Shown here: positions 1 to 43,636 of the stretch, piece after piece | How the letters are laid out: each line of letters opens with the position of its first letter | How positions within the stretch are numbered: position 1 is the stretch's first letter | Source: Clostridia bacterium | GTDB lineage: Bacteria; Bacillota; Clostridia; Oscillospirales; Acutalibacteraceae | Direction: 5' to 3' | Assembly (NCBI GenBank): GCA_017550105.1 | Contig: JAFYLQ010000021.1 | Span: forward strand, 1 to 43,636 | DNA: 43,636 bases | Position numbers and translations under genes: made by a program | Notes under the pieces: generated by a model | Databases searched by the model: none | Told to the model about the DNA's origin: nothing | What the model saw: only the letters and a program-made list of their open reading frames with translations

Positions 1-169
1 ACTCCCTGCATCCGCCACCGGCGGCGGTCGTGTTCCTTGCCCCCTCCCTTTTTCGTCATAGCCGAAAAAAGGATGATAGGCTTCGCGTTGCTTTTACATT
101 GTTCTATAATCCGGCGCAAAGCGCCCCAAAATTATTCATCATTCATTATTCATCATTCATTATTCATTA
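1..169. repeat. Intergenic repeat cluster (family A copy, family C words)
   Basis: No gene is visible. Positions 12-95 are a degraded, reverse-oriented copy of the double-hairpin family A, recognisable by a CCGCC/GGCGG hairpin at 12-24, the CCCCCTCCC box and the GATAGGCTTCGCG box. Positions 131-169 are tandem ATTATTCATCATTC-like words (family C). The cluster continues beyond the window edge. Confidence 0.7.
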
Positions 170-170
170 A

Positions 171-203
171 AAAAAGCACCGTTCATTGAACGGTGCTTTT
201 TTC
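171..203 (-). terminator. Rho-independent terminator of the autolysin operon
   Basis: The stem GCACCGTTC (176-184) pairs with GAACGGTGC (188-196) across a three-base loop. A-rich and T-rich flanks on both sides allow it to work in either direction. It lies directly after the stop codon of the minus-strand autolysin gene. Confidence 0.85.
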
Positions 204-2667
204 ATTTATTCGCGTATGCAGTTTTTAACTGACCTCTTGTACCTGAGCCCACGAGTCCGTCAACTGTAAGACCCTTGTCACTCTGGAATGCCTTTACTGC
301 CGTAAGGGTTGTGGGTCCAAAGTCACCGTCAACGTCCGAGGCTTTAAGGTAGCCCAATTTATAAAGATACCATTGAACCCATTTAACGGTGTTACCCGTG
401 TCACCCTGTCTGACGGTTGCCGTAGGCTCCGAATATGGGCAGGTCTCCTTTTGTTCTATGGGCTTTACGGTTACGTAGTCCGAATGGACGTAACCGGTGT
501 AGCTTTTGCTATCAAGGGTAAAGGTAACCTTATACCACTCACCGCTTGTGCCGATTATGTAAAGCTTAAAGCCATCCTTAACCTGAGCCACAACGGAACC
601 GCTTGTGCTTGGTTCACTTCGCACGTTCAACCAATCACTTACGTTTACCGTGCCGATTTGTGTGGGAGCGGTACCGCTTGTTTTAATTTCGAGGGTTCCT
701 GAATAGGATGACTTTGCAGTCATACTTGCGGTTTTATAGTAGGCTTTTATTTTGTATTTGTAGCTTGTGCCTGTAAGAAGATTTTTATCCGTAAACTGTG
801 TTGAGGTGGTGGCTGCAACGTATTCGTAGCTACCGCTTGCCACGTCATAGCGGTACACGTAGTAGCCCGTAACACCCTTAAGAGCACTCCATTTTATTGT
901 AGCACCCGTATCACTTACGGACACCTTAACGGGCGTGGATGGTGCGGCAGGTGCACTTGTTGCAACAAAATCCTTACTGTTTGCCGAGTAAACCCATTTG
1001 CCGTCGGCACCCTTTTTATATGCTCGTACACGGTAGCTTTCGGTTGTGCCGAAGGTAAGTGATGAATCCGTGTAGGTAGTGGTGGTTAAATTCTTGATTT
1101 TTGTGAATTTCTTTTCTGCCTTGTCGTATTTGAAAATCTGATACCCCTCTGCCCCTTCAACGGAGGTCCAGCTGAGGGTTACGGAGCTTTGCGTTGTGAT
1201 ATCGCAGGAAATCACCGGTGAATAGCCCGTGAAACGCTCGGACTCAAACAAATCGCCATAGGGCATATTTTTGAAAACAGGTATCTGGAAAACCTTTTTG
1301 GTGCCTAAAATACCACAATTCACGTATGCCTCGTAGGTGTGCTCGGACTCAAATGCCGCCGCCCTTACGTTTGCCATATATTCGTTAAAATGCAGGTTAC
1401 CCGAAGCAGGATTCACGTTGAACTTCTGCAGATAGCCCGTGGGCTGATAGGTTGAGAAGGACTCATAAATGTATTTTGCACCGTAATAAATGGACTGATA
1501 CGGTGTGGACCAGGGTCTGCCGTAGGAGGTTGACACGGACACGTTTTTAGCGGCAACGTAGCCCGTATATTTTGTGCCGCCAACAGTTGCCGACACCTGA
1601 TAAAAGCCCCCCGATTTACCGACGTAATAAAGGGAAACTCCCGAGGGCACCGTTACAACTTTAGATGAGGAAGCGTCCGCACTCTTGTACATAGGTGCCG
1701 ATGCGGTGGTTTTCATATAACCGTTTGCCCAACGTATGCCGTCACCCGCACCCGTGTTGGCGGCAATGTTATAGTAATTATAAATGCCGTTGTAGGGTGC
1801 TTCCTTACCGCTTGAGCCTGCGGCAGACGATGACTTGGTTGAGCCCACCTCCTGAACGATTTTGGAGGCAAGGTAATATGCACTTACACCGCTATCCTTG
1901 GCTGCCTTTAAAATAGCCTCGGAATATTTAAGTTTTTTACCGTCGAGGGTGAAGGTTTTGGTGTTACCGAGGCCGTCGTAATAGGTAATGTAGCTGTTGT
2001 ACATCCACGTATCCTTTAAGATTGACTCGATTACCTCGGTGTTCTGACCAATATCATAAATATTATACTCAAACTGAAAGATATACTTTTCATTTAACCA
2101 GTTACGGGGGTCCATATAACGCTCAACGGCAGTCTGTGAGGCACTAACCCACGTACCGCTTTCTTGAATAACACCGTTACAGGAGCTACAGTCACATTTA
2201 TAAACGGCACTGACTGATTTTTCAATAAGCTGTTTGTTGTGGGGGTTACGCTCACCCTTTACCGCCTGAGCCCAATCAAGATTTGTAATAAAGGGCTCAA
2301 ACTCCCACTGTGGGTACTTGCGATAAAGTGCCAGAAGGTCCTCAACGTAGGACTTAGGAAAGCCCTTATCAAGAAGGATTTTTGTATATTCCTCGTCCGT
2401 ATAATTACCTATAGCCTCGTAAAGTGCATCCCTGACGTCAGAAACTGTAATAGCACCGTCACCGTTAATATCCGCAAGGGTCTTCTGACTTGCAGTAGGT
2501 GCAATCTGACCTGCGGCTATTTTTAAAATAATACGAGCATCAACGGTTGTTACCCTGCCGTCACCGTCAAGGTCACCTTTAACAGCCGCTGATGAATAAA
2601 CCACCAACGTTGAACAAAAAGATATGCATAAAACTAAGGAGATAATTATATGTAGGTATCTTTTCAT
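202..2667 (-). CDS. Secreted modular peptidoglycan glucosaminidase with dockerin, SH3b, FnIII and PG-binding domains
   Basis: This 821-residue exported protein probably cleaves N-acetylglucosaminyl bonds in peptidoglycan. A signal peptide (about 1-28) is followed by two dockerin-like calcium repeats (31-88, DxDGDG and DxNGDG loops). A LytB/GH73-type glucosaminidase follows from about 195 to 445; the likely catalytic Glu is E273 in KIVQEVG, followed by an IYNYYNIAA motif. An SH3b domain (about 322-378) sits inside the catalytic domain, before the YGRPW segment that normally continues it. Two fibronectin III domains (about 484-665), a second SH3b (about 672-735) and a C-terminal peptidoglycan-binding domain (about 750-818, VKWVQWYLYKLGY) complete it. 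The ATG at 2667 has an AGGAG site upstream. It lies 15 bases after the membrane-protein gene in the same operon. Domain calls are confident; the substrate is inferred from family. Confidence 0.88.
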   Translation of the reverse strand: MKRYLHIIISLVLCISFCSTLVVYSSAAVKGDLDGDGRVTTVDARIILKIAAGQIAPTASQKTLADINGDGAITVSDVRDALYEAIGNYTDEEYTKILLDKGFPKSYVEDLLALYRKYPQWEFEPFITNLDWAQAVKGERNPHNKQLIEKSVSAVYKCDCSSCNGVIQESGTWVSASQTAVERYMDPRNWLNEKYIFQFEYNIYDIGQNTEVIESILKDTWMYNSYITYYDGLGNTKTFTLDGKKLKYSEAILKAAKDSGVSAYYLASKIVQEVGSTKSSSAAGSSGKEAPYNGIYNYYNIAANTGAGDGIRWANGYMKTTASAPMYKSADASSSKVVTVPSGVSLYYVGKSGGFYQVSATVGGTKYTGYVAAKNVSVSTSYGRPWSTPYQSIYYGAKYIYESFSTYQPTGYLQKFNVNPASGNLHFNEYMANVRAAAFESEHTYEAYVNCGILGTKKVFQIPVFKNMPYGDLFESERFTGYSPVISCDITTQSSVTLSWTSVEGAEGYQIFKYDKAEKKFTKIKNLTTTTYTDSSLTFGTTESYRVRAYKKGADGKWVYSANSKDFVATSAPAAPSTPVKVSVSDTGATIKWSALKGVTGYYVYRYDVASGSYEYVAATTSTQFTDKNLLTGTSYKYKIKAYYKTASMTAKSSYSGTLEIKTSGTAPTQIGTVNVSDWLNVRSEPSTSGSVVAQVKDGFKLYIIGTSGEWYKVTFTLDSKSYTGYVHSDYVTVKPIEQKETCPYSEPTATVRQGDTGNTVKWVQWYLYKLGYLKASDVDGDFGPTTLTAVKAFQSDKGLTVDGLVGSGTRGQLKTAYANK

Positions 2668-2682
2668 AGTCTGCTCCTAATA

Positions 2683-3489
2683 TCAGAATTCAGGATTTTC
2701 GTCGTTTTTTTCTAAAAAGAAATCGTCCTCAAGTGTGTCAAGACCAAAACAATCGGTAGTGTAAATTTTGCGGGAGGTCACCATTCTGCGGGTGATTTCC
2801 GTTTTTTCCGCCTGCTCGGGTATAGCCATTTGGTCATAGTGCTTAAGAACCACCGCAAACATTATAATATCCGCTAAAAAGTGCACAAGGCAAAGAATAT
2901 TATGCACCACGGGATTACTGAACACCTGATTAAAAGTGTTACCGAAATAGGTGAAGTCATATTTTGTTACGGAATAGTCAAGAACCTTGTAAGCGTTATA
3001 AAGCACACCGCTTAAAAGGGCAAGTGACTGTGGTATAACAAGTTTTTTGGTGCCACTGTCCCTCAAAAGATACCAAAGGGCAACCGCCGTAAGCAGAAAG
3101 CCGTATGAGGCTACGGTATTAAAAGCACCGAGACCGAGCCGTGCAAACGCACCGCCTACGCTATTGTGACTAATACCGAGAGCAAGACCCTCCACAGAGG
3201 TTTTAATAAATCTTATTAAAAAGGCAAACAGAAGCAATGCCTTTAACACAACCGTTACCTTTTTATATTTTCGTTGACGGGCGTGCTTGTAGGCAATACC
3301 CTCACCGTTAAATGCAAGAAAGCCAAGAACCAACACCACGTAAAAGCAAATATTGGTAAGCTTTGAGGTAATGGACGAAAAAGCGTCACTACTCATACCG
3401 ATAAAGGAAAGTGAATTGACCGCAAAAAGGAAGGCACTGCATATCATCAAAAGCTTTGAGGAATTGGATAAATATTCCGCGCGGGTCAT
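2683..3489 (-). CDS. Multi-pass membrane protein of unknown function
   Basis: The product is 268 residues with about six hydrophobic segments (near 12-32, 42-62, 82-105, 122-145, 152-170 and 190-212). A charged cytoplasmic-looking tail from about 215 is rich in Glu, Lys and Asp. I do not recognise a family or catalytic motif. The ATG at 3489 follows a GGAGGTGA ribosome site, and a strong promoter lies at 3536-3564. It is the first gene of an operon with the secreted glucosaminidase 15 bases downstream. A role in cell envelope or wall turnover is suggested only by that neighbour. Confidence 0.75.
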   Translation of the reverse strand: MTRAEYLSNSSKLLMICSAFLFAVNSLSFIGMSSDAFSSITSKLTNICFYVVLVLGFLAFNGEGIAYKHARQRKYKKVTVVLKALLLFAFLIRFIKTSVEGLALGISHNSVGGAFARLGLGAFNTVASYGFLLTAVALWYLLRDSGTKKLVIPQSLALLSGVLYNAYKVLDYSVTKYDFTYFGNTFNQVFSNPVVHNILCLVHFLADIIMFAVVLKHYDQMAIPEQAEKTEITRRMVTSRKIYTTDCFGLDTLEDDFFLEKNDENPEF

Positions 3490-3535
3490 TTCTTCACCTC
3501 CGTTTAAACGTCATAGTACGCTATGTTACAATATA

Positions 3536-3564
3536 ACTATACCACAAATCAACCGTTTTTTCAA
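3536..3564 (-). promoter_or_regulatory. Sigma-A promoter of the membrane protein/autolysin operon
   Basis: On the minus strand, TTGAAA (3564-3559) is separated by exactly 17 bases from TATAGT (3541-3536). The start codon is about 40 bases beyond the predicted transcription start. Confidence 0.75.
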
Positions 3565-3599
3565 CAAAAAGCCTTTACATTTTACAGTATGGTCACAAA

Positions 3600-3634
3600 A
3601 AAAACACCCTGAGTTTTTCAACTCAAGGTGTTTA
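3600..3634 (-). terminator. Rho-independent terminator of the GPH symporter gene
   Basis: Arms AACTCAAGGTGT (3621-3632) and ACACCCTGAGTT (3604-3615) form a stem with one mismatch, followed on the minus strand by a run of at least eight T. It begins about 8 bases after the symporter stop codon. Confidence 0.85.
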
Positions 3635-3640
3635 TATGAA

Positions 3641-5215
3641 TTATAATTCTTTCTTCTGCTGAGCAACGCTAAGCTGTGCTTTAGCAAGTTGTTCAATAGC
3701 TTCCTTGTCACCTGACATAGCAAGCTTTGAAGCCTCCTCACGTCTTGCAACAAGTTCAACGTACATACGCTCACGCTTTTCACCACTAAGGTCGTAGAAG
3801 AGAATGGGGATGATACCTAAAAGACCTGTAACAGTGGGGATAATGGTTGCCATTGCGAAAAGACCGAACTTGGTGTCGTCAGTCTGTGCAGCACCCCTTG
3901 TGTAAGAAGAAATATCGTAACCGATAAGCTTCTTAAGCTGCAAGGAAAGTGCGGAGTTTGCAATACTTGCCATTTTCTTGGTAAGGTCTCGGGCAACTGA
4001 GGTCATAGCCTCGGTTCGGTAGCCGTTCTTCCATTCGCAGTAGTCCATTGATTCGTTGTACATTTCACTGGGAATAACTCGACGTACGCCCCAGAAGATC
4101 ATATACGTTGCTTCCTTTAGCGCCATAATCACAATCATCGGTATCAGTTTTTTGTAAATACCGTTATGCTTACCGCCTATCATACCTATAAGGAATACGG
4201 GAATATCAAGGAGCGGCTGGCTCTTTGTACCTAAAAGGTAGAGAGTCTTGGTTGAGAAATGTCTTCTGAACCACGGTACCCATGAGAATGAGAAGGGGTT
4301 AATAACCGCACCGGGAATACCTGCAACCAAGGTCATTGAAGCAAAGTTAAGAACGTCTATGTAATAGTCGTTGATGCTACCGCCGACACTGAAGTTTGAA
4401 AGGGTTTCAGAAAGGGTCAGCAACAAGATGGGCTTGTTGTTAATAACGGACTTAATACCCTGCCATACACTGGGTGTTTCAACTGACTGCATAACTCGTT
4501 CACGAGTCATAACGCAGAAAATAAGCGAAGCAACACCACTAACGATAGCGGTAAAGTTACCCATAAACATAAAGGTTGAGGTATATGAAAGGTTGATAAC
4601 CTTGTTACCAATTAAGTCAAGCAAAATTGTAAGAATCTGCTGAGGTAATTTTTCACCCAAAAGTCCCGAGAAGAACTCAGCCATAGTAATAAGCCTGGTT
4701 CGGTCAACAGGGTGTGGCGTTATGGTAGCCAACATACCCGTTTTGGAGATTGCTCGGAAGGTACCTGCACCCTCTCGCACAACGGCAAGAATGAAGTAGG
4801 TCAGGAACTTTGAGGTATCTCGGGCACCCTTACCCTTAAAGAGCATGGGCAATAACCAATAGAAGCAAGTACCAAGAGTACCGGGAATACCAAGTGCTAC
4901 AAGGTAGGGCTTAAATTTACCCCAACGTGTACGTGTTTTTTCAACGATTGCCGCTGTAAAGATATCGTTAACAACGTCCCATATGCCGTTGAAAACATTT
5001 ACGAATGTCTGTAAGTCCAAGTCAATCTGGAGAATATTGGTGATGAAACGGTCGTTAAAGCTGTCGATGTTGAAGCTCTGACACATATCGTACACAACGT
5101 ACCATACGGTTTCCTTCATACCAACGTAACGACGGTTCTCGTAGATATATTCTCTTGACGCAGCCTCAGTGGACTGAACGGCTGTTTCCTGGACATCTAT
5201 ATTTTCTGTTGCCAA
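3641..5215 (-). CDS. GPH-family (MFS_2) sugar:cation symporter
   Basis: This is a 12-helix-type permease resembling glycoside-pentoside-hexuronide symporters (MelB/XylP class). A hallmark is the cytoplasmic loop GIWDVVNDIFTAAIVEKTRT followed by RWGKFKPYL, matching the family's NDPxxGxxxDxxxxRxGRYRP pattern. The sugar cannot be read from sequence. An in-frame ATG exists at 5281, but I place the start at the TTG at 5215 (524 residues). A GGGGG ribosome site lies 8-12 bases upstream of it, and a near-perfect promoter at 5247-5275 sits inside the longer reading frame, so a message from it could not include 5281. The shorter protein begins with a soluble, Glu-rich N terminus, as expected for the family. 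It is monocistronic with its own terminator. Confidence 0.85.
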   Translation of the reverse strand: MATENIDVQETAVQSTEAASREYIYENRRYVGMKETVWYVVYDMCQSFNIDSFNDRFITNILQIDLDLQTFVNVFNGIWDVVNDIFTAAIVEKTRTRWGKFKPYLVALGIPGTLGTCFYWLLPMLFKGKGARDTSKFLTYFILAVVREGAGTFRAISKTGMLATITPHPVDRTRLITMAEFFSGLLGEKLPQQILTILLDLIGNKVINLSYTSTFMFMGNFTAIVSGVASLIFCVMTRERVMQSVETPSVWQGIKSVINNKPILLLTLSETLSNFSVGGSINDYYIDVLNFASMTLVAGIPGAVINPFSFSWVPWFRRHFSTKTLYLLGTKSQPLLDIPVFLIGMIGGKHNGIYKKLIPMIVIMALKEATYMIFWGVRRVIPSEMYNESMDYCEWKNGYRTEAMTSVARDLTKKMASIANSALSLQLKKLIGYDISSYTRGAAQTDDTKFGLFAMATIIPTVTGLLGIIPILFYDLSGEKRERMYVELVARREEASKLAMSGDKEAIEQLAKAQLSVAQQKKEL

Positions 5216-5246
5216 AAAATACACCCCCAAGGTCATTAATATAAGG

Positions 5247-5275
5247 AGTATAACATACAAAACCCGATTTTTCAA
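5247..5275 (-). promoter_or_regulatory. Sigma-A promoter of the GPH symporter
   Basis: On the minus strand, TTGAAA (5275-5270), a 17-base spacer and TATACT (5252-5247) predict a start near 5240. That gives a leader of about 25 bases before the TTG start at 5215. Confidence 0.8.
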
Positions 5276-5354
5276 GACCAAAAAACCTTTTTGCTCAAAG
5301 AGAAATCAACCTTGTAACTTTCAACAAAACAACCGGCATTCTGTTGTGTATTTT

Positions 5355-5442
5355 TACCATTGGAAAATTAGGAATGAGGAATTAGGAATTAGGAATTGAG
5401 GGGCACTTAGTGTCGATTGTAAATGCAAAATGCAGAATGCAT
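5355..5442. repeat. Short-word repeats between symporter and ABC operon
   Basis: Tandem AATTAGGAATGAGG-like words, a GGGGCACTTAGTGTCGAT linker and ATGCAAAATGCAG words belong to the dispersed family C. No gene is seen. Confidence 0.7.
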
Positions 5443-5472
5443 AAAAAAAACTGCACCGAGTATTCGGTGCAG
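5443..5472 (-). terminator. Rho-independent terminator of the amino-acid ABC operon
   Basis: CTGCACCGA (5451-5459) pairs with TCGGTGCAG (5464-5472) across a four-base loop. Eight T follow on the minus strand. Confidence 0.9.
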
Positions 5473-5482
5473 TAACAATACT

Positions 5483-6271
5483 TTACATTAAAACCTTACT
5501 CAGGAATGTTTTAAGTCTTTCGGTCTGGGGGTTATTGAAAATCGCGTCGGGAGTGCCCTCCTCAGCAATAACGCCCTCGTCCATAAATATAACTCTGTCC
5601 GCAACCTCTTTTGCGAAGCCCATTTCGTGGGTAACAACAATCATTGTCATACCCTGCTTTGCAAGGTCCTTCATAACCTCAAGAACCTCACCAACCATTT
5701 CGGGGTCAAGTGCCGAGGTGGGCTCGTCAAAGAGCATAACCTGCGGGTTCATAGCCAATGCACGTACTATTGCAACACGCTGCTTCTGACCACCTGAAAG
5801 TGATGAGGGGTACGCATTTGCTTTATCCTCAAGACCGATTCTTCTGAGAAGCTCAAGGGCTGTTTCGTAAACCTCCTGCTTAAGGATTTTCTTTGTTGCT
5901 CTGTTATATTTTCTTTCCTTTTTCAATCGTTTCTTGCCAACGTAAATGGGTGCCATCATAATGTTTTCGATAACGGTTTTGTTGGCAAAAAGATTGAAGT
6001 GCTGGAACACCATACCCATTTTCTGACGATGAATATTAATATCCACCTTGGGGTCCGCAATATCAACGCCGTTGAAAATTACCGAGCCGCCCGTAGGGTC
6101 CTCCATACAGTTAAGGCATCTGAGAAAGGTACTTTTACCCGAGCCCGAGGGACCGAGAACAACAACCTTTTCACCACGGGTGATTACGGTATCAATACCT
6201 TTAAGCACGTGATTATCGCCAAAGGATTTCTGAAGACCCTTGACTTCAAGAATTACATTATTTTCTGTCAC
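5483..6271 (-). CDS. Polar amino-acid ABC transporter ATP-binding protein (GlnQ/HisP type)
   Basis: The 262-residue cytoplasmic ATPase energises amino-acid import. Walker A is GPSGSGKST (40-48), the signature is LSGGQKQR (158-165) and Walker B is VMLFDEP (178-184). A D-loop SALD and an H-loop TH follow. Between the Q-loop region and the helical domain there is a lysine/arginine-rich insertion (about 112-133) not usual for GlnQ; it may just be a lineage feature. The start overlaps the permease stop by 14 bases, so the two are translationally coupled. It is the last gene of the binding protein-permease-ATPase operon. Confidence 0.93.
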
Positions 6272-6965
6272 CTTTTCTCAGACTCCTTTCCATAATTTTA
6301 ATACCCAATGAAATAAGGCAGATTACAACGATATAAACAACTGCCATTGCAAGATAGGGAATCATATATTCGTATGTACCCGCACCTATACGCTGGAATG
6401 CAAGGTAAAGGTCCATTGCGCCAACGAAGGAAACAACCGAGGTTTCCTTAACAAGGGCAATAAACTCGTTGCCGAGTGTGGGTAGAATGTTCTTGATTGC
6501 CTGAGGTATAACCACCTTCATCATAGCAGCAGAGAAGCTGAAGCCCACGGAACGAGCGCCCTCAAGCTGACCGGGGTCAACCGAAAGAATACCCGCACGC
6601 ATAATCTCGGAAATGTAAGCACCACTGTTAAGACCAAAGACGATTACGGCTACCCACACCGAGGGAACACGAAGCCCAAACAGAGGAAGAAGAACGTAGT
6701 AGAACACAAGAAGCTGAACAACCATAGGTGTTCCGCGAAAAAGACCTACATAGAACTTACACACACTATCAAGAGCTCTTACAATTCGTTTGTATTTAGG
6801 CAAAACCCTTACTGTAGCAATAAGAGTACCTATAACAATACCGATAACAAGGCCAAGAACCGCAATTATCATAGTATTCTGCAAGCCCGTGATTACATCC
6901 CTGTAGCCACCCTTGTTTACCAGTATATCCCAGAAGGTTTCAAACCTCACTATAAAATTACCCAT
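6258..6965 (-). CDS. Polar amino-acid ABC transporter permease (GlnP/HisM type)
   Basis: The 235-residue inner-membrane permease has about five helices. Its EAA-type coupling loop reads [29 protein letters not shown], of which the EGARSxG...VVIPQAIK pattern is diagnostic for the amino-acid family. The ATG at 6965 follows an AAGGTG site. A 73-base gap with a hairpin separates it from the binding-protein gene, and its end overlaps the ATPase gene. It very likely forms a homodimer, since only one permease gene is present. Confidence 0.93.
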
Positions 6966-6985
6966 AATTTCACCTTTTCACAAAA

Positions 6986-7015
6986 CAATGCCTTACTGTT
7001 ATCAGCAAGGCACTG
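6986..7015 (-). promoter_or_regulatory. Intercistronic hairpin between binding protein and permease
   Basis: TGCCTTxCTG (6989-6998) pairs imperfectly with CAGxAAGGCA (7003-7012), followed on the minus strand by TTGTTTTG. The stem is strong but the T run is interrupted. This fits partial termination or 3-prime protection of the binding-protein message, giving more binding protein than permease. The role is inferred from position. Confidence 0.55.
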
Positions 7016-7038
7016 TAATTGCTATTCTGTTATAATCC

Positions 7039-7884
7039 TTATGCTTTAGCGTTGAAGTTTTCAACGATACGAGCAGCAGGAGCAGCGTCAATAACAACTG
7101 CACTGATGTTGCCGTTGATAAGGTCCTGAACTGCAAGAGCTCCACTTACGTAGCCCTTACCTGTTACTGCGAAGCCGTCAAAGCCCCAGCCTGCATCACC
7201 AAGAACGTAGTACTGACCTGTTGTACCGTTCTGGTAACCGATTGATGTGCTTGCATCGTAGCCCTTAAGAATTTCTTCGATAGCGGCTGCATCCTTACAC
7301 TCATCGAATGTTGTATCGTCAGCCATAACGATAATCTTCTGAGAAGCCTCGTAGTAGGAATCAGTGAATGTAACAGATTTTGTTCTTTCTTCGTTGATTG
7401 TAAGACCTGCCATAGCGATATCACACTTATGTTCGCCTACAGAAAGACAAACAGAATCAAACTGCATATCATTGATAACAAGTTCAAGACCGAGCTCTTC
7501 AGCAAGAAGTGCTGCGATTTCCATATCAATACCGTAGAAAGCGTCACCCTCCTTGTACTCGAAGGGAGCGAACTCTGCATTTGTAGCAACAACAAGCTGG
7601 TCCTTAGAGGGGTCAAGCTTTGCAGAGTAAACCGCTGTGGGTTCACCGTCGCCGAAGTATTTGTTACAGATTTCGTCGAATGTGCCGTCTTCCATAATTT
7701 TTGCAATGAAAGCGTTTGTGTCTGCAAGAAGCTCGGGCTGAGCCTTGTCAACGCCGAATGCATACTGCTCGGATGTAAGCTCAATATCAATAAGCTTAAC
7801 TTCTGTTGATTTACCGCAGGCAGCAAAGCTTGCCACCATTGCAAGAACTATAACGAGAGCGATAACTTTTGAAAGTTTTTTCAT
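7039..7884 (-). CDS. Amino-acid-binding lipoprotein, apparently circularly permuted SBP_bac_3
   Basis: This 281-residue lipoprotein (signal peptide, lipobox FAAC with C23) should deliver a polar amino acid to the adjacent permease. Its order is unusual. Residues about 30-78 (LTSEQYAFGVDK, then LLADTNAFIAKIMEDGTFD and ICNKYF) match the segment that normally ends this family. Residues about 95-281 start at the usual N-terminal strand (LVVATNAEFAPFEY, GIDMEIAALLAEELG, CDIAMAGLTINEER). They stop at AVVIDAAPAARIVENF, where the usual C-terminal segment would follow. So the last 50 residues seem to have moved to the front. The start ATG at 7884 has a GTGAGG site. It is first in the operon, behind a strong promoter. 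The binding function is still expected, because the ligand-contact motifs are present. Confidence 0.88.
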   Translation of the reverse strand: MKKLSKVIALVIVLAMVASFAACGKSTEVKLIDIELTSEQYAFGVDKAQPELLADTNAFIAKIMEDGTFDEICNKYFGDGEPTAVYSAKLDPSKDQLVVATNAEFAPFEYKEGDAFYGIDMEIAALLAEELGLELVINDMQFDSVCLSVGEHKCDIAMAGLTINEERTKSVTFTDSYYEASQKIIVMADDTTFDECKDAAAIEEILKGYDASTSIGYQNGTTGQYYVLGDAGWGFDGFAVTGKGYVSGALAVQDLINGNISAVVIDAAPAARIVENFNAKA

Positions 7885-7931
7885 TTCTAAAACCTCACTT
7901 TTATTTTGGAAAATCAGTTTCCTGTGTGTGC

Positions 7932-7960
7932 ATTATACAACCTGACACGTAAAAATGCAA
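7932..7960 (-). promoter_or_regulatory. Sigma-A promoter of the amino-acid ABC operon
   Basis: On the minus strand, TTGCAT (7960-7955), a 17-base spacer and a consensus TATAAT (7937-7932) sit about 48 bases upstream of the binding-protein start codon. Confidence 0.8.
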
Positions 7961-7984
7961 CACTTTTCAATAAAAAACTTATTA

Positions 7985-8390
7985 ATATACATAAAAAGCC
8001 GTATATGTGTGAATAAATTTACACCGCTTAAGGAGATTTTAAATTAGATATGTACAAATCGGAGTGAATGATATATAATGGGTTGTGGTATTTCTTTAGT
8101 GAAGAAAAGAGGTAAGAGAACTACCCACCACCGCTACTGCGGTCCCCCTCCCTATTCCGGCAAAGCCGAAACAGGGATGATAGGCTTCGCGTTACTTTTA
8201 CCTTATTTTATAATCGGCGTTAGCCCCGAAACTTGCCACTTGCCATTTGCAACTTGCAACTTGCAACTTTACAATCGGCACTTGTGCCCCTTTAATTACG
8301 CATTACGAATTACGAATTAAAAATCGGCTTGCCCCGATAATTTTGCATTTTGCATTCTGTATTCTGCATTTCAATGGAGGTTTGTATAAT
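7985..8390. repeat. Gene-free region with repeat families A and C ahead of the LRR gene
   Basis: Positions 7985-8090 are AT-rich and contain TATAAT at about 8072-8077 without a convincing -35. Positions 8098-8195 are a reverse copy of family A with hairpin ACCGC/GCGGT (8130-8143). Positions 8230-8372 are family C words: CTTGCCA/TTGCAAC repeats, ATTACGAATTACG, and TTTTGCATTCTGCATT. The LRR-gene ribosome site GGAGG is at 8376-8380. A message starting near 8080 would carry about 300 bases of repeats as its leader. Confidence 0.7.
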
Positions 8391-9473
8391 ATGAAAAAGT
8401 TTTTATCGCTTCTTCTTGCGACGGTAATAATAATCACAAGTGCCGGTATGGTACTCGGTGCGAACTACAACGGCTTCGTTTACACCGCCAACGGTGACGG
8501 AACCTGCACCATAACAGGCTTCAACGATTTCCGTGCAGAGCTTGTGAACGTGCCCTCTGAAATAAACGGCTTAAAGGTAAGCGCCATCGGCAACGGCGCC
8601 TTCCAGACAAAAAACAATCTTCAGACCGTAAGAATTCCCGAAACCGTTACCTCCATCGGTTCAATGGCTTTTTACGGGTGCAAAAACCTCACCTCCGTTG
8701 TTATGGGCAATAACGTTAAATCCATCGGCGCCAAGGCTTTTAACTCCTGCACCTCACTTACTGAGGTAAACCTTAAAAATGCTGAGCTTTTGGGCGAATA
8801 CGCCTTCTACGGCTGTACATCACTTCAAAAGATTTTTATGGGTACCGCGCTTAAGGTAATCGGCAAAAATGCTTTCAACAAATGTGCCGTACTTACCGAA
8901 ATCAAAATGAGTGACACCCTGCTTTATATTGACGACTACGCCTTTGCAGGTGTGGGTGTAAGCACACTTAAATTCCCCGACACTCTTGGTTATATCGGCA
9001 ACAGCTCCTTCAAGGGCTGTAGCACACTTTCAAGCGTTACCTTCGGCACGGGTGAGCTTAAAATTGCAAGCTATGCCTTTGAGAACTGTGTTTCACTTAC
9101 GGAAATCACTATTCCCGAAAACGTAATCGAAATCGGCAGATGTGCCTTCGCATTACGTGAAACAGGCTCAAACGAGTTTTCACACAACATTAAAATCAAT
9201 TGCGGTATGACGGGCGGTGCCTTAATCTACGCTAAAATTCACGGCTTAACCGTCACCATAAACGGCACCGAGCAGAGTTTTGAAAACTTCGGAGATTACG
9301 ACGGTGACGGCTCTGTTACCACAAAAGACGCTCACGCTCTTTTACGTGCCGCCGCTTGTCTTATACCCTACCCCGACGAGGATACGGTTTTCTTATGCGA
9401 TATGGACGGCAACGGTATCATTGACACCTACGACGTAAAAATAGTCCTTAAAATTGCTTCGGGCTTAGTCTGA
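8391..9473 (+). CDS. Secreted BspA-type leucine-rich-repeat protein with C-terminal dockerin repeats
   Basis: The 360-residue product starts at the ATG at 8391, with GGAGG ten bases upstream; the longer in-frame reading from 8247 only translates repeats. A signal peptide (about 1-22) precedes roughly nine LRR_5 repeats with the pattern VTSIGxxAFxGCxxL (e.g. SIGSMAFYGCKNLTSV). These are typical of surface or secreted proteins that bind other proteins. The C-terminal 60 residues carry two dockerin-like calcium loops (DYDGDGSVTTKDA and DMDGNGIIDTYDV). Its last 9 bases overlap the phage amidase gene converging from the right, and no terminator is seen at that junction. It may be a host gene or cargo at the phage edge. 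Confidence 0.88.
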   Translation: MKKFLSLLLATVIIITSAGMVLGANYNGFVYTANGDGTCTITGFNDFRAELVNVPSEINGLKVSAIGNGAFQTKNNLQTVRIPETVTSIGSMAFYGCKNLTSVVMGNNVKSIGAKAFNSCTSLTEVNLKNAELLGEYAFYGCTSLQKIFMGTALKVIGKNAFNKCAVLTEIKMSDTLLYIDDYAFAGVGVSTLKFPDTLGYIGNSSFKGCSTLSSVTFGTGELKIASYAFENCVSLTEITIPENVIEIGRCAFALRETGSNEFSHNIKINCGMTGGALIYAKIHGLTVTINGTEQSFENFGDYDGDGSVTTKDAHALLRAAACLIPYPDEDTVFLCDMDGNGIIDTYDVKIVLKIASGLV

Positions 9474-10145
9474 TTTTCTGACTATGATGCCCTCGAAGCC
9501 CGCTTTCTTTAATTTATCAAGATGACTCTGTGCATTCTTTTTGGAGCTGAATGCACCTGTCTGAACAGTGTATAACGTCTTCGCTTCGGCGGAGGCGTTT
9601 GTTTTTTTATCTTCAGGAAGGCTCACGCCGTAATAATCGCAAACACCCTTGGCAATGGCTTCACCGATTCGGGTGGTGTTTTTAATAATAAAATCCGAGC
9701 CCTCCTTTGTATCGTGGAACTCTGCTTCAACGTAAACCGCAAGACCGCTTGTGGCTTTGCACTCGTAAAAATCAGGCTTTACAATAAGACGCTCGGCACT
9801 TTTGCCCGGTGTAAGGGGCGCAAGTCTGTTATAAACCGACTGACCCGCCTTCTTACGCTCATCCGAAAGGTCGTAAAGTAAAATCTGCGTACCACCCGTT
9901 ACGTTATGCTTTGCGGTAGCATTAGTGTGAATGGCAACGTGCATATCTGCTTTATAATCGTTACTCTCCCTCACCCTTTTGTACATATCGTCGTCATAAG
10001 TGCACTTGACTTCAAAACCCGCTTTCTTGAGATAATTCACACAAGCCTTTGCGATTTTGTGGCATTGCACTTTTTCATTTGTGTTCCCCGTAGCGTAAAG
10101 GTTGCCCTTCTGGTTACTCGGGGAAATATATATTCGTTTAGCCAA
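9465..10145 (-). CDS. Phage endolysin: N-acetylmuramoyl-L-alanine amidase (Amidase_3) with SPOR-like tail
   Basis: This enzyme cleaves the muramoyl-alanine bond for host lysis. The N-terminal domain (about 1-165) begins IYISPSNQKGN. It shows the Amidase_3 patterns VAIHTNA (zinc His), E in YVEAEFHDT, and GLAVYVE. Residues about 183-224 form a SPOR-like module (YTVQTGAFSSKKNA...LKKAGFEG). I place the start at the TTG at 10145 (226 residues). A GAGGAGG site lies 7 bases upstream, and the codon overlaps the end of the holin gene. It is the last gene of the phage operon. Its stop overlaps the LRR gene's stop on the other strand. Confidence 0.88.
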   Translation of the reverse strand: MAKRIYISPSNQKGNLYATGNTNEKVQCHKIAKACVNYLKKAGFEVKCTYDDDMYKRVRESNDYKADMHVAIHTNATAKHNVTGGTQILLYDLSDERKKAGQSVYNRLAPLTPGKSAERLIVKPDFYECKATSGLAVYVEAEFHDTKEGSDFIIKNTTRIGEAIAKGVCDYYGVSLPEDKKTNASAEAKTLYTVQTGAFSSKKNAQSHLDKLKKAGFEGIIVRKSD

Positions 10146-10419
10146 TAAAATCCTCCTCAAGAAATCTGATATCCGCATCACTATAATACGTCATTGCCCG
10201 TTCACTGTCACTGAAGCCCTCGGTGGTGGGGTCAACCACCACACCCGCAAGGGCAAGTACGTTGACACCCATACCTATAAGCTCTAAAAGCTCGTTTTCG
10301 CTTACGTCGGGAACAACACCGAATAGGCTCAGAGCCTTGTAAACAAGTGAAACAAGAAGCACCGACACACTGATTAAAAAGGTTTTATTTTTAAGCCTTG
10401 CTTTGATATTAAGCATCAT
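10138..10419 (-). CDS. Phage holin, phi-LC3/Phage_holin_1-like
   Basis: The 93-residue protein has an N-terminal RLKNKTFLISVSVLLVSLVY segment, a second hydrophobic stretch (GMGVNVLALAGVVVDPTTEG) and the family phrase VVDPTTEGFSDSERAMTY. These match small two-helix holins that open the membrane to release the amidase. A GGAGTGA site precedes the ATG at 10419. It lies between the small membrane protein and the amidase, the usual lysis order. Confidence 0.88.
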   Translation of the reverse strand: MMLNIKARLKNKTFLISVSVLLVSLVYKALSLFGVVPDVSENELLELIGMGVNVLALAGVVVDPTTEGFSDSERAMTYYSDADIRFLEEDFIG

Positions 10420-10425
10420 AAAAAA

Positions 10426-10728
10426 TCACTCCGTAATATTATTTTCCTTGGGCAATAATGAAACAAGCTCCTCGTATTTGTGCTTGATTTCACCGTTGCC
10501 ACCGTATTTTATATATTTTTCACCTGCGGCAATACGCTCCGACAGGGGCATTTCGTGGGACATAATTGTGAGTCTTTTAATGGAAAGGTAGTTATCGAGG
10601 GAATGCTCGTTGGTTTCCTCAATCCACCTTTCGCATTTACGTATGAATTTATAAACCTTAACAAAGGTTGCAATTATAATCCCAAGAGCCGTAAAAAGGG
10701 ACGCTATAAAAATTATGGTATTAGCCAT
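10426..10728 (-). CDS. Small phage membrane protein, second holin-like or lysis accessory
   Basis: The 100-residue protein starts at MANTIIFIASLFTALG with one N-terminal helix (about 3-24). A charged helical tail contains SIKRLTIMSHEMPLSERIAAG and an NGEIKHKYEEL end. I place the start at the ATG at 10728, with a GGGGAG site about 12 bases upstream. It overlaps the preceding gene's stop. Position next to holin and amidase suggests a lysis role; the exact activity is not known to me. Confidence 0.7.
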   Translation of the reverse strand: MANTIIFIASLFTALGIIIATFVKVYKFIRKCERWIEETNEHSLDNYLSIKRLTIMSHEMPLSERIAAGEKYIKYGGNGEIKHKYEELVSLLPKENNITE

Positions 10729-10975
10729 TTCCGTCACTCTCCCCGTAAGGGATTGAAGCCTTGACCTTTTCAACGAATTCAAAATACTCGTCGAACTCCT
10801 CGGGCTTCGTATCCCTCTGCCTTAAAATGGCAATTTCGTCATCAAGGGAGTATTTTTGCCTTATTGCCGATACAATCGCTTCCTTTCGGGTGGGGGCCTC
10901 ACAAAAGCCCTCTGCCTCAGAAAACTCCTCGGGTGTCATATCCCTGTATACGCCGTTTTCAAGCACCTTCATCAT
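10721..10975 (-). CDS. Small phage tail-associated protein (XkdX-like position)
   Basis: The 84-residue protein begins VLENGVYRDMTPEEFSEAE, a form common for small proteins encoded between tail-fibre and holin genes in Firmicute phages. It has a predicted charged helix and no membrane segment. Its ATG overlaps the fibre gene stop (ATGA), with a GGGGGGTG site. Function unknown. Confidence 0.7.
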   Translation of the reverse strand: MMKVLENGVYRDMTPEEFSEAEGFCEAPTRKEAIVSAIRQKYSLDDEIAILRQRDTKPEEFDEYFEFVEKVKASIPYGESDGNG

Positions 10976-12075
10976 TTACGCACCCCCCACAAGGTAATTG
11001 TCGTGCCCTCAACGAAGGTCTTTGCAGTACCCGTGGTAATAACGAATTTAAGACTGTTTATATTTACAGTTTGCCCCACAGGAACGGGCTGACCTACAAG
11101 ATTCGTAATATTATTATTCGGGAAATTAGTCGTACTCGCTATAGTACCGTTAGGAGCAACAAACAACCCACCGTTACCCTCGCCGTAGTTGTCGTAACGA
11201 CAATTCCATTTTCTTAGCGTATTAAGAAAGTAAGCATTCAATGCACCAATCATCATTGTGCCGCCCGCTTGTATGTAGAGCTTACCATTAGCGCCGTCCG
11301 TAAGACCAATAAGCACGTCGCAGTAAAAGTCCGTAAGCTCAAAGGGCTTGCCGTTACCATCCTTGGTAATTGAAATAGTGGTGGGTAAATTACCGTCCTC
11401 GTCCGCTTCGACCACCACGGTAGAAATCCGTTCAAACACCTTGGGTTTGCTCTCACCTGCTTGTTCAAGTGCCTCGCTAAAGGCATTCAATGCCTCATCC
11501 ATTGCCAAAGCACCGTACACCTGTTGGTTGGTGTGCTCCTCATCCACGGCAACCGTGTCAACAATTGTGATGTCGGGACCCTTTTCAGCCTCAACCAAAT
11601 CATAAACCGCCTTAGCACTTGGGTATTGGTCGTGGGTGGAGCTTTCGGTTATGGCAGATATTTTATTTAAAGCCTTTTCATGACCCTCCACCTTTTCAAG
11701 AAGGGCTGTTCCGAACTGATGACAGTATTTTTCATATTCACCTACGGTGGGGTTTTCCTCTACGGCAACCTCGTCAGTATACGAACCCTCGTTGACGTAA
11801 AACGCCGTGGGCTTGGGCGAATACATAAGTTCAACGCCCTGCACACTTTCTTTATAAGCATAAACGCCCAAAACAACCGTACCCTTCGGCAGGGTCGGGA
11901 TAATACACTCACCCTCCTTAACAGGCACGGGAATATTATTGAACGCCGCCGTAACCGTAAGGCTTTTAAATTCCTCGGGTAATTGAAGCTCACACAGGTT
12001 AACGCCTCTTTCCCCTGCATTCACAGGGGTATATTCGGTAATTATAACCGTATCCTTTGTTACTTTTACCTTCAT
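10972..12075 (-). CDS. Phage tail fibre or receptor-binding protein
   Basis: The 367-residue protein has a beta-rich N-terminal domain (VTKDTVIITEYTPVNAGERG and VTAAFNNIPVPVKEGE) as in upper-baseplate/fibre proteins. A short helical linker contains the SSTHDQYPSAKAVYDLV motif often seen in fibre stalks. The C-terminal domain is beta-rich and probably receptor-binding. It lies between the putative ejection protein and the lysis genes. The ATG at 12075 has a GGGGTG site. The receptor cannot be deduced. Confidence 0.72.
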   Translation of the reverse strand: MKVKVTKDTVIITEYTPVNAGERGVNLCELQLPEEFKSLTVTAAFNNIPVPVKEGECIIPTLPKGTVVLGVYAYKESVQGVELMYSPKPTAFYVNEGSYTDEVAVEENPTVGEYEKYCHQFGTALLEKVEGHEKALNKISAITESSTHDQYPSAKAVYDLVEAEKGPDITIVDTVAVDEEHTNQQVYGALAMDEALNAFSEALEQAGESKPKVFERISTVVVEADEDGNLPTTISITKDGNGKPFELTDFYCDVLIGLTDGANGKLYIQAGGTMMIGALNAYFLNTLRKWNCRYDNYGEGNGGLFVAPNGTIASTTNFPNNNITNLVGQPVPVGQTVNINSLKFVITTGTAKTFVEGTTITLWGVRK

Positions 12076-12079
12076 TCAA

Positions 12080-13282
12080 TCACCCCTTAGTATGCTTTTG
12101 ATATTTAGCCGCAAGGTATTCCTGATAGCTACCGTATGTGGCAGTAAGCTTTGATGAGCCGAATTCCTTTTCAGTAAGAATACTGTAATCACCCGTTCTT
12201 GTGCAGTATTCAGCGTAGGTTACAGGGGGCGTGGTAAGATTACTGTCGGAGGTCTTCGAGCTTTTCTTTGAAGAAGAGCCACCCGACGAGCCACCTGAGC
12301 CACCCGAGGATTTACGGGAATATTCCCTGTCCTTGTTTGCCTGGTCACGCTTTGCCTCGGACTCCTTAAAAGCCATTTCCTGCTGAAATTCCGCCCTGTC
12401 CTGAGCGTCCTGATATTTTTTGAATTCATAATCACGGTCACTTTCCCAAGCGTCAACCTCCGCAAGGAACTCGTCGAACTCCGCATCGGACATTGAGGTA
12501 AGCTTGTCAAGAAGGTACTCACCGTCCGCATAATAGCCCTCAAGCTCACCAAGGTATTTGTCGTAGGCGTCACCCTCAAGAGAGCGAAGCAGAGTCACGT
12601 CCTCAAGCATTTTGTCGCCCTTATCCGTATACTGAATGTAGGCTCTGTCACGTAAATCAAGTGCCACGTCGTTAAGACCGTTCAGGTACTCGTCGTAAGC
12701 CTCGTTACCTGCCGTCACGGCGTAGGAGTTGGCGTAACCACCCGTAAGTGCCGTGGCGTTGCCCACCGTGTCCATCATAGCCTTTTTGCCGTTCTGAGCG
12801 TACTGCTCACGGTACTGCTGATAAAGTGGGTCCGCATTAAGACTGTATGAAAAATCCTCACGGTTGAGAATGTCGTTAAGAAGGCTCTCAATCTCGTCGG
12901 AATATTTGCTTTCGTATTCCTTGGGCTTTCTTTTCTCCCAATTGTCAAGCTCCGCCTCTGCCGACTGCACCGCCTGACTTTTTTCATATTCAGGTCTTGG
13001 CTCGGTGGTCTTTTTGGTAGTGGTTGTTGCAGTTGTTTTACTGCCCGAGCTTTTCGAAGTCGTGGTCTTTGACGTGAGACTGCCCCATGTATTTTTACCC
13101 ACAATACCGTCCACCTGAAGCCCGTTTTTCTTCTGATAATCCTTTACGGCAGCCTGAGTTTTGGCACCGAACTGACCGTCAACTGCAAGTGAATAGCCGT
13201 TGGCATTTAATACCTCCTGCAATTTTTTAACGTCGGCACCCGACGAACCGTAAGAAACAGTTGAATAAGCTATTTTTATCAC
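12080..13282 (-). CDS. Virion protein with N-terminal peptidoglycan-binding domain (candidate ejection/internal protein)
   Basis: Residues about 8-70 are a PG_binding_1 domain (GADVKKLQEVLNANGYSLAV, AVKDYQKKNGLQVDG). A Ser/Thr/Lys-rich linker (70-95) follows. A long charged helical region (about 100-345) contains ALTGGYANSYA and many Tyr/Asp-rich repeats, and the low-complexity tail is Ser/Gly/Lys-rich. No catalytic motif is seen. In a short-tailed phage without a tape-measure protein, a wall-binding internal or ejection protein is a reasonable guess. The start is uncertain: the GTG at 13282 overlaps the GAGGTG that looks like the ribosome site, so an ATA codon at 13273 is also possible. Confidence 0.65.
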   Translation of the reverse strand: MIKIAYSTVSYGSSGADVKKLQEVLNANGYSLAVDGQFGAKTQAAVKDYQKKNGLQVDGIVGKNTWGSLTSKTTTSKSSGSKTTATTTTKKTTEPRPEYEKSQAVQSAEAELDNWEKRKPKEYESKYSDEIESLLNDILNREDFSYSLNADPLYQQYREQYAQNGKKAMMDTVGNATALTGGYANSYAVTAGNEAYDEYLNGLNDVALDLRDRAYIQYTDKGDKMLEDVTLLRSLEGDAYDKYLGELEGYYADGEYLLDKLTSMSDAEFDEFLAEVDAWESDRDYEFKKYQDAQDRAEFQQEMAFKESEAKRDQANKDREYSRKSSGGSGGSSGGSSSKKSSKTSDSNLTTPPVTYAEYCTRTGDYSILTEKEFGSSKLTATYGSYQEYLAAKYQKHTKG

Positions 13283-13294
13283 CTCTTTAAATTA

Positions 13295-15055
13295 TTAACA
13301 TATATAGCATCCGCTAAGGTAAATTTGTGTACCTGCGGAAATTGTGTTTTCGGGACGGACGACAATCTCGCCCGTATTCTGAATGCCCCCTAAAGCCTTT
13401 ACATCCGATGAAAAGTGCACCACGCATTGCAGGGGTGTAAAAAATGCAGGAGCCTTACCCGTAGCACCTGCCACAACGTGGCTTGTATTTGCCGAAAGCT
13501 CTGTAGCCGTCTCAAGGCGAAGCCCGAGCCACACCATTTTCAAGGGTGGAATATGCTTTGCGGTGCAAAGAAGATTTTTTGCCTTATCGGTGGTTTCCAC
13601 ACTCAGGTCATCGAAGTTAAGCTCACCGCCCACACTAAGGCTTCCCTGAATATCCACGTCCCAAGCAACGGAAAGCTCGTTCTCATTTTCGGCAAATTTG
13701 CCGAAGGCAGCACCATTACCACCACGGCGTATATTAAAAGGAATATGAGCAACACCAACGGAACGGATAAACTCAACGTAGTCCTCGCAAATTTCATCAA
13801 TAGCCCTGACTCTCACCTCGTAGGATGAGCTTTCCTCAATATCACCGCCGAAAATAACGGGTGATGAGTTCACGTAAACGTCCCCGTAGTAGCTCTCGTC
13901 GGGAGCTCTATAACCCACCATTACCTCGTAGGTGTTTTTAGAATTAAGGTCACTGTAGTTAAAATCGTAATGCATAATCAGGTATTTGCCCTGATTGTTC
14001 AGGGTGCCGTCCACATCGCACCGCTCAATGCTTTTAATATTAACGTCGGGCTTTTGGTAATCGCACACCGTTATGGTTTTAGTTTTTTTAACCGCAAAGC
14101 CACGACTGTCCTTAAGGGTAACACTCACGGTGAGCACACCGCTTTCAGTAATTTCAAAGGTGGCGGGGGCACTTCTTTTTGAAACGCTACCAAGGGTAAT
14201 GCTCACGCTCTGAAGCGTGGCGCCGTATTTAAAGGTCACGTCACTCAAATCCACCTTCAACTGACTGACACCCTTTATGTATTCGTCAATGCCCGTTGAA
14301 ACACCCTTATTAATACGCTCCAAGGCAATACCGAATTGGGGTGTAAAATCGGCACTTGCAGGCATTGTAAATGGAATGCTTTTGGTGACGGAGCCTATCT
14401 GCACGCCCTTGTTGTAGGTTTTAAGAGTTATTTTCAGGCTACCCTTGGCAGAGGTGGTAACCTGCTCAGCCCAATTAACAGGGATTTTAAGCGTGTATTC
14501 ACTCGCACCCGCACCCATATCCGTACTTGCACTCGCATTCCCCACACTCCAGATAAGTCTGTGGGTAAAGGTCTCGGAATTTGACTCAACACTCACCTTA
14601 AGGCTACCCTCGGGACTGATACTTGAAGCCGAAAGGCTAAGCCCCGAAGCCCTCGGTATGGCAGTACACTTAAATTCACAGGTAACGCTACCACCCGTAA
14701 GATTGGTGCTACCGATGGTGAACTCACCCTTAACGGGAAGGCTCAGTGTACCGTCCGAATTATGTGTGACGTTGCCCGTCCATTGAGCAAGGGTCACGGT
14801 AGCGCCGTTTCTTGTGTCTATGGCAAGCTTTTTGTTCACCTTAACGCTACCGCCCACCGTAAGCCTTGCGGTGTTAGAGTCCTCCGAAAGGTTGTATGCG
14901 GAGGCCGAATAACCGTCGTTTCGTTTAAGCAGAAGCCTTGCGGTTACGTTGCTCGTATTACCGCTTACGTTCTGTGAATTCTGCGAAAGTGCAATCCACA
15001 AATCATATTTACTGCCCGAAGCACCCGAGCATTTGCCATAATAATTAATTCCCAT
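13295..15055 (-). CDS. Phage tail protein, DUF859-like
   Basis: The 586-residue beta-rich protein begins with a GINYYGKCSGASGSKYDLWI module and a VTHNSDGTLSLPVKG segment, followed by repeated Ig-like strands. This resembles the streptococcal-type phage structural family DUF859. The C terminus (about 470-586) looks like a small host-recognition domain. The ATG at 15055 overlaps the previous gene's end and has a GAGGTGG site. It probably forms part of the tail tip or fibre. Family call moderate, function inferred from position. Confidence 0.75.
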   Translation of the reverse strand: MGINYYGKCSGASGSKYDLWIALSQNSQNVSGNTSNVTARLLLKRNDGYSASAYNLSEDSNTARLTVGGSVKVNKKLAIDTRNGATVTLAQWTGNVTHNSDGTLSLPVKGEFTIGSTNLTGGSVTCEFKCTAIPRASGLSLSASSISPEGSLKVSVESNSETFTHRLIWSVGNASASTDMGAGASEYTLKIPVNWAEQVTTSAKGSLKITLKTYNKGVQIGSVTKSIPFTMPASADFTPQFGIALERINKGVSTGIDEYIKGVSQLKVDLSDVTFKYGATLQSVSITLGSVSKRSAPATFEITESGVLTVSVTLKDSRGFAVKKTKTITVCDYQKPDVNIKSIERCDVDGTLNNQGKYLIMHYDFNYSDLNSKNTYEVMVGYRAPDESYYGDVYVNSSPVIFGGDIEESSSYEVRVRAIDEICEDYVEFIRSVGVAHIPFNIRRGGNGAAFGKFAENENELSVAWDVDIQGSLSVGGELNFDDLSVETTDKAKNLLCTAKHIPPLKMVWLGLRLETATELSANTSHVVAGATGKAPAFFTPLQCVVHFSSDVKALGGIQNTGEIVVRPENTISAGTQIYLSGCYIC

Positions 15056-16007
15056 CTATCCACCTCACCTCAAGTCCGTTTCGGGTAGTATCAAACAAAA
15101 AATACCCGTCGTTGGAATTACCTATTTTTAAAAAATCAAGAATCTGAGCATTTGTAATGTATAAAGCGGAGCCCGAAATATACGCAACCTCCGTAACTCC
15201 CTGATAAAACGAAAGCTTATCGTTTGTAAAGCGTGCCTTCACGTTACTGTCGCTTCTGCCGATTTCAATGCCGTAAATACCCGCCTCAAGCTCACCTCGT
15301 CTGATGTACACGTTAAGGGATGAAACAAGCTCACTCACCTCACCCCCAAGACTCGACAAATCCGCCGAAACCTTGCTTACACTTTCCGAAAACTGCTCGG
15401 TTACGTTGTTGGCAGAGGCGGTAATTTGTGCACTTACCCGAGCCTCAAGCTCATCGGCACCCTCTTTGGTAACGTACAGATTTTCCACCTGCGCATTTAT
15501 TGCCTCCGCCTGTACTGTTAGTTCCGCCCTTGCAGTGCTTTTGTAGTCCTCAAGGTCCTGCGAAAGAGCCTCGGTGTTTTCCGCCTGAAGACCTATACTG
15601 TCGGCAGTCTGATTAAATTTAGTTTCAACCTGTGCCGAGTACTCGCCGAACTCCGACTTACCCACGAAGTCACCCGTCACCCTTTGCAGAACGCCCTTTT
15701 CACTCTGCTCAATTGCAAGGGTATAGTCCTTTTCGATTTCCTCGGCGGTGCTTAAAATTTTCTCCTTTAATTCCTTGAATTTTTCACGACTTTCCGTACT
15801 CAGTGCACCTGCAACCGCACTTTGATTTTTGCTCAACTGCTCAACCCTGCCTTCAATGGCACTCATCTCACCCTGAGTCTTTACCTCAAGAGCGTGAGCA
15901 AGAGCCTCGTTCAATTCATAAAGGTAGTTTTTAAGAAGCAAAAATCTGTTGTCAGTGGAATATTTAACCGAGGTTAGGTTTGGTACGCTCAGATTAAGGT
16001 CATACAT
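15045..16007 (-). CDS. Coiled-coil phage tail stalk protein
   Basis: The 320-residue protein has an N-terminal attachment segment (1-40). A long coiled coil (about 45-235) carries many Glu/Ser/Ala heptads. The compact C-terminal beta domain contains RFTNDKLSFYQG, VAYISGSALYITNAQ and NGLEVRW. That C-terminal pattern is common at the tip of Firmicute phage fibres. Both ends overlap neighbouring genes, indicating translational coupling. It likely forms a trimeric stalk. Confidence 0.75.
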   Translation of the reverse strand: MYDLNLSVPNLTSVKYSTDNRFLLLKNYLYELNEALAHALEVKTQGEMSAIEGRVEQLSKNQSAVAGALSTESREKFKELKEKILSTAEEIEKDYTLAIEQSEKGVLQRVTGDFVGKSEFGEYSAQVETKFNQTADSIGLQAENTEALSQDLEDYKSTARAELTVQAEAINAQVENLYVTKEGADELEARVSAQITASANNVTEQFSESVSKVSADLSSLGGEVSELVSSLNVYIRRGELEAGIYGIEIGRSDSNVKARFTNDKLSFYQGVTEVAYISGSALYITNAQILDFLKIGNSNDGYFLFDTTRNGLEVRWIDGN

Positions 16008-17757
16008 TCAACTCACTCCCCGATTCAATTTTTCTTGAAACACTGTAGATTTTCACGTCACCCACACCCTGAATGCGCATTCTCAGGTGGTCGCACCTTG
16101 GGGTGATAAAGGGCAGGTGCATGGAGCCCGTTTTATCAAAGGCTCCCTCCCACAGCTTTTCCCATTTACCGCTACTGTCATACTCAAGCCACACCGAAAG
16201 CCTTGCGCCCTTTGTACCCGCAAGTCTCAGAGAAAGTGCCGAGTAATATTTATTCTCGGGAAGCCCCATACCCCACAGACCGCTTTCGTAGGTCCAACAA
16301 AAGTCATCCTCCACGTTAAAACCCTTAAGCTCACCCGTAAACGAGCCGTAGGGATTTTCGCCGTCTATAAGACCCAAACGACAAGTATCACCGTTACGCT
16401 CAATAAAATACAGATTACAGTTGTTTTGTGTAAATTCTTTTATATCAATATTATCCTCTCTGAGCCACAGAGCCTTGTCCTCGTCATAAACAAAAAGATG
16501 GCGGACGTCGTTTCTGTCGGACACACACAGGTAGTACCTGCTGAAAAGCGACCCTGCCACAGCGTCCTTGTAATAGGTGTCACCCAGAGCATTGGAAATA
16601 CAAACGGGCACACCGCCCTCGTAAGCACAAACACCGCCCACGGATTTATAATAAAGGGTCTCGTTAAGGCACACCACCGACCGATAAGAGCCCTTCTGCA
16701 CACCCCTTATATACGAGGTCACCACCGTATAGGGCGGGTTCTGACCGTAGATTTTGTGAACACAGTTTTCTTTAAAGAAAAGCAGATATCCCCTGTAGCC
16801 CACGGCGGCGGTAAAGTCACCGTCACTTCCCACGCTCACGGCGTAGGAGTCCTGCGAAATACCCGTGAAGTAATTAAAATTTGTGGGGTCACCTAATTTG
16901 GAAGCGTAAATTTCATTGTTTTTCGAGGAGCAGCCCCAAAGCCTGTTGCCGTACTCACACACGAAGTCCATATCGGGCAATTTGCGCTCAGCCTTAACGG
17001 TTGTAGTAAGGCTCAGAGCATTGTCAATAAGCCCCGTAATCACAATAAAATCATCACCCTTGTGGCGGATAACGTGTGCGCCGTCAAGCCCCGCACCCTC
17101 AAGACCCGAAAGCACTACCCCGTCACCCTCGTTAAATGCCACGCCGATACCCACACTATTGATTCTTACGTAGGTTGTGGCAAGCTCCTGCCACAGATTA
17201 ATCGTTTCATAAAACTGCTTAAGAGTGTGATTATCGCCCGAGGTATCAAGCCACAAATCCCCATCCTTGGGTTCCTCCGGCGGTGAGGGTGACACCGCAT
17301 AATTTTCATATAAATCTCCGTGGGCACGGCAGGTGCCGAGGGTTACCTCACCCGTGCTTTCAAACTCTGCCTCCAAGGAGCCGTAGTCCGAAAAATCCTC
17401 TGTATTAACGTAGACCTTGTCGGGGAAAATAAGAAGCCTTGCACCCATCGAAACGAATTTTCGTTCCTCGGTTATGTCGGGAAAAAGAAGCTCCGTAACC
17501 CTTTCACCGCCATAGTACAGTGAGCCGTTATTTATGTAAGCCACCTGCTCTTTAGCAAATAACCCCTGAAGCCCCTTACCGCTTACATTAAAGAACACTC
17601 GCCTTTTACGTGGTGACAAGGCAGGGAACGAGCCGAAACCCGCATTCTGCGTAAACGAAAAGGCGTTTTCGTCAATGCACAGGTTGTTTTCGTAGCCTTT
17701 GAATTTGGTTATGATTTCACGGTTGTTATAAAGCTCCGTCAGCCTTGGCTTATACAT
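16000..17757 (-). CDS. Phage tail hub/nozzle-like beta-propeller protein (P22 gp10-like)
   Basis: The 585-residue protein consists largely of repeated beta blades with phrases such as EYGNRLWGCSSKNNEIYASK, YLLFFKENCVHKIYG and TLYYKSVGGVCAYEGG. These recall the beta-propeller hub or DNA-stabilisation proteins of podoviruses. The C-terminal part (about 475-585) is a separate beta domain. It follows a 125-residue protein in the head-tail adaptor position. Its ATG overlaps that gene's stop and has an AGGGGA site. The fold is inferred from the pattern, not from any alignment. Confidence 0.7.
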   Translation of the reverse strand: MYKPRLTELYNNREIITKFKGYENNLCIDENAFSFTQNAGFGSFPALSPRKRRVFFNVSGKGLQGLFAKEQVAYINNGSLYYGGERVTELLFPDITEERKFVSMGARLLIFPDKVYVNTEDFSDYGSLEAEFESTGEVTLGTCRAHGDLYENYAVSPSPPEEPKDGDLWLDTSGDNHTLKQFYETINLWQELATTYVRINSVGIGVAFNEGDGVVLSGLEGAGLDGAHVIRHKGDDFIVITGLIDNALSLTTTVKAERKLPDMDFVCEYGNRLWGCSSKNNEIYASKLGDPTNFNYFTGISQDSYAVSVGSDGDFTAAVGYRGYLLFFKENCVHKIYGQNPPYTVVTSYIRGVQKGSYRSVVCLNETLYYKSVGGVCAYEGGVPVCISNALGDTYYKDAVAGSLFSRYYLCVSDRNDVRHLFVYDEDKALWLREDNIDIKEFTQNNCNLYFIERNGDTCRLGLIDGENPYGSFTGELKGFNVEDDFCWTYESGLWGMGLPENKYYSALSLRLAGTKGARLSVWLEYDSSGKWEKLWEGAFDKTGSMHLPFITPRCDHLRMRIQGVGDVKIYSVSRKIESGSELNV

Positions 17758-18127
17758 AAATATCCCCTGCCTTTATCTCCGCTTGCCTGAGCACCGCCTG
17801 ATTTCTGTTTATGTAATTATTCAAATCCCTGTACGTGTTATTAAAAAGCAATGCCGAGTTATTGAAACGGGCTATTTCCCCATTCATATAATCAAGCTTC
17901 ATATTAAGATACGTGGAATAAATCTCGCTGAATTCATCGGGGGCCTTAAGAACCGTGTCAAGGGGAGTTGAAATATCGTAGCCTTTAAAAGCAACGTCCC
18001 CTCTCGGCACAGTAATCTCCGAGCTGATTTTGTAATCCAACTGTGAAAGCCAACGTATTTTTTTAGCCACGTCAACAGAGTTACTACGCTCGGAATCAAA
18101 AATCTCAATTGCATCTCTCAGTGTCAT
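17750..18127 (-). CDS. Candidate head-tail adaptor protein
   Basis: The 125-residue mostly helical protein (MTLRDAIEIFDSERSNSVD... and YMNGEIARFNNSALLFNN) is encoded directly between capsid-proximal genes and the hub. That is where podoviruses place their adaptor (P22 gp4 position). I see no diagnostic motif. An AGGTGGGG site precedes the ATG at 18127. The role is inferred from gene order. Confidence 0.65.
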   Translation of the reverse strand: MTLRDAIEIFDSERSNSVDVAKKIRWLSQLDYKISSEITVPRGDVAFKGYDISTPLDTVLKAPDEFSEIYSTYLNMKLDYMNGEIARFNNSALLFNNTYRDLNNYINRNQAVLRQAEIKAGDIYV

Positions 18128-18138
18128 ATAACCCCACC

Positions 18139-18351
18139 TTAAAGAGAGATATTTGCATCAATATACGCCGCCGAAACCGCCGCCATATTCTCACTGTTTT
18201 TAATTACCTCCGCAAAGCGCTCGGGAATTTCAACGGTCTTACCCGTCTGAACGAGTATACGCTCACCGTTCACCGCAACGAAACGCTCCGTATCATTTCT
18301 TGATGTTTTGGGAATAAAAACGCTCACAAGCTTTTCCTTAGTATTTGCCAT
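18139..18351 (-). CDS. Small phage head-associated protein of unknown function
   Basis: The 70-residue protein has the pattern VFIPKTSRND, FVAVNGERILVQTG and VEIPERFAEVI, which I associate with small conserved proteins next to capsid genes in Clostridia phages. It could be a capsid decoration or head-completion protein. A GGAG site precedes the ATG at 18351. Confidence 0.7.
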   Translation of the reverse strand: MANTKEKLVSVFIPKTSRNDTERFVAVNGERILVQTGKTVEIPERFAEVIKNSENMAAVSAAYIDANISL

Positions 18352-18374
18352 TTATATACACTCCTTTTTTGTGC

Positions 18375-18396
18375 GGGGCACCCTTTCGGGCACCCC
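18375..18396 (-). promoter_or_regulatory. GNRA-capped hairpin after the capsid gene
   Basis: In the minus-strand RNA, GGGGUGCCC and GGGUGCCCC form a nine-pair stem (two G-U wobbles) capped by GAAA, a stable GNRA tetraloop. No U run follows, so it is unlikely to be a terminator. It sits 20 bases after the capsid stop codon and is well placed to stabilise the capsid message. Confidence 0.6.
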
Positions 18397-18415
18397 TTGA
18401 ATATTAAAAATTAAA

Positions 18416-19429
18416 TCAGTTAGCCTTAGCGGTAGCACTGAATGCGGAACCGCTTTCGATTCTGATAAGGTATTCCTCAACAAGTCTTTTGGCAGTCTTA
18501 AGACCCTTCCAGCCGATTGAGGAGCGCTGATTAAGGGGGTCGTTGCCGTAGCCCTTCTGCTTAACGATGTGTTCAATACCGCCACCGTTGACACTTGTAA
18601 CACCGTAGGCATCGGCACCCATAATAAGGGTTGCAAACACGGCACAGCCGCCTGCACCCTCGTTCCAGATTTTAGCCTCGGTGCTTTCTACAAAACGAAC
18701 ACCGCCGAGGCAACCAATTTCACCCTTAAGCATATTTTCGGGAGAGGCATATTTCTGCACCTCCATCCACTGATTACCCGCCTCCTGCATAAGGTCGTAG
18801 GCAACGTAGGGGTGAATAATGCCCACGTAGTAGCCGTCGATTTTGGGGGCATTCATAGCCTTAAGCTCTGCCGCCGCCTTAAAAACGTCCTTAACGCGAA
18901 GAAGTGCGGTTTTATCAATGGCACCACGTGATGTAACTGCAGCCTCGGTGCCGTCCGCAGAAACCTTGGGGCAATAAAGCACGTTTGTACCGCCCACGAT
19001 TTCGTTTCTTACAATTGTGTCCATAGTAAGACCCGCCTGTGAAGCCAACTGCTTTGTAGCCTCAACAATGGTGTTGTCAACTGCAGTAAGCTCAAGAAGG
19101 TCGGTCTGCTCAATGTAGTCACCGTACTGCTCAACTGTGGCGCTAACGCTTGAAACGTTAAGCTTGTTGCCCGTGGGTGTTACGCCCTCTGTAAGGGGTG
19201 TAAGCGCCTTGGGAAGTGATGAGAACCTACGGAACTCAATAATCTTACCGCCGTTTTTGGGAATATCACGCTTCTGACCGAACTGGTCGTGAACAAGGTA
19301 GGGTGAAGCGAGGGTAATAAGAGTCTTGTCATAAAAGGTTTTCATTTCCGCAGAAAGTGATTCGGAGGTAGTTTTGTTCACCTCGTCACCTGCGGCAAAA
19401 AGCTGAATATTAAAAATATAGTCTGTCAT
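18416..19429 (-). CDS. Major capsid protein, N4-gp56 family
   Basis: The 337-residue protein has the family phrases SAEMKTFYDKTLI, VHDQFGQKRDIPKNGG, LTEGVTPTG and EQYGDYIEQTDLLELTAVDN. These fit the N4-gp56-type major capsid protein (HK97 fold). Its N terminus, MTDYIFNIQLFAAGDE, resembles the cleavable leader of ribosomal protein L27 in Firmicutes (NLQFF/A). The same motif is in the scaffold, and a Prp-type protease is encoded just upstream. An AAGGAA ribosome site precedes the ATG at 19429. A stable hairpin follows the gene. Confidence 0.9.
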   Translation of the reverse strand: MTDYIFNIQLFAAGDEVNKTTSESLSAEMKTFYDKTLITLASPYLVHDQFGQKRDIPKNGGKIIEFRRFSSLPKALTPLTEGVTPTGNKLNVSSVSATVEQYGDYIEQTDLLELTAVDNTIVEATKQLASQAGLTMDTIVRNEIVGGTNVLYCPKVSADGTEAAVTSRGAIDKTALLRVKDVFKAAAELKAMNAPKIDGYYVGIIHPYVAYDLMQEAGNQWMEVQKYASPENMLKGEIGCLGGVRFVESTEAKIWNEGAGGCAVFATLIMGADAYGVTSVNGGGIEHIVKQKGYGNDPLNQRSSIGWKGLKTAKRLVEEYLIRIESGSAFSATAKAN

Positions 19430-19450
19430 AAAAATTCCTTTCCGATGGTG

Positions 19451-20200
19451 CTAAAAGGAGATACTTGCACCATTCTCAACCTGTTTTAAAATTTTAAGAA
19501 TATCCTGTGAGGTCAGGGAATTAACGTCAACAGAGGTAACAACCGCACTTTCGGAGGAAACGCCGTTTTCAAGGGGACGTCTGCCCTTGGCTTCGATGCC
19601 CTTTACAACCTGCTCACGAACTCTGTCGGCGGTGTAAGCCATAGCACCCGAAAGAATTTCATCCTTGTGCACCGTCTCATAAGCGGCTTTTAAGGGAGCA
19701 CCACCCAAAAGAAGCTGAGAAAACAGCTTACTTCCACGAAGCTCATTTCTTAAATCAAAGTCGGGATACGTATTTTTCACCTCGTCGCTTTGTTTAATCC
19801 AATCACTGATTCTGCCCCTGAGTGTGCTAACCCTTTGCGCCTTCGTCACCCTTTCGGTCTGTTCAATCGGCTTTTCAATAAAATCAATAAGAGTATTTTC
19901 ATTACCGCTTTCAACTCCGTATTTTTTCAATAGTGACTCCACAAGGGGTGAAACACGCTCCTTGTACTCCTCAAGCTCCTTAGTCTGTTTAAACCTTTTG
20001 TCGATAATTGCCTGTGTCTTTTTCGTAAACTGCTCCTTGAATTTACCGCTTATTAATTGGTTAAATTCATCGTCAGTGCTTACGATTTCGGCACCTGACT
20101 GCCCGGCGACGGCATTTTCACCGCCCGATTCCCCGTTTACCGCTTCCGTGCCCTCACCTGCAAAAAGCTGCAAATCGGGAGTGTACCATAATTTTTTCAT
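19451..20200 (-). CDS. Phage scaffold protein (GP20/DUF4355-like)
   Basis: The 249-residue protein is acidic at first (20-50) and then strongly helical (QLISGKFKEQFTKKTQAIID, KRFKQTKELEEYKERVSPL). It ends in a Glu/Lys-poor tail, as scaffolds encoded before capsid genes usually do. The N terminus KLWYTPDLQLFAGEGTE carries the L27-like DLQLF/A motif. A double AAGGAAAGGAA ribosome site precedes the ATG at 20200. It should guide capsid assembly and be removed before packaging. Confidence 0.82.
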   Translation of the reverse strand: MKKLWYTPDLQLFAGEGTEAVNGESGGENAVAGQSGAEIVSTDDEFNQLISGKFKEQFTKKTQAIIDKRFKQTKELEEYKERVSPLVESLLKKYGVESGNENTLIDFIEKPIEQTERVTKAQRVSTLRGRISDWIKQSDEVKNTYPDFDLRNELRGSKLFSQLLLGGAPLKAAYETVHKDEILSGAMAYTADRVREQVVKGIEAKGRRPLENGVSSESAVVTSVDVNSLTSQDILKILKQVENGASISF

Positions 20201-20293
20201 TTTGTTTTCCTTTCCTTTAGAAAATGTTTATCCATCGTCTTTCCGAAGTGTCATTAAGATATATCTTTATATAAAACCCAAAGGGTTTATTAA
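20201..20293 (-). other. 93-base gap between Prp-like and scaffold genes with small palindromes
   Basis: The gap holds AAACCC/GGGTTT (20274-20288), followed on the minus strand by TTTTATATAAAG, and the palindrome AAGATATATCTT (about 20256-20267). It is the longest non-coding gap inside the structural operon, so a weak attenuator or internal start for scaffold and capsid is possible. No convincing promoter is seen. Confidence 0.4.
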
Positions 20294-20614
20294 CTATTCC
20301 ATTACCACGTAGTCGGGGTAGCTTTCCGCCAGCATCATAAAGCCCGTTAAAAAGGCATCAATAATCCCCTCGGTACGCTCCTTTGAAAAATCAAACTTTT
20401 CGATTTCAAAGTAGGCATAGCCGTCACGGACAATATTACGGTGAAGCCTTAGTCTGCCGAGGCTCTCCTCGTCAAGGACGGAGTTTATAAGTGCACCCAC
20501 AAGGGTGGATATCCCTGCACAAACCACGTCCTTACCCGAGGTGGCAAAGCCACTGTGACCCTCAACACTCAGAAGTATTTTTCCGTAGTATTCTCTGTAG
20601 CAAACCCGTGTCAA
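20294..20614 (-). CDS. Phage-encoded Prp-type cysteine protease
   Basis: The 106-residue protein resembles Prp/YsxB, the protease that trims the N terminus of ribosomal protein L27 in Firmicutes. The catalytic pair is visible as H20 in VEGHSGFA and C32 in GKDVVCAGIS, with the 12-residue spacing of the family. Its start is the TTG at 20614, overlapping the portal stop (TTGA), with a GGAGGG site 8 bases upstream. Located between portal and scaffold, it probably processes the scaffold and capsid, both of which carry L27-like leaders. It might also act on host L27. Confidence 0.88.
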   Translation of the reverse strand: MTRVCYREYYGKILLSVEGHSGFATSGKDVVCAGISTLVGALINSVLDEESLGRLRLHRNIVRDGYAYFEIEKFDFSKERTEGIIDAFLTGFMMLAESYPDYVVME

Positions 20615-22263
20615 AGCCTAATCCCTCCGCCACTGAGCTTAGCCGCAAGGGCTTCCTTACCCTCAAAATCCATCATACTTATGGCAATAAGTGCCTGTTG
20701 ACGAAGCTCGGGATTAAACATACCCGCGTTATATAACTGTAATGCAAGCTCGTTCTGACTGATTTTTGAAAAGGGACTTGCCTTTTCGGCGCTTACCTTA
20801 ATATCAAACACGGGCTTTCTTGAGCCCAACTCAATACCGAAGGTGCTACCCTGATTTTTAAGTCTGATGGCGGAATTATCATAGGAAATAAATTCCTGCT
20901 CACCGTTCTCCCCAAGGATTCTGAAAAATCTCGGCTCATCGTAAAATTGACGTATAAGCTCCACCGCAAGATTATTAAGCTCTGAAAAGGCTCTGTAGCC
21001 GCCCTTAACCATATCACGGGTAAGCTTACTGCCCGCCTCCTGCAATGCGGCAATAGCCGATGCGGCGGTAACACCGCTTGAAACACCGCCCTGTGAAAAA
21101 TCACGGTTACCGCTTGTTTCCTTAAGCTCGTCGATTTTACTGTTGAGAATACCTAAATAAATTTCGGGAATGCCCGACATACGGATTTCCCTGATACTGT
21201 CCTCACCAAGGTTGCTACCTGAAACGTGAACGAAATTATTGCTCCAGTCCGCAAACTCCTCCTCGTTAACAGCACCCGAGGAATTAATAAAATATCGGGG
21301 ATTTGTTGCCATGGTGGCATTCTTTACAAGGGCGTTGCCAAGTAAATCAATCTGCTTCTGAGCGTCCTTCATAATGTCGATGTAGCCGAAGCCACAGGGT
21401 GTGCCCTCCTCAACAAATAGGGAGTCAAAAACAAAGGGATACTGACCGTGGTCGTAAAAACCCCTGTCCGCATATTCGGGGTCGTTTTCCGAGGCATACA
21501 AAAGCTCGTTGTTGCAAATTTTACAGTAATGCACCGTCTCAACACCGTTTTTAATGACCTTGTAATAGCGGTCAATAACCGCACTTTTTTCCGAGGTATC
21601 AATATTGTCGTCGAATACGTATTTTGCAATCTCTACAGATGACGAGCCAAGCTTACCCTCAAGCTGAGGATAAAGACCGCACAAGGTGTCGTTATCCGTA
21701 AGCTCCACGTGGAATATATTTTTACTTTTCTGAACGTCCTTGATACCGGGCTCCCAGAAAAGATTAAGCACGTCCACCTGCCTGATTTCAACGTCGCCCA
21801 AGCCGTTATTCTTCAAGGGATTCCAGAAGATACCGTAAACGGCTGTACCCGCCTTAAGCTTGTACCACCATGCGTCGCTATAGATTTTCTCAAAGCCGTT
21901 ACGCTCAAAAACCACGGGCAGAATCTGTGAAAGAACCCTTGCGGCATTCTCGTCACTTTTCTCACGGGGCAGGCAGGTAACCGTCGGGTAATTATCCATA
22001 GCGTCCGCATGCTTGTTGGCAATTGAGTTAAAAAGCCACGCCGATGCATTTTTATCACCCTTGTCACCCCTTAACTGCTCCCAATGTCGCATTTTAAACC
22101 ACTGCTCATTGTCAACAATTCTGTTTTCGAGGGCGGTTTTGCCCTCCTTGTATTTTTTAAGAATGCCTAAAGCCTTCTCAACCTCATCCTTGCCGATAAC
22201 ACCCCTTGTACCGATTGCCTCGACAGGCTTCACCTTTTCATAAGTCTTTTTATTTTTCTTCAT
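20611..22263 (-). CDS. Phage portal protein
   Basis: The 550-residue protein follows the large terminase. It shows portal-like phrases: ENRIVDNEQWFKMRHWEQLR, DVEIRQVDVLNLFWEPGI, DIMKDAQKQIDLLGNALVKN and GVTAASAIAALQEAGSK. The last of these is the long helical region that lines the DNA channel in portals. A TAAGGAG overlapping the terminase stop serves as ribosome site. It forms the dodecameric DNA entry ring. No truncation is evident. Confidence 0.88.
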   Translation of the reverse strand: MKKNKKTYEKVKPVEAIGTRGVIGKDEVEKALGILKKYKEGKTALENRIVDNEQWFKMRHWEQLRGDKGDKNASAWLFNSIANKHADAMDNYPTVTCLPREKSDENAARVLSQILPVVFERNGFEKIYSDAWWYKLKAGTAVYGIFWNPLKNNGLGDVEIRQVDVLNLFWEPGIKDVQKSKNIFHVELTDNDTLCGLYPQLEGKLGSSSVEIAKYVFDDNIDTSEKSAVIDRYYKVIKNGVETVHYCKICNNELLYASENDPEYADRGFYDHGQYPFVFDSLFVEEGTPCGFGYIDIMKDAQKQIDLLGNALVKNATMATNPRYFINSSGAVNEEEFADWSNNFVHVSGSNLGEDSIREIRMSGIPEIYLGILNSKIDELKETSGNRDFSQGGVSSGVTAASAIAALQEAGSKLTRDMVKGGYRAFSELNNLAVELIRQFYDEPRFFRILGENGEQEFISYDNSAIRLKNQGSTFGIELGSRKPVFDIKVSAEKASPFSKISQNELALQLYNAGMFNPELRQQALIAISMMDFEGKEALAAKLSGGGIRL

Positions 22264-22272
22264 ATTTTCTCC

Positions 22273-23646
22273 TTAAATAGTCCTGTAGCGCCCCTTATTC
22301 AGGTCAAGTGGGTCGTCACCAAGGACTGCATTTTTCTTTTTATAAGTGGGTGCAATGGGTCTTGCCATACACATATATCTGACCTCGTCCGCAACGTGGT
22401 CCTCGCCCGTGGTGTCAAGGTCCTCGGGATTTGTGTTACTGAATTTAAGCTCGGGCACAGTTCTTATAAACCCCTTGCAGGTGTTAAACACATACATCAT
22501 CGGTATGCCGTTATCATCAAAGCTTAATCTGTAATGAACCTGCATCCAACCGGGAAGACGCTTGTTGTCACCCTTGGTAAAATAAATGCCGTTTCTGACG
22601 GCGGCTTCAATAATGGCTTCACCCCTTGAGGCATCCCATATTGAAGGGTCCGCAACCCCCTGAATATGCTTGTTTTTTAACCATCGGTGGGTGCTTTCAA
22701 TTTCTGCAATCTCCGAAAATATTTTCTCGGGCGGCCACTTAACACCCTCGTTGGGTGACTTGGTACAGCCGTAAAGCTCAAGTATGCGGTAAAGTCTGCC
22801 ATCGTAGTCCACCGCCCACCAGGCGCACGAAAAGGGCTTTGCATAGCCGAAGTCAAAGGAACGGTATATGAGCCAATCACTCGGTATTTCAAAGGGCTCA
22901 ATAACGTGTGTAAAGGTGCCCTCCCTGTAATTATCGGGCACGTCGCGGAATTCCTCAAAAAACTGACCGTCAAAAATATCCCAATTACCAAAGCGGTGAG
23001 CCTGACGGAGTTTTTCGGGAAGTGAATCAAGCACCTTAACGTACTCGGGATTGGTTTTCATAAGCACCGTGTTATCATCAATGGTAGCGGGTATGAATAC
23101 GTAATCCTCAGGGTCCTCACCCGCCTCGTAGCGCCCCTTTACAAAAAGACGCTTAAACCAGTTGTGACCCACGCCACCGGGGTTCCCCGTAAAGTACATA
23201 CGGGGCTTAAAATCCTCACGGGTGGTACGGTTACAGGTCATCAGAAACTGAATCTGCGTAAAGGTGAAATGGGTGCATTCCTCAACCCCTATTACGTCGT
23301 ACTCCTGACCCTGATACTGATAAATATCGTTTTCCGTGTCGCAGTAGCCAAGGCGGATTCGTGAGCCGTTCGGGAAAATGAACGCCCTTTCGTCACGCTT
23401 GTACCGTGCAATGCCGTTAAGAAGTGACAATAGGGGTAAAAGGTGATTTTCACGAAGCTCGGGCAAGGTCTTACGAAGCAGAAGCAATTTAAGACCGCTG
23501 TATTGAAGGGCAAGAAGCACGAATTTCGTTCTTAAAGCCCAAGACTTACCGCCGCCTCTGGCACCCCCGTAGCCGATAAATCTTTTTGTGCTTTCGAAGA
23601 ATTCTTTTTGCTTTTCATTTGGGGGTGAAATAACAAGCTCCTTCAT
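22273..23646 (-). CDS. Phage terminase large subunit
   Basis: This DNA-packaging ATPase/nuclease (457 residues) has Walker A YGGARGGGKSWALR near the N terminus and Walker B DVIGVEECTHF, followed by a coupling motif FTGNPGG. The RNase-H-like nuclease domain keeps its acidic residues in RSFDFGYAKPF, GVADPSIWD and EDHVADEVRYM. I place the start at the ATG at 23646, overlapping the small-terminase stop (ATGA) with a GTGGAG site, rather than the GTG at 23655. All catalytic motifs look intact. Confidence 0.93.
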   Translation of the reverse strand: MKELVISPPNEKQKEFFESTKRFIGYGGARGGGKSWALRTKFVLLALQYSGLKLLLLRKTLPELRENHLLPLLSLLNGIARYKRDERAFIFPNGSRIRLGYCDTENDIYQYQGQEYDVIGVEECTHFTFTQIQFLMTCNRTTREDFKPRMYFTGNPGGVGHNWFKRLFVKGRYEAGEDPEDYVFIPATIDDNTVLMKTNPEYVKVLDSLPEKLRQAHRFGNWDIFDGQFFEEFRDVPDNYREGTFTHVIEPFEIPSDWLIYRSFDFGYAKPFSCAWWAVDYDGRLYRILELYGCTKSPNEGVKWPPEKIFSEIAEIESTHRWLKNKHIQGVADPSIWDASRGEAIIEAAVRNGIYFTKGDNKRLPGWMQVHYRLSFDDNGIPMMYVFNTCKGFIRTVPELKFSNTNPEDLDTTGEDHVADEVRYMCMARPIAPTYKKKNAVLGDDPLDLNKGRYRTI

Positions 23647-23909
23647 CGGCTCCACTCCTGAAGTTGTTTTTCAAGCTTTATAATTACGCCCTCCGAAGCC
23701 TGTGCCGTACCATCGCAATTTTCAAGTAAATCATAAAGTTCCCTCAATGCACTTACGCTTTCCTTCAGAAATTTAGCGTCAATTTTGGCTTCGCCCGTAG
23801 CCTTAAAATTCTTACGGGCACGTTTGATAATATCGTCAATAAGTGCGCTCATATTGTTGGTTGCCGATGAAACTCGTTTGTATTTATCGTCAGTCTTTTT
23901 TTCTCTCAA
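23643..23909 (-). CDS. Putative phage terminase small subunit
   Basis: The 88-residue helical protein (SATNNMSALIDDIIKRARKN, AKFLKESVSALRELYDLLEN) lies directly upstream of the large terminase, the usual place of the DNA-recognition subunit. I place the start at the TTG at 23909. It overlaps the previous stop as TTGA and has AAAGGGG 8 bases upstream; longer in-frame readings would overlap that gene more deeply. It is shorter than typical small terminases, so the assignment rests mainly on position. Confidence 0.68.
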   Translation of the reverse strand: MREKKTDDKYKRVSSATNNMSALIDDIIKRARKNFKATGEAKIDAKFLKESVSALRELYDLLENCDGTAQASEGVIIKLEKQLQEWSR

Positions 23910-24133
23910 GACTTTAAGCCCCTTTCGTAAAGAATGGAAAGATTTCGGTAATGACTGCATTTTCTCCCGCCCGAGGTACAACAAACCGACTCCTCGTAAT
24001 TTCTTTTTAAAAAATTACTTGTGAATTTGTGCAAGCACTCGGTGTCCTTCAGAACGCCCTCGCAGGCAATAAAGCCGTCGCCCTCTTCAATATAAAAAGG
24101 ACAGTCAATTCTTCCTTCAATTAATTTTGACAT
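23906..24133 (-). CDS. Small cysteine-rich, probably zinc-binding phage protein
   Basis: The 75-residue protein contains IDCPFYIEEGDGFIACEG, TECLHKF, SVCCTSGGRKCSHY. Spaced Cys/His pairs suggest one or two zinc sites. It is the first gene of the structural operon, ahead of the terminase genes, where similar small CPFY proteins occur in Firmicute prophages. It may be a transcription or packaging factor. The AGGAGG ribosome site overlaps a CTGTAC half-operator. Confidence 0.72.
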   Translation of the reverse strand: MSKLIEGRIDCPFYIEEGDGFIACEGVLKDTECLHKFTSNFLKRNYEESVCCTSGGRKCSHYRNLSILYERGLKS

Positions 24134-24147
24134 TTTTCTTGTACCTC

Positions 24148-24254
24148 CTGTACTATTATTGGTATTGACATTAATATGAAAATGGTTTATATTATTCCTG
24201 TAAGTTGTACAGATTTCCGAACCGCAATTCTATTATAGTACAGGTTTCTGTACT
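24148..24254. promoter_or_regulatory. Repressor operators in the divergent phage control region
   Basis: The main site is a perfect inverted repeat, AGTACAG (24237-24243), GTTT, CTGTACT (24248-24254). It fills the spacer between the -35 and -10 of the structural promoter. A second palindrome, CTGTA-N5-TACAG (24198-24212), lies at the predicted start of the repressor transcript. A single CTGTACT half-site at 24148-24154 overlaps the ribosome site of the first structural gene. These are likely binding sites of the adjacent Cro/CI-type protein. Confidence 0.72.
24165..24193 (+). promoter_or_regulatory. Promoter of the repressor gene
   Basis: TTGACA (24165-24170), a 17-base spacer and TATATT (24188-24193) predict a start near 24200, inside the CTGTA-N5-TACAG palindrome. 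This suggests autoregulation. Confidence 0.8.
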
Positions 24255-24260
24255 TTTCAA
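24232..24260 (-). promoter_or_regulatory. Promoter of the phage structural operon
   Basis: On the minus strand, TTGAAA (24260-24255), a 17-base spacer and consensus TATAAT (24237-24232) point to the terminase-to-amidase genes. The main operator occupies the whole spacer, so bound repressor would block RNA polymerase. Confidence 0.8.
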
Positions 24261-24329
24261 CCTCAAAAACAAACATTTGTTCGTTTTGCAAATATTTGTA
24301 ACTTTGCACAAAAACAGGGGGCTTCCATT

Positions 24330-24665
24330 GTGAATATGTATGAAAAAATCATAGGATTATGTAACGAAAAGGGCATAAAGGTGGCAGGCTTGTGCAAGGC
24401 AACGGGCATTCCCAAGAGTACGCTATCCGAATTAAAGCAGGGCAGAACCAAAACCTTATCCACTCAGACTCTCAGCAAAATAGCCCAGTACTTTAACGTA
24501 TCACTGGGGTACTTTGACGAAAACTTTGACCCTGTTGAGGAAGTCCGTGACGAACTTTTTGAAAAACGAAAACTGCTTTTTGATATGTCAAAACGAGCAA
24601 CCGAGGACCAGCTTGACACGTTTTTAGTAATGTTTCAGGCGTTAATAGATAAGGAGAACGAATAA
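24330..24665 (+). CDS. Cro/CI-type HTH repressor
   Basis: The 111-residue protein has an N-terminal XRE helix-turn-helix (about 3-60): VAGLCKATGIPKSTLSELKQ, then TLSKIAQYFNVSLGYF. A short helical C-terminal part probably dimerises. It lacks a peptidase domain. The GTG start at 24330 follows an AGGGGG site. It is divergent from the structural operon and flanked by the operators described here. It probably holds that operon silent and, with the ImmA-like protein encoded 5 bases downstream, forms an immunity switch. Confidence 0.88.
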   Translation: MNMYEKIIGLCNEKGIKVAGLCKATGIPKSTLSELKQGRTKTLSTQTLSKIAQYFNVSLGYFDENFDPVEEVRDELFEKRKLLFDMSKRATEDQLDTFLVMFQALIDKENE

Positions 24666-24670
24666 GCCGA

Positions 24671-24877
24671 ATGAGCCGTATTGTAAGACAAATAAAAATG
24701 CCGCTGACCATCAGGGCGTTTACCCTACCCGATGCCAACGGCGACTTTAATATTTATATTAACCAAGACTTATCCGACGAGGCTAAGCGTAAATCCCTCG
24801 CCCACGAATACCTCCACATTGAAAACAACGATTTTCAAAAAAACGAATTCGCAAGAATTATTGAAAAAGACGGCTGA
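24671..24877 (+). CDS. Mini ImmA/IrrE-like HExxH metallopeptidase
   Basis: The 68-residue protein has TIRAFTLPDANGDFNIYINQ followed by LAHEYLHIENNDF, whose HExxH is the zinc-peptidase signature of ImmA/IrrE proteins. Full-length members are about 130-200 residues, so this is a minimal form, also seen as stand-alone small proteins. It lies 5 bases after the repressor gene and could inactivate the repressor upon induction, as ImmA does with ImmR in ICEBs1. Activity of such a short form is uncertain. The ribosome site GGAG is about 13 bases upstream. Confidence 0.72.
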   Translation: MSRIVRQIKMPLTIRAFTLPDANGDFNIYINQDLSDEAKRKSLAHEYLHIENNDFQKNEFARIIEKDG

Positions 24878-24897
24878 CAAACGTCAGCCGTCTTTTT
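24866..24897 (+). terminator. Rho-independent terminator of the repressor operon
   Basis: GACGGCTGAC (24869-24878) pairs perfectly with GTCAGCCGTC (24883-24892), followed by TTTTT. The stop codon of the ImmA-like gene lies in the left arm. Confidence 0.92.
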
Positions 24898-25190
24898 CAA
24901 TGCGTAATTCGTAATGCGTAATGCGTAATTATTGGGGAAGCTTTGCTTCCGATTCTAAAATAAAGTAAAAGTAATGCGAAGCCTCGCCTCCCTGCTTTAG
25001 GAGGGAGGGGGACCGTCGTCAGACGGTGGAGGGTCCCTAGCCCGAAAAAGTAAACTCTACAATAAAACAAAACGGGTCAGGCAAGCCTGACCCCTACAGT
25101 AATTTATTGTTTTGCATCAACTTATTTAAAATTCGGAAGCGAAGCTTCCCCGAAACTCCTCATTCCTAATTCCTAATTCCTCACTACAAA
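24898..25190. repeat. Repeat cluster right of the phage block (families C, A, B)
   Basis: No gene is visible. The order is: GCGTAATTCGTAATG words (24900-24930); a palindromic GGAAGCTTTGCTTCC linker; family A copy (24974-25037) with hairpin CCGTC/GACGG; truncated family B copy (25036-25097) ending CCCCTAC; an AATTCGGAAGCGAAGCTTCC linker; CTCATTCCTAATTC words (25156-25183). No att-like direct repeat matching the left edge was recognised. Confidence 0.75.
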
Positions 25191-25216
25191 ATCCTCCGCA
25201 AAGCGGAGGATTTTTC
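25188..25216 (-). terminator. Terminator of the deacetylase operon
   Basis: ATCCTCCGC (25191-25199) pairs with GCGGAGGAT (25203-25211). The minus-strand T run is short (TTTG); the plus-strand run is longer. Confidence 0.65.
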
Positions 25217-25237
25217 CTGTTATTCGCTCAATATTCA

Positions 25238-26128
25238 TTATTTTTTCATTTCAGCAAGGTCACGGTAGTTAATTAATTGTATACCGCAAGCCTTAATGTG
25301 CTGAAGTGTCTGTGGGTCTGAGAAAAGCTTGTGCTCCCACACACGGCGGTGCCATGCACCTGAGATACCCTTAAGCTCCTCGCTTTCAAATGCGGGGTGA
25401 ATATAGGTCTCGGTAATACCGTTGGGGAATGAGCGATAAAGCTCGTAAATGTATTCCTTAAAATTCTCATAAGAGTCGTTCTGAGGTCCGTTCCACTCAC
25501 CGGGAATAAGGAAGTCGGGCATTGCCACACCATTTGCCTTTGCAAATTCAAGAACCTTGTCATAGAACATCTTAATCATATCAAGGTCAATCTTAACCGC
25601 AAGGGTGTCGTTAGCAAACATCTGAGGTACGAAGGTACCGGGGAAGCGGAAGGGAAGCCCATACTCCCCTGCAATTGCAAGGGTAAGGTTAAGAAGCTCA
25701 AAGCGGCCTGTTTCAATGCCGTAAAGTGAGCCCATGTGGTTGTCAATATGTGAGGGAGTCACACCAAAGGACTTAAAGCGTTCAATCTGTGCGCGGATTT
25801 CCTTTTCAACCTGCTCAACGTCGCAGTTTTTCTCAAAGGCGTCGGATTCGTAATACATAAATCCCTCGTCGTCACGAAGTGAGCTTGTGTCACCCTGGGC
25901 AATGGGGCTCCATCTGTAATTACCCCACTCACTTGTAAAGGTAAGGTGAACGCCCACAGCGTATTCGGGGTGAGCCGCCGCCCATTTACCCGCCTCCTTA
26001 GCCCAACAGCAAGGAGTCATAATTGTAGCGGAGGTAATACCGCCCTTCTGAAAAAGGTCTGCAACGGCACCGTTAGCCGCATGGCACATACCAAAATCGT
26101 CTGCGTTAATAATCAAATACTTATCCAT
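25238..26128 (-). CDS. ChbG/YdjC-like carbohydrate deacetylase
   Basis: The 296-residue cytoplasmic protein begins LIINADDFGMCHAANGAV. The ADDFG motif carries the acidic pair (D10, D11) of the YdjC family. Further signatures are GVHLTFTSEW (metal His), HIDNHMGSLYG (metal His) and THPAFESEELK. The family removes acetyl groups from N-acetylated di- or oligosaccharides such as chitobiose. The substrate here is unknown. A GGGGAGG site precedes the ATG at 26128. It is second in an operon with a membrane-anchored peptidoglycan-binding protein, suggesting wall-derived sugars. Confidence 0.9.
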   Translation of the reverse strand: MDKYLIINADDFGMCHAANGAVADLFQKGGITSATIMTPCCWAKEAGKWAAAHPEYAVGVHLTFTSEWGNYRWSPIAQGDTSSLRDDEGFMYYESDAFEKNCDVEQVEKEIRAQIERFKSFGVTPSHIDNHMGSLYGIETGRFELLNLTLAIAGEYGLPFRFPGTFVPQMFANDTLAVKIDLDMIKMFYDKVLEFAKANGVAMPDFLIPGEWNGPQNDSYENFKEYIYELYRSFPNGITETYIHPAFESEELKGISGAWHRRVWEHKLFSDPQTLQHIKACGIQLINYRDLAEMKK

Positions 26129-26154
26129 ATTTAAAAATCCTCCCCACTTATATC

Positions 26155-27252
26155 TTATTTTTTCTTGTTATTTGCTTCCTCAAAAAGGTCAGAAAGTGAC
26201 ATATCACCGTTTGTCTGAGGCTTCTCCTCACCCTCGGGCTTTACGTCGGCATCCTTTTTCTCAGCCTCTGCCTTTTTCTGCTTCTTTTTCTTAATCAGAA
26301 TAATCACAATAACCACAATGGCAACTAACCAAATGAAGGCAATAAGCACAACGGCGATTATTATAACAAGTATGTCCGAGCCACCGTCATCCTGACCGCT
26401 TGCCACGTTACCGCCAACGGTTGTTATACCATCCGCAGTGGTAGAGGGGGTCGATGTGGTCTGCGCCTTGATTATATATTCGTAATACAAAAGTTCAACT
26501 GCGGCAACGTCATCGTCGTTCACAATGCCGTCGGGTGCAAGACCCTTTTCGGCTTGAAGCTTTTTAACAATTTCAACCGTAGCCTCGTCATAAATACCCG
26601 TAGCCTCCTTGAGCTCGGGAGCGTAGCCTGTGTAAATAAGGTTCCACTGAATCCACTTAACGCCGTCACCCACGTCACCGGGCTTGATTTCACCCGTGGG
26701 CTTTGAATAGGGATTTGTCTTTGCCGTGGGGTCAACAGTTTCTGCCACAGGTGTTGTGGAGTCTGCATTACCCTGTGAATCACCTGCAGGGGGAACGATT
26801 GTTTCACCCTGAGTAACCGCCTGAGTAGCCGCAGGAACGGGGTCAATATAAATAACGTCGTTACCGCCAACGGTTGTGTTAAGCACACCGTTTGATGAGC
26901 TGCCCGAGCCACCGCCTAAAAGACTGCCGAACAAATCACCCGCATCACCGAAAATGCCACCAACACCGCCAATACCGTCAACAAGACCGCTACCCAAATC
27001 ACCCGAACCGCCAAAGCCGCCTAAAAGGTCACCAAGACCGTCCAAAGCACTGCTTGTTGTGGAGCCCGAACCCTCGGTGGGCTCGTTAGCAAGGGTGGTG
27101 TTCATATCATCCGCATCGTCATAGTATTGCTCCAAGGCACCGTAGGACACGTCGTTTTTAACGTCACCAACGGGAGCCTTAACCCCCATCACAGTAATAA
27201 TCAAAGCAAACACAGCAATAACACTGCACAAAACCGAAAATCTTTTTTTCAT
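26155..27252 (-). CDS. Exported, membrane-anchored protein with peptidoglycan-binding domain
   Basis: The 365-residue protein has a signal peptide or N-terminal anchor (1-25). A Gly/Ser-rich low-complexity region (about 60-130) precedes a PG_binding_1 domain at about 180-255 (GDVGDGVKWIQWNLIYTGYA, VKKLQAEKGLAPDG). A second transmembrane helix (about 293-318) is followed by a Lys/Glu-rich tail. It may tether the membrane to the wall. The PG domain closely resembles that of the autolysin at 202-2667, sharing YSxPTxxxxxGDxGxxVKWxQW. The promoter at 27283-27311 serves it and the deacetylase. No enzyme motif is seen. Confidence 0.8.
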   Translation of the reverse strand: MKKRFSVLCSVIAVFALIITVMGVKAPVGDVKNDVSYGALEQYYDDADDMNTTLANEPTEGSGSTTSSALDGLGDLLGGFGGSGDLGSGLVDGIGGVGGIFGDAGDLFGSLLGGGSGSSSNGVLNTTVGGNDVIYIDPVPAATQAVTQGETIVPPAGDSQGNADSTTPVAETVDPTAKTNPYSKPTGEIKPGDVGDGVKWIQWNLIYTGYAPELKEATGIYDEATVEIVKKLQAEKGLAPDGIVNDDDVAAVELLYYEYIIKAQTTSTPSTTADGITTVGGNVASGQDDGGSDILVIIIAVVLIAFIWLVAIVVIVIILIKKKKQKKAEAEKKDADVKPEGEEKPQTNGDMSLSDLFEEANNKKK

Positions 27253-27282
27253 ACAAAAACCTCACATAATTTTCTAAAGTAC

Positions 27283-27311
27283 ATTATAGCATAACACCTT
27301 AGCTAATGCAA
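27283..27311 (-). promoter_or_regulatory. Promoter of the PG-binding protein/deacetylase operon
   Basis: On the minus strand, TTGCAT (27311-27306), a 17-base spacer and TATAAT (27288-27283) lie about 31 bases before the start codon. Confidence 0.8.
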
Positions 27312-27317
27312 CCACCA

Positions 27318-27672
27318 AAAAATGCAGAATGCAAAATGCAAAATGCAGAATTATCGGGGCTTCGCCGAATTATAAATAAAGTAAAAGCAATGCGAAGCCT
27401 CGCCTCCCTGCGCAAGGAGGGAGGGGGACCGTCGCCAGACGGTGGAGGGTCCTGAAACTTTATTTATAAACCAAACTAAACCTGACCTTCCACCACTCCG
27501 ACCAACTTGTTTCTAAATACAATTTATTTTCACGCTTGTTAATGTTTTGATACAACAATTTATTTTAAGGTGGTCCCCCTTCCTCCCGCAAGCGGCAGGA
27601 AGGTTGGCTATCGCGTTGCAACTACTTTTTTATAATCGGCACGAAGTGCCCCTCAATTCCTAATTCCTAACT
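27318..27672. repeat. Repeat cluster containing families C and A and long repeat D
   Basis: No gene is visible. Family C words GCAGAATGCAAAATG are at 27320-27350. Family A is at 27390-27452, with hairpin CCGTC/GACGG. About 27457-27640 is repeat D, highly similar to the reverse complement of 36705-36897; it ends in a reverse family A core with CTTCCTCCCGCAAGCGG. A GGCACGAAGTGCC linker and CAATTCCTAATTCC words close the cluster. Confidence 0.75.
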
Positions 27673-27704
27673 AAAAACCCCTTCGCCGAAGCAAAGGGGT
27701 TTTT
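27673..27704 (-). terminator. Terminator of the E2-like acyltransferase gene
   Basis: AAAACCCCTT (27674-27683) pairs with AAGGGGTTTT (27694-27703) around a ten-base loop, two bases after the stop codon. T-rich sequence follows on both strands. Confidence 0.85.
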
Positions 27705-27705
27705 A

Positions 27706-28635
27706 TCACGCATTTTCATTAAGTATCATTTCGGGGTTCTTAAAGAACTCATCCATTTTTGTAAGGAAGGGTCTTACCTCACCGAAATCAAGTGCTCTGT
27801 GGTCGAAGCATATGTTCATAGGAAGGATGGTTTTGATAACGATTTTATCCTCACCGTTTTCGTCGGTAACAACAACGGGCTTTTTCTGAAGTGTGCCTAT
27901 ACCGATAACGCAAACCTGGGGCGGAATAACCATAAGCATAGCAACCTCGCCGTTAAGACCACGGGTATCCGCACCAACGTTGGAAACGGTGATTGTACCC
28001 TGCTTAAGGTCCTTACGTGTGATTCTGTCGGTTTCGGGAATAGCGTTATACGCCTTTTTCTCGGCACCCTTAAGGCGAACAATTCTGTGACGCTTGTTGG
28101 TGTTAGCACCGTAAATACGTTTAATCGCCTTAATCACGTGACCTCTTTTAAGCTTTTCAACCGTATCGTGGAACGAAACGGAATAAAGTGCCTCCGTAAG
28201 GTTTGTATTTTCAAGTCTGCGGTTAATGTCCGCCTGATATTCAGCGATTTCCTTAAGGGTTTTGTTGCCCATATCCTTCATGGTAATGGTCATCATTTCA
28301 CCGCTGGGAAGAATCCAGGGAACTGAAATATCAATATTATCAAAGGTGGTAACCTTACCTCTTACAAGACCCTTTTCGTAATGCATATGAGCGTTAATCA
28401 TGGGGTCAGCCTCAATAGCCTCTGCAATAGCCTTAAGAAGGACTGCGTTAAAGGTAATTTTTGCACTGCCCTCTTTGTTGTGCTCGGCACTGAACTTTTT
28501 GAACTCTGCCACAAATTCAGTTACGTCGGGCTCATACTGATAGCTGACGTGGGGAATATTCTGCCAGCTTTCGGTTGTCATATTAGCAACAATTTTCCTT
28601 TGAATACCAAATCGTGTTACGTCTTTTACAGCCAT
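27706..28635 (-). CDS. Stand-alone E2-type (2-oxoacid dehydrogenase) acyltransferase catalytic domain
   Basis: The 309-residue protein matches the trimeric CAT/E2 fold: KITFNAVLLKAIAEAIEADP, VTTFDNIDISVPWILPSG, GTITVSNVGADTRGLN, NICFDHRALDFGEV. The catalytic H-x3-D is kept as HRALD, but with F before the G where most E2s read DG. There is no lipoyl or E3-binding domain, and no E1 or E3 gene is nearby, so it cannot be an ordinary complex core by itself. An acyltransferase with another acyl donor such as CoA is plausible. I place the start at the ATG at 28635, with AGGTG 7 bases upstream. A GTG at 28644 overlaps that site. Confidence 0.85.
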   Translation of the reverse strand: MAVKDVTRFGIQRKIVANMTTESWQNIPHVSYQYEPDVTEFVAEFKKFSAEHNKEGSAKITFNAVLLKAIAEAIEADPMINAHMHYEKGLVRGKVTTFDNIDISVPWILPSGEMMTITMKDMGNKTLKEIAEYQADINRRLENTNLTEALYSVSFHDTVEKLKRGHVIKAIKRIYGANTNKRHRIVRLKGAEKKAYNAIPETDRITRKDLKQGTITVSNVGADTRGLNGEVAMLMVIPPQVCVIGIGTLQKKPVVVTDENGEDKIVIKTILPMNICFDHRALDFGEVRPFLTKMDEFFKNPEMILNENA

Positions 28636-28727
28636 AATAAACACCTTTCATTACTATAAGCCTTATTCCATTTATACGAGTATTTAAATTAACTCCAATC
28701 TCCACCCATACCATAAAGGCTGTGTAT

Positions 28728-28757
28728 ATTATATCAAAACTCCGCAATGAATGTCAA
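28728..28757 (-). promoter_or_regulatory. Promoter of the E2-like gene
   Basis: On the minus strand, consensus TTGACA (28757-28752), an 18-base spacer and consensus TATAAT (28733-28728) predict a leader of about 85 bases. Confidence 0.8.
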
Positions 28758-28900
28758 TTTACTTTCGCAATTAGAAAAATCCAAGCCCCATTTTCTGCCT
28801 AATGCACAAATAAGTCCCCCGCAATTTATTCATTATGCAAATATGAATATGGTTATTTATGAACCATTTATGAACGGTTGCTTTTTTATACAACAATATA

Positions 28901-28929
28901 TTGATTATAGTCGTATAATATGGTAAAAT
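28901..28929 (+). promoter_or_regulatory. Possible promoter of the zinc-ribbon ABC exporter operon
   Basis: TTGATT (28901-28906), 17 bases and TAAAAT (28924-28929). If real, transcription starts near 28936, downstream of the first ATG at 28920. A TATAAT at 28914-28919 is also present but lacks a spaced -35. Confidence 0.45.
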
Positions 28930-31373
28930 ATAAGGTAATTTTTAACATAGCTTTTAACACGGCAAACGAGGTGATTTTTACGGAAATTTTAAACAGAGCC
29001 CTTTACAAGCTCCATTTAAAAAAGCGTCCGCACCCCCCTGCTCCGCCCAAGGAGTCCATACCCGAGCCCGTTAAGGAGGTTCTCGAGGCAGAGGGGCTTG
29101 ACACGTCATCTGTAATATTTTCAATAAAAACCGATATGACCGCCGCCGAGGAATACGGCGACACCCTTATTTTCTTTGACGAAAAAGGACTTTACCGTGC
29201 GGTTTTTAAGGAGAAGGAGCTTCCCAAGAAGCCACCCAAAAGGCACAAAAAGCCCGACTTAAAGCCCGAGCTTTTACACCTTACGGCAATCCCCATTGAC
29301 GAGGTTGACGAGCTTTTTGCCGAGCAGTATCTTGCAACGGGTCAGCTTACCTACACCTTCAAGGGCGAGTATTATTCCTTGGGCTATTTCTCAATCGGTA
29401 TGCTTGAAAGGGCGGATAATTTCAGAAAGATTTTCAACGCCTTCAAAAAGGATGGCTCCCACGAGCAATACATAAGCACCGACACGGGCAACACCTGCAA
29501 AAAATGCGGTGCACCCATACCCAAGGGCTTAAGCTTCTGTAAGGATTGTGTTGACAAAAAGTCAACCGTCAAGCGCCTTTTCTCATTCTTTGGTGAGGTT
29601 AAGGGCAAGATGATTTTTATGATATGTGCGGTGCTCGTAAGCAGCGGCATCAACATTTTAATCCCTCAGTTTTCAACCCAGAAGCTTTATGACGAGGTGC
29701 TGAACCCCGACAACACCATGGCATACGACGATCTTTTCAAGGCACTCATCACCGTGGTGCTTACCATGGCGGCGCTAAAAATATCCCAACAGCTTTTCAC
29801 TCTTTTCTATCAGTACATTGTTGCGGGTATCCTGCCCGAGGTAATCTACGGCATTAAGCTTAAGATTTTCAAGGCAATGCAAAGGCTCTCGGTGGGCTTC
29901 TACACCCACAAGCAGACCGGCTCACTTATGGACCGCGTCACAAGGGACGCCAACAATATTTATTGGTTCTTCGTGGACGGCTTCCCCTACCTTATCGGTA
30001 ACGCAATAACCGTTGCGGGTCTTCTTGTGGTTATGTTTATCACCAACTACAAGCTTACCATTTTCATTGTCCTTGCAACAGCTCTCATACTTTTCATCTA
30101 CCCCATTGTAAACAAAAAATTCCGTAAGCTTCACCATAAGGTGTGGGTTCAGAACTCCCGACTCACCTCAAAGGTAAGCGACAATGTTAACGGTCACCGT
30201 ATTATCAAGGCATTCTCGAAGGAAACCGATGAGCTCAGCGAGTTTGACAAAATCAGCAAGGGGCTTCTTGATGCTGAAATCACCTCCTCCAACACCGAAA
30301 GCACCACCTTCCCCCTGCTTTCAATCATCATTTACCTTATCAGTGCCATTGTTCTTGGCATAGGCGGCGTTATGGCGGTCACCACCAAGGAAATCACCAT
30401 TGGTGAGCTTCTTACCTTCGTGGTTTATCTTCAGATGCTCCAGGCACCGGTTGAGTTTCTTTCATGGGTTACCACCTGGTGGGCTCGTTGTGTGGACTCC
30501 GCTCAGCGTGTATTTGAGGTTATGGACACCGAGCCCGACGTTACGGATAAAGAGAATCCCATTATCCTTGATGACTTCAGGGGCTCCGTTGAGTTAAAGG
30601 AGCTTCACTTCGAATACGAGCCGGCACACCCCATTATCAAAAATCTCTCCTTAAAAATCGAGGCAGGGGAAATGCTTGGTATAGTGGGTAAAACCGGCGC
30701 AGGTAAAACCACCCTTTCAAACCTTATTGCAAGGCTTTACGACCCCAAGGAGGGTGTTGTTAAAATTGACGGCATCGACGTTAAGGAGCTTTCGTCGAAG
30801 CAGCTCAGAAGCAACATCGGTATCGTTTCACAGGATATTTTCCTCTTTATGGGCACCATTGCGGATAACATCCGCTACGCAAGACCCGATGCAACCAATG
30901 ACGAGGTTATTGCCGCCGCTAAGGCTGCCTCGGCACACAGCTTTATTTCAAAGCTTCCCGACGGCTACGAAACCTACGTGGGCTCGGGCGGTCAGAGTCT
31001 TTCGGGCGGTGAGCGTCAGCGTATATCCATTGCCCGTACCATTATTCAAAATCCTAAAATCCTTATCCTTGACGAGGCAACCGCCGCAATGGATACGGAA
31101 ACCGAGCGCAATATTCAGAATTCTTTAACCAAGCTCAAAAACGGCAGAACAACCATTGCTATCGCCCACCGTCTTTCAACCCTTCGTGATGCAGATAAGC
31201 TTGCGGTTATTGACGACGGCGAGTGCATCGAGTTCGGCACCTATGACGAGCTTATTGAGAAAAAGGGCGCCTACTATAAAATGTTCAAGCTTCAGGAGGA
31301 GGCACTGCGTTTTATCGGCATAGGCGAGGAAACCGACAACAACGAAAAGGAGAAAGAGCACGATGACAACTGA
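28920..31373 (+). CDS. ABC exporter half-transporter with N-terminal soluble domain and zinc ribbon
   Basis: The 817-residue protein has a soluble N-terminal region (1-190) that I do not recognise. A zinc ribbon (C193, C196, C207, C210; CKKCG...CKDC) precedes a six-helix exporter domain (about 228-525). The ATPase domain has Walker A GKTGAGKTT (590-598), signature LSGGERQR (694-701), Walker B ILILDEA (714-720) and H-loop AHR (749-751). All catalytic residues are consensus. It likely pairs with the second exporter encoded at 31869-34025. The start is uncertain: the ATG at 28920 has no ribosome site and lies within a possible promoter. A GTG at 28971 is an alternative. The DUF1854 gene overlaps its 3-prime end by 11 bases. 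Confidence 0.85.
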   Translation: MVKYKVIFNIAFNTANEVIFTEILNRALYKLHLKKRPHPPAPPKESIPEPVKEVLEAEGLDTSSVIFSIKTDMTAAEEYGDTLIFFDEKGLYRAVFKEKELPKKPPKRHKKPDLKPELLHLTAIPIDEVDELFAEQYLATGQLTYTFKGEYYSLGYFSIGMLERADNFRKIFNAFKKDGSHEQYISTDTGNTCKKCGAPIPKGLSFCKDCVDKKSTVKRLFSFFGEVKGKMIFMICAVLVSSGINILIPQFSTQKLYDEVLNPDNTMAYDDLFKALITVVLTMAALKISQQLFTLFYQYIVAGILPEVIYGIKLKIFKAMQRLSVGFYTHKQTGSLMDRVTRDANNIYWFFVDGFPYLIGNAITVAGLLVVMFITNYKLTIFIVLATALILFIYPIVNKKFRKLHHKVWVQNSRLTSKVSDNVNGHRIIKAFSKETDELSEFDKISKGLLDAEITSSNTESTTFPLLSIIIYLISAIVLGIGGVMAVTTKEITIGELLTFVVYLQMLQAPVEFLSWVTTWWARCVDSAQRVFEVMDTEPDVTDKENPIILDDFRGSVELKELHFEYEPAHPIIKNLSLKIEAGEMLGIVGKTGAGKTTLSNLIARLYDPKEGVVKIDGIDVKELSSKQLRSNIGIVSQDIFLFMGTIADNIRYARPDATNDEVIAAAKAASAHSFISKLPDGYETYVGSGGQSLSGGERQRISIARTIIQNPKILILDEATAAMDTETERNIQNSLTKLKNGRTTIAIAHRLSTLRDADKLAVIDDGECIEFGTYDELIEKKGAYYKMFKLQEEALRFIGIGEETDNNEKEKEHDDN

Positions 31374-31866
31374 TAAGCTTTCAATTGAATTTTTAAATCC
31401 CGGGGACTGCGTTTTTTCCTTCAACAATAACGGCTTTCTGATTTTCACTCTTGAGGGTAATGCAGTGGGCAGAGTAAAGCTCATACGCACCTACCCCTAC
31501 ACCCTTACCGATGAATACATCTGTGTCCATGACCTTGAGGATAAGGAAATCGGCATTATCCGTGACCTTAAGGAGCTGGACGCCGACTCATGCGAAAACG
31601 CAAAAAAAGAGCTTGAGGGTCGCTACTACTGCCCCACCGTAACCGCTATCAAAAGCGTAAAGGAGCGTATGGGTCACTTCTACTTCCAGACTGTTGTTGA
31701 CGGCAAGGAAAAGAGCTTCACCGTACGTGATATTACACGTAATATGCGCTTTGCAAACGGCGACACCCTGCTTATTTTCGATATGGACGGCAACCGCTAC
31801 GTTATTCCGAATTTTGAAAAAACCGAGCCCAAAAGCAAAAGGCTCCTTGAACCCTATTTGTATTGA
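31363..31866 (+). CDS. DUF1854 protein encoded within ABC exporter operon
   Basis: The 167-residue soluble protein shows features I associate with DUF1854: VGRVKLIRTYPYTLTDEYIC, DKEIGIIRDLKELD, ELEGRYYCPTVTAIKSVKER, FTVRDITRNMRF and LLIFDMDGNRYVIP. DUF1854 genes accompany ABC transporters, including ones annotated as cyanophycin-associated in other bacteria; no cyanophycin synthetase or cyanophycinase is in this window. Its ATG lies inside the end of the first exporter gene, and its stop is 2 bases before the second exporter's ATG. Stoichiometric co-expression is therefore likely. Function unknown. Confidence 0.85.
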   Translation: MTTDKLSIEFLNPGDCVFSFNNNGFLIFTLEGNAVGRVKLIRTYPYTLTDEYICVHDLEDKEIGIIRDLKELDADSCENAKKELEGRYYCPTVTAIKSVKERMGHFYFQTVVDGKEKSFTVRDITRNMRFANGDTLLIFDMDGNRYVIPNFEKTEPKSKRLLEPYLY

Positions 31867-31868
31867 TT

Positions 31869-34025
31869 ATGAAAAATATTATTGCTCATTTCGACATATC
31901 TCCCCAGGGTAAAAACTGCTACGGCACCTTGTCCATTGACGGCAGTGTTATAACAAAGACCCTTGACGGAGTTGAAGAAAAATTTAATATTTCAGATATA
32001 GGCGAGGCGTTGCAATATACTGACGTCGGCTGTGGCAGACTTGAGCTTAAGCCCCGTAACGGCAGTGACGATGGCAGCGACAATATTCACGTGTGCCGCT
32101 TTTCCATGAGCTGCGTGGGCGAAATCGGCGAGTTTGTAAAGGTGCTTAACCACCTTTTTGAATCAGGTGAGGTCCTTGATATCAACACCGACGACCTGCC
32201 CGTGTGCCCCAAATGTCACCGACATTACCTCAGGGGTATGAATATGTGTATGTTCTGCGTCAAAAAGTCCTACGTTTTTTCAAGGGCATTCGGCTATTTC
32301 AAGCCATACCTCAAGCCCGTTATCGGCGCAGGCCTGCTTCTTACGGCTGCCAACGTAATTTCAGCCCTTATGCCCATGTTTAACACCATACTTATTGACG
32401 ATTATCTTCTACCCACGGCGGATGCCACGCCCCTTTTTGAATCGCGGGTTGAGGGTATAGCGGCAATTGCCGTTGTAATGGCACTTGCCTTCGCCCTTTC
32501 ACAGGTGCTTCAGATTTTCTCATCACGTATTTCAAACAGGGTGGGCTCACTTTTCTCAAGCGACCTGAGGAATATCGTTTACAGTAAAATTCAGGAGCTT
32601 TCCTTAACGTCAATGTCCAAGCGCTCTGCAGGTAACCTTATACATCGTGTTACCCACGATACCGAAAGAGTCAAGGAATTTTTCAACCAACAGGGTCGTT
32701 ACCTGATTCAGCAGGTAATTATGTTCACGGTTATTCTTATAATCCTTTTCAGGACCAATTGGCTGCTGACCCTTGTTGTTTTAATCCCCGTGCCAATCGG
32801 TGCATTTATGATGACCCGCTTCCGCCACGCCACAAGGGTACGCTACTTTAAGCAATGGCGACTTAACTCAAAGTCAACCTCAATTCTTCACGATATCATC
32901 AAGGGTATACGTGTGGTTAAATCCTTCGGTAACGAGGAGCGTGAAATCAACAAATTCGCAAACGTTTCACAGAAGCTTGCAAAGGTATGCGCCTCTAACG
33001 AAAAATTCTGGGCGGTCACCTTCCCCCTTGTTGGTAACTTTATGGCATTGGGCGAATTTCTGGTGCTTATTATCGGCGGTAAAATGGTGCTTGACGGCAC
33101 ACTTACCATCGGTGAGCTTGTGCGCTTCAACCTTTACCTCGCCTACCTTTACGCACCCCTTCGCTGGCTTTCAATGTTCCCCCGACGTCTTGCCGACTGC
33201 ACCACAAGCCTTGTTAAGATTTACGAAATTCTTGACGAGGAGCCTGCAGAAAAGGATACGAACTCAAGCCTTAAGCTTGACTCCTCAAAGCCCATTAAAT
33301 TTGAAAACGTAACCTTCGGCTACAAGTCCTATGAGCCCGTGCTTAAGAACATAAACCTTGAAATTCAACCGGGCGAAATGATTGGTCTTGTTGGTCACTC
33401 GGGTGCAGGTAAATCCACCATAATCAACCTTTGTATGCGCCTTTACGACCCGGGTGTGGGTAAAATCACCATTGGTGACGTGGATATAAAATCCGTTCCC
33501 GCCAAGGAATTGCGTGACAAAATCGGCGTAGTTTTTCAGGAGACATATCTGTTCTCAGGCTCGGTGTTTGAAAACATAGCCTACGCCCGACCCGACGCCA
33601 CTCCCGACGAGGTTATTGCCGCCGCAAAGGCTGCCAACGCCCACGAATTTATTACAAAGCTTCCCGACGGCTATAACACGGTTATCGGCGAAAACGGTCA
33701 CACCCTTTCGGGCGGTGAAAGGCAACGAATCAGCATTGCCCGTGCAATTCTCAAGAACCCCAAAATACTCATTCTTGACGAGGCAACAAGCTCCCTGGAC
33801 CCCGAAACCGAAATAAAAATTCAGGAGGCTCTTACCCGACTTATTCAGGGCAGAACCACCATCGCAATTGCCCACCGACTTGCAACACTCAGAAATGCCG
33901 ACAGACTGGTTGTTATCGAAAAGGGCAGAGTTGCCGAGGTAGGCTCCCATCAGGAGCTTATCGATATGGGCGGCATCTACTCAAACCTTGTAGCCGCCCA
34001 GCGTGAAACACACTCACTTCATTAA
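31869..34025 (+). CDS. Second ABC exporter half-transporter with N-terminal zinc ribbon
   Basis: The 718-residue protein has a soluble N-terminal domain of about 108 residues (ISPQGKNCYGTLSIDGSV...). A zinc ribbon follows (CPKC...CMFC; C113, C116, C127, C130), then a six-helix exporter domain. The ATPase domain has Walker A GHSGAGKST, Q-loop VVFQET, signature LSGGERQR, Walker B ILILDEATSSLD and H-loop AHR. The ATG at 31869 follows the DUF1854 stop by 2 bases; a TTG at 31863 also overlaps that stop. With the first exporter it should form a heterodimer, both ATP sites looking competent. The substrate is unknown. Confidence 0.87.
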   Translation: MKNIIAHFDISPQGKNCYGTLSIDGSVITKTLDGVEEKFNISDIGEALQYTDVGCGRLELKPRNGSDDGSDNIHVCRFSMSCVGEIGEFVKVLNHLFESGEVLDINTDDLPVCPKCHRHYLRGMNMCMFCVKKSYVFSRAFGYFKPYLKPVIGAGLLLTAANVISALMPMFNTILIDDYLLPTADATPLFESRVEGIAAIAVVMALAFALSQVLQIFSSRISNRVGSLFSSDLRNIVYSKIQELSLTSMSKRSAGNLIHRVTHDTERVKEFFNQQGRYLIQQVIMFTVILIILFRTNWLLTLVVLIPVPIGAFMMTRFRHATRVRYFKQWRLNSKSTSILHDIIKGIRVVKSFGNEEREINKFANVSQKLAKVCASNEKFWAVTFPLVGNFMALGEFLVLIIGGKMVLDGTLTIGELVRFNLYLAYLYAPLRWLSMFPRRLADCTTSLVKIYEILDEEPAEKDTNSSLKLDSSKPIKFENVTFGYKSYEPVLKNINLEIQPGEMIGLVGHSGAGKSTIINLCMRLYDPGVGKITIGDVDIKSVPAKELRDKIGVVFQETYLFSGSVFENIAYARPDATPDEVIAAAKAANAHEFITKLPDGYNTVIGENGHTLSGGERQRISIARAILKNPKILILDEATSSLDPETEIKIQEALTRLIQGRTTIAIAHRLATLRNADRLVVIEKGRVAEVGSHQELIDMGGIYSNLVAAQRETHSLH

Positions 34026-34026
34026 C

Positions 34027-34056
34027 AAAAACCTCCGCTCGATGCGGAGGTTTTTT
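34027..34056 (+). terminator. Terminator of the ABC exporter operon
   Basis: ACCTCCGC (34031-34038) pairs with GCGGAGGT (34044-34051), followed by TTTTTT. It directly follows the stop codon. Confidence 0.92.
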
Positions 34057-34061
34057 AGTAT

Positions 34062-34310
34062 TACCGTAGGGGCTAGGCTTGCCTAGCCCGAAAAAATAAA
34101 ATCCACAATAAAACCACCGGGTCAGGCGAGCCTGACCCCTACAGCAATTTTTTGTTTTCATCAACTCAATCTACAATCGGAAGCGAAGCTTCCCCGATAA
34201 TTCTGCATTTTGCATTCTGCATTTTACAATCGGCACGAAGTGCCCCTCAATTCCTAATTCCTCATTCCTAATTCCTCATTCCTAATTCCTCATTCCTAAC
34301 TATTTTCCGG
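34062..34310. repeat. Repeat cluster with a complete family B copy
   Basis: Family B runs from GTAGGGG (34066) to CCCCTAC (34142), with internal hairpins GGGCTAGGC/GCCTAGCCC and GGGTCAGGC/GCCTGACCC. Then come a GGAAGCGAAGCTTCC linker, TTTTGCATTCTGC words, a GGCACGAAGTGCC linker and five CTCATTCCTAATTC words up to 34310. No gene is seen. Confidence 0.78.
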
Positions 34311-34323
34311 CAATACTATTCTT

Positions 34324-35208
34324 ATGAAAAAATCATTTATCAAACTAACAACCCTACTCCTCTGCATATTTATAATTTCCAATTTAACTTCAACAAACCA
34401 AATCCCGTCAAAGGACCAACCAATTCCCCTTTTAACCTCACTGAAAAACTGCTACTCAAAAAGTGACACCGCCCTACGTATTATGTCCTACAATTTATTG
34501 GCGGATACACCCGGCTTTGACGGTGCACCCGCCTACTCACGCGCCGATGGAGTATGCGCCATTTTAAAAACATTCAAGCCCGATGTAATCGCCCTGCAGG
34601 AAACAAGCCGCAACTGGTTTTACGCCCTTAATAAGGGCACCTCTTACAAATTCATCTCCCCTGTTAAAACAAAGCTTTTAGGCACTATGACCACCCTGCT
34701 TTATAATCCCGAAGCCCTTGTTCTCAACCATTGGGGCGAATACACCTTCACCAAAAACCACAACGGCAGATTAAGGTGTGCCGTGTGGGGATTTTTTACT
34801 GAACGCTCAACGGCAAAAAAATTCATTGTAATAAGCACCCACCTTAGCCTGTCAGATAAAAAAAATCAGTTCCCCGAGCAACAGGCAATGGAGCTAATCA
34901 CTCTTATTAACACCCTCACCAATAAATACAAATGCCCCCTGATTCTCACTGGGGATTTTAATTCCGACAAGCGCACCTCCACAAATCAAAAGTCCACGGT
35001 CTACGAAATCCTCAGCACCCGTTTAACCGACAGTGTGGCTACCTCAACCGAAAAATCCTGCGGTAAGTGTAAGGACTTTTCGGGCTACAGGGTTGACCAT
35101 ATTTTTCTGAGCACCGAGCCAAAAGCTTTACGTTTTGTCATTCTTTCACAACCCGAATTTGCCACTTTGAGCGACCATTACCCGATTTTTATGGATTTAG
35201 TCCTTTAA
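34324..35208 (+). CDS. Exported endonuclease/exonuclease/phosphatase-fold hydrolase
   Basis: The 294-residue protein has a signal peptide (about 1-27). EEP-superfamily catalytic motifs follow in order: RIMSYNLL (metal-site Asn), DVIALQE (metal Glu), STHLSL (His), LTGDFNS (Asp, Asn) and LSDHYPIF (catalytic Asp-His). It is a metal-dependent phosphodiesterase or phosphomonoesterase acting outside the cell. DNA, RNA, phospholipid or inositol phosphate substrates cannot be separated by motif. No ribosome site and no promoter are seen before the ATG, and repeats end only about 13 bases upstream. Expression may be weak or the upstream region replaced. Codons are more A-rich than those of its neighbours. 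Confidence 0.84.
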   Translation: MKKSFIKLTTLLLCIFIISNLTSTNQIPSKDQPIPLLTSLKNCYSKSDTALRIMSYNLLADTPGFDGAPAYSRADGVCAILKTFKPDVIALQETSRNWFYALNKGTSYKFISPVKTKLLGTMTTLLYNPEALVLNHWGEYTFTKNHNGRLRCAVWGFFTERSTAKKFIVISTHLSLSDKKNQFPEQQAMELITLINTLTNKYKCPLILTGDFNSDKRTSTNQKSTVYEILSTRLTDSVATSTEKSCGKCKDFSGYRVDHIFLSTEPKALRFVILSQPEFATLSDHYPIFMDLVL

Positions 35209-35245
35209 GATGTTAAGTTTTTGTCGCCGGATGTTAAGTTTTTGT
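35209..35245 (+). repeat. Two 16-bp direct repeats ahead of the M28 peptidase promoter
   Basis: GATGTTAAGTTTTTGT occurs at 35209-35224 and again at 35230-35245, 21 bases apart (two helical turns). The second copy runs directly into the TTGACA -35 box. This arrangement fits a regulator binding two successive sites on one DNA face. Confidence 0.7.
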
Positions 35246-35272
35246 TGACATTATATTAAAATAAAGTAAAAT
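35245..35272 (+). promoter_or_regulatory. Promoter of the M28 peptidase gene
   Basis: TTGACA (35245-35250), a 16-base spacer and TAAAAT (35267-35272) lie about 38 bases before the ATG. Confidence 0.7.
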
Positions 35273-35310
35273 ATAATTATAAATAAACTTTAATTTTGGA
35301 GTGAGAGAAA

Positions 35311-36567
35311 ATGTCAGTCACAAACAAAACAAATCTGTCAAAGGGTATTGAGCAAAAGGAAACCTACGCTCAGTATATGATTGATGAAATTACCCACGTT
35401 ATTAAAACCTGTGGCAAGCGTGACCCGGGTAGCGAGGGCGAGAAAAAAAGCTGTGAATATATGGGCGAGGTTCTTAAGGACTTAGGCTGTGAGGACGTAA
35501 AGTTAGAGTCCTACACCGTTGCACCCCGTGCATTCTACGGTTGGATTTACTTCACAATGACCTTTGTGCTTCTTGCCATTGCCGCCTTCTTCTTTATGCC
35601 CGTTGTTTCAATTCCCCTTATCGCTGCGGGCTTTGCATTGGTGCTTATTCAGTTCGGCTTCTACAAAAAGCTTCTTGACCCCCTTTTCAAGAAGAAAACA
35701 AGCCACAACGTTACCGCTATCAAAAAATGCTCCGGTGAAACCAAACGCCGTATTATCTTCAACGGTCACCCCGACGCTACTTGGGAATGGCCCGTAAACT
35801 ACGCTCTTGGCGGTGTGGGCTTCGAGGGTCACGCAATTATAGCCATAGGCGGTGCAATTTACTTCCTTGTGCTTTCGGTTATTGCAGTTGTAAAATTCGG
35901 CTTCGGTCCCCATCTTCCCGCACTTTCAGACCCCGTAATTATCGCAGGTCTTGTTGGCCTTATCTTCGTACCCTTTATGATTGGTCTTTACTTTATGGTA
36001 AACTACAAGCGTGTTGTTGACGGTGCCAACGACAACCTTACAGGCTGTTATATGGGTATTGCAGTTCTTAAATACCTTAAGGACGAGGGCATTGAGCTTG
36101 AAAATACCGAGGTTGGCGTTATCCTTACAGGCTCCGAGGAAATCGGTCTTCGTGGCTCAAAGGCTTGGGCAGAGGCTCACAAGGGCGAGTTCCGAGATGT
36201 TCCCACGTTTATTTATGCCTTTGACACAATCAACGAATCAAAATACCTTATGTCCAACTATCGCGACCTTAACGGTACGGTAAAATGCGACAAGGACGTT
36301 GCCGACCTTTTCTACGAGGCAGCTCAGGAAGCAGGCGTTCCCTGTAAAAAGGGCTGGGTTCCTCCCCTTGGCGGTGCAGTTGATGCCGCAGGCTTCACAC
36401 AGGGCGGCTTCAGAGCAGCAGGTGTTACAGGTCTTAACCACAAGCTTGAAAGATATTACCACACACGCCTTGACTCCTACGACAATATGAACAAGGAAGG
36501 CATTGCCAACTGCTTCGCAGCAACGGTAAAAACCCTTGAAATGTTCGACAACGGCGCAAAACAGTAA
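35311..36567 (+). CDS. Membrane-embedded M28-family metallopeptidase
   Basis: The 418-residue protein carries M28 zinc-aminopeptidase motifs: NGHPDATWEW (H153), DGANDNLTG (D241), LTGSEEIGLRGS (E276/E277), AFDTIN (D305) and RYYHTRLDSY (H384). Two hydrophobic hairpins interrupt the fold. One is about 74-115, before the first ligand; the other is about 172-228, between H153 and D241. The catalytic domain is thus stitched into the membrane by four helices, unlike soluble M28 enzymes. There is no signal peptide. A GGAGTGAGAG site precedes the ATG at 35311. The peptide substrate is unknown. The gene is monocistronic with its own promoter and terminator. Confidence 0.87.
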   Translation: MSVTNKTNLSKGIEQKETYAQYMIDEITHVIKTCGKRDPGSEGEKKSCEYMGEVLKDLGCEDVKLESYTVAPRAFYGWIYFTMTFVLLAIAAFFFMPVVSIPLIAAGFALVLIQFGFYKKLLDPLFKKKTSHNVTAIKKCSGETKRRIIFNGHPDATWEWPVNYALGGVGFEGHAIIAIGGAIYFLVLSVIAVVKFGFGPHLPALSDPVIIAGLVGLIFVPFMIGLYFMVNYKRVVDGANDNLTGCYMGIAVLKYLKDEGIELENTEVGVILTGSEEIGLRGSKAWAEAHKGEFRDVPTFIYAFDTINESKYLMSNYRDLNGTVKCDKDVADLFYEAAQEAGVPCKKGWVPPLGGAVDAAGFTQGGFRAAGVTGLNHKLERYYHTRLDSYDNMNKEGIANCFAATVKTLEMFDNGAKQ

Positions 36568-36579
36568 AATACATATAAC

Positions 36580-36613
36580 AAAAATCCTCTCGCAGTAGCG
36601 AGGGGATTTTTTT
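36580..36613 (+). terminator. Terminator of the M28 peptidase gene
   Basis: AATCCTCTCGC pairs with GCGAGGGGATT across an AGTA loop with one mismatch, followed by a run of seven T. Confidence 0.88.
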
Positions 36614-36614
36614 A

Positions 36615-37310
36615 GTTAGGAATAAGGAATTAGGAATGAGGAATTGAGGGGCACTTCGTGCCGATTTATAATTCGTAATGCGTAATGCGTAATTATTGGG
36701 GCACTTCGTGCCGATTATAAAAAATATTGATGAGGTGCGAAGCTATGCCTTCCTGCCGCTTGCGGGAGGAAGGGGGACCACCCTGAAATAAAATTGTTGT
36801 ATCAACACATTATCAAGCGTGAAAATAAATGATATTTTAAAAACAAGTTAGTCGGAGTGGTGGAAGGTCAGGTTTAGTTTGGTTTATAAATAAAGTTACA
36901 AGACCCACCCCCGTAGGGGCTGTGGCTTGATTAGCCCGCAACTAACGCCGATTTATAATTCGTAATGCGTAATGCGTAATTAAAGGGGCGAAGCCGATTA
37001 TAAAAAAGTAGTTGCAATGCGAAGCCTATCATCCCATTTTTGCTTTCGGCAAAAAAGGGAGGGGGACCATTGGCTCTGCCAATGGTGGTGGGTAGTTCTC
37101 TTACTGTTTTTCTTCAGTTTGATAGAACAATAACCCCCGTAGGGGCTGTGGCTTGCCCAGCCCGAAAAAAAATAAAATTAACAACAAAACAAAACGGGTC
37201 AGGCGAGCCTGACCCCTACAGTAATTTATTATTTTCATCAACTTAATCTACAATCGGAAGCGAAAGCTTCCCCGATAATTCTGCATTCTGCATTTTGCAT
37301 TTTGCATTCG
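36615..37310. repeat. Long repeat cluster (families A, B, C and repeat D)
   Basis: No gene is visible. In order: GAATTAGGAATGAGG words; a GGGGCACTTCGTGCCGAT palindrome twice; repeat D (36705-36897, inverted copy of 27457-27640, including a family A core with TTCCTGCCGC/GCGGGAGGAA); partial family B (36911-36935); TAATGCGTAATGCG words; full family A (37017-37130, hairpin CCATTGGC/GCCAATGG); full family B (37139-37219); a GGAAGCGAAAGCTTCC linker; TTCTGCATTTTGC words. Apparent open frames here only translate repeats. Confidence 0.8.
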
Positions 37311-37500
37311 CTACCGACCGCTACCGTTCGCTACCGACGGCAGCCGATATAGATAAAGAAAAAGAAATTGAAATTGATATTGACACAGACACGGACAGTA
37401 GAAATAGTTATGGAAGTAGAGCCAGACAGAGGTTTGGATTCTGATTCTGTGATTTTCCGAAAAAATTTTTTGCCGTTTTTCAACTTTCGTTCGTTTCGGG
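37311..37500 (+). pseudogene. Possible remnant of a coding sequence (low-complexity acidic tail)
   Basis: One plus-strand frame (about 37340-37434) reads IDKEKEIEIDIDTDTDS, then RNSYGSRARQRFGF and a stop. It has no start and is entered from repeat sequence. Alternating charged tails of this kind occur at the end of some phage or plasmid replication proteins (DnaD-type). This is weak evidence, as low-complexity DNA could give the same reading by chance. Confidence 0.25.
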
Positions 37501-37529
37501 TTGAAATCATTCAAATCCTATGTTACAAT

Positions 37530-37548
37530 TATAATAGAACATTTGTTC
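37530..37548 (+). promoter_or_regulatory. Orphan TATAAT box with LexA-like operator
   Basis: TATAAT (37530-37535) is followed immediately by GAACATTTGTTC (37537-37548), which fits the Gram-positive SOS box pattern GAAC-N4-GTTC. No well-spaced -35 box is present and no gene follows; a family B repeat begins 35 bases downstream. It may be the control region of a lost SOS-regulated gene. Confidence 0.5.
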
Positions 37549-37582
37549 TGTTCTTTTTTGTTAGATAGAACACTCCCACACC

Positions 37583-37786
37583 GTAGGGGCTGTGGCTTGC
37601 CCAGCCCGAAAAAGTAAACTCCACAATAAAACAAAACGGGTCAGGACACAAGCCTGACCCATACAGTAATTTATTGTTTTCGCCAACCTATTTTACAATC
37701 GGCGAAGCCCCTCAATTCCTAATTCCTAATTCCTCATTCCTAATTAAATTCCGCTTCCCCAATAATTACGAATTACGCATTACGAA
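37583..37786. repeat. Family B copy and family C words
   Basis: Family B (37583-37664) has a mutated right end (CCATAC) and a longer loop (GGGTCAGG/CCTGACCC stem intact). Then CAATTCCTAATTCC words and ATTACGAATTACGC words follow. The last word runs into the neighbouring minus-strand gene and supplies its stop codon. Confidence 0.75.
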
Positions 37787-38641
37787 TTACGCATTATTTA
37801 CCGCCGTCGCAAACCTACACGCTCTGGCATAGCACTCTGCCACGTATTCTTCAATAGGCAGCTTAAAGTACTTATCATTCTCATGGCGGTTAGGCTTGCT
37901 TTTGTTATTAAGCTCAAATGTCAATATGTCATTAAAGCCCGTTTTTGCAAGGCGCTTGGCGTTATAATCCCAGTCGGCAATACCGTCAAAGGGTAATAAA
38001 TGCAAATCATCGTGCCAGAATATTTTGCCGTTATAATCCTTAATACCAAGGTTGTCGTTAATATGGGTCGCCATAAGCTTGTGGCCGTACAGCGCCAATA
38101 GGTCTTTCGAAAAATTATAGCACATCTCGTGACCCGAATCCCAACAAAAGCCAACGTCTTTATCGTCGTTATATGCTTTCATCAATGCGTCAAGTCCCTG
38201 TTCACCCTCGGTATTTTCAAAGGCAATTTTAACACCGTGCTTTTTGGCGTGCTCCACTACCCTGCCGTAATTTTCAATGCCGAACTGTGTGGGTACACAG
38301 GGCTCGTCATAGCCCACGTACACGTGTGAAATCATCAGGGGCACCTCAACATCCGAGCAAAGCTCCACAAAGTGCTTCAGGTTATCCACACCCTTTTGAG
38401 CAAGCTCACGCTCGTTCTCATTCCACATATCATCCGTGTAATCCCACGGGGCGTGAAGGGCGTTGAATATCATACCCTCGTCCTTACCTACCTTGGCGCA
38501 CTCCCTTATATTCTCATCCTGTCCGCTTATCCAATGACCCGTAAATGCCTCAAAGCCCGTAGCCTTAAAAAGCCTGATTTGCTCCGTAAAGGGAATACCG
38601 AAATCACCGTTCAATGACAAAGAAAGCTTTTGTTTATACAT
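37787..38641 (-). CDS. Xylose-isomerase-like TIM-barrel sugar epimerase/isomerase
   Basis: The 284-residue cytoplasmic protein fits the AP-endonuclease-2/IolE-like barrel. The metal-site acids and histidines sit in ISHVYVGYDEP, IAFENTEGEQG (Glu), VGFCWDSGHEM (Asp, His), ATHINDNLG (His), FWHDDLHLLPFDGI and LTFELNN (Glu). The exact sugar is unknown. A GAGGTGAG site precedes the ATG at 38641. It lies 11 bases after the metallophosphatase gene, in the same operon. Its last codons and stop lie in a TTACGCATTACG repeat word, so the C terminus may have been changed by repeat insertion. Confidence 0.85.
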   Translation of the reverse strand: MYKQKLSLSLNGDFGIPFTEQIRLFKATGFEAFTGHWISGQDENIRECAKVGKDEGMIFNALHAPWDYTDDMWNENERELAQKGVDNLKHFVELCSDVEVPLMISHVYVGYDEPCVPTQFGIENYGRVVEHAKKHGVKIAFENTEGEQGLDALMKAYNDDKDVGFCWDSGHEMCYNFSKDLLALYGHKLMATHINDNLGIKDYNGKIFWHDDLHLLPFDGIADWDYNAKRLAKTGFNDILTFELNNKSKPNRHENDKYFKLPIEEYVAECYARACRFATAVNNA

Positions 38642-38652
38642 TTTTACTCACC

Positions 38653-40281
38653 TCAGGGCTGGAAGGGTACTGAGATACGCTCGTTATCCGATGCAATATC
38701 AATGAAGTTGTTGTGCTCGTAGTAATATGCCTGCATATGAAGGTGTTTGCAGAAGCCGTCCATAGGTGCATAAAGCTGTCCCTCCTCGAGTCTGAGGCAG
38801 GGTGCCTCCATCTCGTAGGAGCCATCATCCGTAATAACGGTGGTTGAGTTTTCAGTAAATTCTGCAGTTCTGCCGTAAACACCCACACGGATTTTACCCT
38901 CTGTACGCTCCACGTCCGCACCTATAAAGCTCATAAGCTGACCTATGGGAATATACCATACACCCTTAATATTCTGCGGAAGATTGTGTGCAACACAAAT
39001 ACCCAAATCATAGCCCTTGAATTTAAGTCGGGGTCTGTTGTAAACGGGTGCAGGGTCATAGGGAAGAATAAGGTCGCGACCCTTGTCAACAATGCATTGG
39101 TCAACAATTCTGCCGTCCTCAACGTAGGCGGTAACGGTGCATTTATCACCGTCAATATCAACTATTGAGAACATTGAAAGGTCTTCCTCGTGGCAATATG
39201 TCTTAGCGTTCCAAACCTTGGGAACAACCCTTGTTCCGGGAGGATTACGGTGACCCGAGCCGATGTTGTAGTGAATTGTACCCTCAGAAGGCTTGTCGAA
39301 AAGCCCCTCGCCCCTACGGGGATATGAACGGGCAAAGCTATGCTCGTGACCCGAGAAAACCATATCGAATTTATCCATACCGTCTCGCATTGAGGGGTAC
39401 GTATCGTTAATTTCAATCTGAGGACCCGCATAGTTCACGGGAAAATGATGAACCGCAAACTTCCAAGTTTCATTACTGTTTTCGGCTCTGTCAATAAGCC
39501 AGTCGTTCATTTCCTCATAACCGCTTGTACCCGTACAACAGAACATAGCATTACCGTATACGAATGAATGGTTTGCAATGGGTCTGTCGACGGGGCCGTT
39601 GTGCTCGTAGCTACCCCAAAGCTGATTTGTAAAATACTCGGCATATTCCGAGTAGTATTTATCCTCACAGGTAAAATAAGAGCTAAAGCCCATATCATCG
39701 TGGTTGCCCATATTGAACATAACGGGTATGTATTCCATTATACCCTTAAGTCCCTCAAAAAGACCCGTCCACTGAATATCCGTCTGACCGCAGTTTGTGT
39801 TGTCACCTGCAGTAAGAATAAAGTCGCACTCGGGGTGTTCAGAAAGCATCTTTTTTAAAGTAAAGTTAAGCACACTGTAATCCGCAGGGGGCTCAGCACC
39901 GCCGCCCTGAACGTCGGACATACAAAGGAATGAAAACTTTGTTGCATTCTCCTTGGTGGTTTTAAAGGTATAAACCTCGCTTCTGTTTTCGTCGTCACCA
40001 CAGGTGTATTCGTATTTTGTGTCCGCCAAAAGACCCGTCATATCCGCAAAGAAGAATATGCTTTCGTCCATATCGGTATTAAATGGGTGCTTAAGTGCCT
40101 CTGCCCTGCTCCAATTTTCGGTGCCCTCTGCCCTAAAAAGTGCATAGCCACCCTCAACAGAGGTATCAGTACGCCATCTTACAGTCATATTGTGAGCCGC
40201 ATCACCCTTAATTGACAGCATAATCTGGTCGGGCTTCGGTGATGAACCCCTTATATTTTTCCATTCCTGTTTAGTAATCAT
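38653..40281 (-). CDS. Purple-acid-phosphatase-like metallophosphatase with copper-amine-oxidase-N-like tail
   Basis: The 542-residue protein has an FnIII-like N-terminal domain (MLSIKGDAAHNMTVRWRTDT). A calcineurin-type metallophosphatase domain follows, with CMSDVQGGG, LTAGDNTNCG, MGNHDD, FAVHHFPVN and FSGHEHSFARSYP. The tyrosine that gives purple acid phosphatases their colour (GDxxY) is absent. Residues about 415-542 (RPRLKFKGYDLG, YIPIGQLMSFIGADVERTEG) resemble copper-amine-oxidase N-terminal repeats often found on surface proteins. Yet no signal peptide is visible, so its location is unclear. It is first in an operon with the TIM-barrel gene; together they may process phosphorylated sugars or polyols. 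Confidence 0.82.
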   Translation of the reverse strand: MITKQEWKNIRGSSPKPDQIMLSIKGDAAHNMTVRWRTDTSVEGGYALFRAEGTENWSRAEALKHPFNTDMDESIFFFADMTGLLADTKYEYTCGDDENRSEVYTFKTTKENATKFSFLCMSDVQGGGAEPPADYSVLNFTLKKMLSEHPECDFILTAGDNTNCGQTDIQWTGLFEGLKGIMEYIPVMFNMGNHDDMGFSSYFTCEDKYYSEYAEYFTNQLWGSYEHNGPVDRPIANHSFVYGNAMFCCTGTSGYEEMNDWLIDRAENSNETWKFAVHHFPVNYAGPQIEINDTYPSMRDGMDKFDMVFSGHEHSFARSYPRRGEGLFDKPSEGTIHYNIGSGHRNPPGTRVVPKVWNAKTYCHEEDLSMFSIVDIDGDKCTVTAYVEDGRIVDQCIVDKGRDLILPYDPAPVYNRPRLKFKGYDLGICVAHNLPQNIKGVWYIPIGQLMSFIGADVERTEGKIRVGVYGRTAEFTENSTTVITDDGSYEMEAPCLRLEEGQLYAPMDGFCKHLHMQAYYYEHNNFIDIASDNERISVPFQP

Positions 40282-40319
40282 AAAAATGCCTCTTTCTTAA
40301 TAAGATTGCCATTAGTCTT

Positions 40320-40348
40320 ATTTTAACTTATCCACAAAAAAATGCCAA
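40320..40348 (-). promoter_or_regulatory. Promoter of the metallophosphatase/TIM-barrel operon
   Basis: On the minus strand, TTGGCA (40348-40343), a 17-base spacer and TAAAAT (40325-40320) lie about 40 bases before the ATG. AAGAGG serves as ribosome site. Confidence 0.75.
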
Positions 40349-40430
40349 TAGTTTTTAACAGAATTTATAAAAAATAATATTTAACTGTAAAGCCTTGCTT
40401 CATTATTTTCAAAACATAAATTTAATACTA

Positions 40431-40459
40431 TTGTAAGCCGTAGCTTGTTGTGGTATACT
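40431..40459 (+). promoter_or_regulatory. Promoter of the flavoenzyme/ferredoxin-reductase operon
   Basis: TTGTAA (40431-40436), a 17-base spacer and TATACT (40454-40459) predict a start near 40466 and a leader of about 32 bases. This rules out the in-frame codon at 40450 as start. Confidence 0.75.
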
Positions 40460-40497
40460 ATAACAAAATACAATTTTCTTACGAAAGAAGTGTAAAT

Positions 40498-42042
40498 ATG
40501 GTTAAAAATTATGATGCGGTTGTCATCGGCGCAGGTAACGGCGGTCTCGTTGCGGCAGCACGTCTTGCCAAAGAGGGCAAAAAAACCTTACTTATTGAGC
40601 GTCACAATCTCCCCGGTGGCTTTGCCACAAGCTTTGTAAGGGGCAGGTTCGAATTTGAAGCATCACTCCACGAGCTTTGCGGTGTGGGACCCATTACGGG
40701 CAAATCACCCCTTCAGAAGATTTTTACGGAGATTGGTGCGGCGGATAAAATCGAGTGGCTTTCCCTTGACGAAGCCTACAGATTAATCACCCTTGACGAA
40801 AACGACAAGTGCGACTACGTTATGCCCTTGGGCAAGGAAGCCTTTATTAACAAGCTTGAGGAGTACGACCCCGGCTCATCCGAGGTTGTAAGAAAGATTT
40901 TTGACCTTATTGAGAGCGTTGAAAAAACCCTCGATTTTGTTGAAGCAATTGACGACTTCAAGCCCTCAATGATAAAAGAAATTTTCTCCGAGCACACGGA
41001 GTTCCTTAAGGTTGCAAACTATTCCGTTGACGAGGTGCTTGACGTGTTCGGCGTAAGCAAAACCACAAGGGATATACTTAACGGCTATTGGTGTTACCTT
41101 GGTCAGCCCACGGACGAGCTTAACGTTATCCACTATTTCACAATGCTTCACGCATATATTATTGACGGTGCGGTTATTCCCCGTGGCAGAAGCCATCAGA
41201 TAAGCACCGCCTTGCTTGAGGCATTCACCGAAAACGGCGGTGAAGCTTGGTTTAACACAAGCGTTAGCAAAATAACTATGACTGACGGCAAGGCAACGGG
41301 CGTTGTGCTTGACGACGGCACCGAAATAAGTGCCAAGGCTATCATCTGCAACGCCTCACCCTACAACGCCTTCACAAAACTTATGGACGAAAAGGACGTT
41401 CCCGAAAAATTCAAAAAAGAGGTTAATGCAAGAACCCTTTCCTCAAAGGGCTTTGCGGTGTTCCTTGGTCTTAACCGCAGTGCAGACGAATTAGGGCTTA
41501 ACAACCACACCTATTTCATTTATCCCAACAACGATAACAGGCAGTGCTACGAGGATAGCAAAAAGCTTGAAACCAACAACGTTCAGGCAACCGTGTGCCT
41601 TAACAGAGCATTTAATGATTGCTCACCCGAGGGCACAAGCATTCTTTATATGACCTCAATTTTTGCAGGTGATGAATGGAGCAGTATTTCTGCCGAGGAT
41701 TACTATAAAACCAAGGTTTCATTTGCAACAAAAATGATAGATAATTTTGAAAAAGCAACAGGTGTCAAAATACGTGATTATATTGAAGAAATCGAAATTG
41801 CGGCACCTATGACCTATGCACGCTACACCGACGCCCCCGCAGGAACCATCTACGGCTACGAGGCAAGCAAGGATGACGGCATTGTTAAACGAATCGTTTT
41901 TGGTTTGCTTGAAAAGGGCATTCCCGGTCTTTATTTCGCAGGTGGCTACGCCGTAAGGCATATGGGCTACTCACCAAGCTACACAACGGGCAATCTTGCG
42001 GCAAAGGCTGCAATTCTTGATATGGAAAAGGAGGGAAAATAA
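40498..42042 (+). CDS. CrtI/RetSat-like FAD-dependent oxidoreductase
   Basis: The 514-residue protein starts at the ATG at 40498, preceded by GAAAGAAG. It has the dinucleotide-binding motif VVIGAGNGGLVAAARLAKEG, then LIERHNLPGGFATSF. The C-terminal FAD motif is GLYFAGGYAVRHMGYSPSYTTGN. Overall it resembles phytoene desaturases, carotenoid isomerases and retinol saturases. No other carotenoid gene is present, and in an anaerobe a reductive or isomerising role on a polyene or hydrophobic enone seems more likely. Its stop overlaps the start of the reductase gene (TAATG), implying coupled synthesis with an electron donor. Confidence 0.85.
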   Translation: MVKNYDAVVIGAGNGGLVAAARLAKEGKKTLLIERHNLPGGFATSFVRGRFEFEASLHELCGVGPITGKSPLQKIFTEIGAADKIEWLSLDEAYRLITLDENDKCDYVMPLGKEAFINKLEEYDPGSSEVVRKIFDLIESVEKTLDFVEAIDDFKPSMIKEIFSEHTEFLKVANYSVDEVLDVFGVSKTTRDILNGYWCYLGQPTDELNVIHYFTMLHAYIIDGAVIPRGRSHQISTALLEAFTENGGEAWFNTSVSKITMTDGKATGVVLDDGTEISAKAIICNASPYNAFTKLMDEKDVPEKFKKEVNARTLSSKGFAVFLGLNRSADELGLNNHTYFIYPNNDNRQCYEDSKKLETNNVQATVCLNRAFNDCSPEGTSILYMTSIFAGDEWSSISAEDYYKTKVSFATKMIDNFEKATGVKIRDYIEEIEIAAPMTYARYTDAPAGTIYGYEASKDDGIVKRIVFGLLEKGIPGLYFAGGYAVRHMGYSPSYTTGNLAAKAAILDMEKEGK

Positions 42043-43211
42043 TGAGCAAGAAAAAGTTCACTGCACACGGCAACCTCAAAGACACCCTTAACACAGTAAA
42101 ATTTTTAACAGAACGAATTAAATTTGTTAACAGTGCCGAGCCGGTGCTTCCCACACCTACTGATGATTTTGGGGTAAACAAGGTTGCAAGGAGCCTCCAC
42201 CCCAAGGAGCAAAGCCTTGTTATCACTAAAATTGAAGAGCATTCAGACATTGCCAAAAGCTATTATTTTAAAAGCGAAGGCACTCCCCTTGCCTATTTCA
42301 AGGCGGGTCAGTACCTTACCTTTAAGCTTGAAATCGGCTCCTCGGTTGTTACCCGCTCATATTCGATTGCATCCTCTCCTGCAAGTGCCCTTAAGGGTGA
42401 ATATCAGATAACCGTTAAGCGCATTGCTGACGGCTTCGTTTCAGATTATATTCTTGACAATTGGCAGGTCGGCGACAACGTGACCGCCTACGCCCCCGAG
42501 GGTAATATGGTTTATAACCCCTTAAGAGATGCACAGAATATAATTGCCATTGCAGGCGGTAGCGGTATTACACCCTTCCTTTCACTTGCCCGTGCAATTG
42601 CCGAGGGTGACGAGGACTGCTCACTTACCCTTCTTTACGGTTGCAGAAAATCCGACGAAATCCTTTTCAGAAACGAGCTTGACGCCCTTTCAGAGGGTAA
42701 CGAAAAAATCAACGTAGTCTACGTGCTCAGCCACAGCGATGAGGAGGGCTACGAAAAAGGCTTCGTTGGTGCGGATATTATCAGAAAATACGCACCCGAG
42801 GGTAAATACAGTATTTTTGTATGCGGACCCGAGGGCTTGTATAAATTCCTTGAAGCCGAGCTTCCCAAATTAGAAATCGAAAGAAAATTCATTCGCTTCG
42901 AGGTTTTCTCATCGGGCAAAAAGACCGACGAACCCAAGGAGTACACCATCACCGTTATTAACCGTGGCGATGAAACAGTAATCAAGGCAAACAGTAACGA
43001 AACGGTGCTTTGTGCCTTCGAGCGTGGGGGCATTGTTGTTCCCGCAAGATGCCACACGGGTGAATGCGGATTTTGCAGAAGCAAGCTTGTAAGCGGCAAG
43101 GTTTACATTCCCGAGGGTGAGGATAAACGCCGTATAGGTGACGTGCAGTTTAACTACATCCACCCCTGCTGCACCTACCCCGAATCCGACCTTGTTGTTA
43201 GGATTAACTGA
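42042..43211 (+). CDS. Ferredoxin-reductase-type flavoprotein with C-terminal plant-type 2Fe-2S domain
   Basis: The 389-residue protein has an N-terminal helical segment (1-45). The FAD domain contains RSYSIASSP, and the NAD(P) domain has IAIAGGSGITPFLSLAR, LLYGCRKSDEI and FVCGPEGLY. A C-terminal ferredoxin domain carries the 2Fe-2S cysteines C337, C342, C345 (CHTGECGFC) and C376 or C377. It should pass electrons from NAD(P)H through FAD to the cluster. The ATG overlaps the flavoenzyme stop, and a GGAGGG lies just upstream. The obvious partner is that flavoenzyme. Confidence 0.9.
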   Translation: MSKKKFTAHGNLKDTLNTVKFLTERIKFVNSAEPVLPTPTDDFGVNKVARSLHPKEQSLVITKIEEHSDIAKSYYFKSEGTPLAYFKAGQYLTFKLEIGSSVVTRSYSIASSPASALKGEYQITVKRIADGFVSDYILDNWQVGDNVTAYAPEGNMVYNPLRDAQNIIAIAGGSGITPFLSLARAIAEGDEDCSLTLLYGCRKSDEILFRNELDALSEGNEKINVVYVLSHSDEEGYEKGFVGADIIRKYAPEGKYSIFVCGPEGLYKFLEAELPKLEIERKFIRFEVFSSGKKTDEPKEYTITVINRGDETVIKANSNETVLCAFERGGIVVPARCHTGECGFCRSKLVSGKVYIPEGEDKRRIGDVQFNYIHPCCTYPESDLVVRIN

Positions 43212-43217
43212 TAAAAC

Positions 43218-43249
43218 AAAAGTGGTCAGGCTACCTGACCACTTTTTTA
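43218..43249 (+). terminator. Terminator of the flavoenzyme/reductase operon
   Basis: AGTGGTCAGG (43221-43230) pairs with CCTGACCACT (43234-43243) across a three-base loop. Six T follow. Confidence 0.93.
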
Positions 43250-43636
43250 ATGCAGAATGCAAAATGCAAAATGCAGAATTATCGGGGCTTCGCCGAATTA
43301 TAGATAATGTAAAAGTAATGCGAAGCCTATCATCCCATTTTTGCGGAGCAAAAAAGGGAGGGGGACCATTGGCTCTGCCAATGGTGGTGGGTAGTTCTAT
43401 TACCACTTTTCTTCAGTCGGATAGAACAACCAACCACCGTAGGGGCTGAGGCTTGCCCAGCCCGAAAAAATAAAATTAACAACAAAACAAAACGGGTCAG
43501 GCGAGCCTGACCCCTACAGTAATTTATTGTTTTCATCAACTTTTCATAAATTCGGCTTGCCCCATAATTCCTCATTCCTAAGTCCTCATTCCTAATTCCT
43601 CATTCCTAATTATAATCGGCTGTGCCCCTTAATTCT
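43250..43636. repeat. Repeat cluster at right edge (families A, B, C)
   Basis: TGCAGAATGCAAAATG words come first, then a GGGGCTTCGCCGAAT linker. A full family A copy (43317-43430) has hairpin CCATTGGC/GCCAATGG at 43366-43384, and a full family B copy runs 43439-43517. CTCATTCCTAATTC words (43566-43611) and a truncated linker follow. It is nearly the same A-B arrangement as 37017-37219. No gene is seen; the cluster continues past the window. Confidence 0.78.

Follow-up and report, generated by a model that had tools for sequence, protein, structure and literature searches.

Gene transfer agents (GTAs) usually carry 5–15 kb of DNA (PMC9632790). RcGTA of Rhodobacter capsulatus is described as a ~15-kb structural cluster with a small terminase subunit (TerS) lacking a DNA-binding domain (PMC6854486), and vertical inheritance has been reported for its homologues (PMC11841831). 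In gut Clostridia, FpGTA is described as combining a podovirus-type large terminase subunit (TerL), portal, scaffold and major capsid protein (MCP) with a TerS that has no obvious DNA-binding domain, and its operon I was present in 12 of the 12 Faecalibacterium genomes that its authors examined (PMC12946183). The same 2026 account uses virion reads to report that gut members of the Oscillospiraceae and Ruminococcaceae package DNA in a GTA-like way, Faecalibacterium being the one genus for which it names a gene cluster (PMC12946183). PBSX of Bacillus subtilis, a host-maintained defective prophage of a Gram-positive host, packages chromosomal DNA and is reported not to transfer it (PMC7667829).

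The locus described here lies in the window, the whole 43,636-nt stretch analysed, from a Clostridia bacterium (Acutalibacteraceae; contig JAFYLQ010000021.1, assembly GCA_017550105.1). ORF calling with Pfam and PHROGs showed a podovirus-type module at positions 9465–24877 with intact packaging, head, short-tail and lysis genes. It is a ~15-kb structural cluster like RcGTA, shares the gut Clostridia setting and the podovirus-type TerL, portal, scaffold and MCP of FpGTA when compared by description, and can be likened, again by description, to PBSX as a host-maintained element. We consider it likely that a late module of podovirus origin has here been domesticated, is retained by its host genus and works like a gene transfer agent. 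The domestication is well supported, and we infer that the particles package and transfer host DNA; the whole is best read as a host-maintained, probably SOS-linked, gene-transfer-agent-like element. The original prediction of a domesticated or GTA-like candidate was thus borne out by site, dN/dS and tree, as a candidate and not a proven GTA.

The late operon consists of 18 minus-strand ORFs between 9465 and 24133 with no internal stops, confirming the complete packaging, head, short-tail and lysis set that had been predicted. The genes had also been called mostly overlapping, which holds for 9 of the 17 junctions; at the other eight, with ORFs taken from their longest start, gaps of 4–93 bases separate them. 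The first gene is g75 (23906–24133), a small Cys-rich protein with at least 17 copies among the matches listed, followed by g113 (23643–23909), a candidate small terminase, TerL (22273–23655; PF04466; phrog_979, 2e-49) and a P22-like portal (20611–22263; PF16510, 2.4e-29; phrog_156, 1.3e-80). Next come a Prp-type cysteine protease (20294–20614; PF04327, 3.3e-14) with the motif GHSGFATSGKDVVCA, a probable scaffolding protein assigned by position (19451–20200; phrog_13908, 2.6e-47) and the MCP (18416–19429; phrog_1357, 4.7e-85; PF25209), the scaffold carrying a QLF/A motif and the MCP an N-terminal QLF/A motif of Prp type. The catalytic motifs previously reported as intact were located in TerL, where we take them to be Walker A/B-like and nuclease-like, and in Prp (His/Cys). 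Across eight genus members the five TerL motifs were identical, except for I/V and T/V exchanges in the last.

Beyond the MCP lie g70, a small adjoining protein (18139–18351; phrog_15239; dN/dS 0.00–0.08 where measurable), g125, by position a possible connector (17750–18127; phrog_12105, which has no assigned function), and g585 (16000–17757), the C-terminal part of which resembles an internal virion protein (phrog_511, 1.2e-55). The tail genes include the tail-fibre-like g320 (15045–16007; phrog_588, 4e-9), the tail protein g586 (13295–15055; PF05895, 5.2e-27; phrog_372, 1.8e-63) and g400 (12080–13282), a possible tail or ejection protein with a peptidoglycan-binding domain (PF01471, 1.1e-20). 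Position and variability suggest that g367 (10972–12075) is a variable tail-fibre-like protein, as matches in relatives, where present, cover only 33–49% of it. Next are the small protein g84 (10721–10975), found besides the window only in genome G009 among the sets compared, and g118 (10426–10782), a second small protein matched in part of the genus and adjoining a holin (10138–10419; PF04531, 2.8e-17; phrog_297) and an N-acetylmuramoyl-L-alanine amidase endolysin with a SPOR domain (9465–10181; PF01520, 6.6e-18; PF05036, 2.7e-7; phrog_435). Family matches cover the amidase with SPOR, holin, tail proteins, MCP, Prp, portal, terminase, HTH_26 repressor and M78 peptidase, and no Pfam or PHROGs match was obtained for g118, g84, g367, g113 or g75. 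Searches against solved structures gave weak matches of MCP and portal to phage capsid and portal chains, and no useful match for g113, g585 or TerL.

As predicted, a repressor and mini ImmA are transcribed divergently. The cI-like repressor (24330–24665, plus strand; PF13443, 3e-13; phrog_8) has only a helix-turn-helix (HTH), a search for an S24 peptidase domain finding none, and the mini ImmA (24671–24877, plus strand) is an M78 metallopeptidase with the motif HEYLH (PF06114, 1.6e-5). The intervening region (24134–24329) is conserved in 13 species. On the minus strand it holds a predicted sigma-70-type late promoter, TTGAAA-17-TATAAT (24232–24260), with a predicted palindromic operator in its spacer (24238–24253), a second predicted operator, GTTCGGAAATCTGTAC, 31 bases from the first (24207–24222), and a LexA-like box, CGAACAAATGTTTG (24270–24283), matched by motif. 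A possible repressor promoter, TTGACA-17-TATATT (24165–24193, plus strand), was read by eye. Promoter, operators and box are kept across the 13 species, the box being one base off in four of the 13, and a similar box lies upstream of lexA within the genus (20 lexA loci compared, minus G021). The strict pattern CGAACN4GTTCG is missing at the G000 locus and throughout G016, in three of four genomes a reversed control pattern occurs at least as often as the strict one, and a second match with one mismatch occurs at window position 37536. On this motif evidence we infer that the switch is tied to DNA damage.

The candidate small terminase g113 appears to lack a helix-turn-helix, judged by alignment and hhalign. 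It matched other short TerS proteins (probability 94%, E 2e-7) and, as a weak profile match, the C-terminal part of full-length TerS (probability 65%, E 6e-5). A profile of HTH-type TerS, run on the 1.2 kb before TerL, matched none of 14 genus loci and 18 of 65 non-genus loci outside its training set; the other 47 also had no match, some having another TerS type. Loci were first classed as HTH or short TerS by eye, with the profile search as a separate check; those with TerL too close to an end were excluded from both the TerS extraction and the profile check, and extracted TerS lengths are rough, as g75 or over-long starts were taken in some rows. Portals were placed in a FastTree phylogeny of 109 sequences after removal of identical portals and those of 450 aa or less. 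The short-TerS loci in related genera suggest that domestication recurred.

The prediction that neither the block nor its flanks encode integration or replication genes held: integrase, primase and helicase were absent by Pfam from the locus and all 19 flanking genes, and by PHROGs from the locus. The flanks are chromosomal on both sides, as had been proposed; Pfam placed all but one of the 19 in families including transporters, MFS, an LRR-dockerin protein, YdjC, an acyltransferase, a peptidase and oxidoreductases, and neighbours are common to 13 loci. Comparing 181 bases of the left end with 371 of the right gave a longest direct repeat of 8 bases, no more than chance, as 113 of 200 shuffles reach that length. 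A genome-wide search for tyrosine recombinases in this genome, which is 84% complete, gave a single match, on a different contig.

TerL was found in 17 of 22 genus genomes, including 10 of the 11 of high quality, and TerL or MCP in 19, MCP adding G008 and G013. Searches with both proteins found no locus in G001 and G006, and G015 retains a remnant. The site is largely fixed in related species, a pattern that had been named as support for domestication: all 13 loci carrying cI-immA keep at least one of the window's neighbours, a YdjC gene being the left neighbour at 10 loci and an LRR gene the right neighbour at eight. G005, G016 and G010 have a right flank unlike the others yet common to all three (G005 and G016 have 15 of 15 ORFs in common there). 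Neither an adjacent integrase module nor scattered insertion was found, the counterpoints being two moves of the locus (one in G012 and probably shared by its sister G008, the other in G002/G004), the one remnant, the two genomes where no locus was found and a well-supported tree conflict. Overall, locus and species trees agree (Mantel r 0.95; none of 2000 permutations as high), so spread between species appears rare. In one shallow conflict G009 pairs with G000 by locus and with G014 by species tree, each at 100% support, hence close species have probably exchanged the locus to some extent. Purifying selection was likewise evident, dN/dS being 0.00–0.37 across comparisons where dS was measurable and 0.00–0.14 for 17 of 20 genes between G000 and G009, the other three being saturated. 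TerL and portal are among the most conserved genes, and g367 and g586 diverge fastest. The locus is dispensable: no copy was found in G001 or G006, G015 has a remnant, and parts are lost elsewhere (a tail-gene deletion in G018, no prp or cI in G012, a lost prp motif in G003).

In one genome, G018, the locus coexists with G018b and G018c, two prophages from the same phage group that each carry an integrase and provide a natural control. Both prophages have proteins homologous to those of the locus in the order TerL-portal-Prp-scaffold-MCP-g70-g125-g585. Unlike the locus, they keep Phage_integrase and early genes, their TerS is longer, and they encode giant polyvalent proteins (2854 and 3657 aa). 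G018b also has an S24 repressor and a Terminase_2 TerS; the G018c TerS had no Pfam match and was judged HTH-type by eye. None of these features is found in the locus. Of the marks of a functional temperate prophage, neither an integrase nor att sites were found at the locus, and the control prophages carry an integrase. Giant genes were seen directly only in G018b and G018c, and comparing giant ORFs between HTH and short-TerS loci was uninformative, as retrieved flanks stop ~10 kb past the MCP. The locus MCP shares 90% identity with its G018b counterpart, TerL being close as well, and 36% with those of Bacillus phages Page and poppyseed. Given this closeness to a G018 prophage, and contigs of relatives that cluster at 40–44 kb, the head may be large enough for the entire locus, in contrast to RcGTA.

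In the domesticated, GTA-like element that we favour, the cI repressor would hold the late promoter off through two operators, with the LexA-like box linking release to DNA damage. The operon would then supply the head proteins (scaffold, capsid and portal) as well as the short tail, with Prp presumably cutting capsid and scaffold at the observed QLF/A motifs. The terminase may fill heads with little sequence preference, because the candidate small subunit has no helix-turn-helix, and holin and amidase would free the particles. Bacteria of the genus may thus make particles ferrying their own DNA between cells. A PBSX-like killer, its DNA-filled particles killing relatives with no gene delivery and selection acting on competition, seems unlikely to us. 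PBSX, reported as bacteriocin-like (PMC7667829), is a Gram-positive precedent, the lysis genes are intact and the fast divergence of g367 and g586 is as expected for a specificity determinant. No dedicated immunity gene is apparent, however, and the conservation of TerL and portal argues that DNA packaging itself is under selection, a point of little weight here since PBSX packages DNA too. PBSX is under SOS control.

We give very little credence to a self-mobile mini-phage, with particles fitting the 15-kb locus and spreading by recipient recombination: the relocations, the strongly supported tree conflict and a capsid protein near that of a full-size prophage would suit it, but att-like repeats were not found at the locus ends and the gene tree mostly tracks the species tree. 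A capsid donor or interference element tied to resident same-group prophages such as G018b is equally improbable. G018 does house such prophages with close MCP and TerL, yet 13 of the 17 TerL-bearing genomes have a single TerL match, and a donor or parasite needs no complete lysis cassette and switch. Least credible is an ordinary defective prophage, a late module decaying slowly after loss of its early region; the G015 remnant, the G018 and G012 deletions and G001, where no locus was found, agree with it, but ORFs are intact across species with near-saturated synonymous sites and low dN/dS, promoter and operators are conserved and the trees are congruent.

Returning to the GTA-like reading, we suggest tentatively, as an idea we would not yet expect to hold, that this gut podovirus group became GTA-like in several independent events within Oscillospiraceae and related Clostridia, each time with the TerS helix-turn-helix lost and the module kept at one site, and that the window's genus has a complete single-locus SOS-linked element, the full-size head of which may carry 35–42 kb of host DNA. 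If true, each particle would exceed the usual GTA load and have room for the element's own genes. The locus itself points to loss of DNA recognition by TerS as the step that could convert a phage into a gene carrier.

Among known systems, FpGTA is the closest described, and the locus looks like a separate domestication. FpGTA is described as two loci ~125 kb apart (strain APC918/95b), with ten ORFs in operon I and the lysis genes in operon II (PMC12946183), whereas in the window everything, including holin and amidase, is in one locus with a cI/ImmA switch. A ten-ORF cluster of similar layout in G783 (L399) was considered as FpGTA operon I and not supported: 17 neighbouring 20-kb stretches and two distant ones had no match to the window's cluster proteins, and seven fibre and lysis queries matched only M23 and GH25, in L455. 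GC was 59–63% in 12 of these 19 stretches (range 47–63), and Rfam on five gave two tRNAs and a T-box. At the place where a phage has a DNA-recognising TerS, the locus has the short candidate g113, which appears to lack a helix-turn-helix and would resemble the TerS reported for RcGTA and FpGTA. Unlike RcGTA, the locus has a P22-like portal, phage relatives with contigs of 40–44 kb, a Clostridia host and a phage-type repressor with a LexA-like box. The locus is a second, complete and genus-wide GTA candidate in related gut bacteria.

The locus at 9465–24877 of the window is best accounted for by a putative GTA-like (gene transfer agent) function. The window is a complete contig (G000:C24) of a genome in 66 contigs that is 84% complete. 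As the original prediction stated, the 18 minus-strand genes are uninterrupted by stops (ORFs from 9465 to 24133), and a divergent repressor and mini-ImmA follow the late genes, reaching 24877; the description of the genes as mostly overlapping stood for nine of 17 junctions, the others being without overlap. Families matched in the locus include MCP, Prp, a P22-like portal and TerL for head and packaging, amidase+SPOR and holin for lysis, a peptidoglycan-binding protein (g400), a tail protein (g586; DUF859, phrog_372) and tail-fibre-like (g320) and internal-virion-like (g585) proteins; the putative scaffold gene is named from its position. A Pfam scan of all 19 flanking genes detected no integrase, primase or helicase, in agreement with the prediction, and the single tyrosine recombinase of the genome lies away from the locus, the GC content of which resembles that of its flanks. 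Tandem repeats with a constant period of 7 bases but differing units also form many intergenic arrays in the window (131–169, 5366–5397, 8230–8371, 24899–24929, 34200–34299, 36616–36693, 37714–37796 and 43565–43611), one of them directly past mini-ImmA.

Of the 22 genomes of the genus, 17 had TerL matches (10 of 11 high-quality genomes), and an MCP search added G008 and G013, giving 19. Other full-length TerL copies (n = 14) were 81–95% identical; TerL of G002 and G004 lay across two contigs each (66–78%), two extra copies in G018 belonged to prophages (84 and 61%) and a second match in G003 was weak (31%). G001 and G006 (82% complete) gave neither TerL nor MCP matches. G015 retains, beside the usual left neighbours, only the g400 end, part of g367, holin and amidase, hence its head genes have been lost. 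Record titles of the matches name uncultured Oscillospiraceae, Ruminococcaceae, Clostridia or Firmicutes, with animal gut sources (water deer, roe deer, cattle, yak, goat, sheep) and several titles without a source. The MCPs of G003, G002 and G004 (L129, L136, L139) are 424–426 aa long, about 90 residues above the usual 336, so an insertion is gained and lost in the family. A 10-kb IMG/VR “virus” (L024, IMGVR_UViG_3300018475_004811) has an MCP 98% identical to that of the window and shares its short TerS candidate with the G009 locus, hence such loci get filed as viral contigs.

All 13 loci bearing cI-immA have at least one of two common neighbours, a YdjC gene on the left (10 of 13) or an LRR-dockerin gene on the right (8 of 13), and five have both. 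G005, G016 and G010 have a different right flank common to all three (15/15 ORFs in G005/G016), which none of nine ORFs right of the G003 locus match, and the left flanks of G014 and G020 differ from the usual. In G012 the cluster, in which cI was not found, is relocated next to ribosomal protein genes (L1/L10/L7-L12, identified by eye), with nothing of it at the usual site; in its sister G008, where one contig begins within the portal gene, no cluster genes occur in the 1.9 kb past YdjC, and both genomes lack prp. A third site is common to G002 and G004. In both (L135, L138) a response-regulator-like gene, recognised by eye, lies directly before g75; cI-immA was not found there, and control has possibly been replaced. 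The shared neighbours and few relocations therefore indicate a position that is stable across long spans with a few moves; the fixed site proposed as a mark of domestication was found for the cI-immA loci, with relocations in G012, probably also in its sister G008, and in G002 and G004.

Vertical inheritance, proposed as a mark of domestication, was borne out by patristic distances in a locus tree (12 cluster proteins, 18 genomes) and a species tree (AlaRS, GroEL and RpoB from 22, 19 and 13 genomes), which correlated at r = 0.95 with none of 2000 permutations as high. Eight of 15 splits were identical. For the seven discordant splits, support reached 100% in four cases in the locus tree and in two cases in the species tree. 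The sole conflict fully supported by both concerns G009, which pairs with G000 in the locus tree and with G014 in the species tree, hence some exchange among close species is likely. Purifying selection, likewise proposed, was found in all cluster comparisons with measurable dS (Nei-Gojobori, nine species pairs, many comparisons saturated), with dN/dS of 0.00–0.37, and of 0.00–0.14 for 17 of 20 genes in the G000–G009 pair; dS was frequently >1, so these values are rough, and none is near 1. Exceptions to intactness were a lost prp motif in G003, an in-frame fusion of g320/g586 in G018 and shortened genes in G012.

Genome G018 offers an internal control, since it carries the locus plus two prophages from the same phage group, both extending off a contig end (L130/L131 on G018:C12, L133/L134 on G018:C23). 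One (G018b) encodes a Phage_integrase, S24 repressor, PcfJ-like protein and Terminase_2-type TerS, together with a 2854-aa protein that matches PBECR3; the other (G018c) encodes an integrase, a 3657-aa polyvalent protein with PBECR5 and ART-PolyVal matches, and a 175-aa TerS that is helix-turn-helix by eye and without a Pfam match. Loci of the genus, including G002 and G004, form one clade adjoining the G018b portal in the portal tree; the TerL tree agrees, and in the MCP tree G018b is unresolved near the base. Phage relatives thus survive in prophage form, and the locus is their module minus the mobile parts. From 140 IMG/VR relatives 80 were kept, 20 of them on contigs of 39–45 kb, the likely genome size; the MCP shared by Bacillus phages Page and poppyseed (39,874 bases) shows 36% identity. 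L225, a relative whose gene order is the same and whose TerS is of the HTH type, lies in a MAG named Candidatus Treponema caballi, reflecting either a spirochaete host or misbinning.

An ordinary active prophage fits these tests poorly, and random decay, already disfavoured in the original prediction, fits them badly. The main rival is a killer particle, for which PBSX is the precedent. GTA-like function remains the best account, and among the PMC papers listed one work names a GTA-like cluster in Clostridia (PMC12946183); these papers yielded no description of the window's genus or of a podovirus-type GTA that occupies one locus together with a repressor of its own.

MCP relatives extended to 40 of 398 genomes and 21 of 135 genera of the family. 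Short TerS candidates occurred in several portal-tree clades (L399–L402/L408, L176/L177, L186/L188, L190/L198/L200 and kin, L215/L223/L271, L404/L405/L407, L197/L228). Between species, neighbour ORFs were common on both sides in L399/L402 and L404/L407, on one side in L405, and also in L198/L200, L271/L220, L271/L215 and L176/L177, with none in L401, L413, L406 and L223; these were taken as host genes (by eye) at L404 and L399 only and elsewhere could be phage genes. Six helix-turn-helix prophage loci, one without a testable flank, had one common ORF (L192/L195, 61%). This pattern suggests repeated domestication in related genera, most loci being known from two or three genomes. Compact clusters with similar gene order, a short TerS candidate and common neighbours in several genera (L399, L402, L404, L405, L407, L198, L200, L271, L220, L176, L177) may be further GTA-like elements.

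The cI-g75 gap (182–231 bases) shows block-wise conservation in 13 species and contains a late-operon promoter, TTGAAA-17-TATAAT (12/12 bases in 10 species, 11/12 in two and 10/12 in one). An operator, GTAC-N8-GTAC, lies within the promoter spacer with a second copy 31–32 bases further; by strict pattern nine species have two copies and four have one, and the promoter-operator pattern occurs once in the window against 0 expected. A LexA-like box in the gap, GAACNNNNGTTC, is perfect in nine species and one base off in four, including the window, where two copies with at most one mismatch occur against 0.18 expected, the second at 37536, outside the locus. Best matches upstream of lexA were CAAACAAATGTTTG in seven and AGAAAATTTGTTCG in nine of 19 genomes examined, with 0–17 of 200 shuffles in 18 of the 19 (excluding G002); they appear to share a related core with the box, with modest support in single genomes. 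The strict 14-mer CGAACN4GTTCG occurred once in G009, at the locus, three times in G018, one at the locus, once in G000, away from it, and not in G016, against 8, 0, 3 and 2 occurrences of a reversed control pattern in G000, G009, G018 and G016. The family matches of cI include no autocleavage domain, and mini-ImmA retains HEYLH. DNA damage would probably be the inducing signal.

In all 18 listed copies from the genus the MCP begins with a QLF/A site or a variant differing by one letter (QFF/A, QCF/A), and in most scaffold copies QLF or QFF precedes A, S or G; this scaffold motif is absent in G003, G002 and G004, and the scaffold start is out of view in G008. In phage 80alpha, according to PMC9405229, the host enzyme Prp cleaves a site of this kind, hence host Prp could replace the absent cluster prp in G008 and G012.

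Directly before TerL, g113 encodes a candidate TerS of ~88 residues with a conserved core. Its match to full-length TerS is weak and lies in the C-terminal half (prob 65%, E 6e-5), and its match to other short TerS is stronger (prob 94%, E 2e-7). A TerS helix-turn-helix profile trained on 8 loci and searched in 1.2 kb before TerL at 87 loci gave 26 matches (8/8 training and 18/65 other non-genus loci) and none at 14 genus loci; the profile is blind to Terminase_2 and some other TerS types, hence a missing match alone proves little. A TerS candidate without a helix-turn-helix may make packaging non-selective. In RcGTA of Rhodobacter capsulatus, TerS is without a DNA-binding domain and its binding of DNA is non-specific (PMC6854486), and the TerS of FpGTA of Faecalibacterium is reported to have no obvious domain of this kind (PMC12946183).
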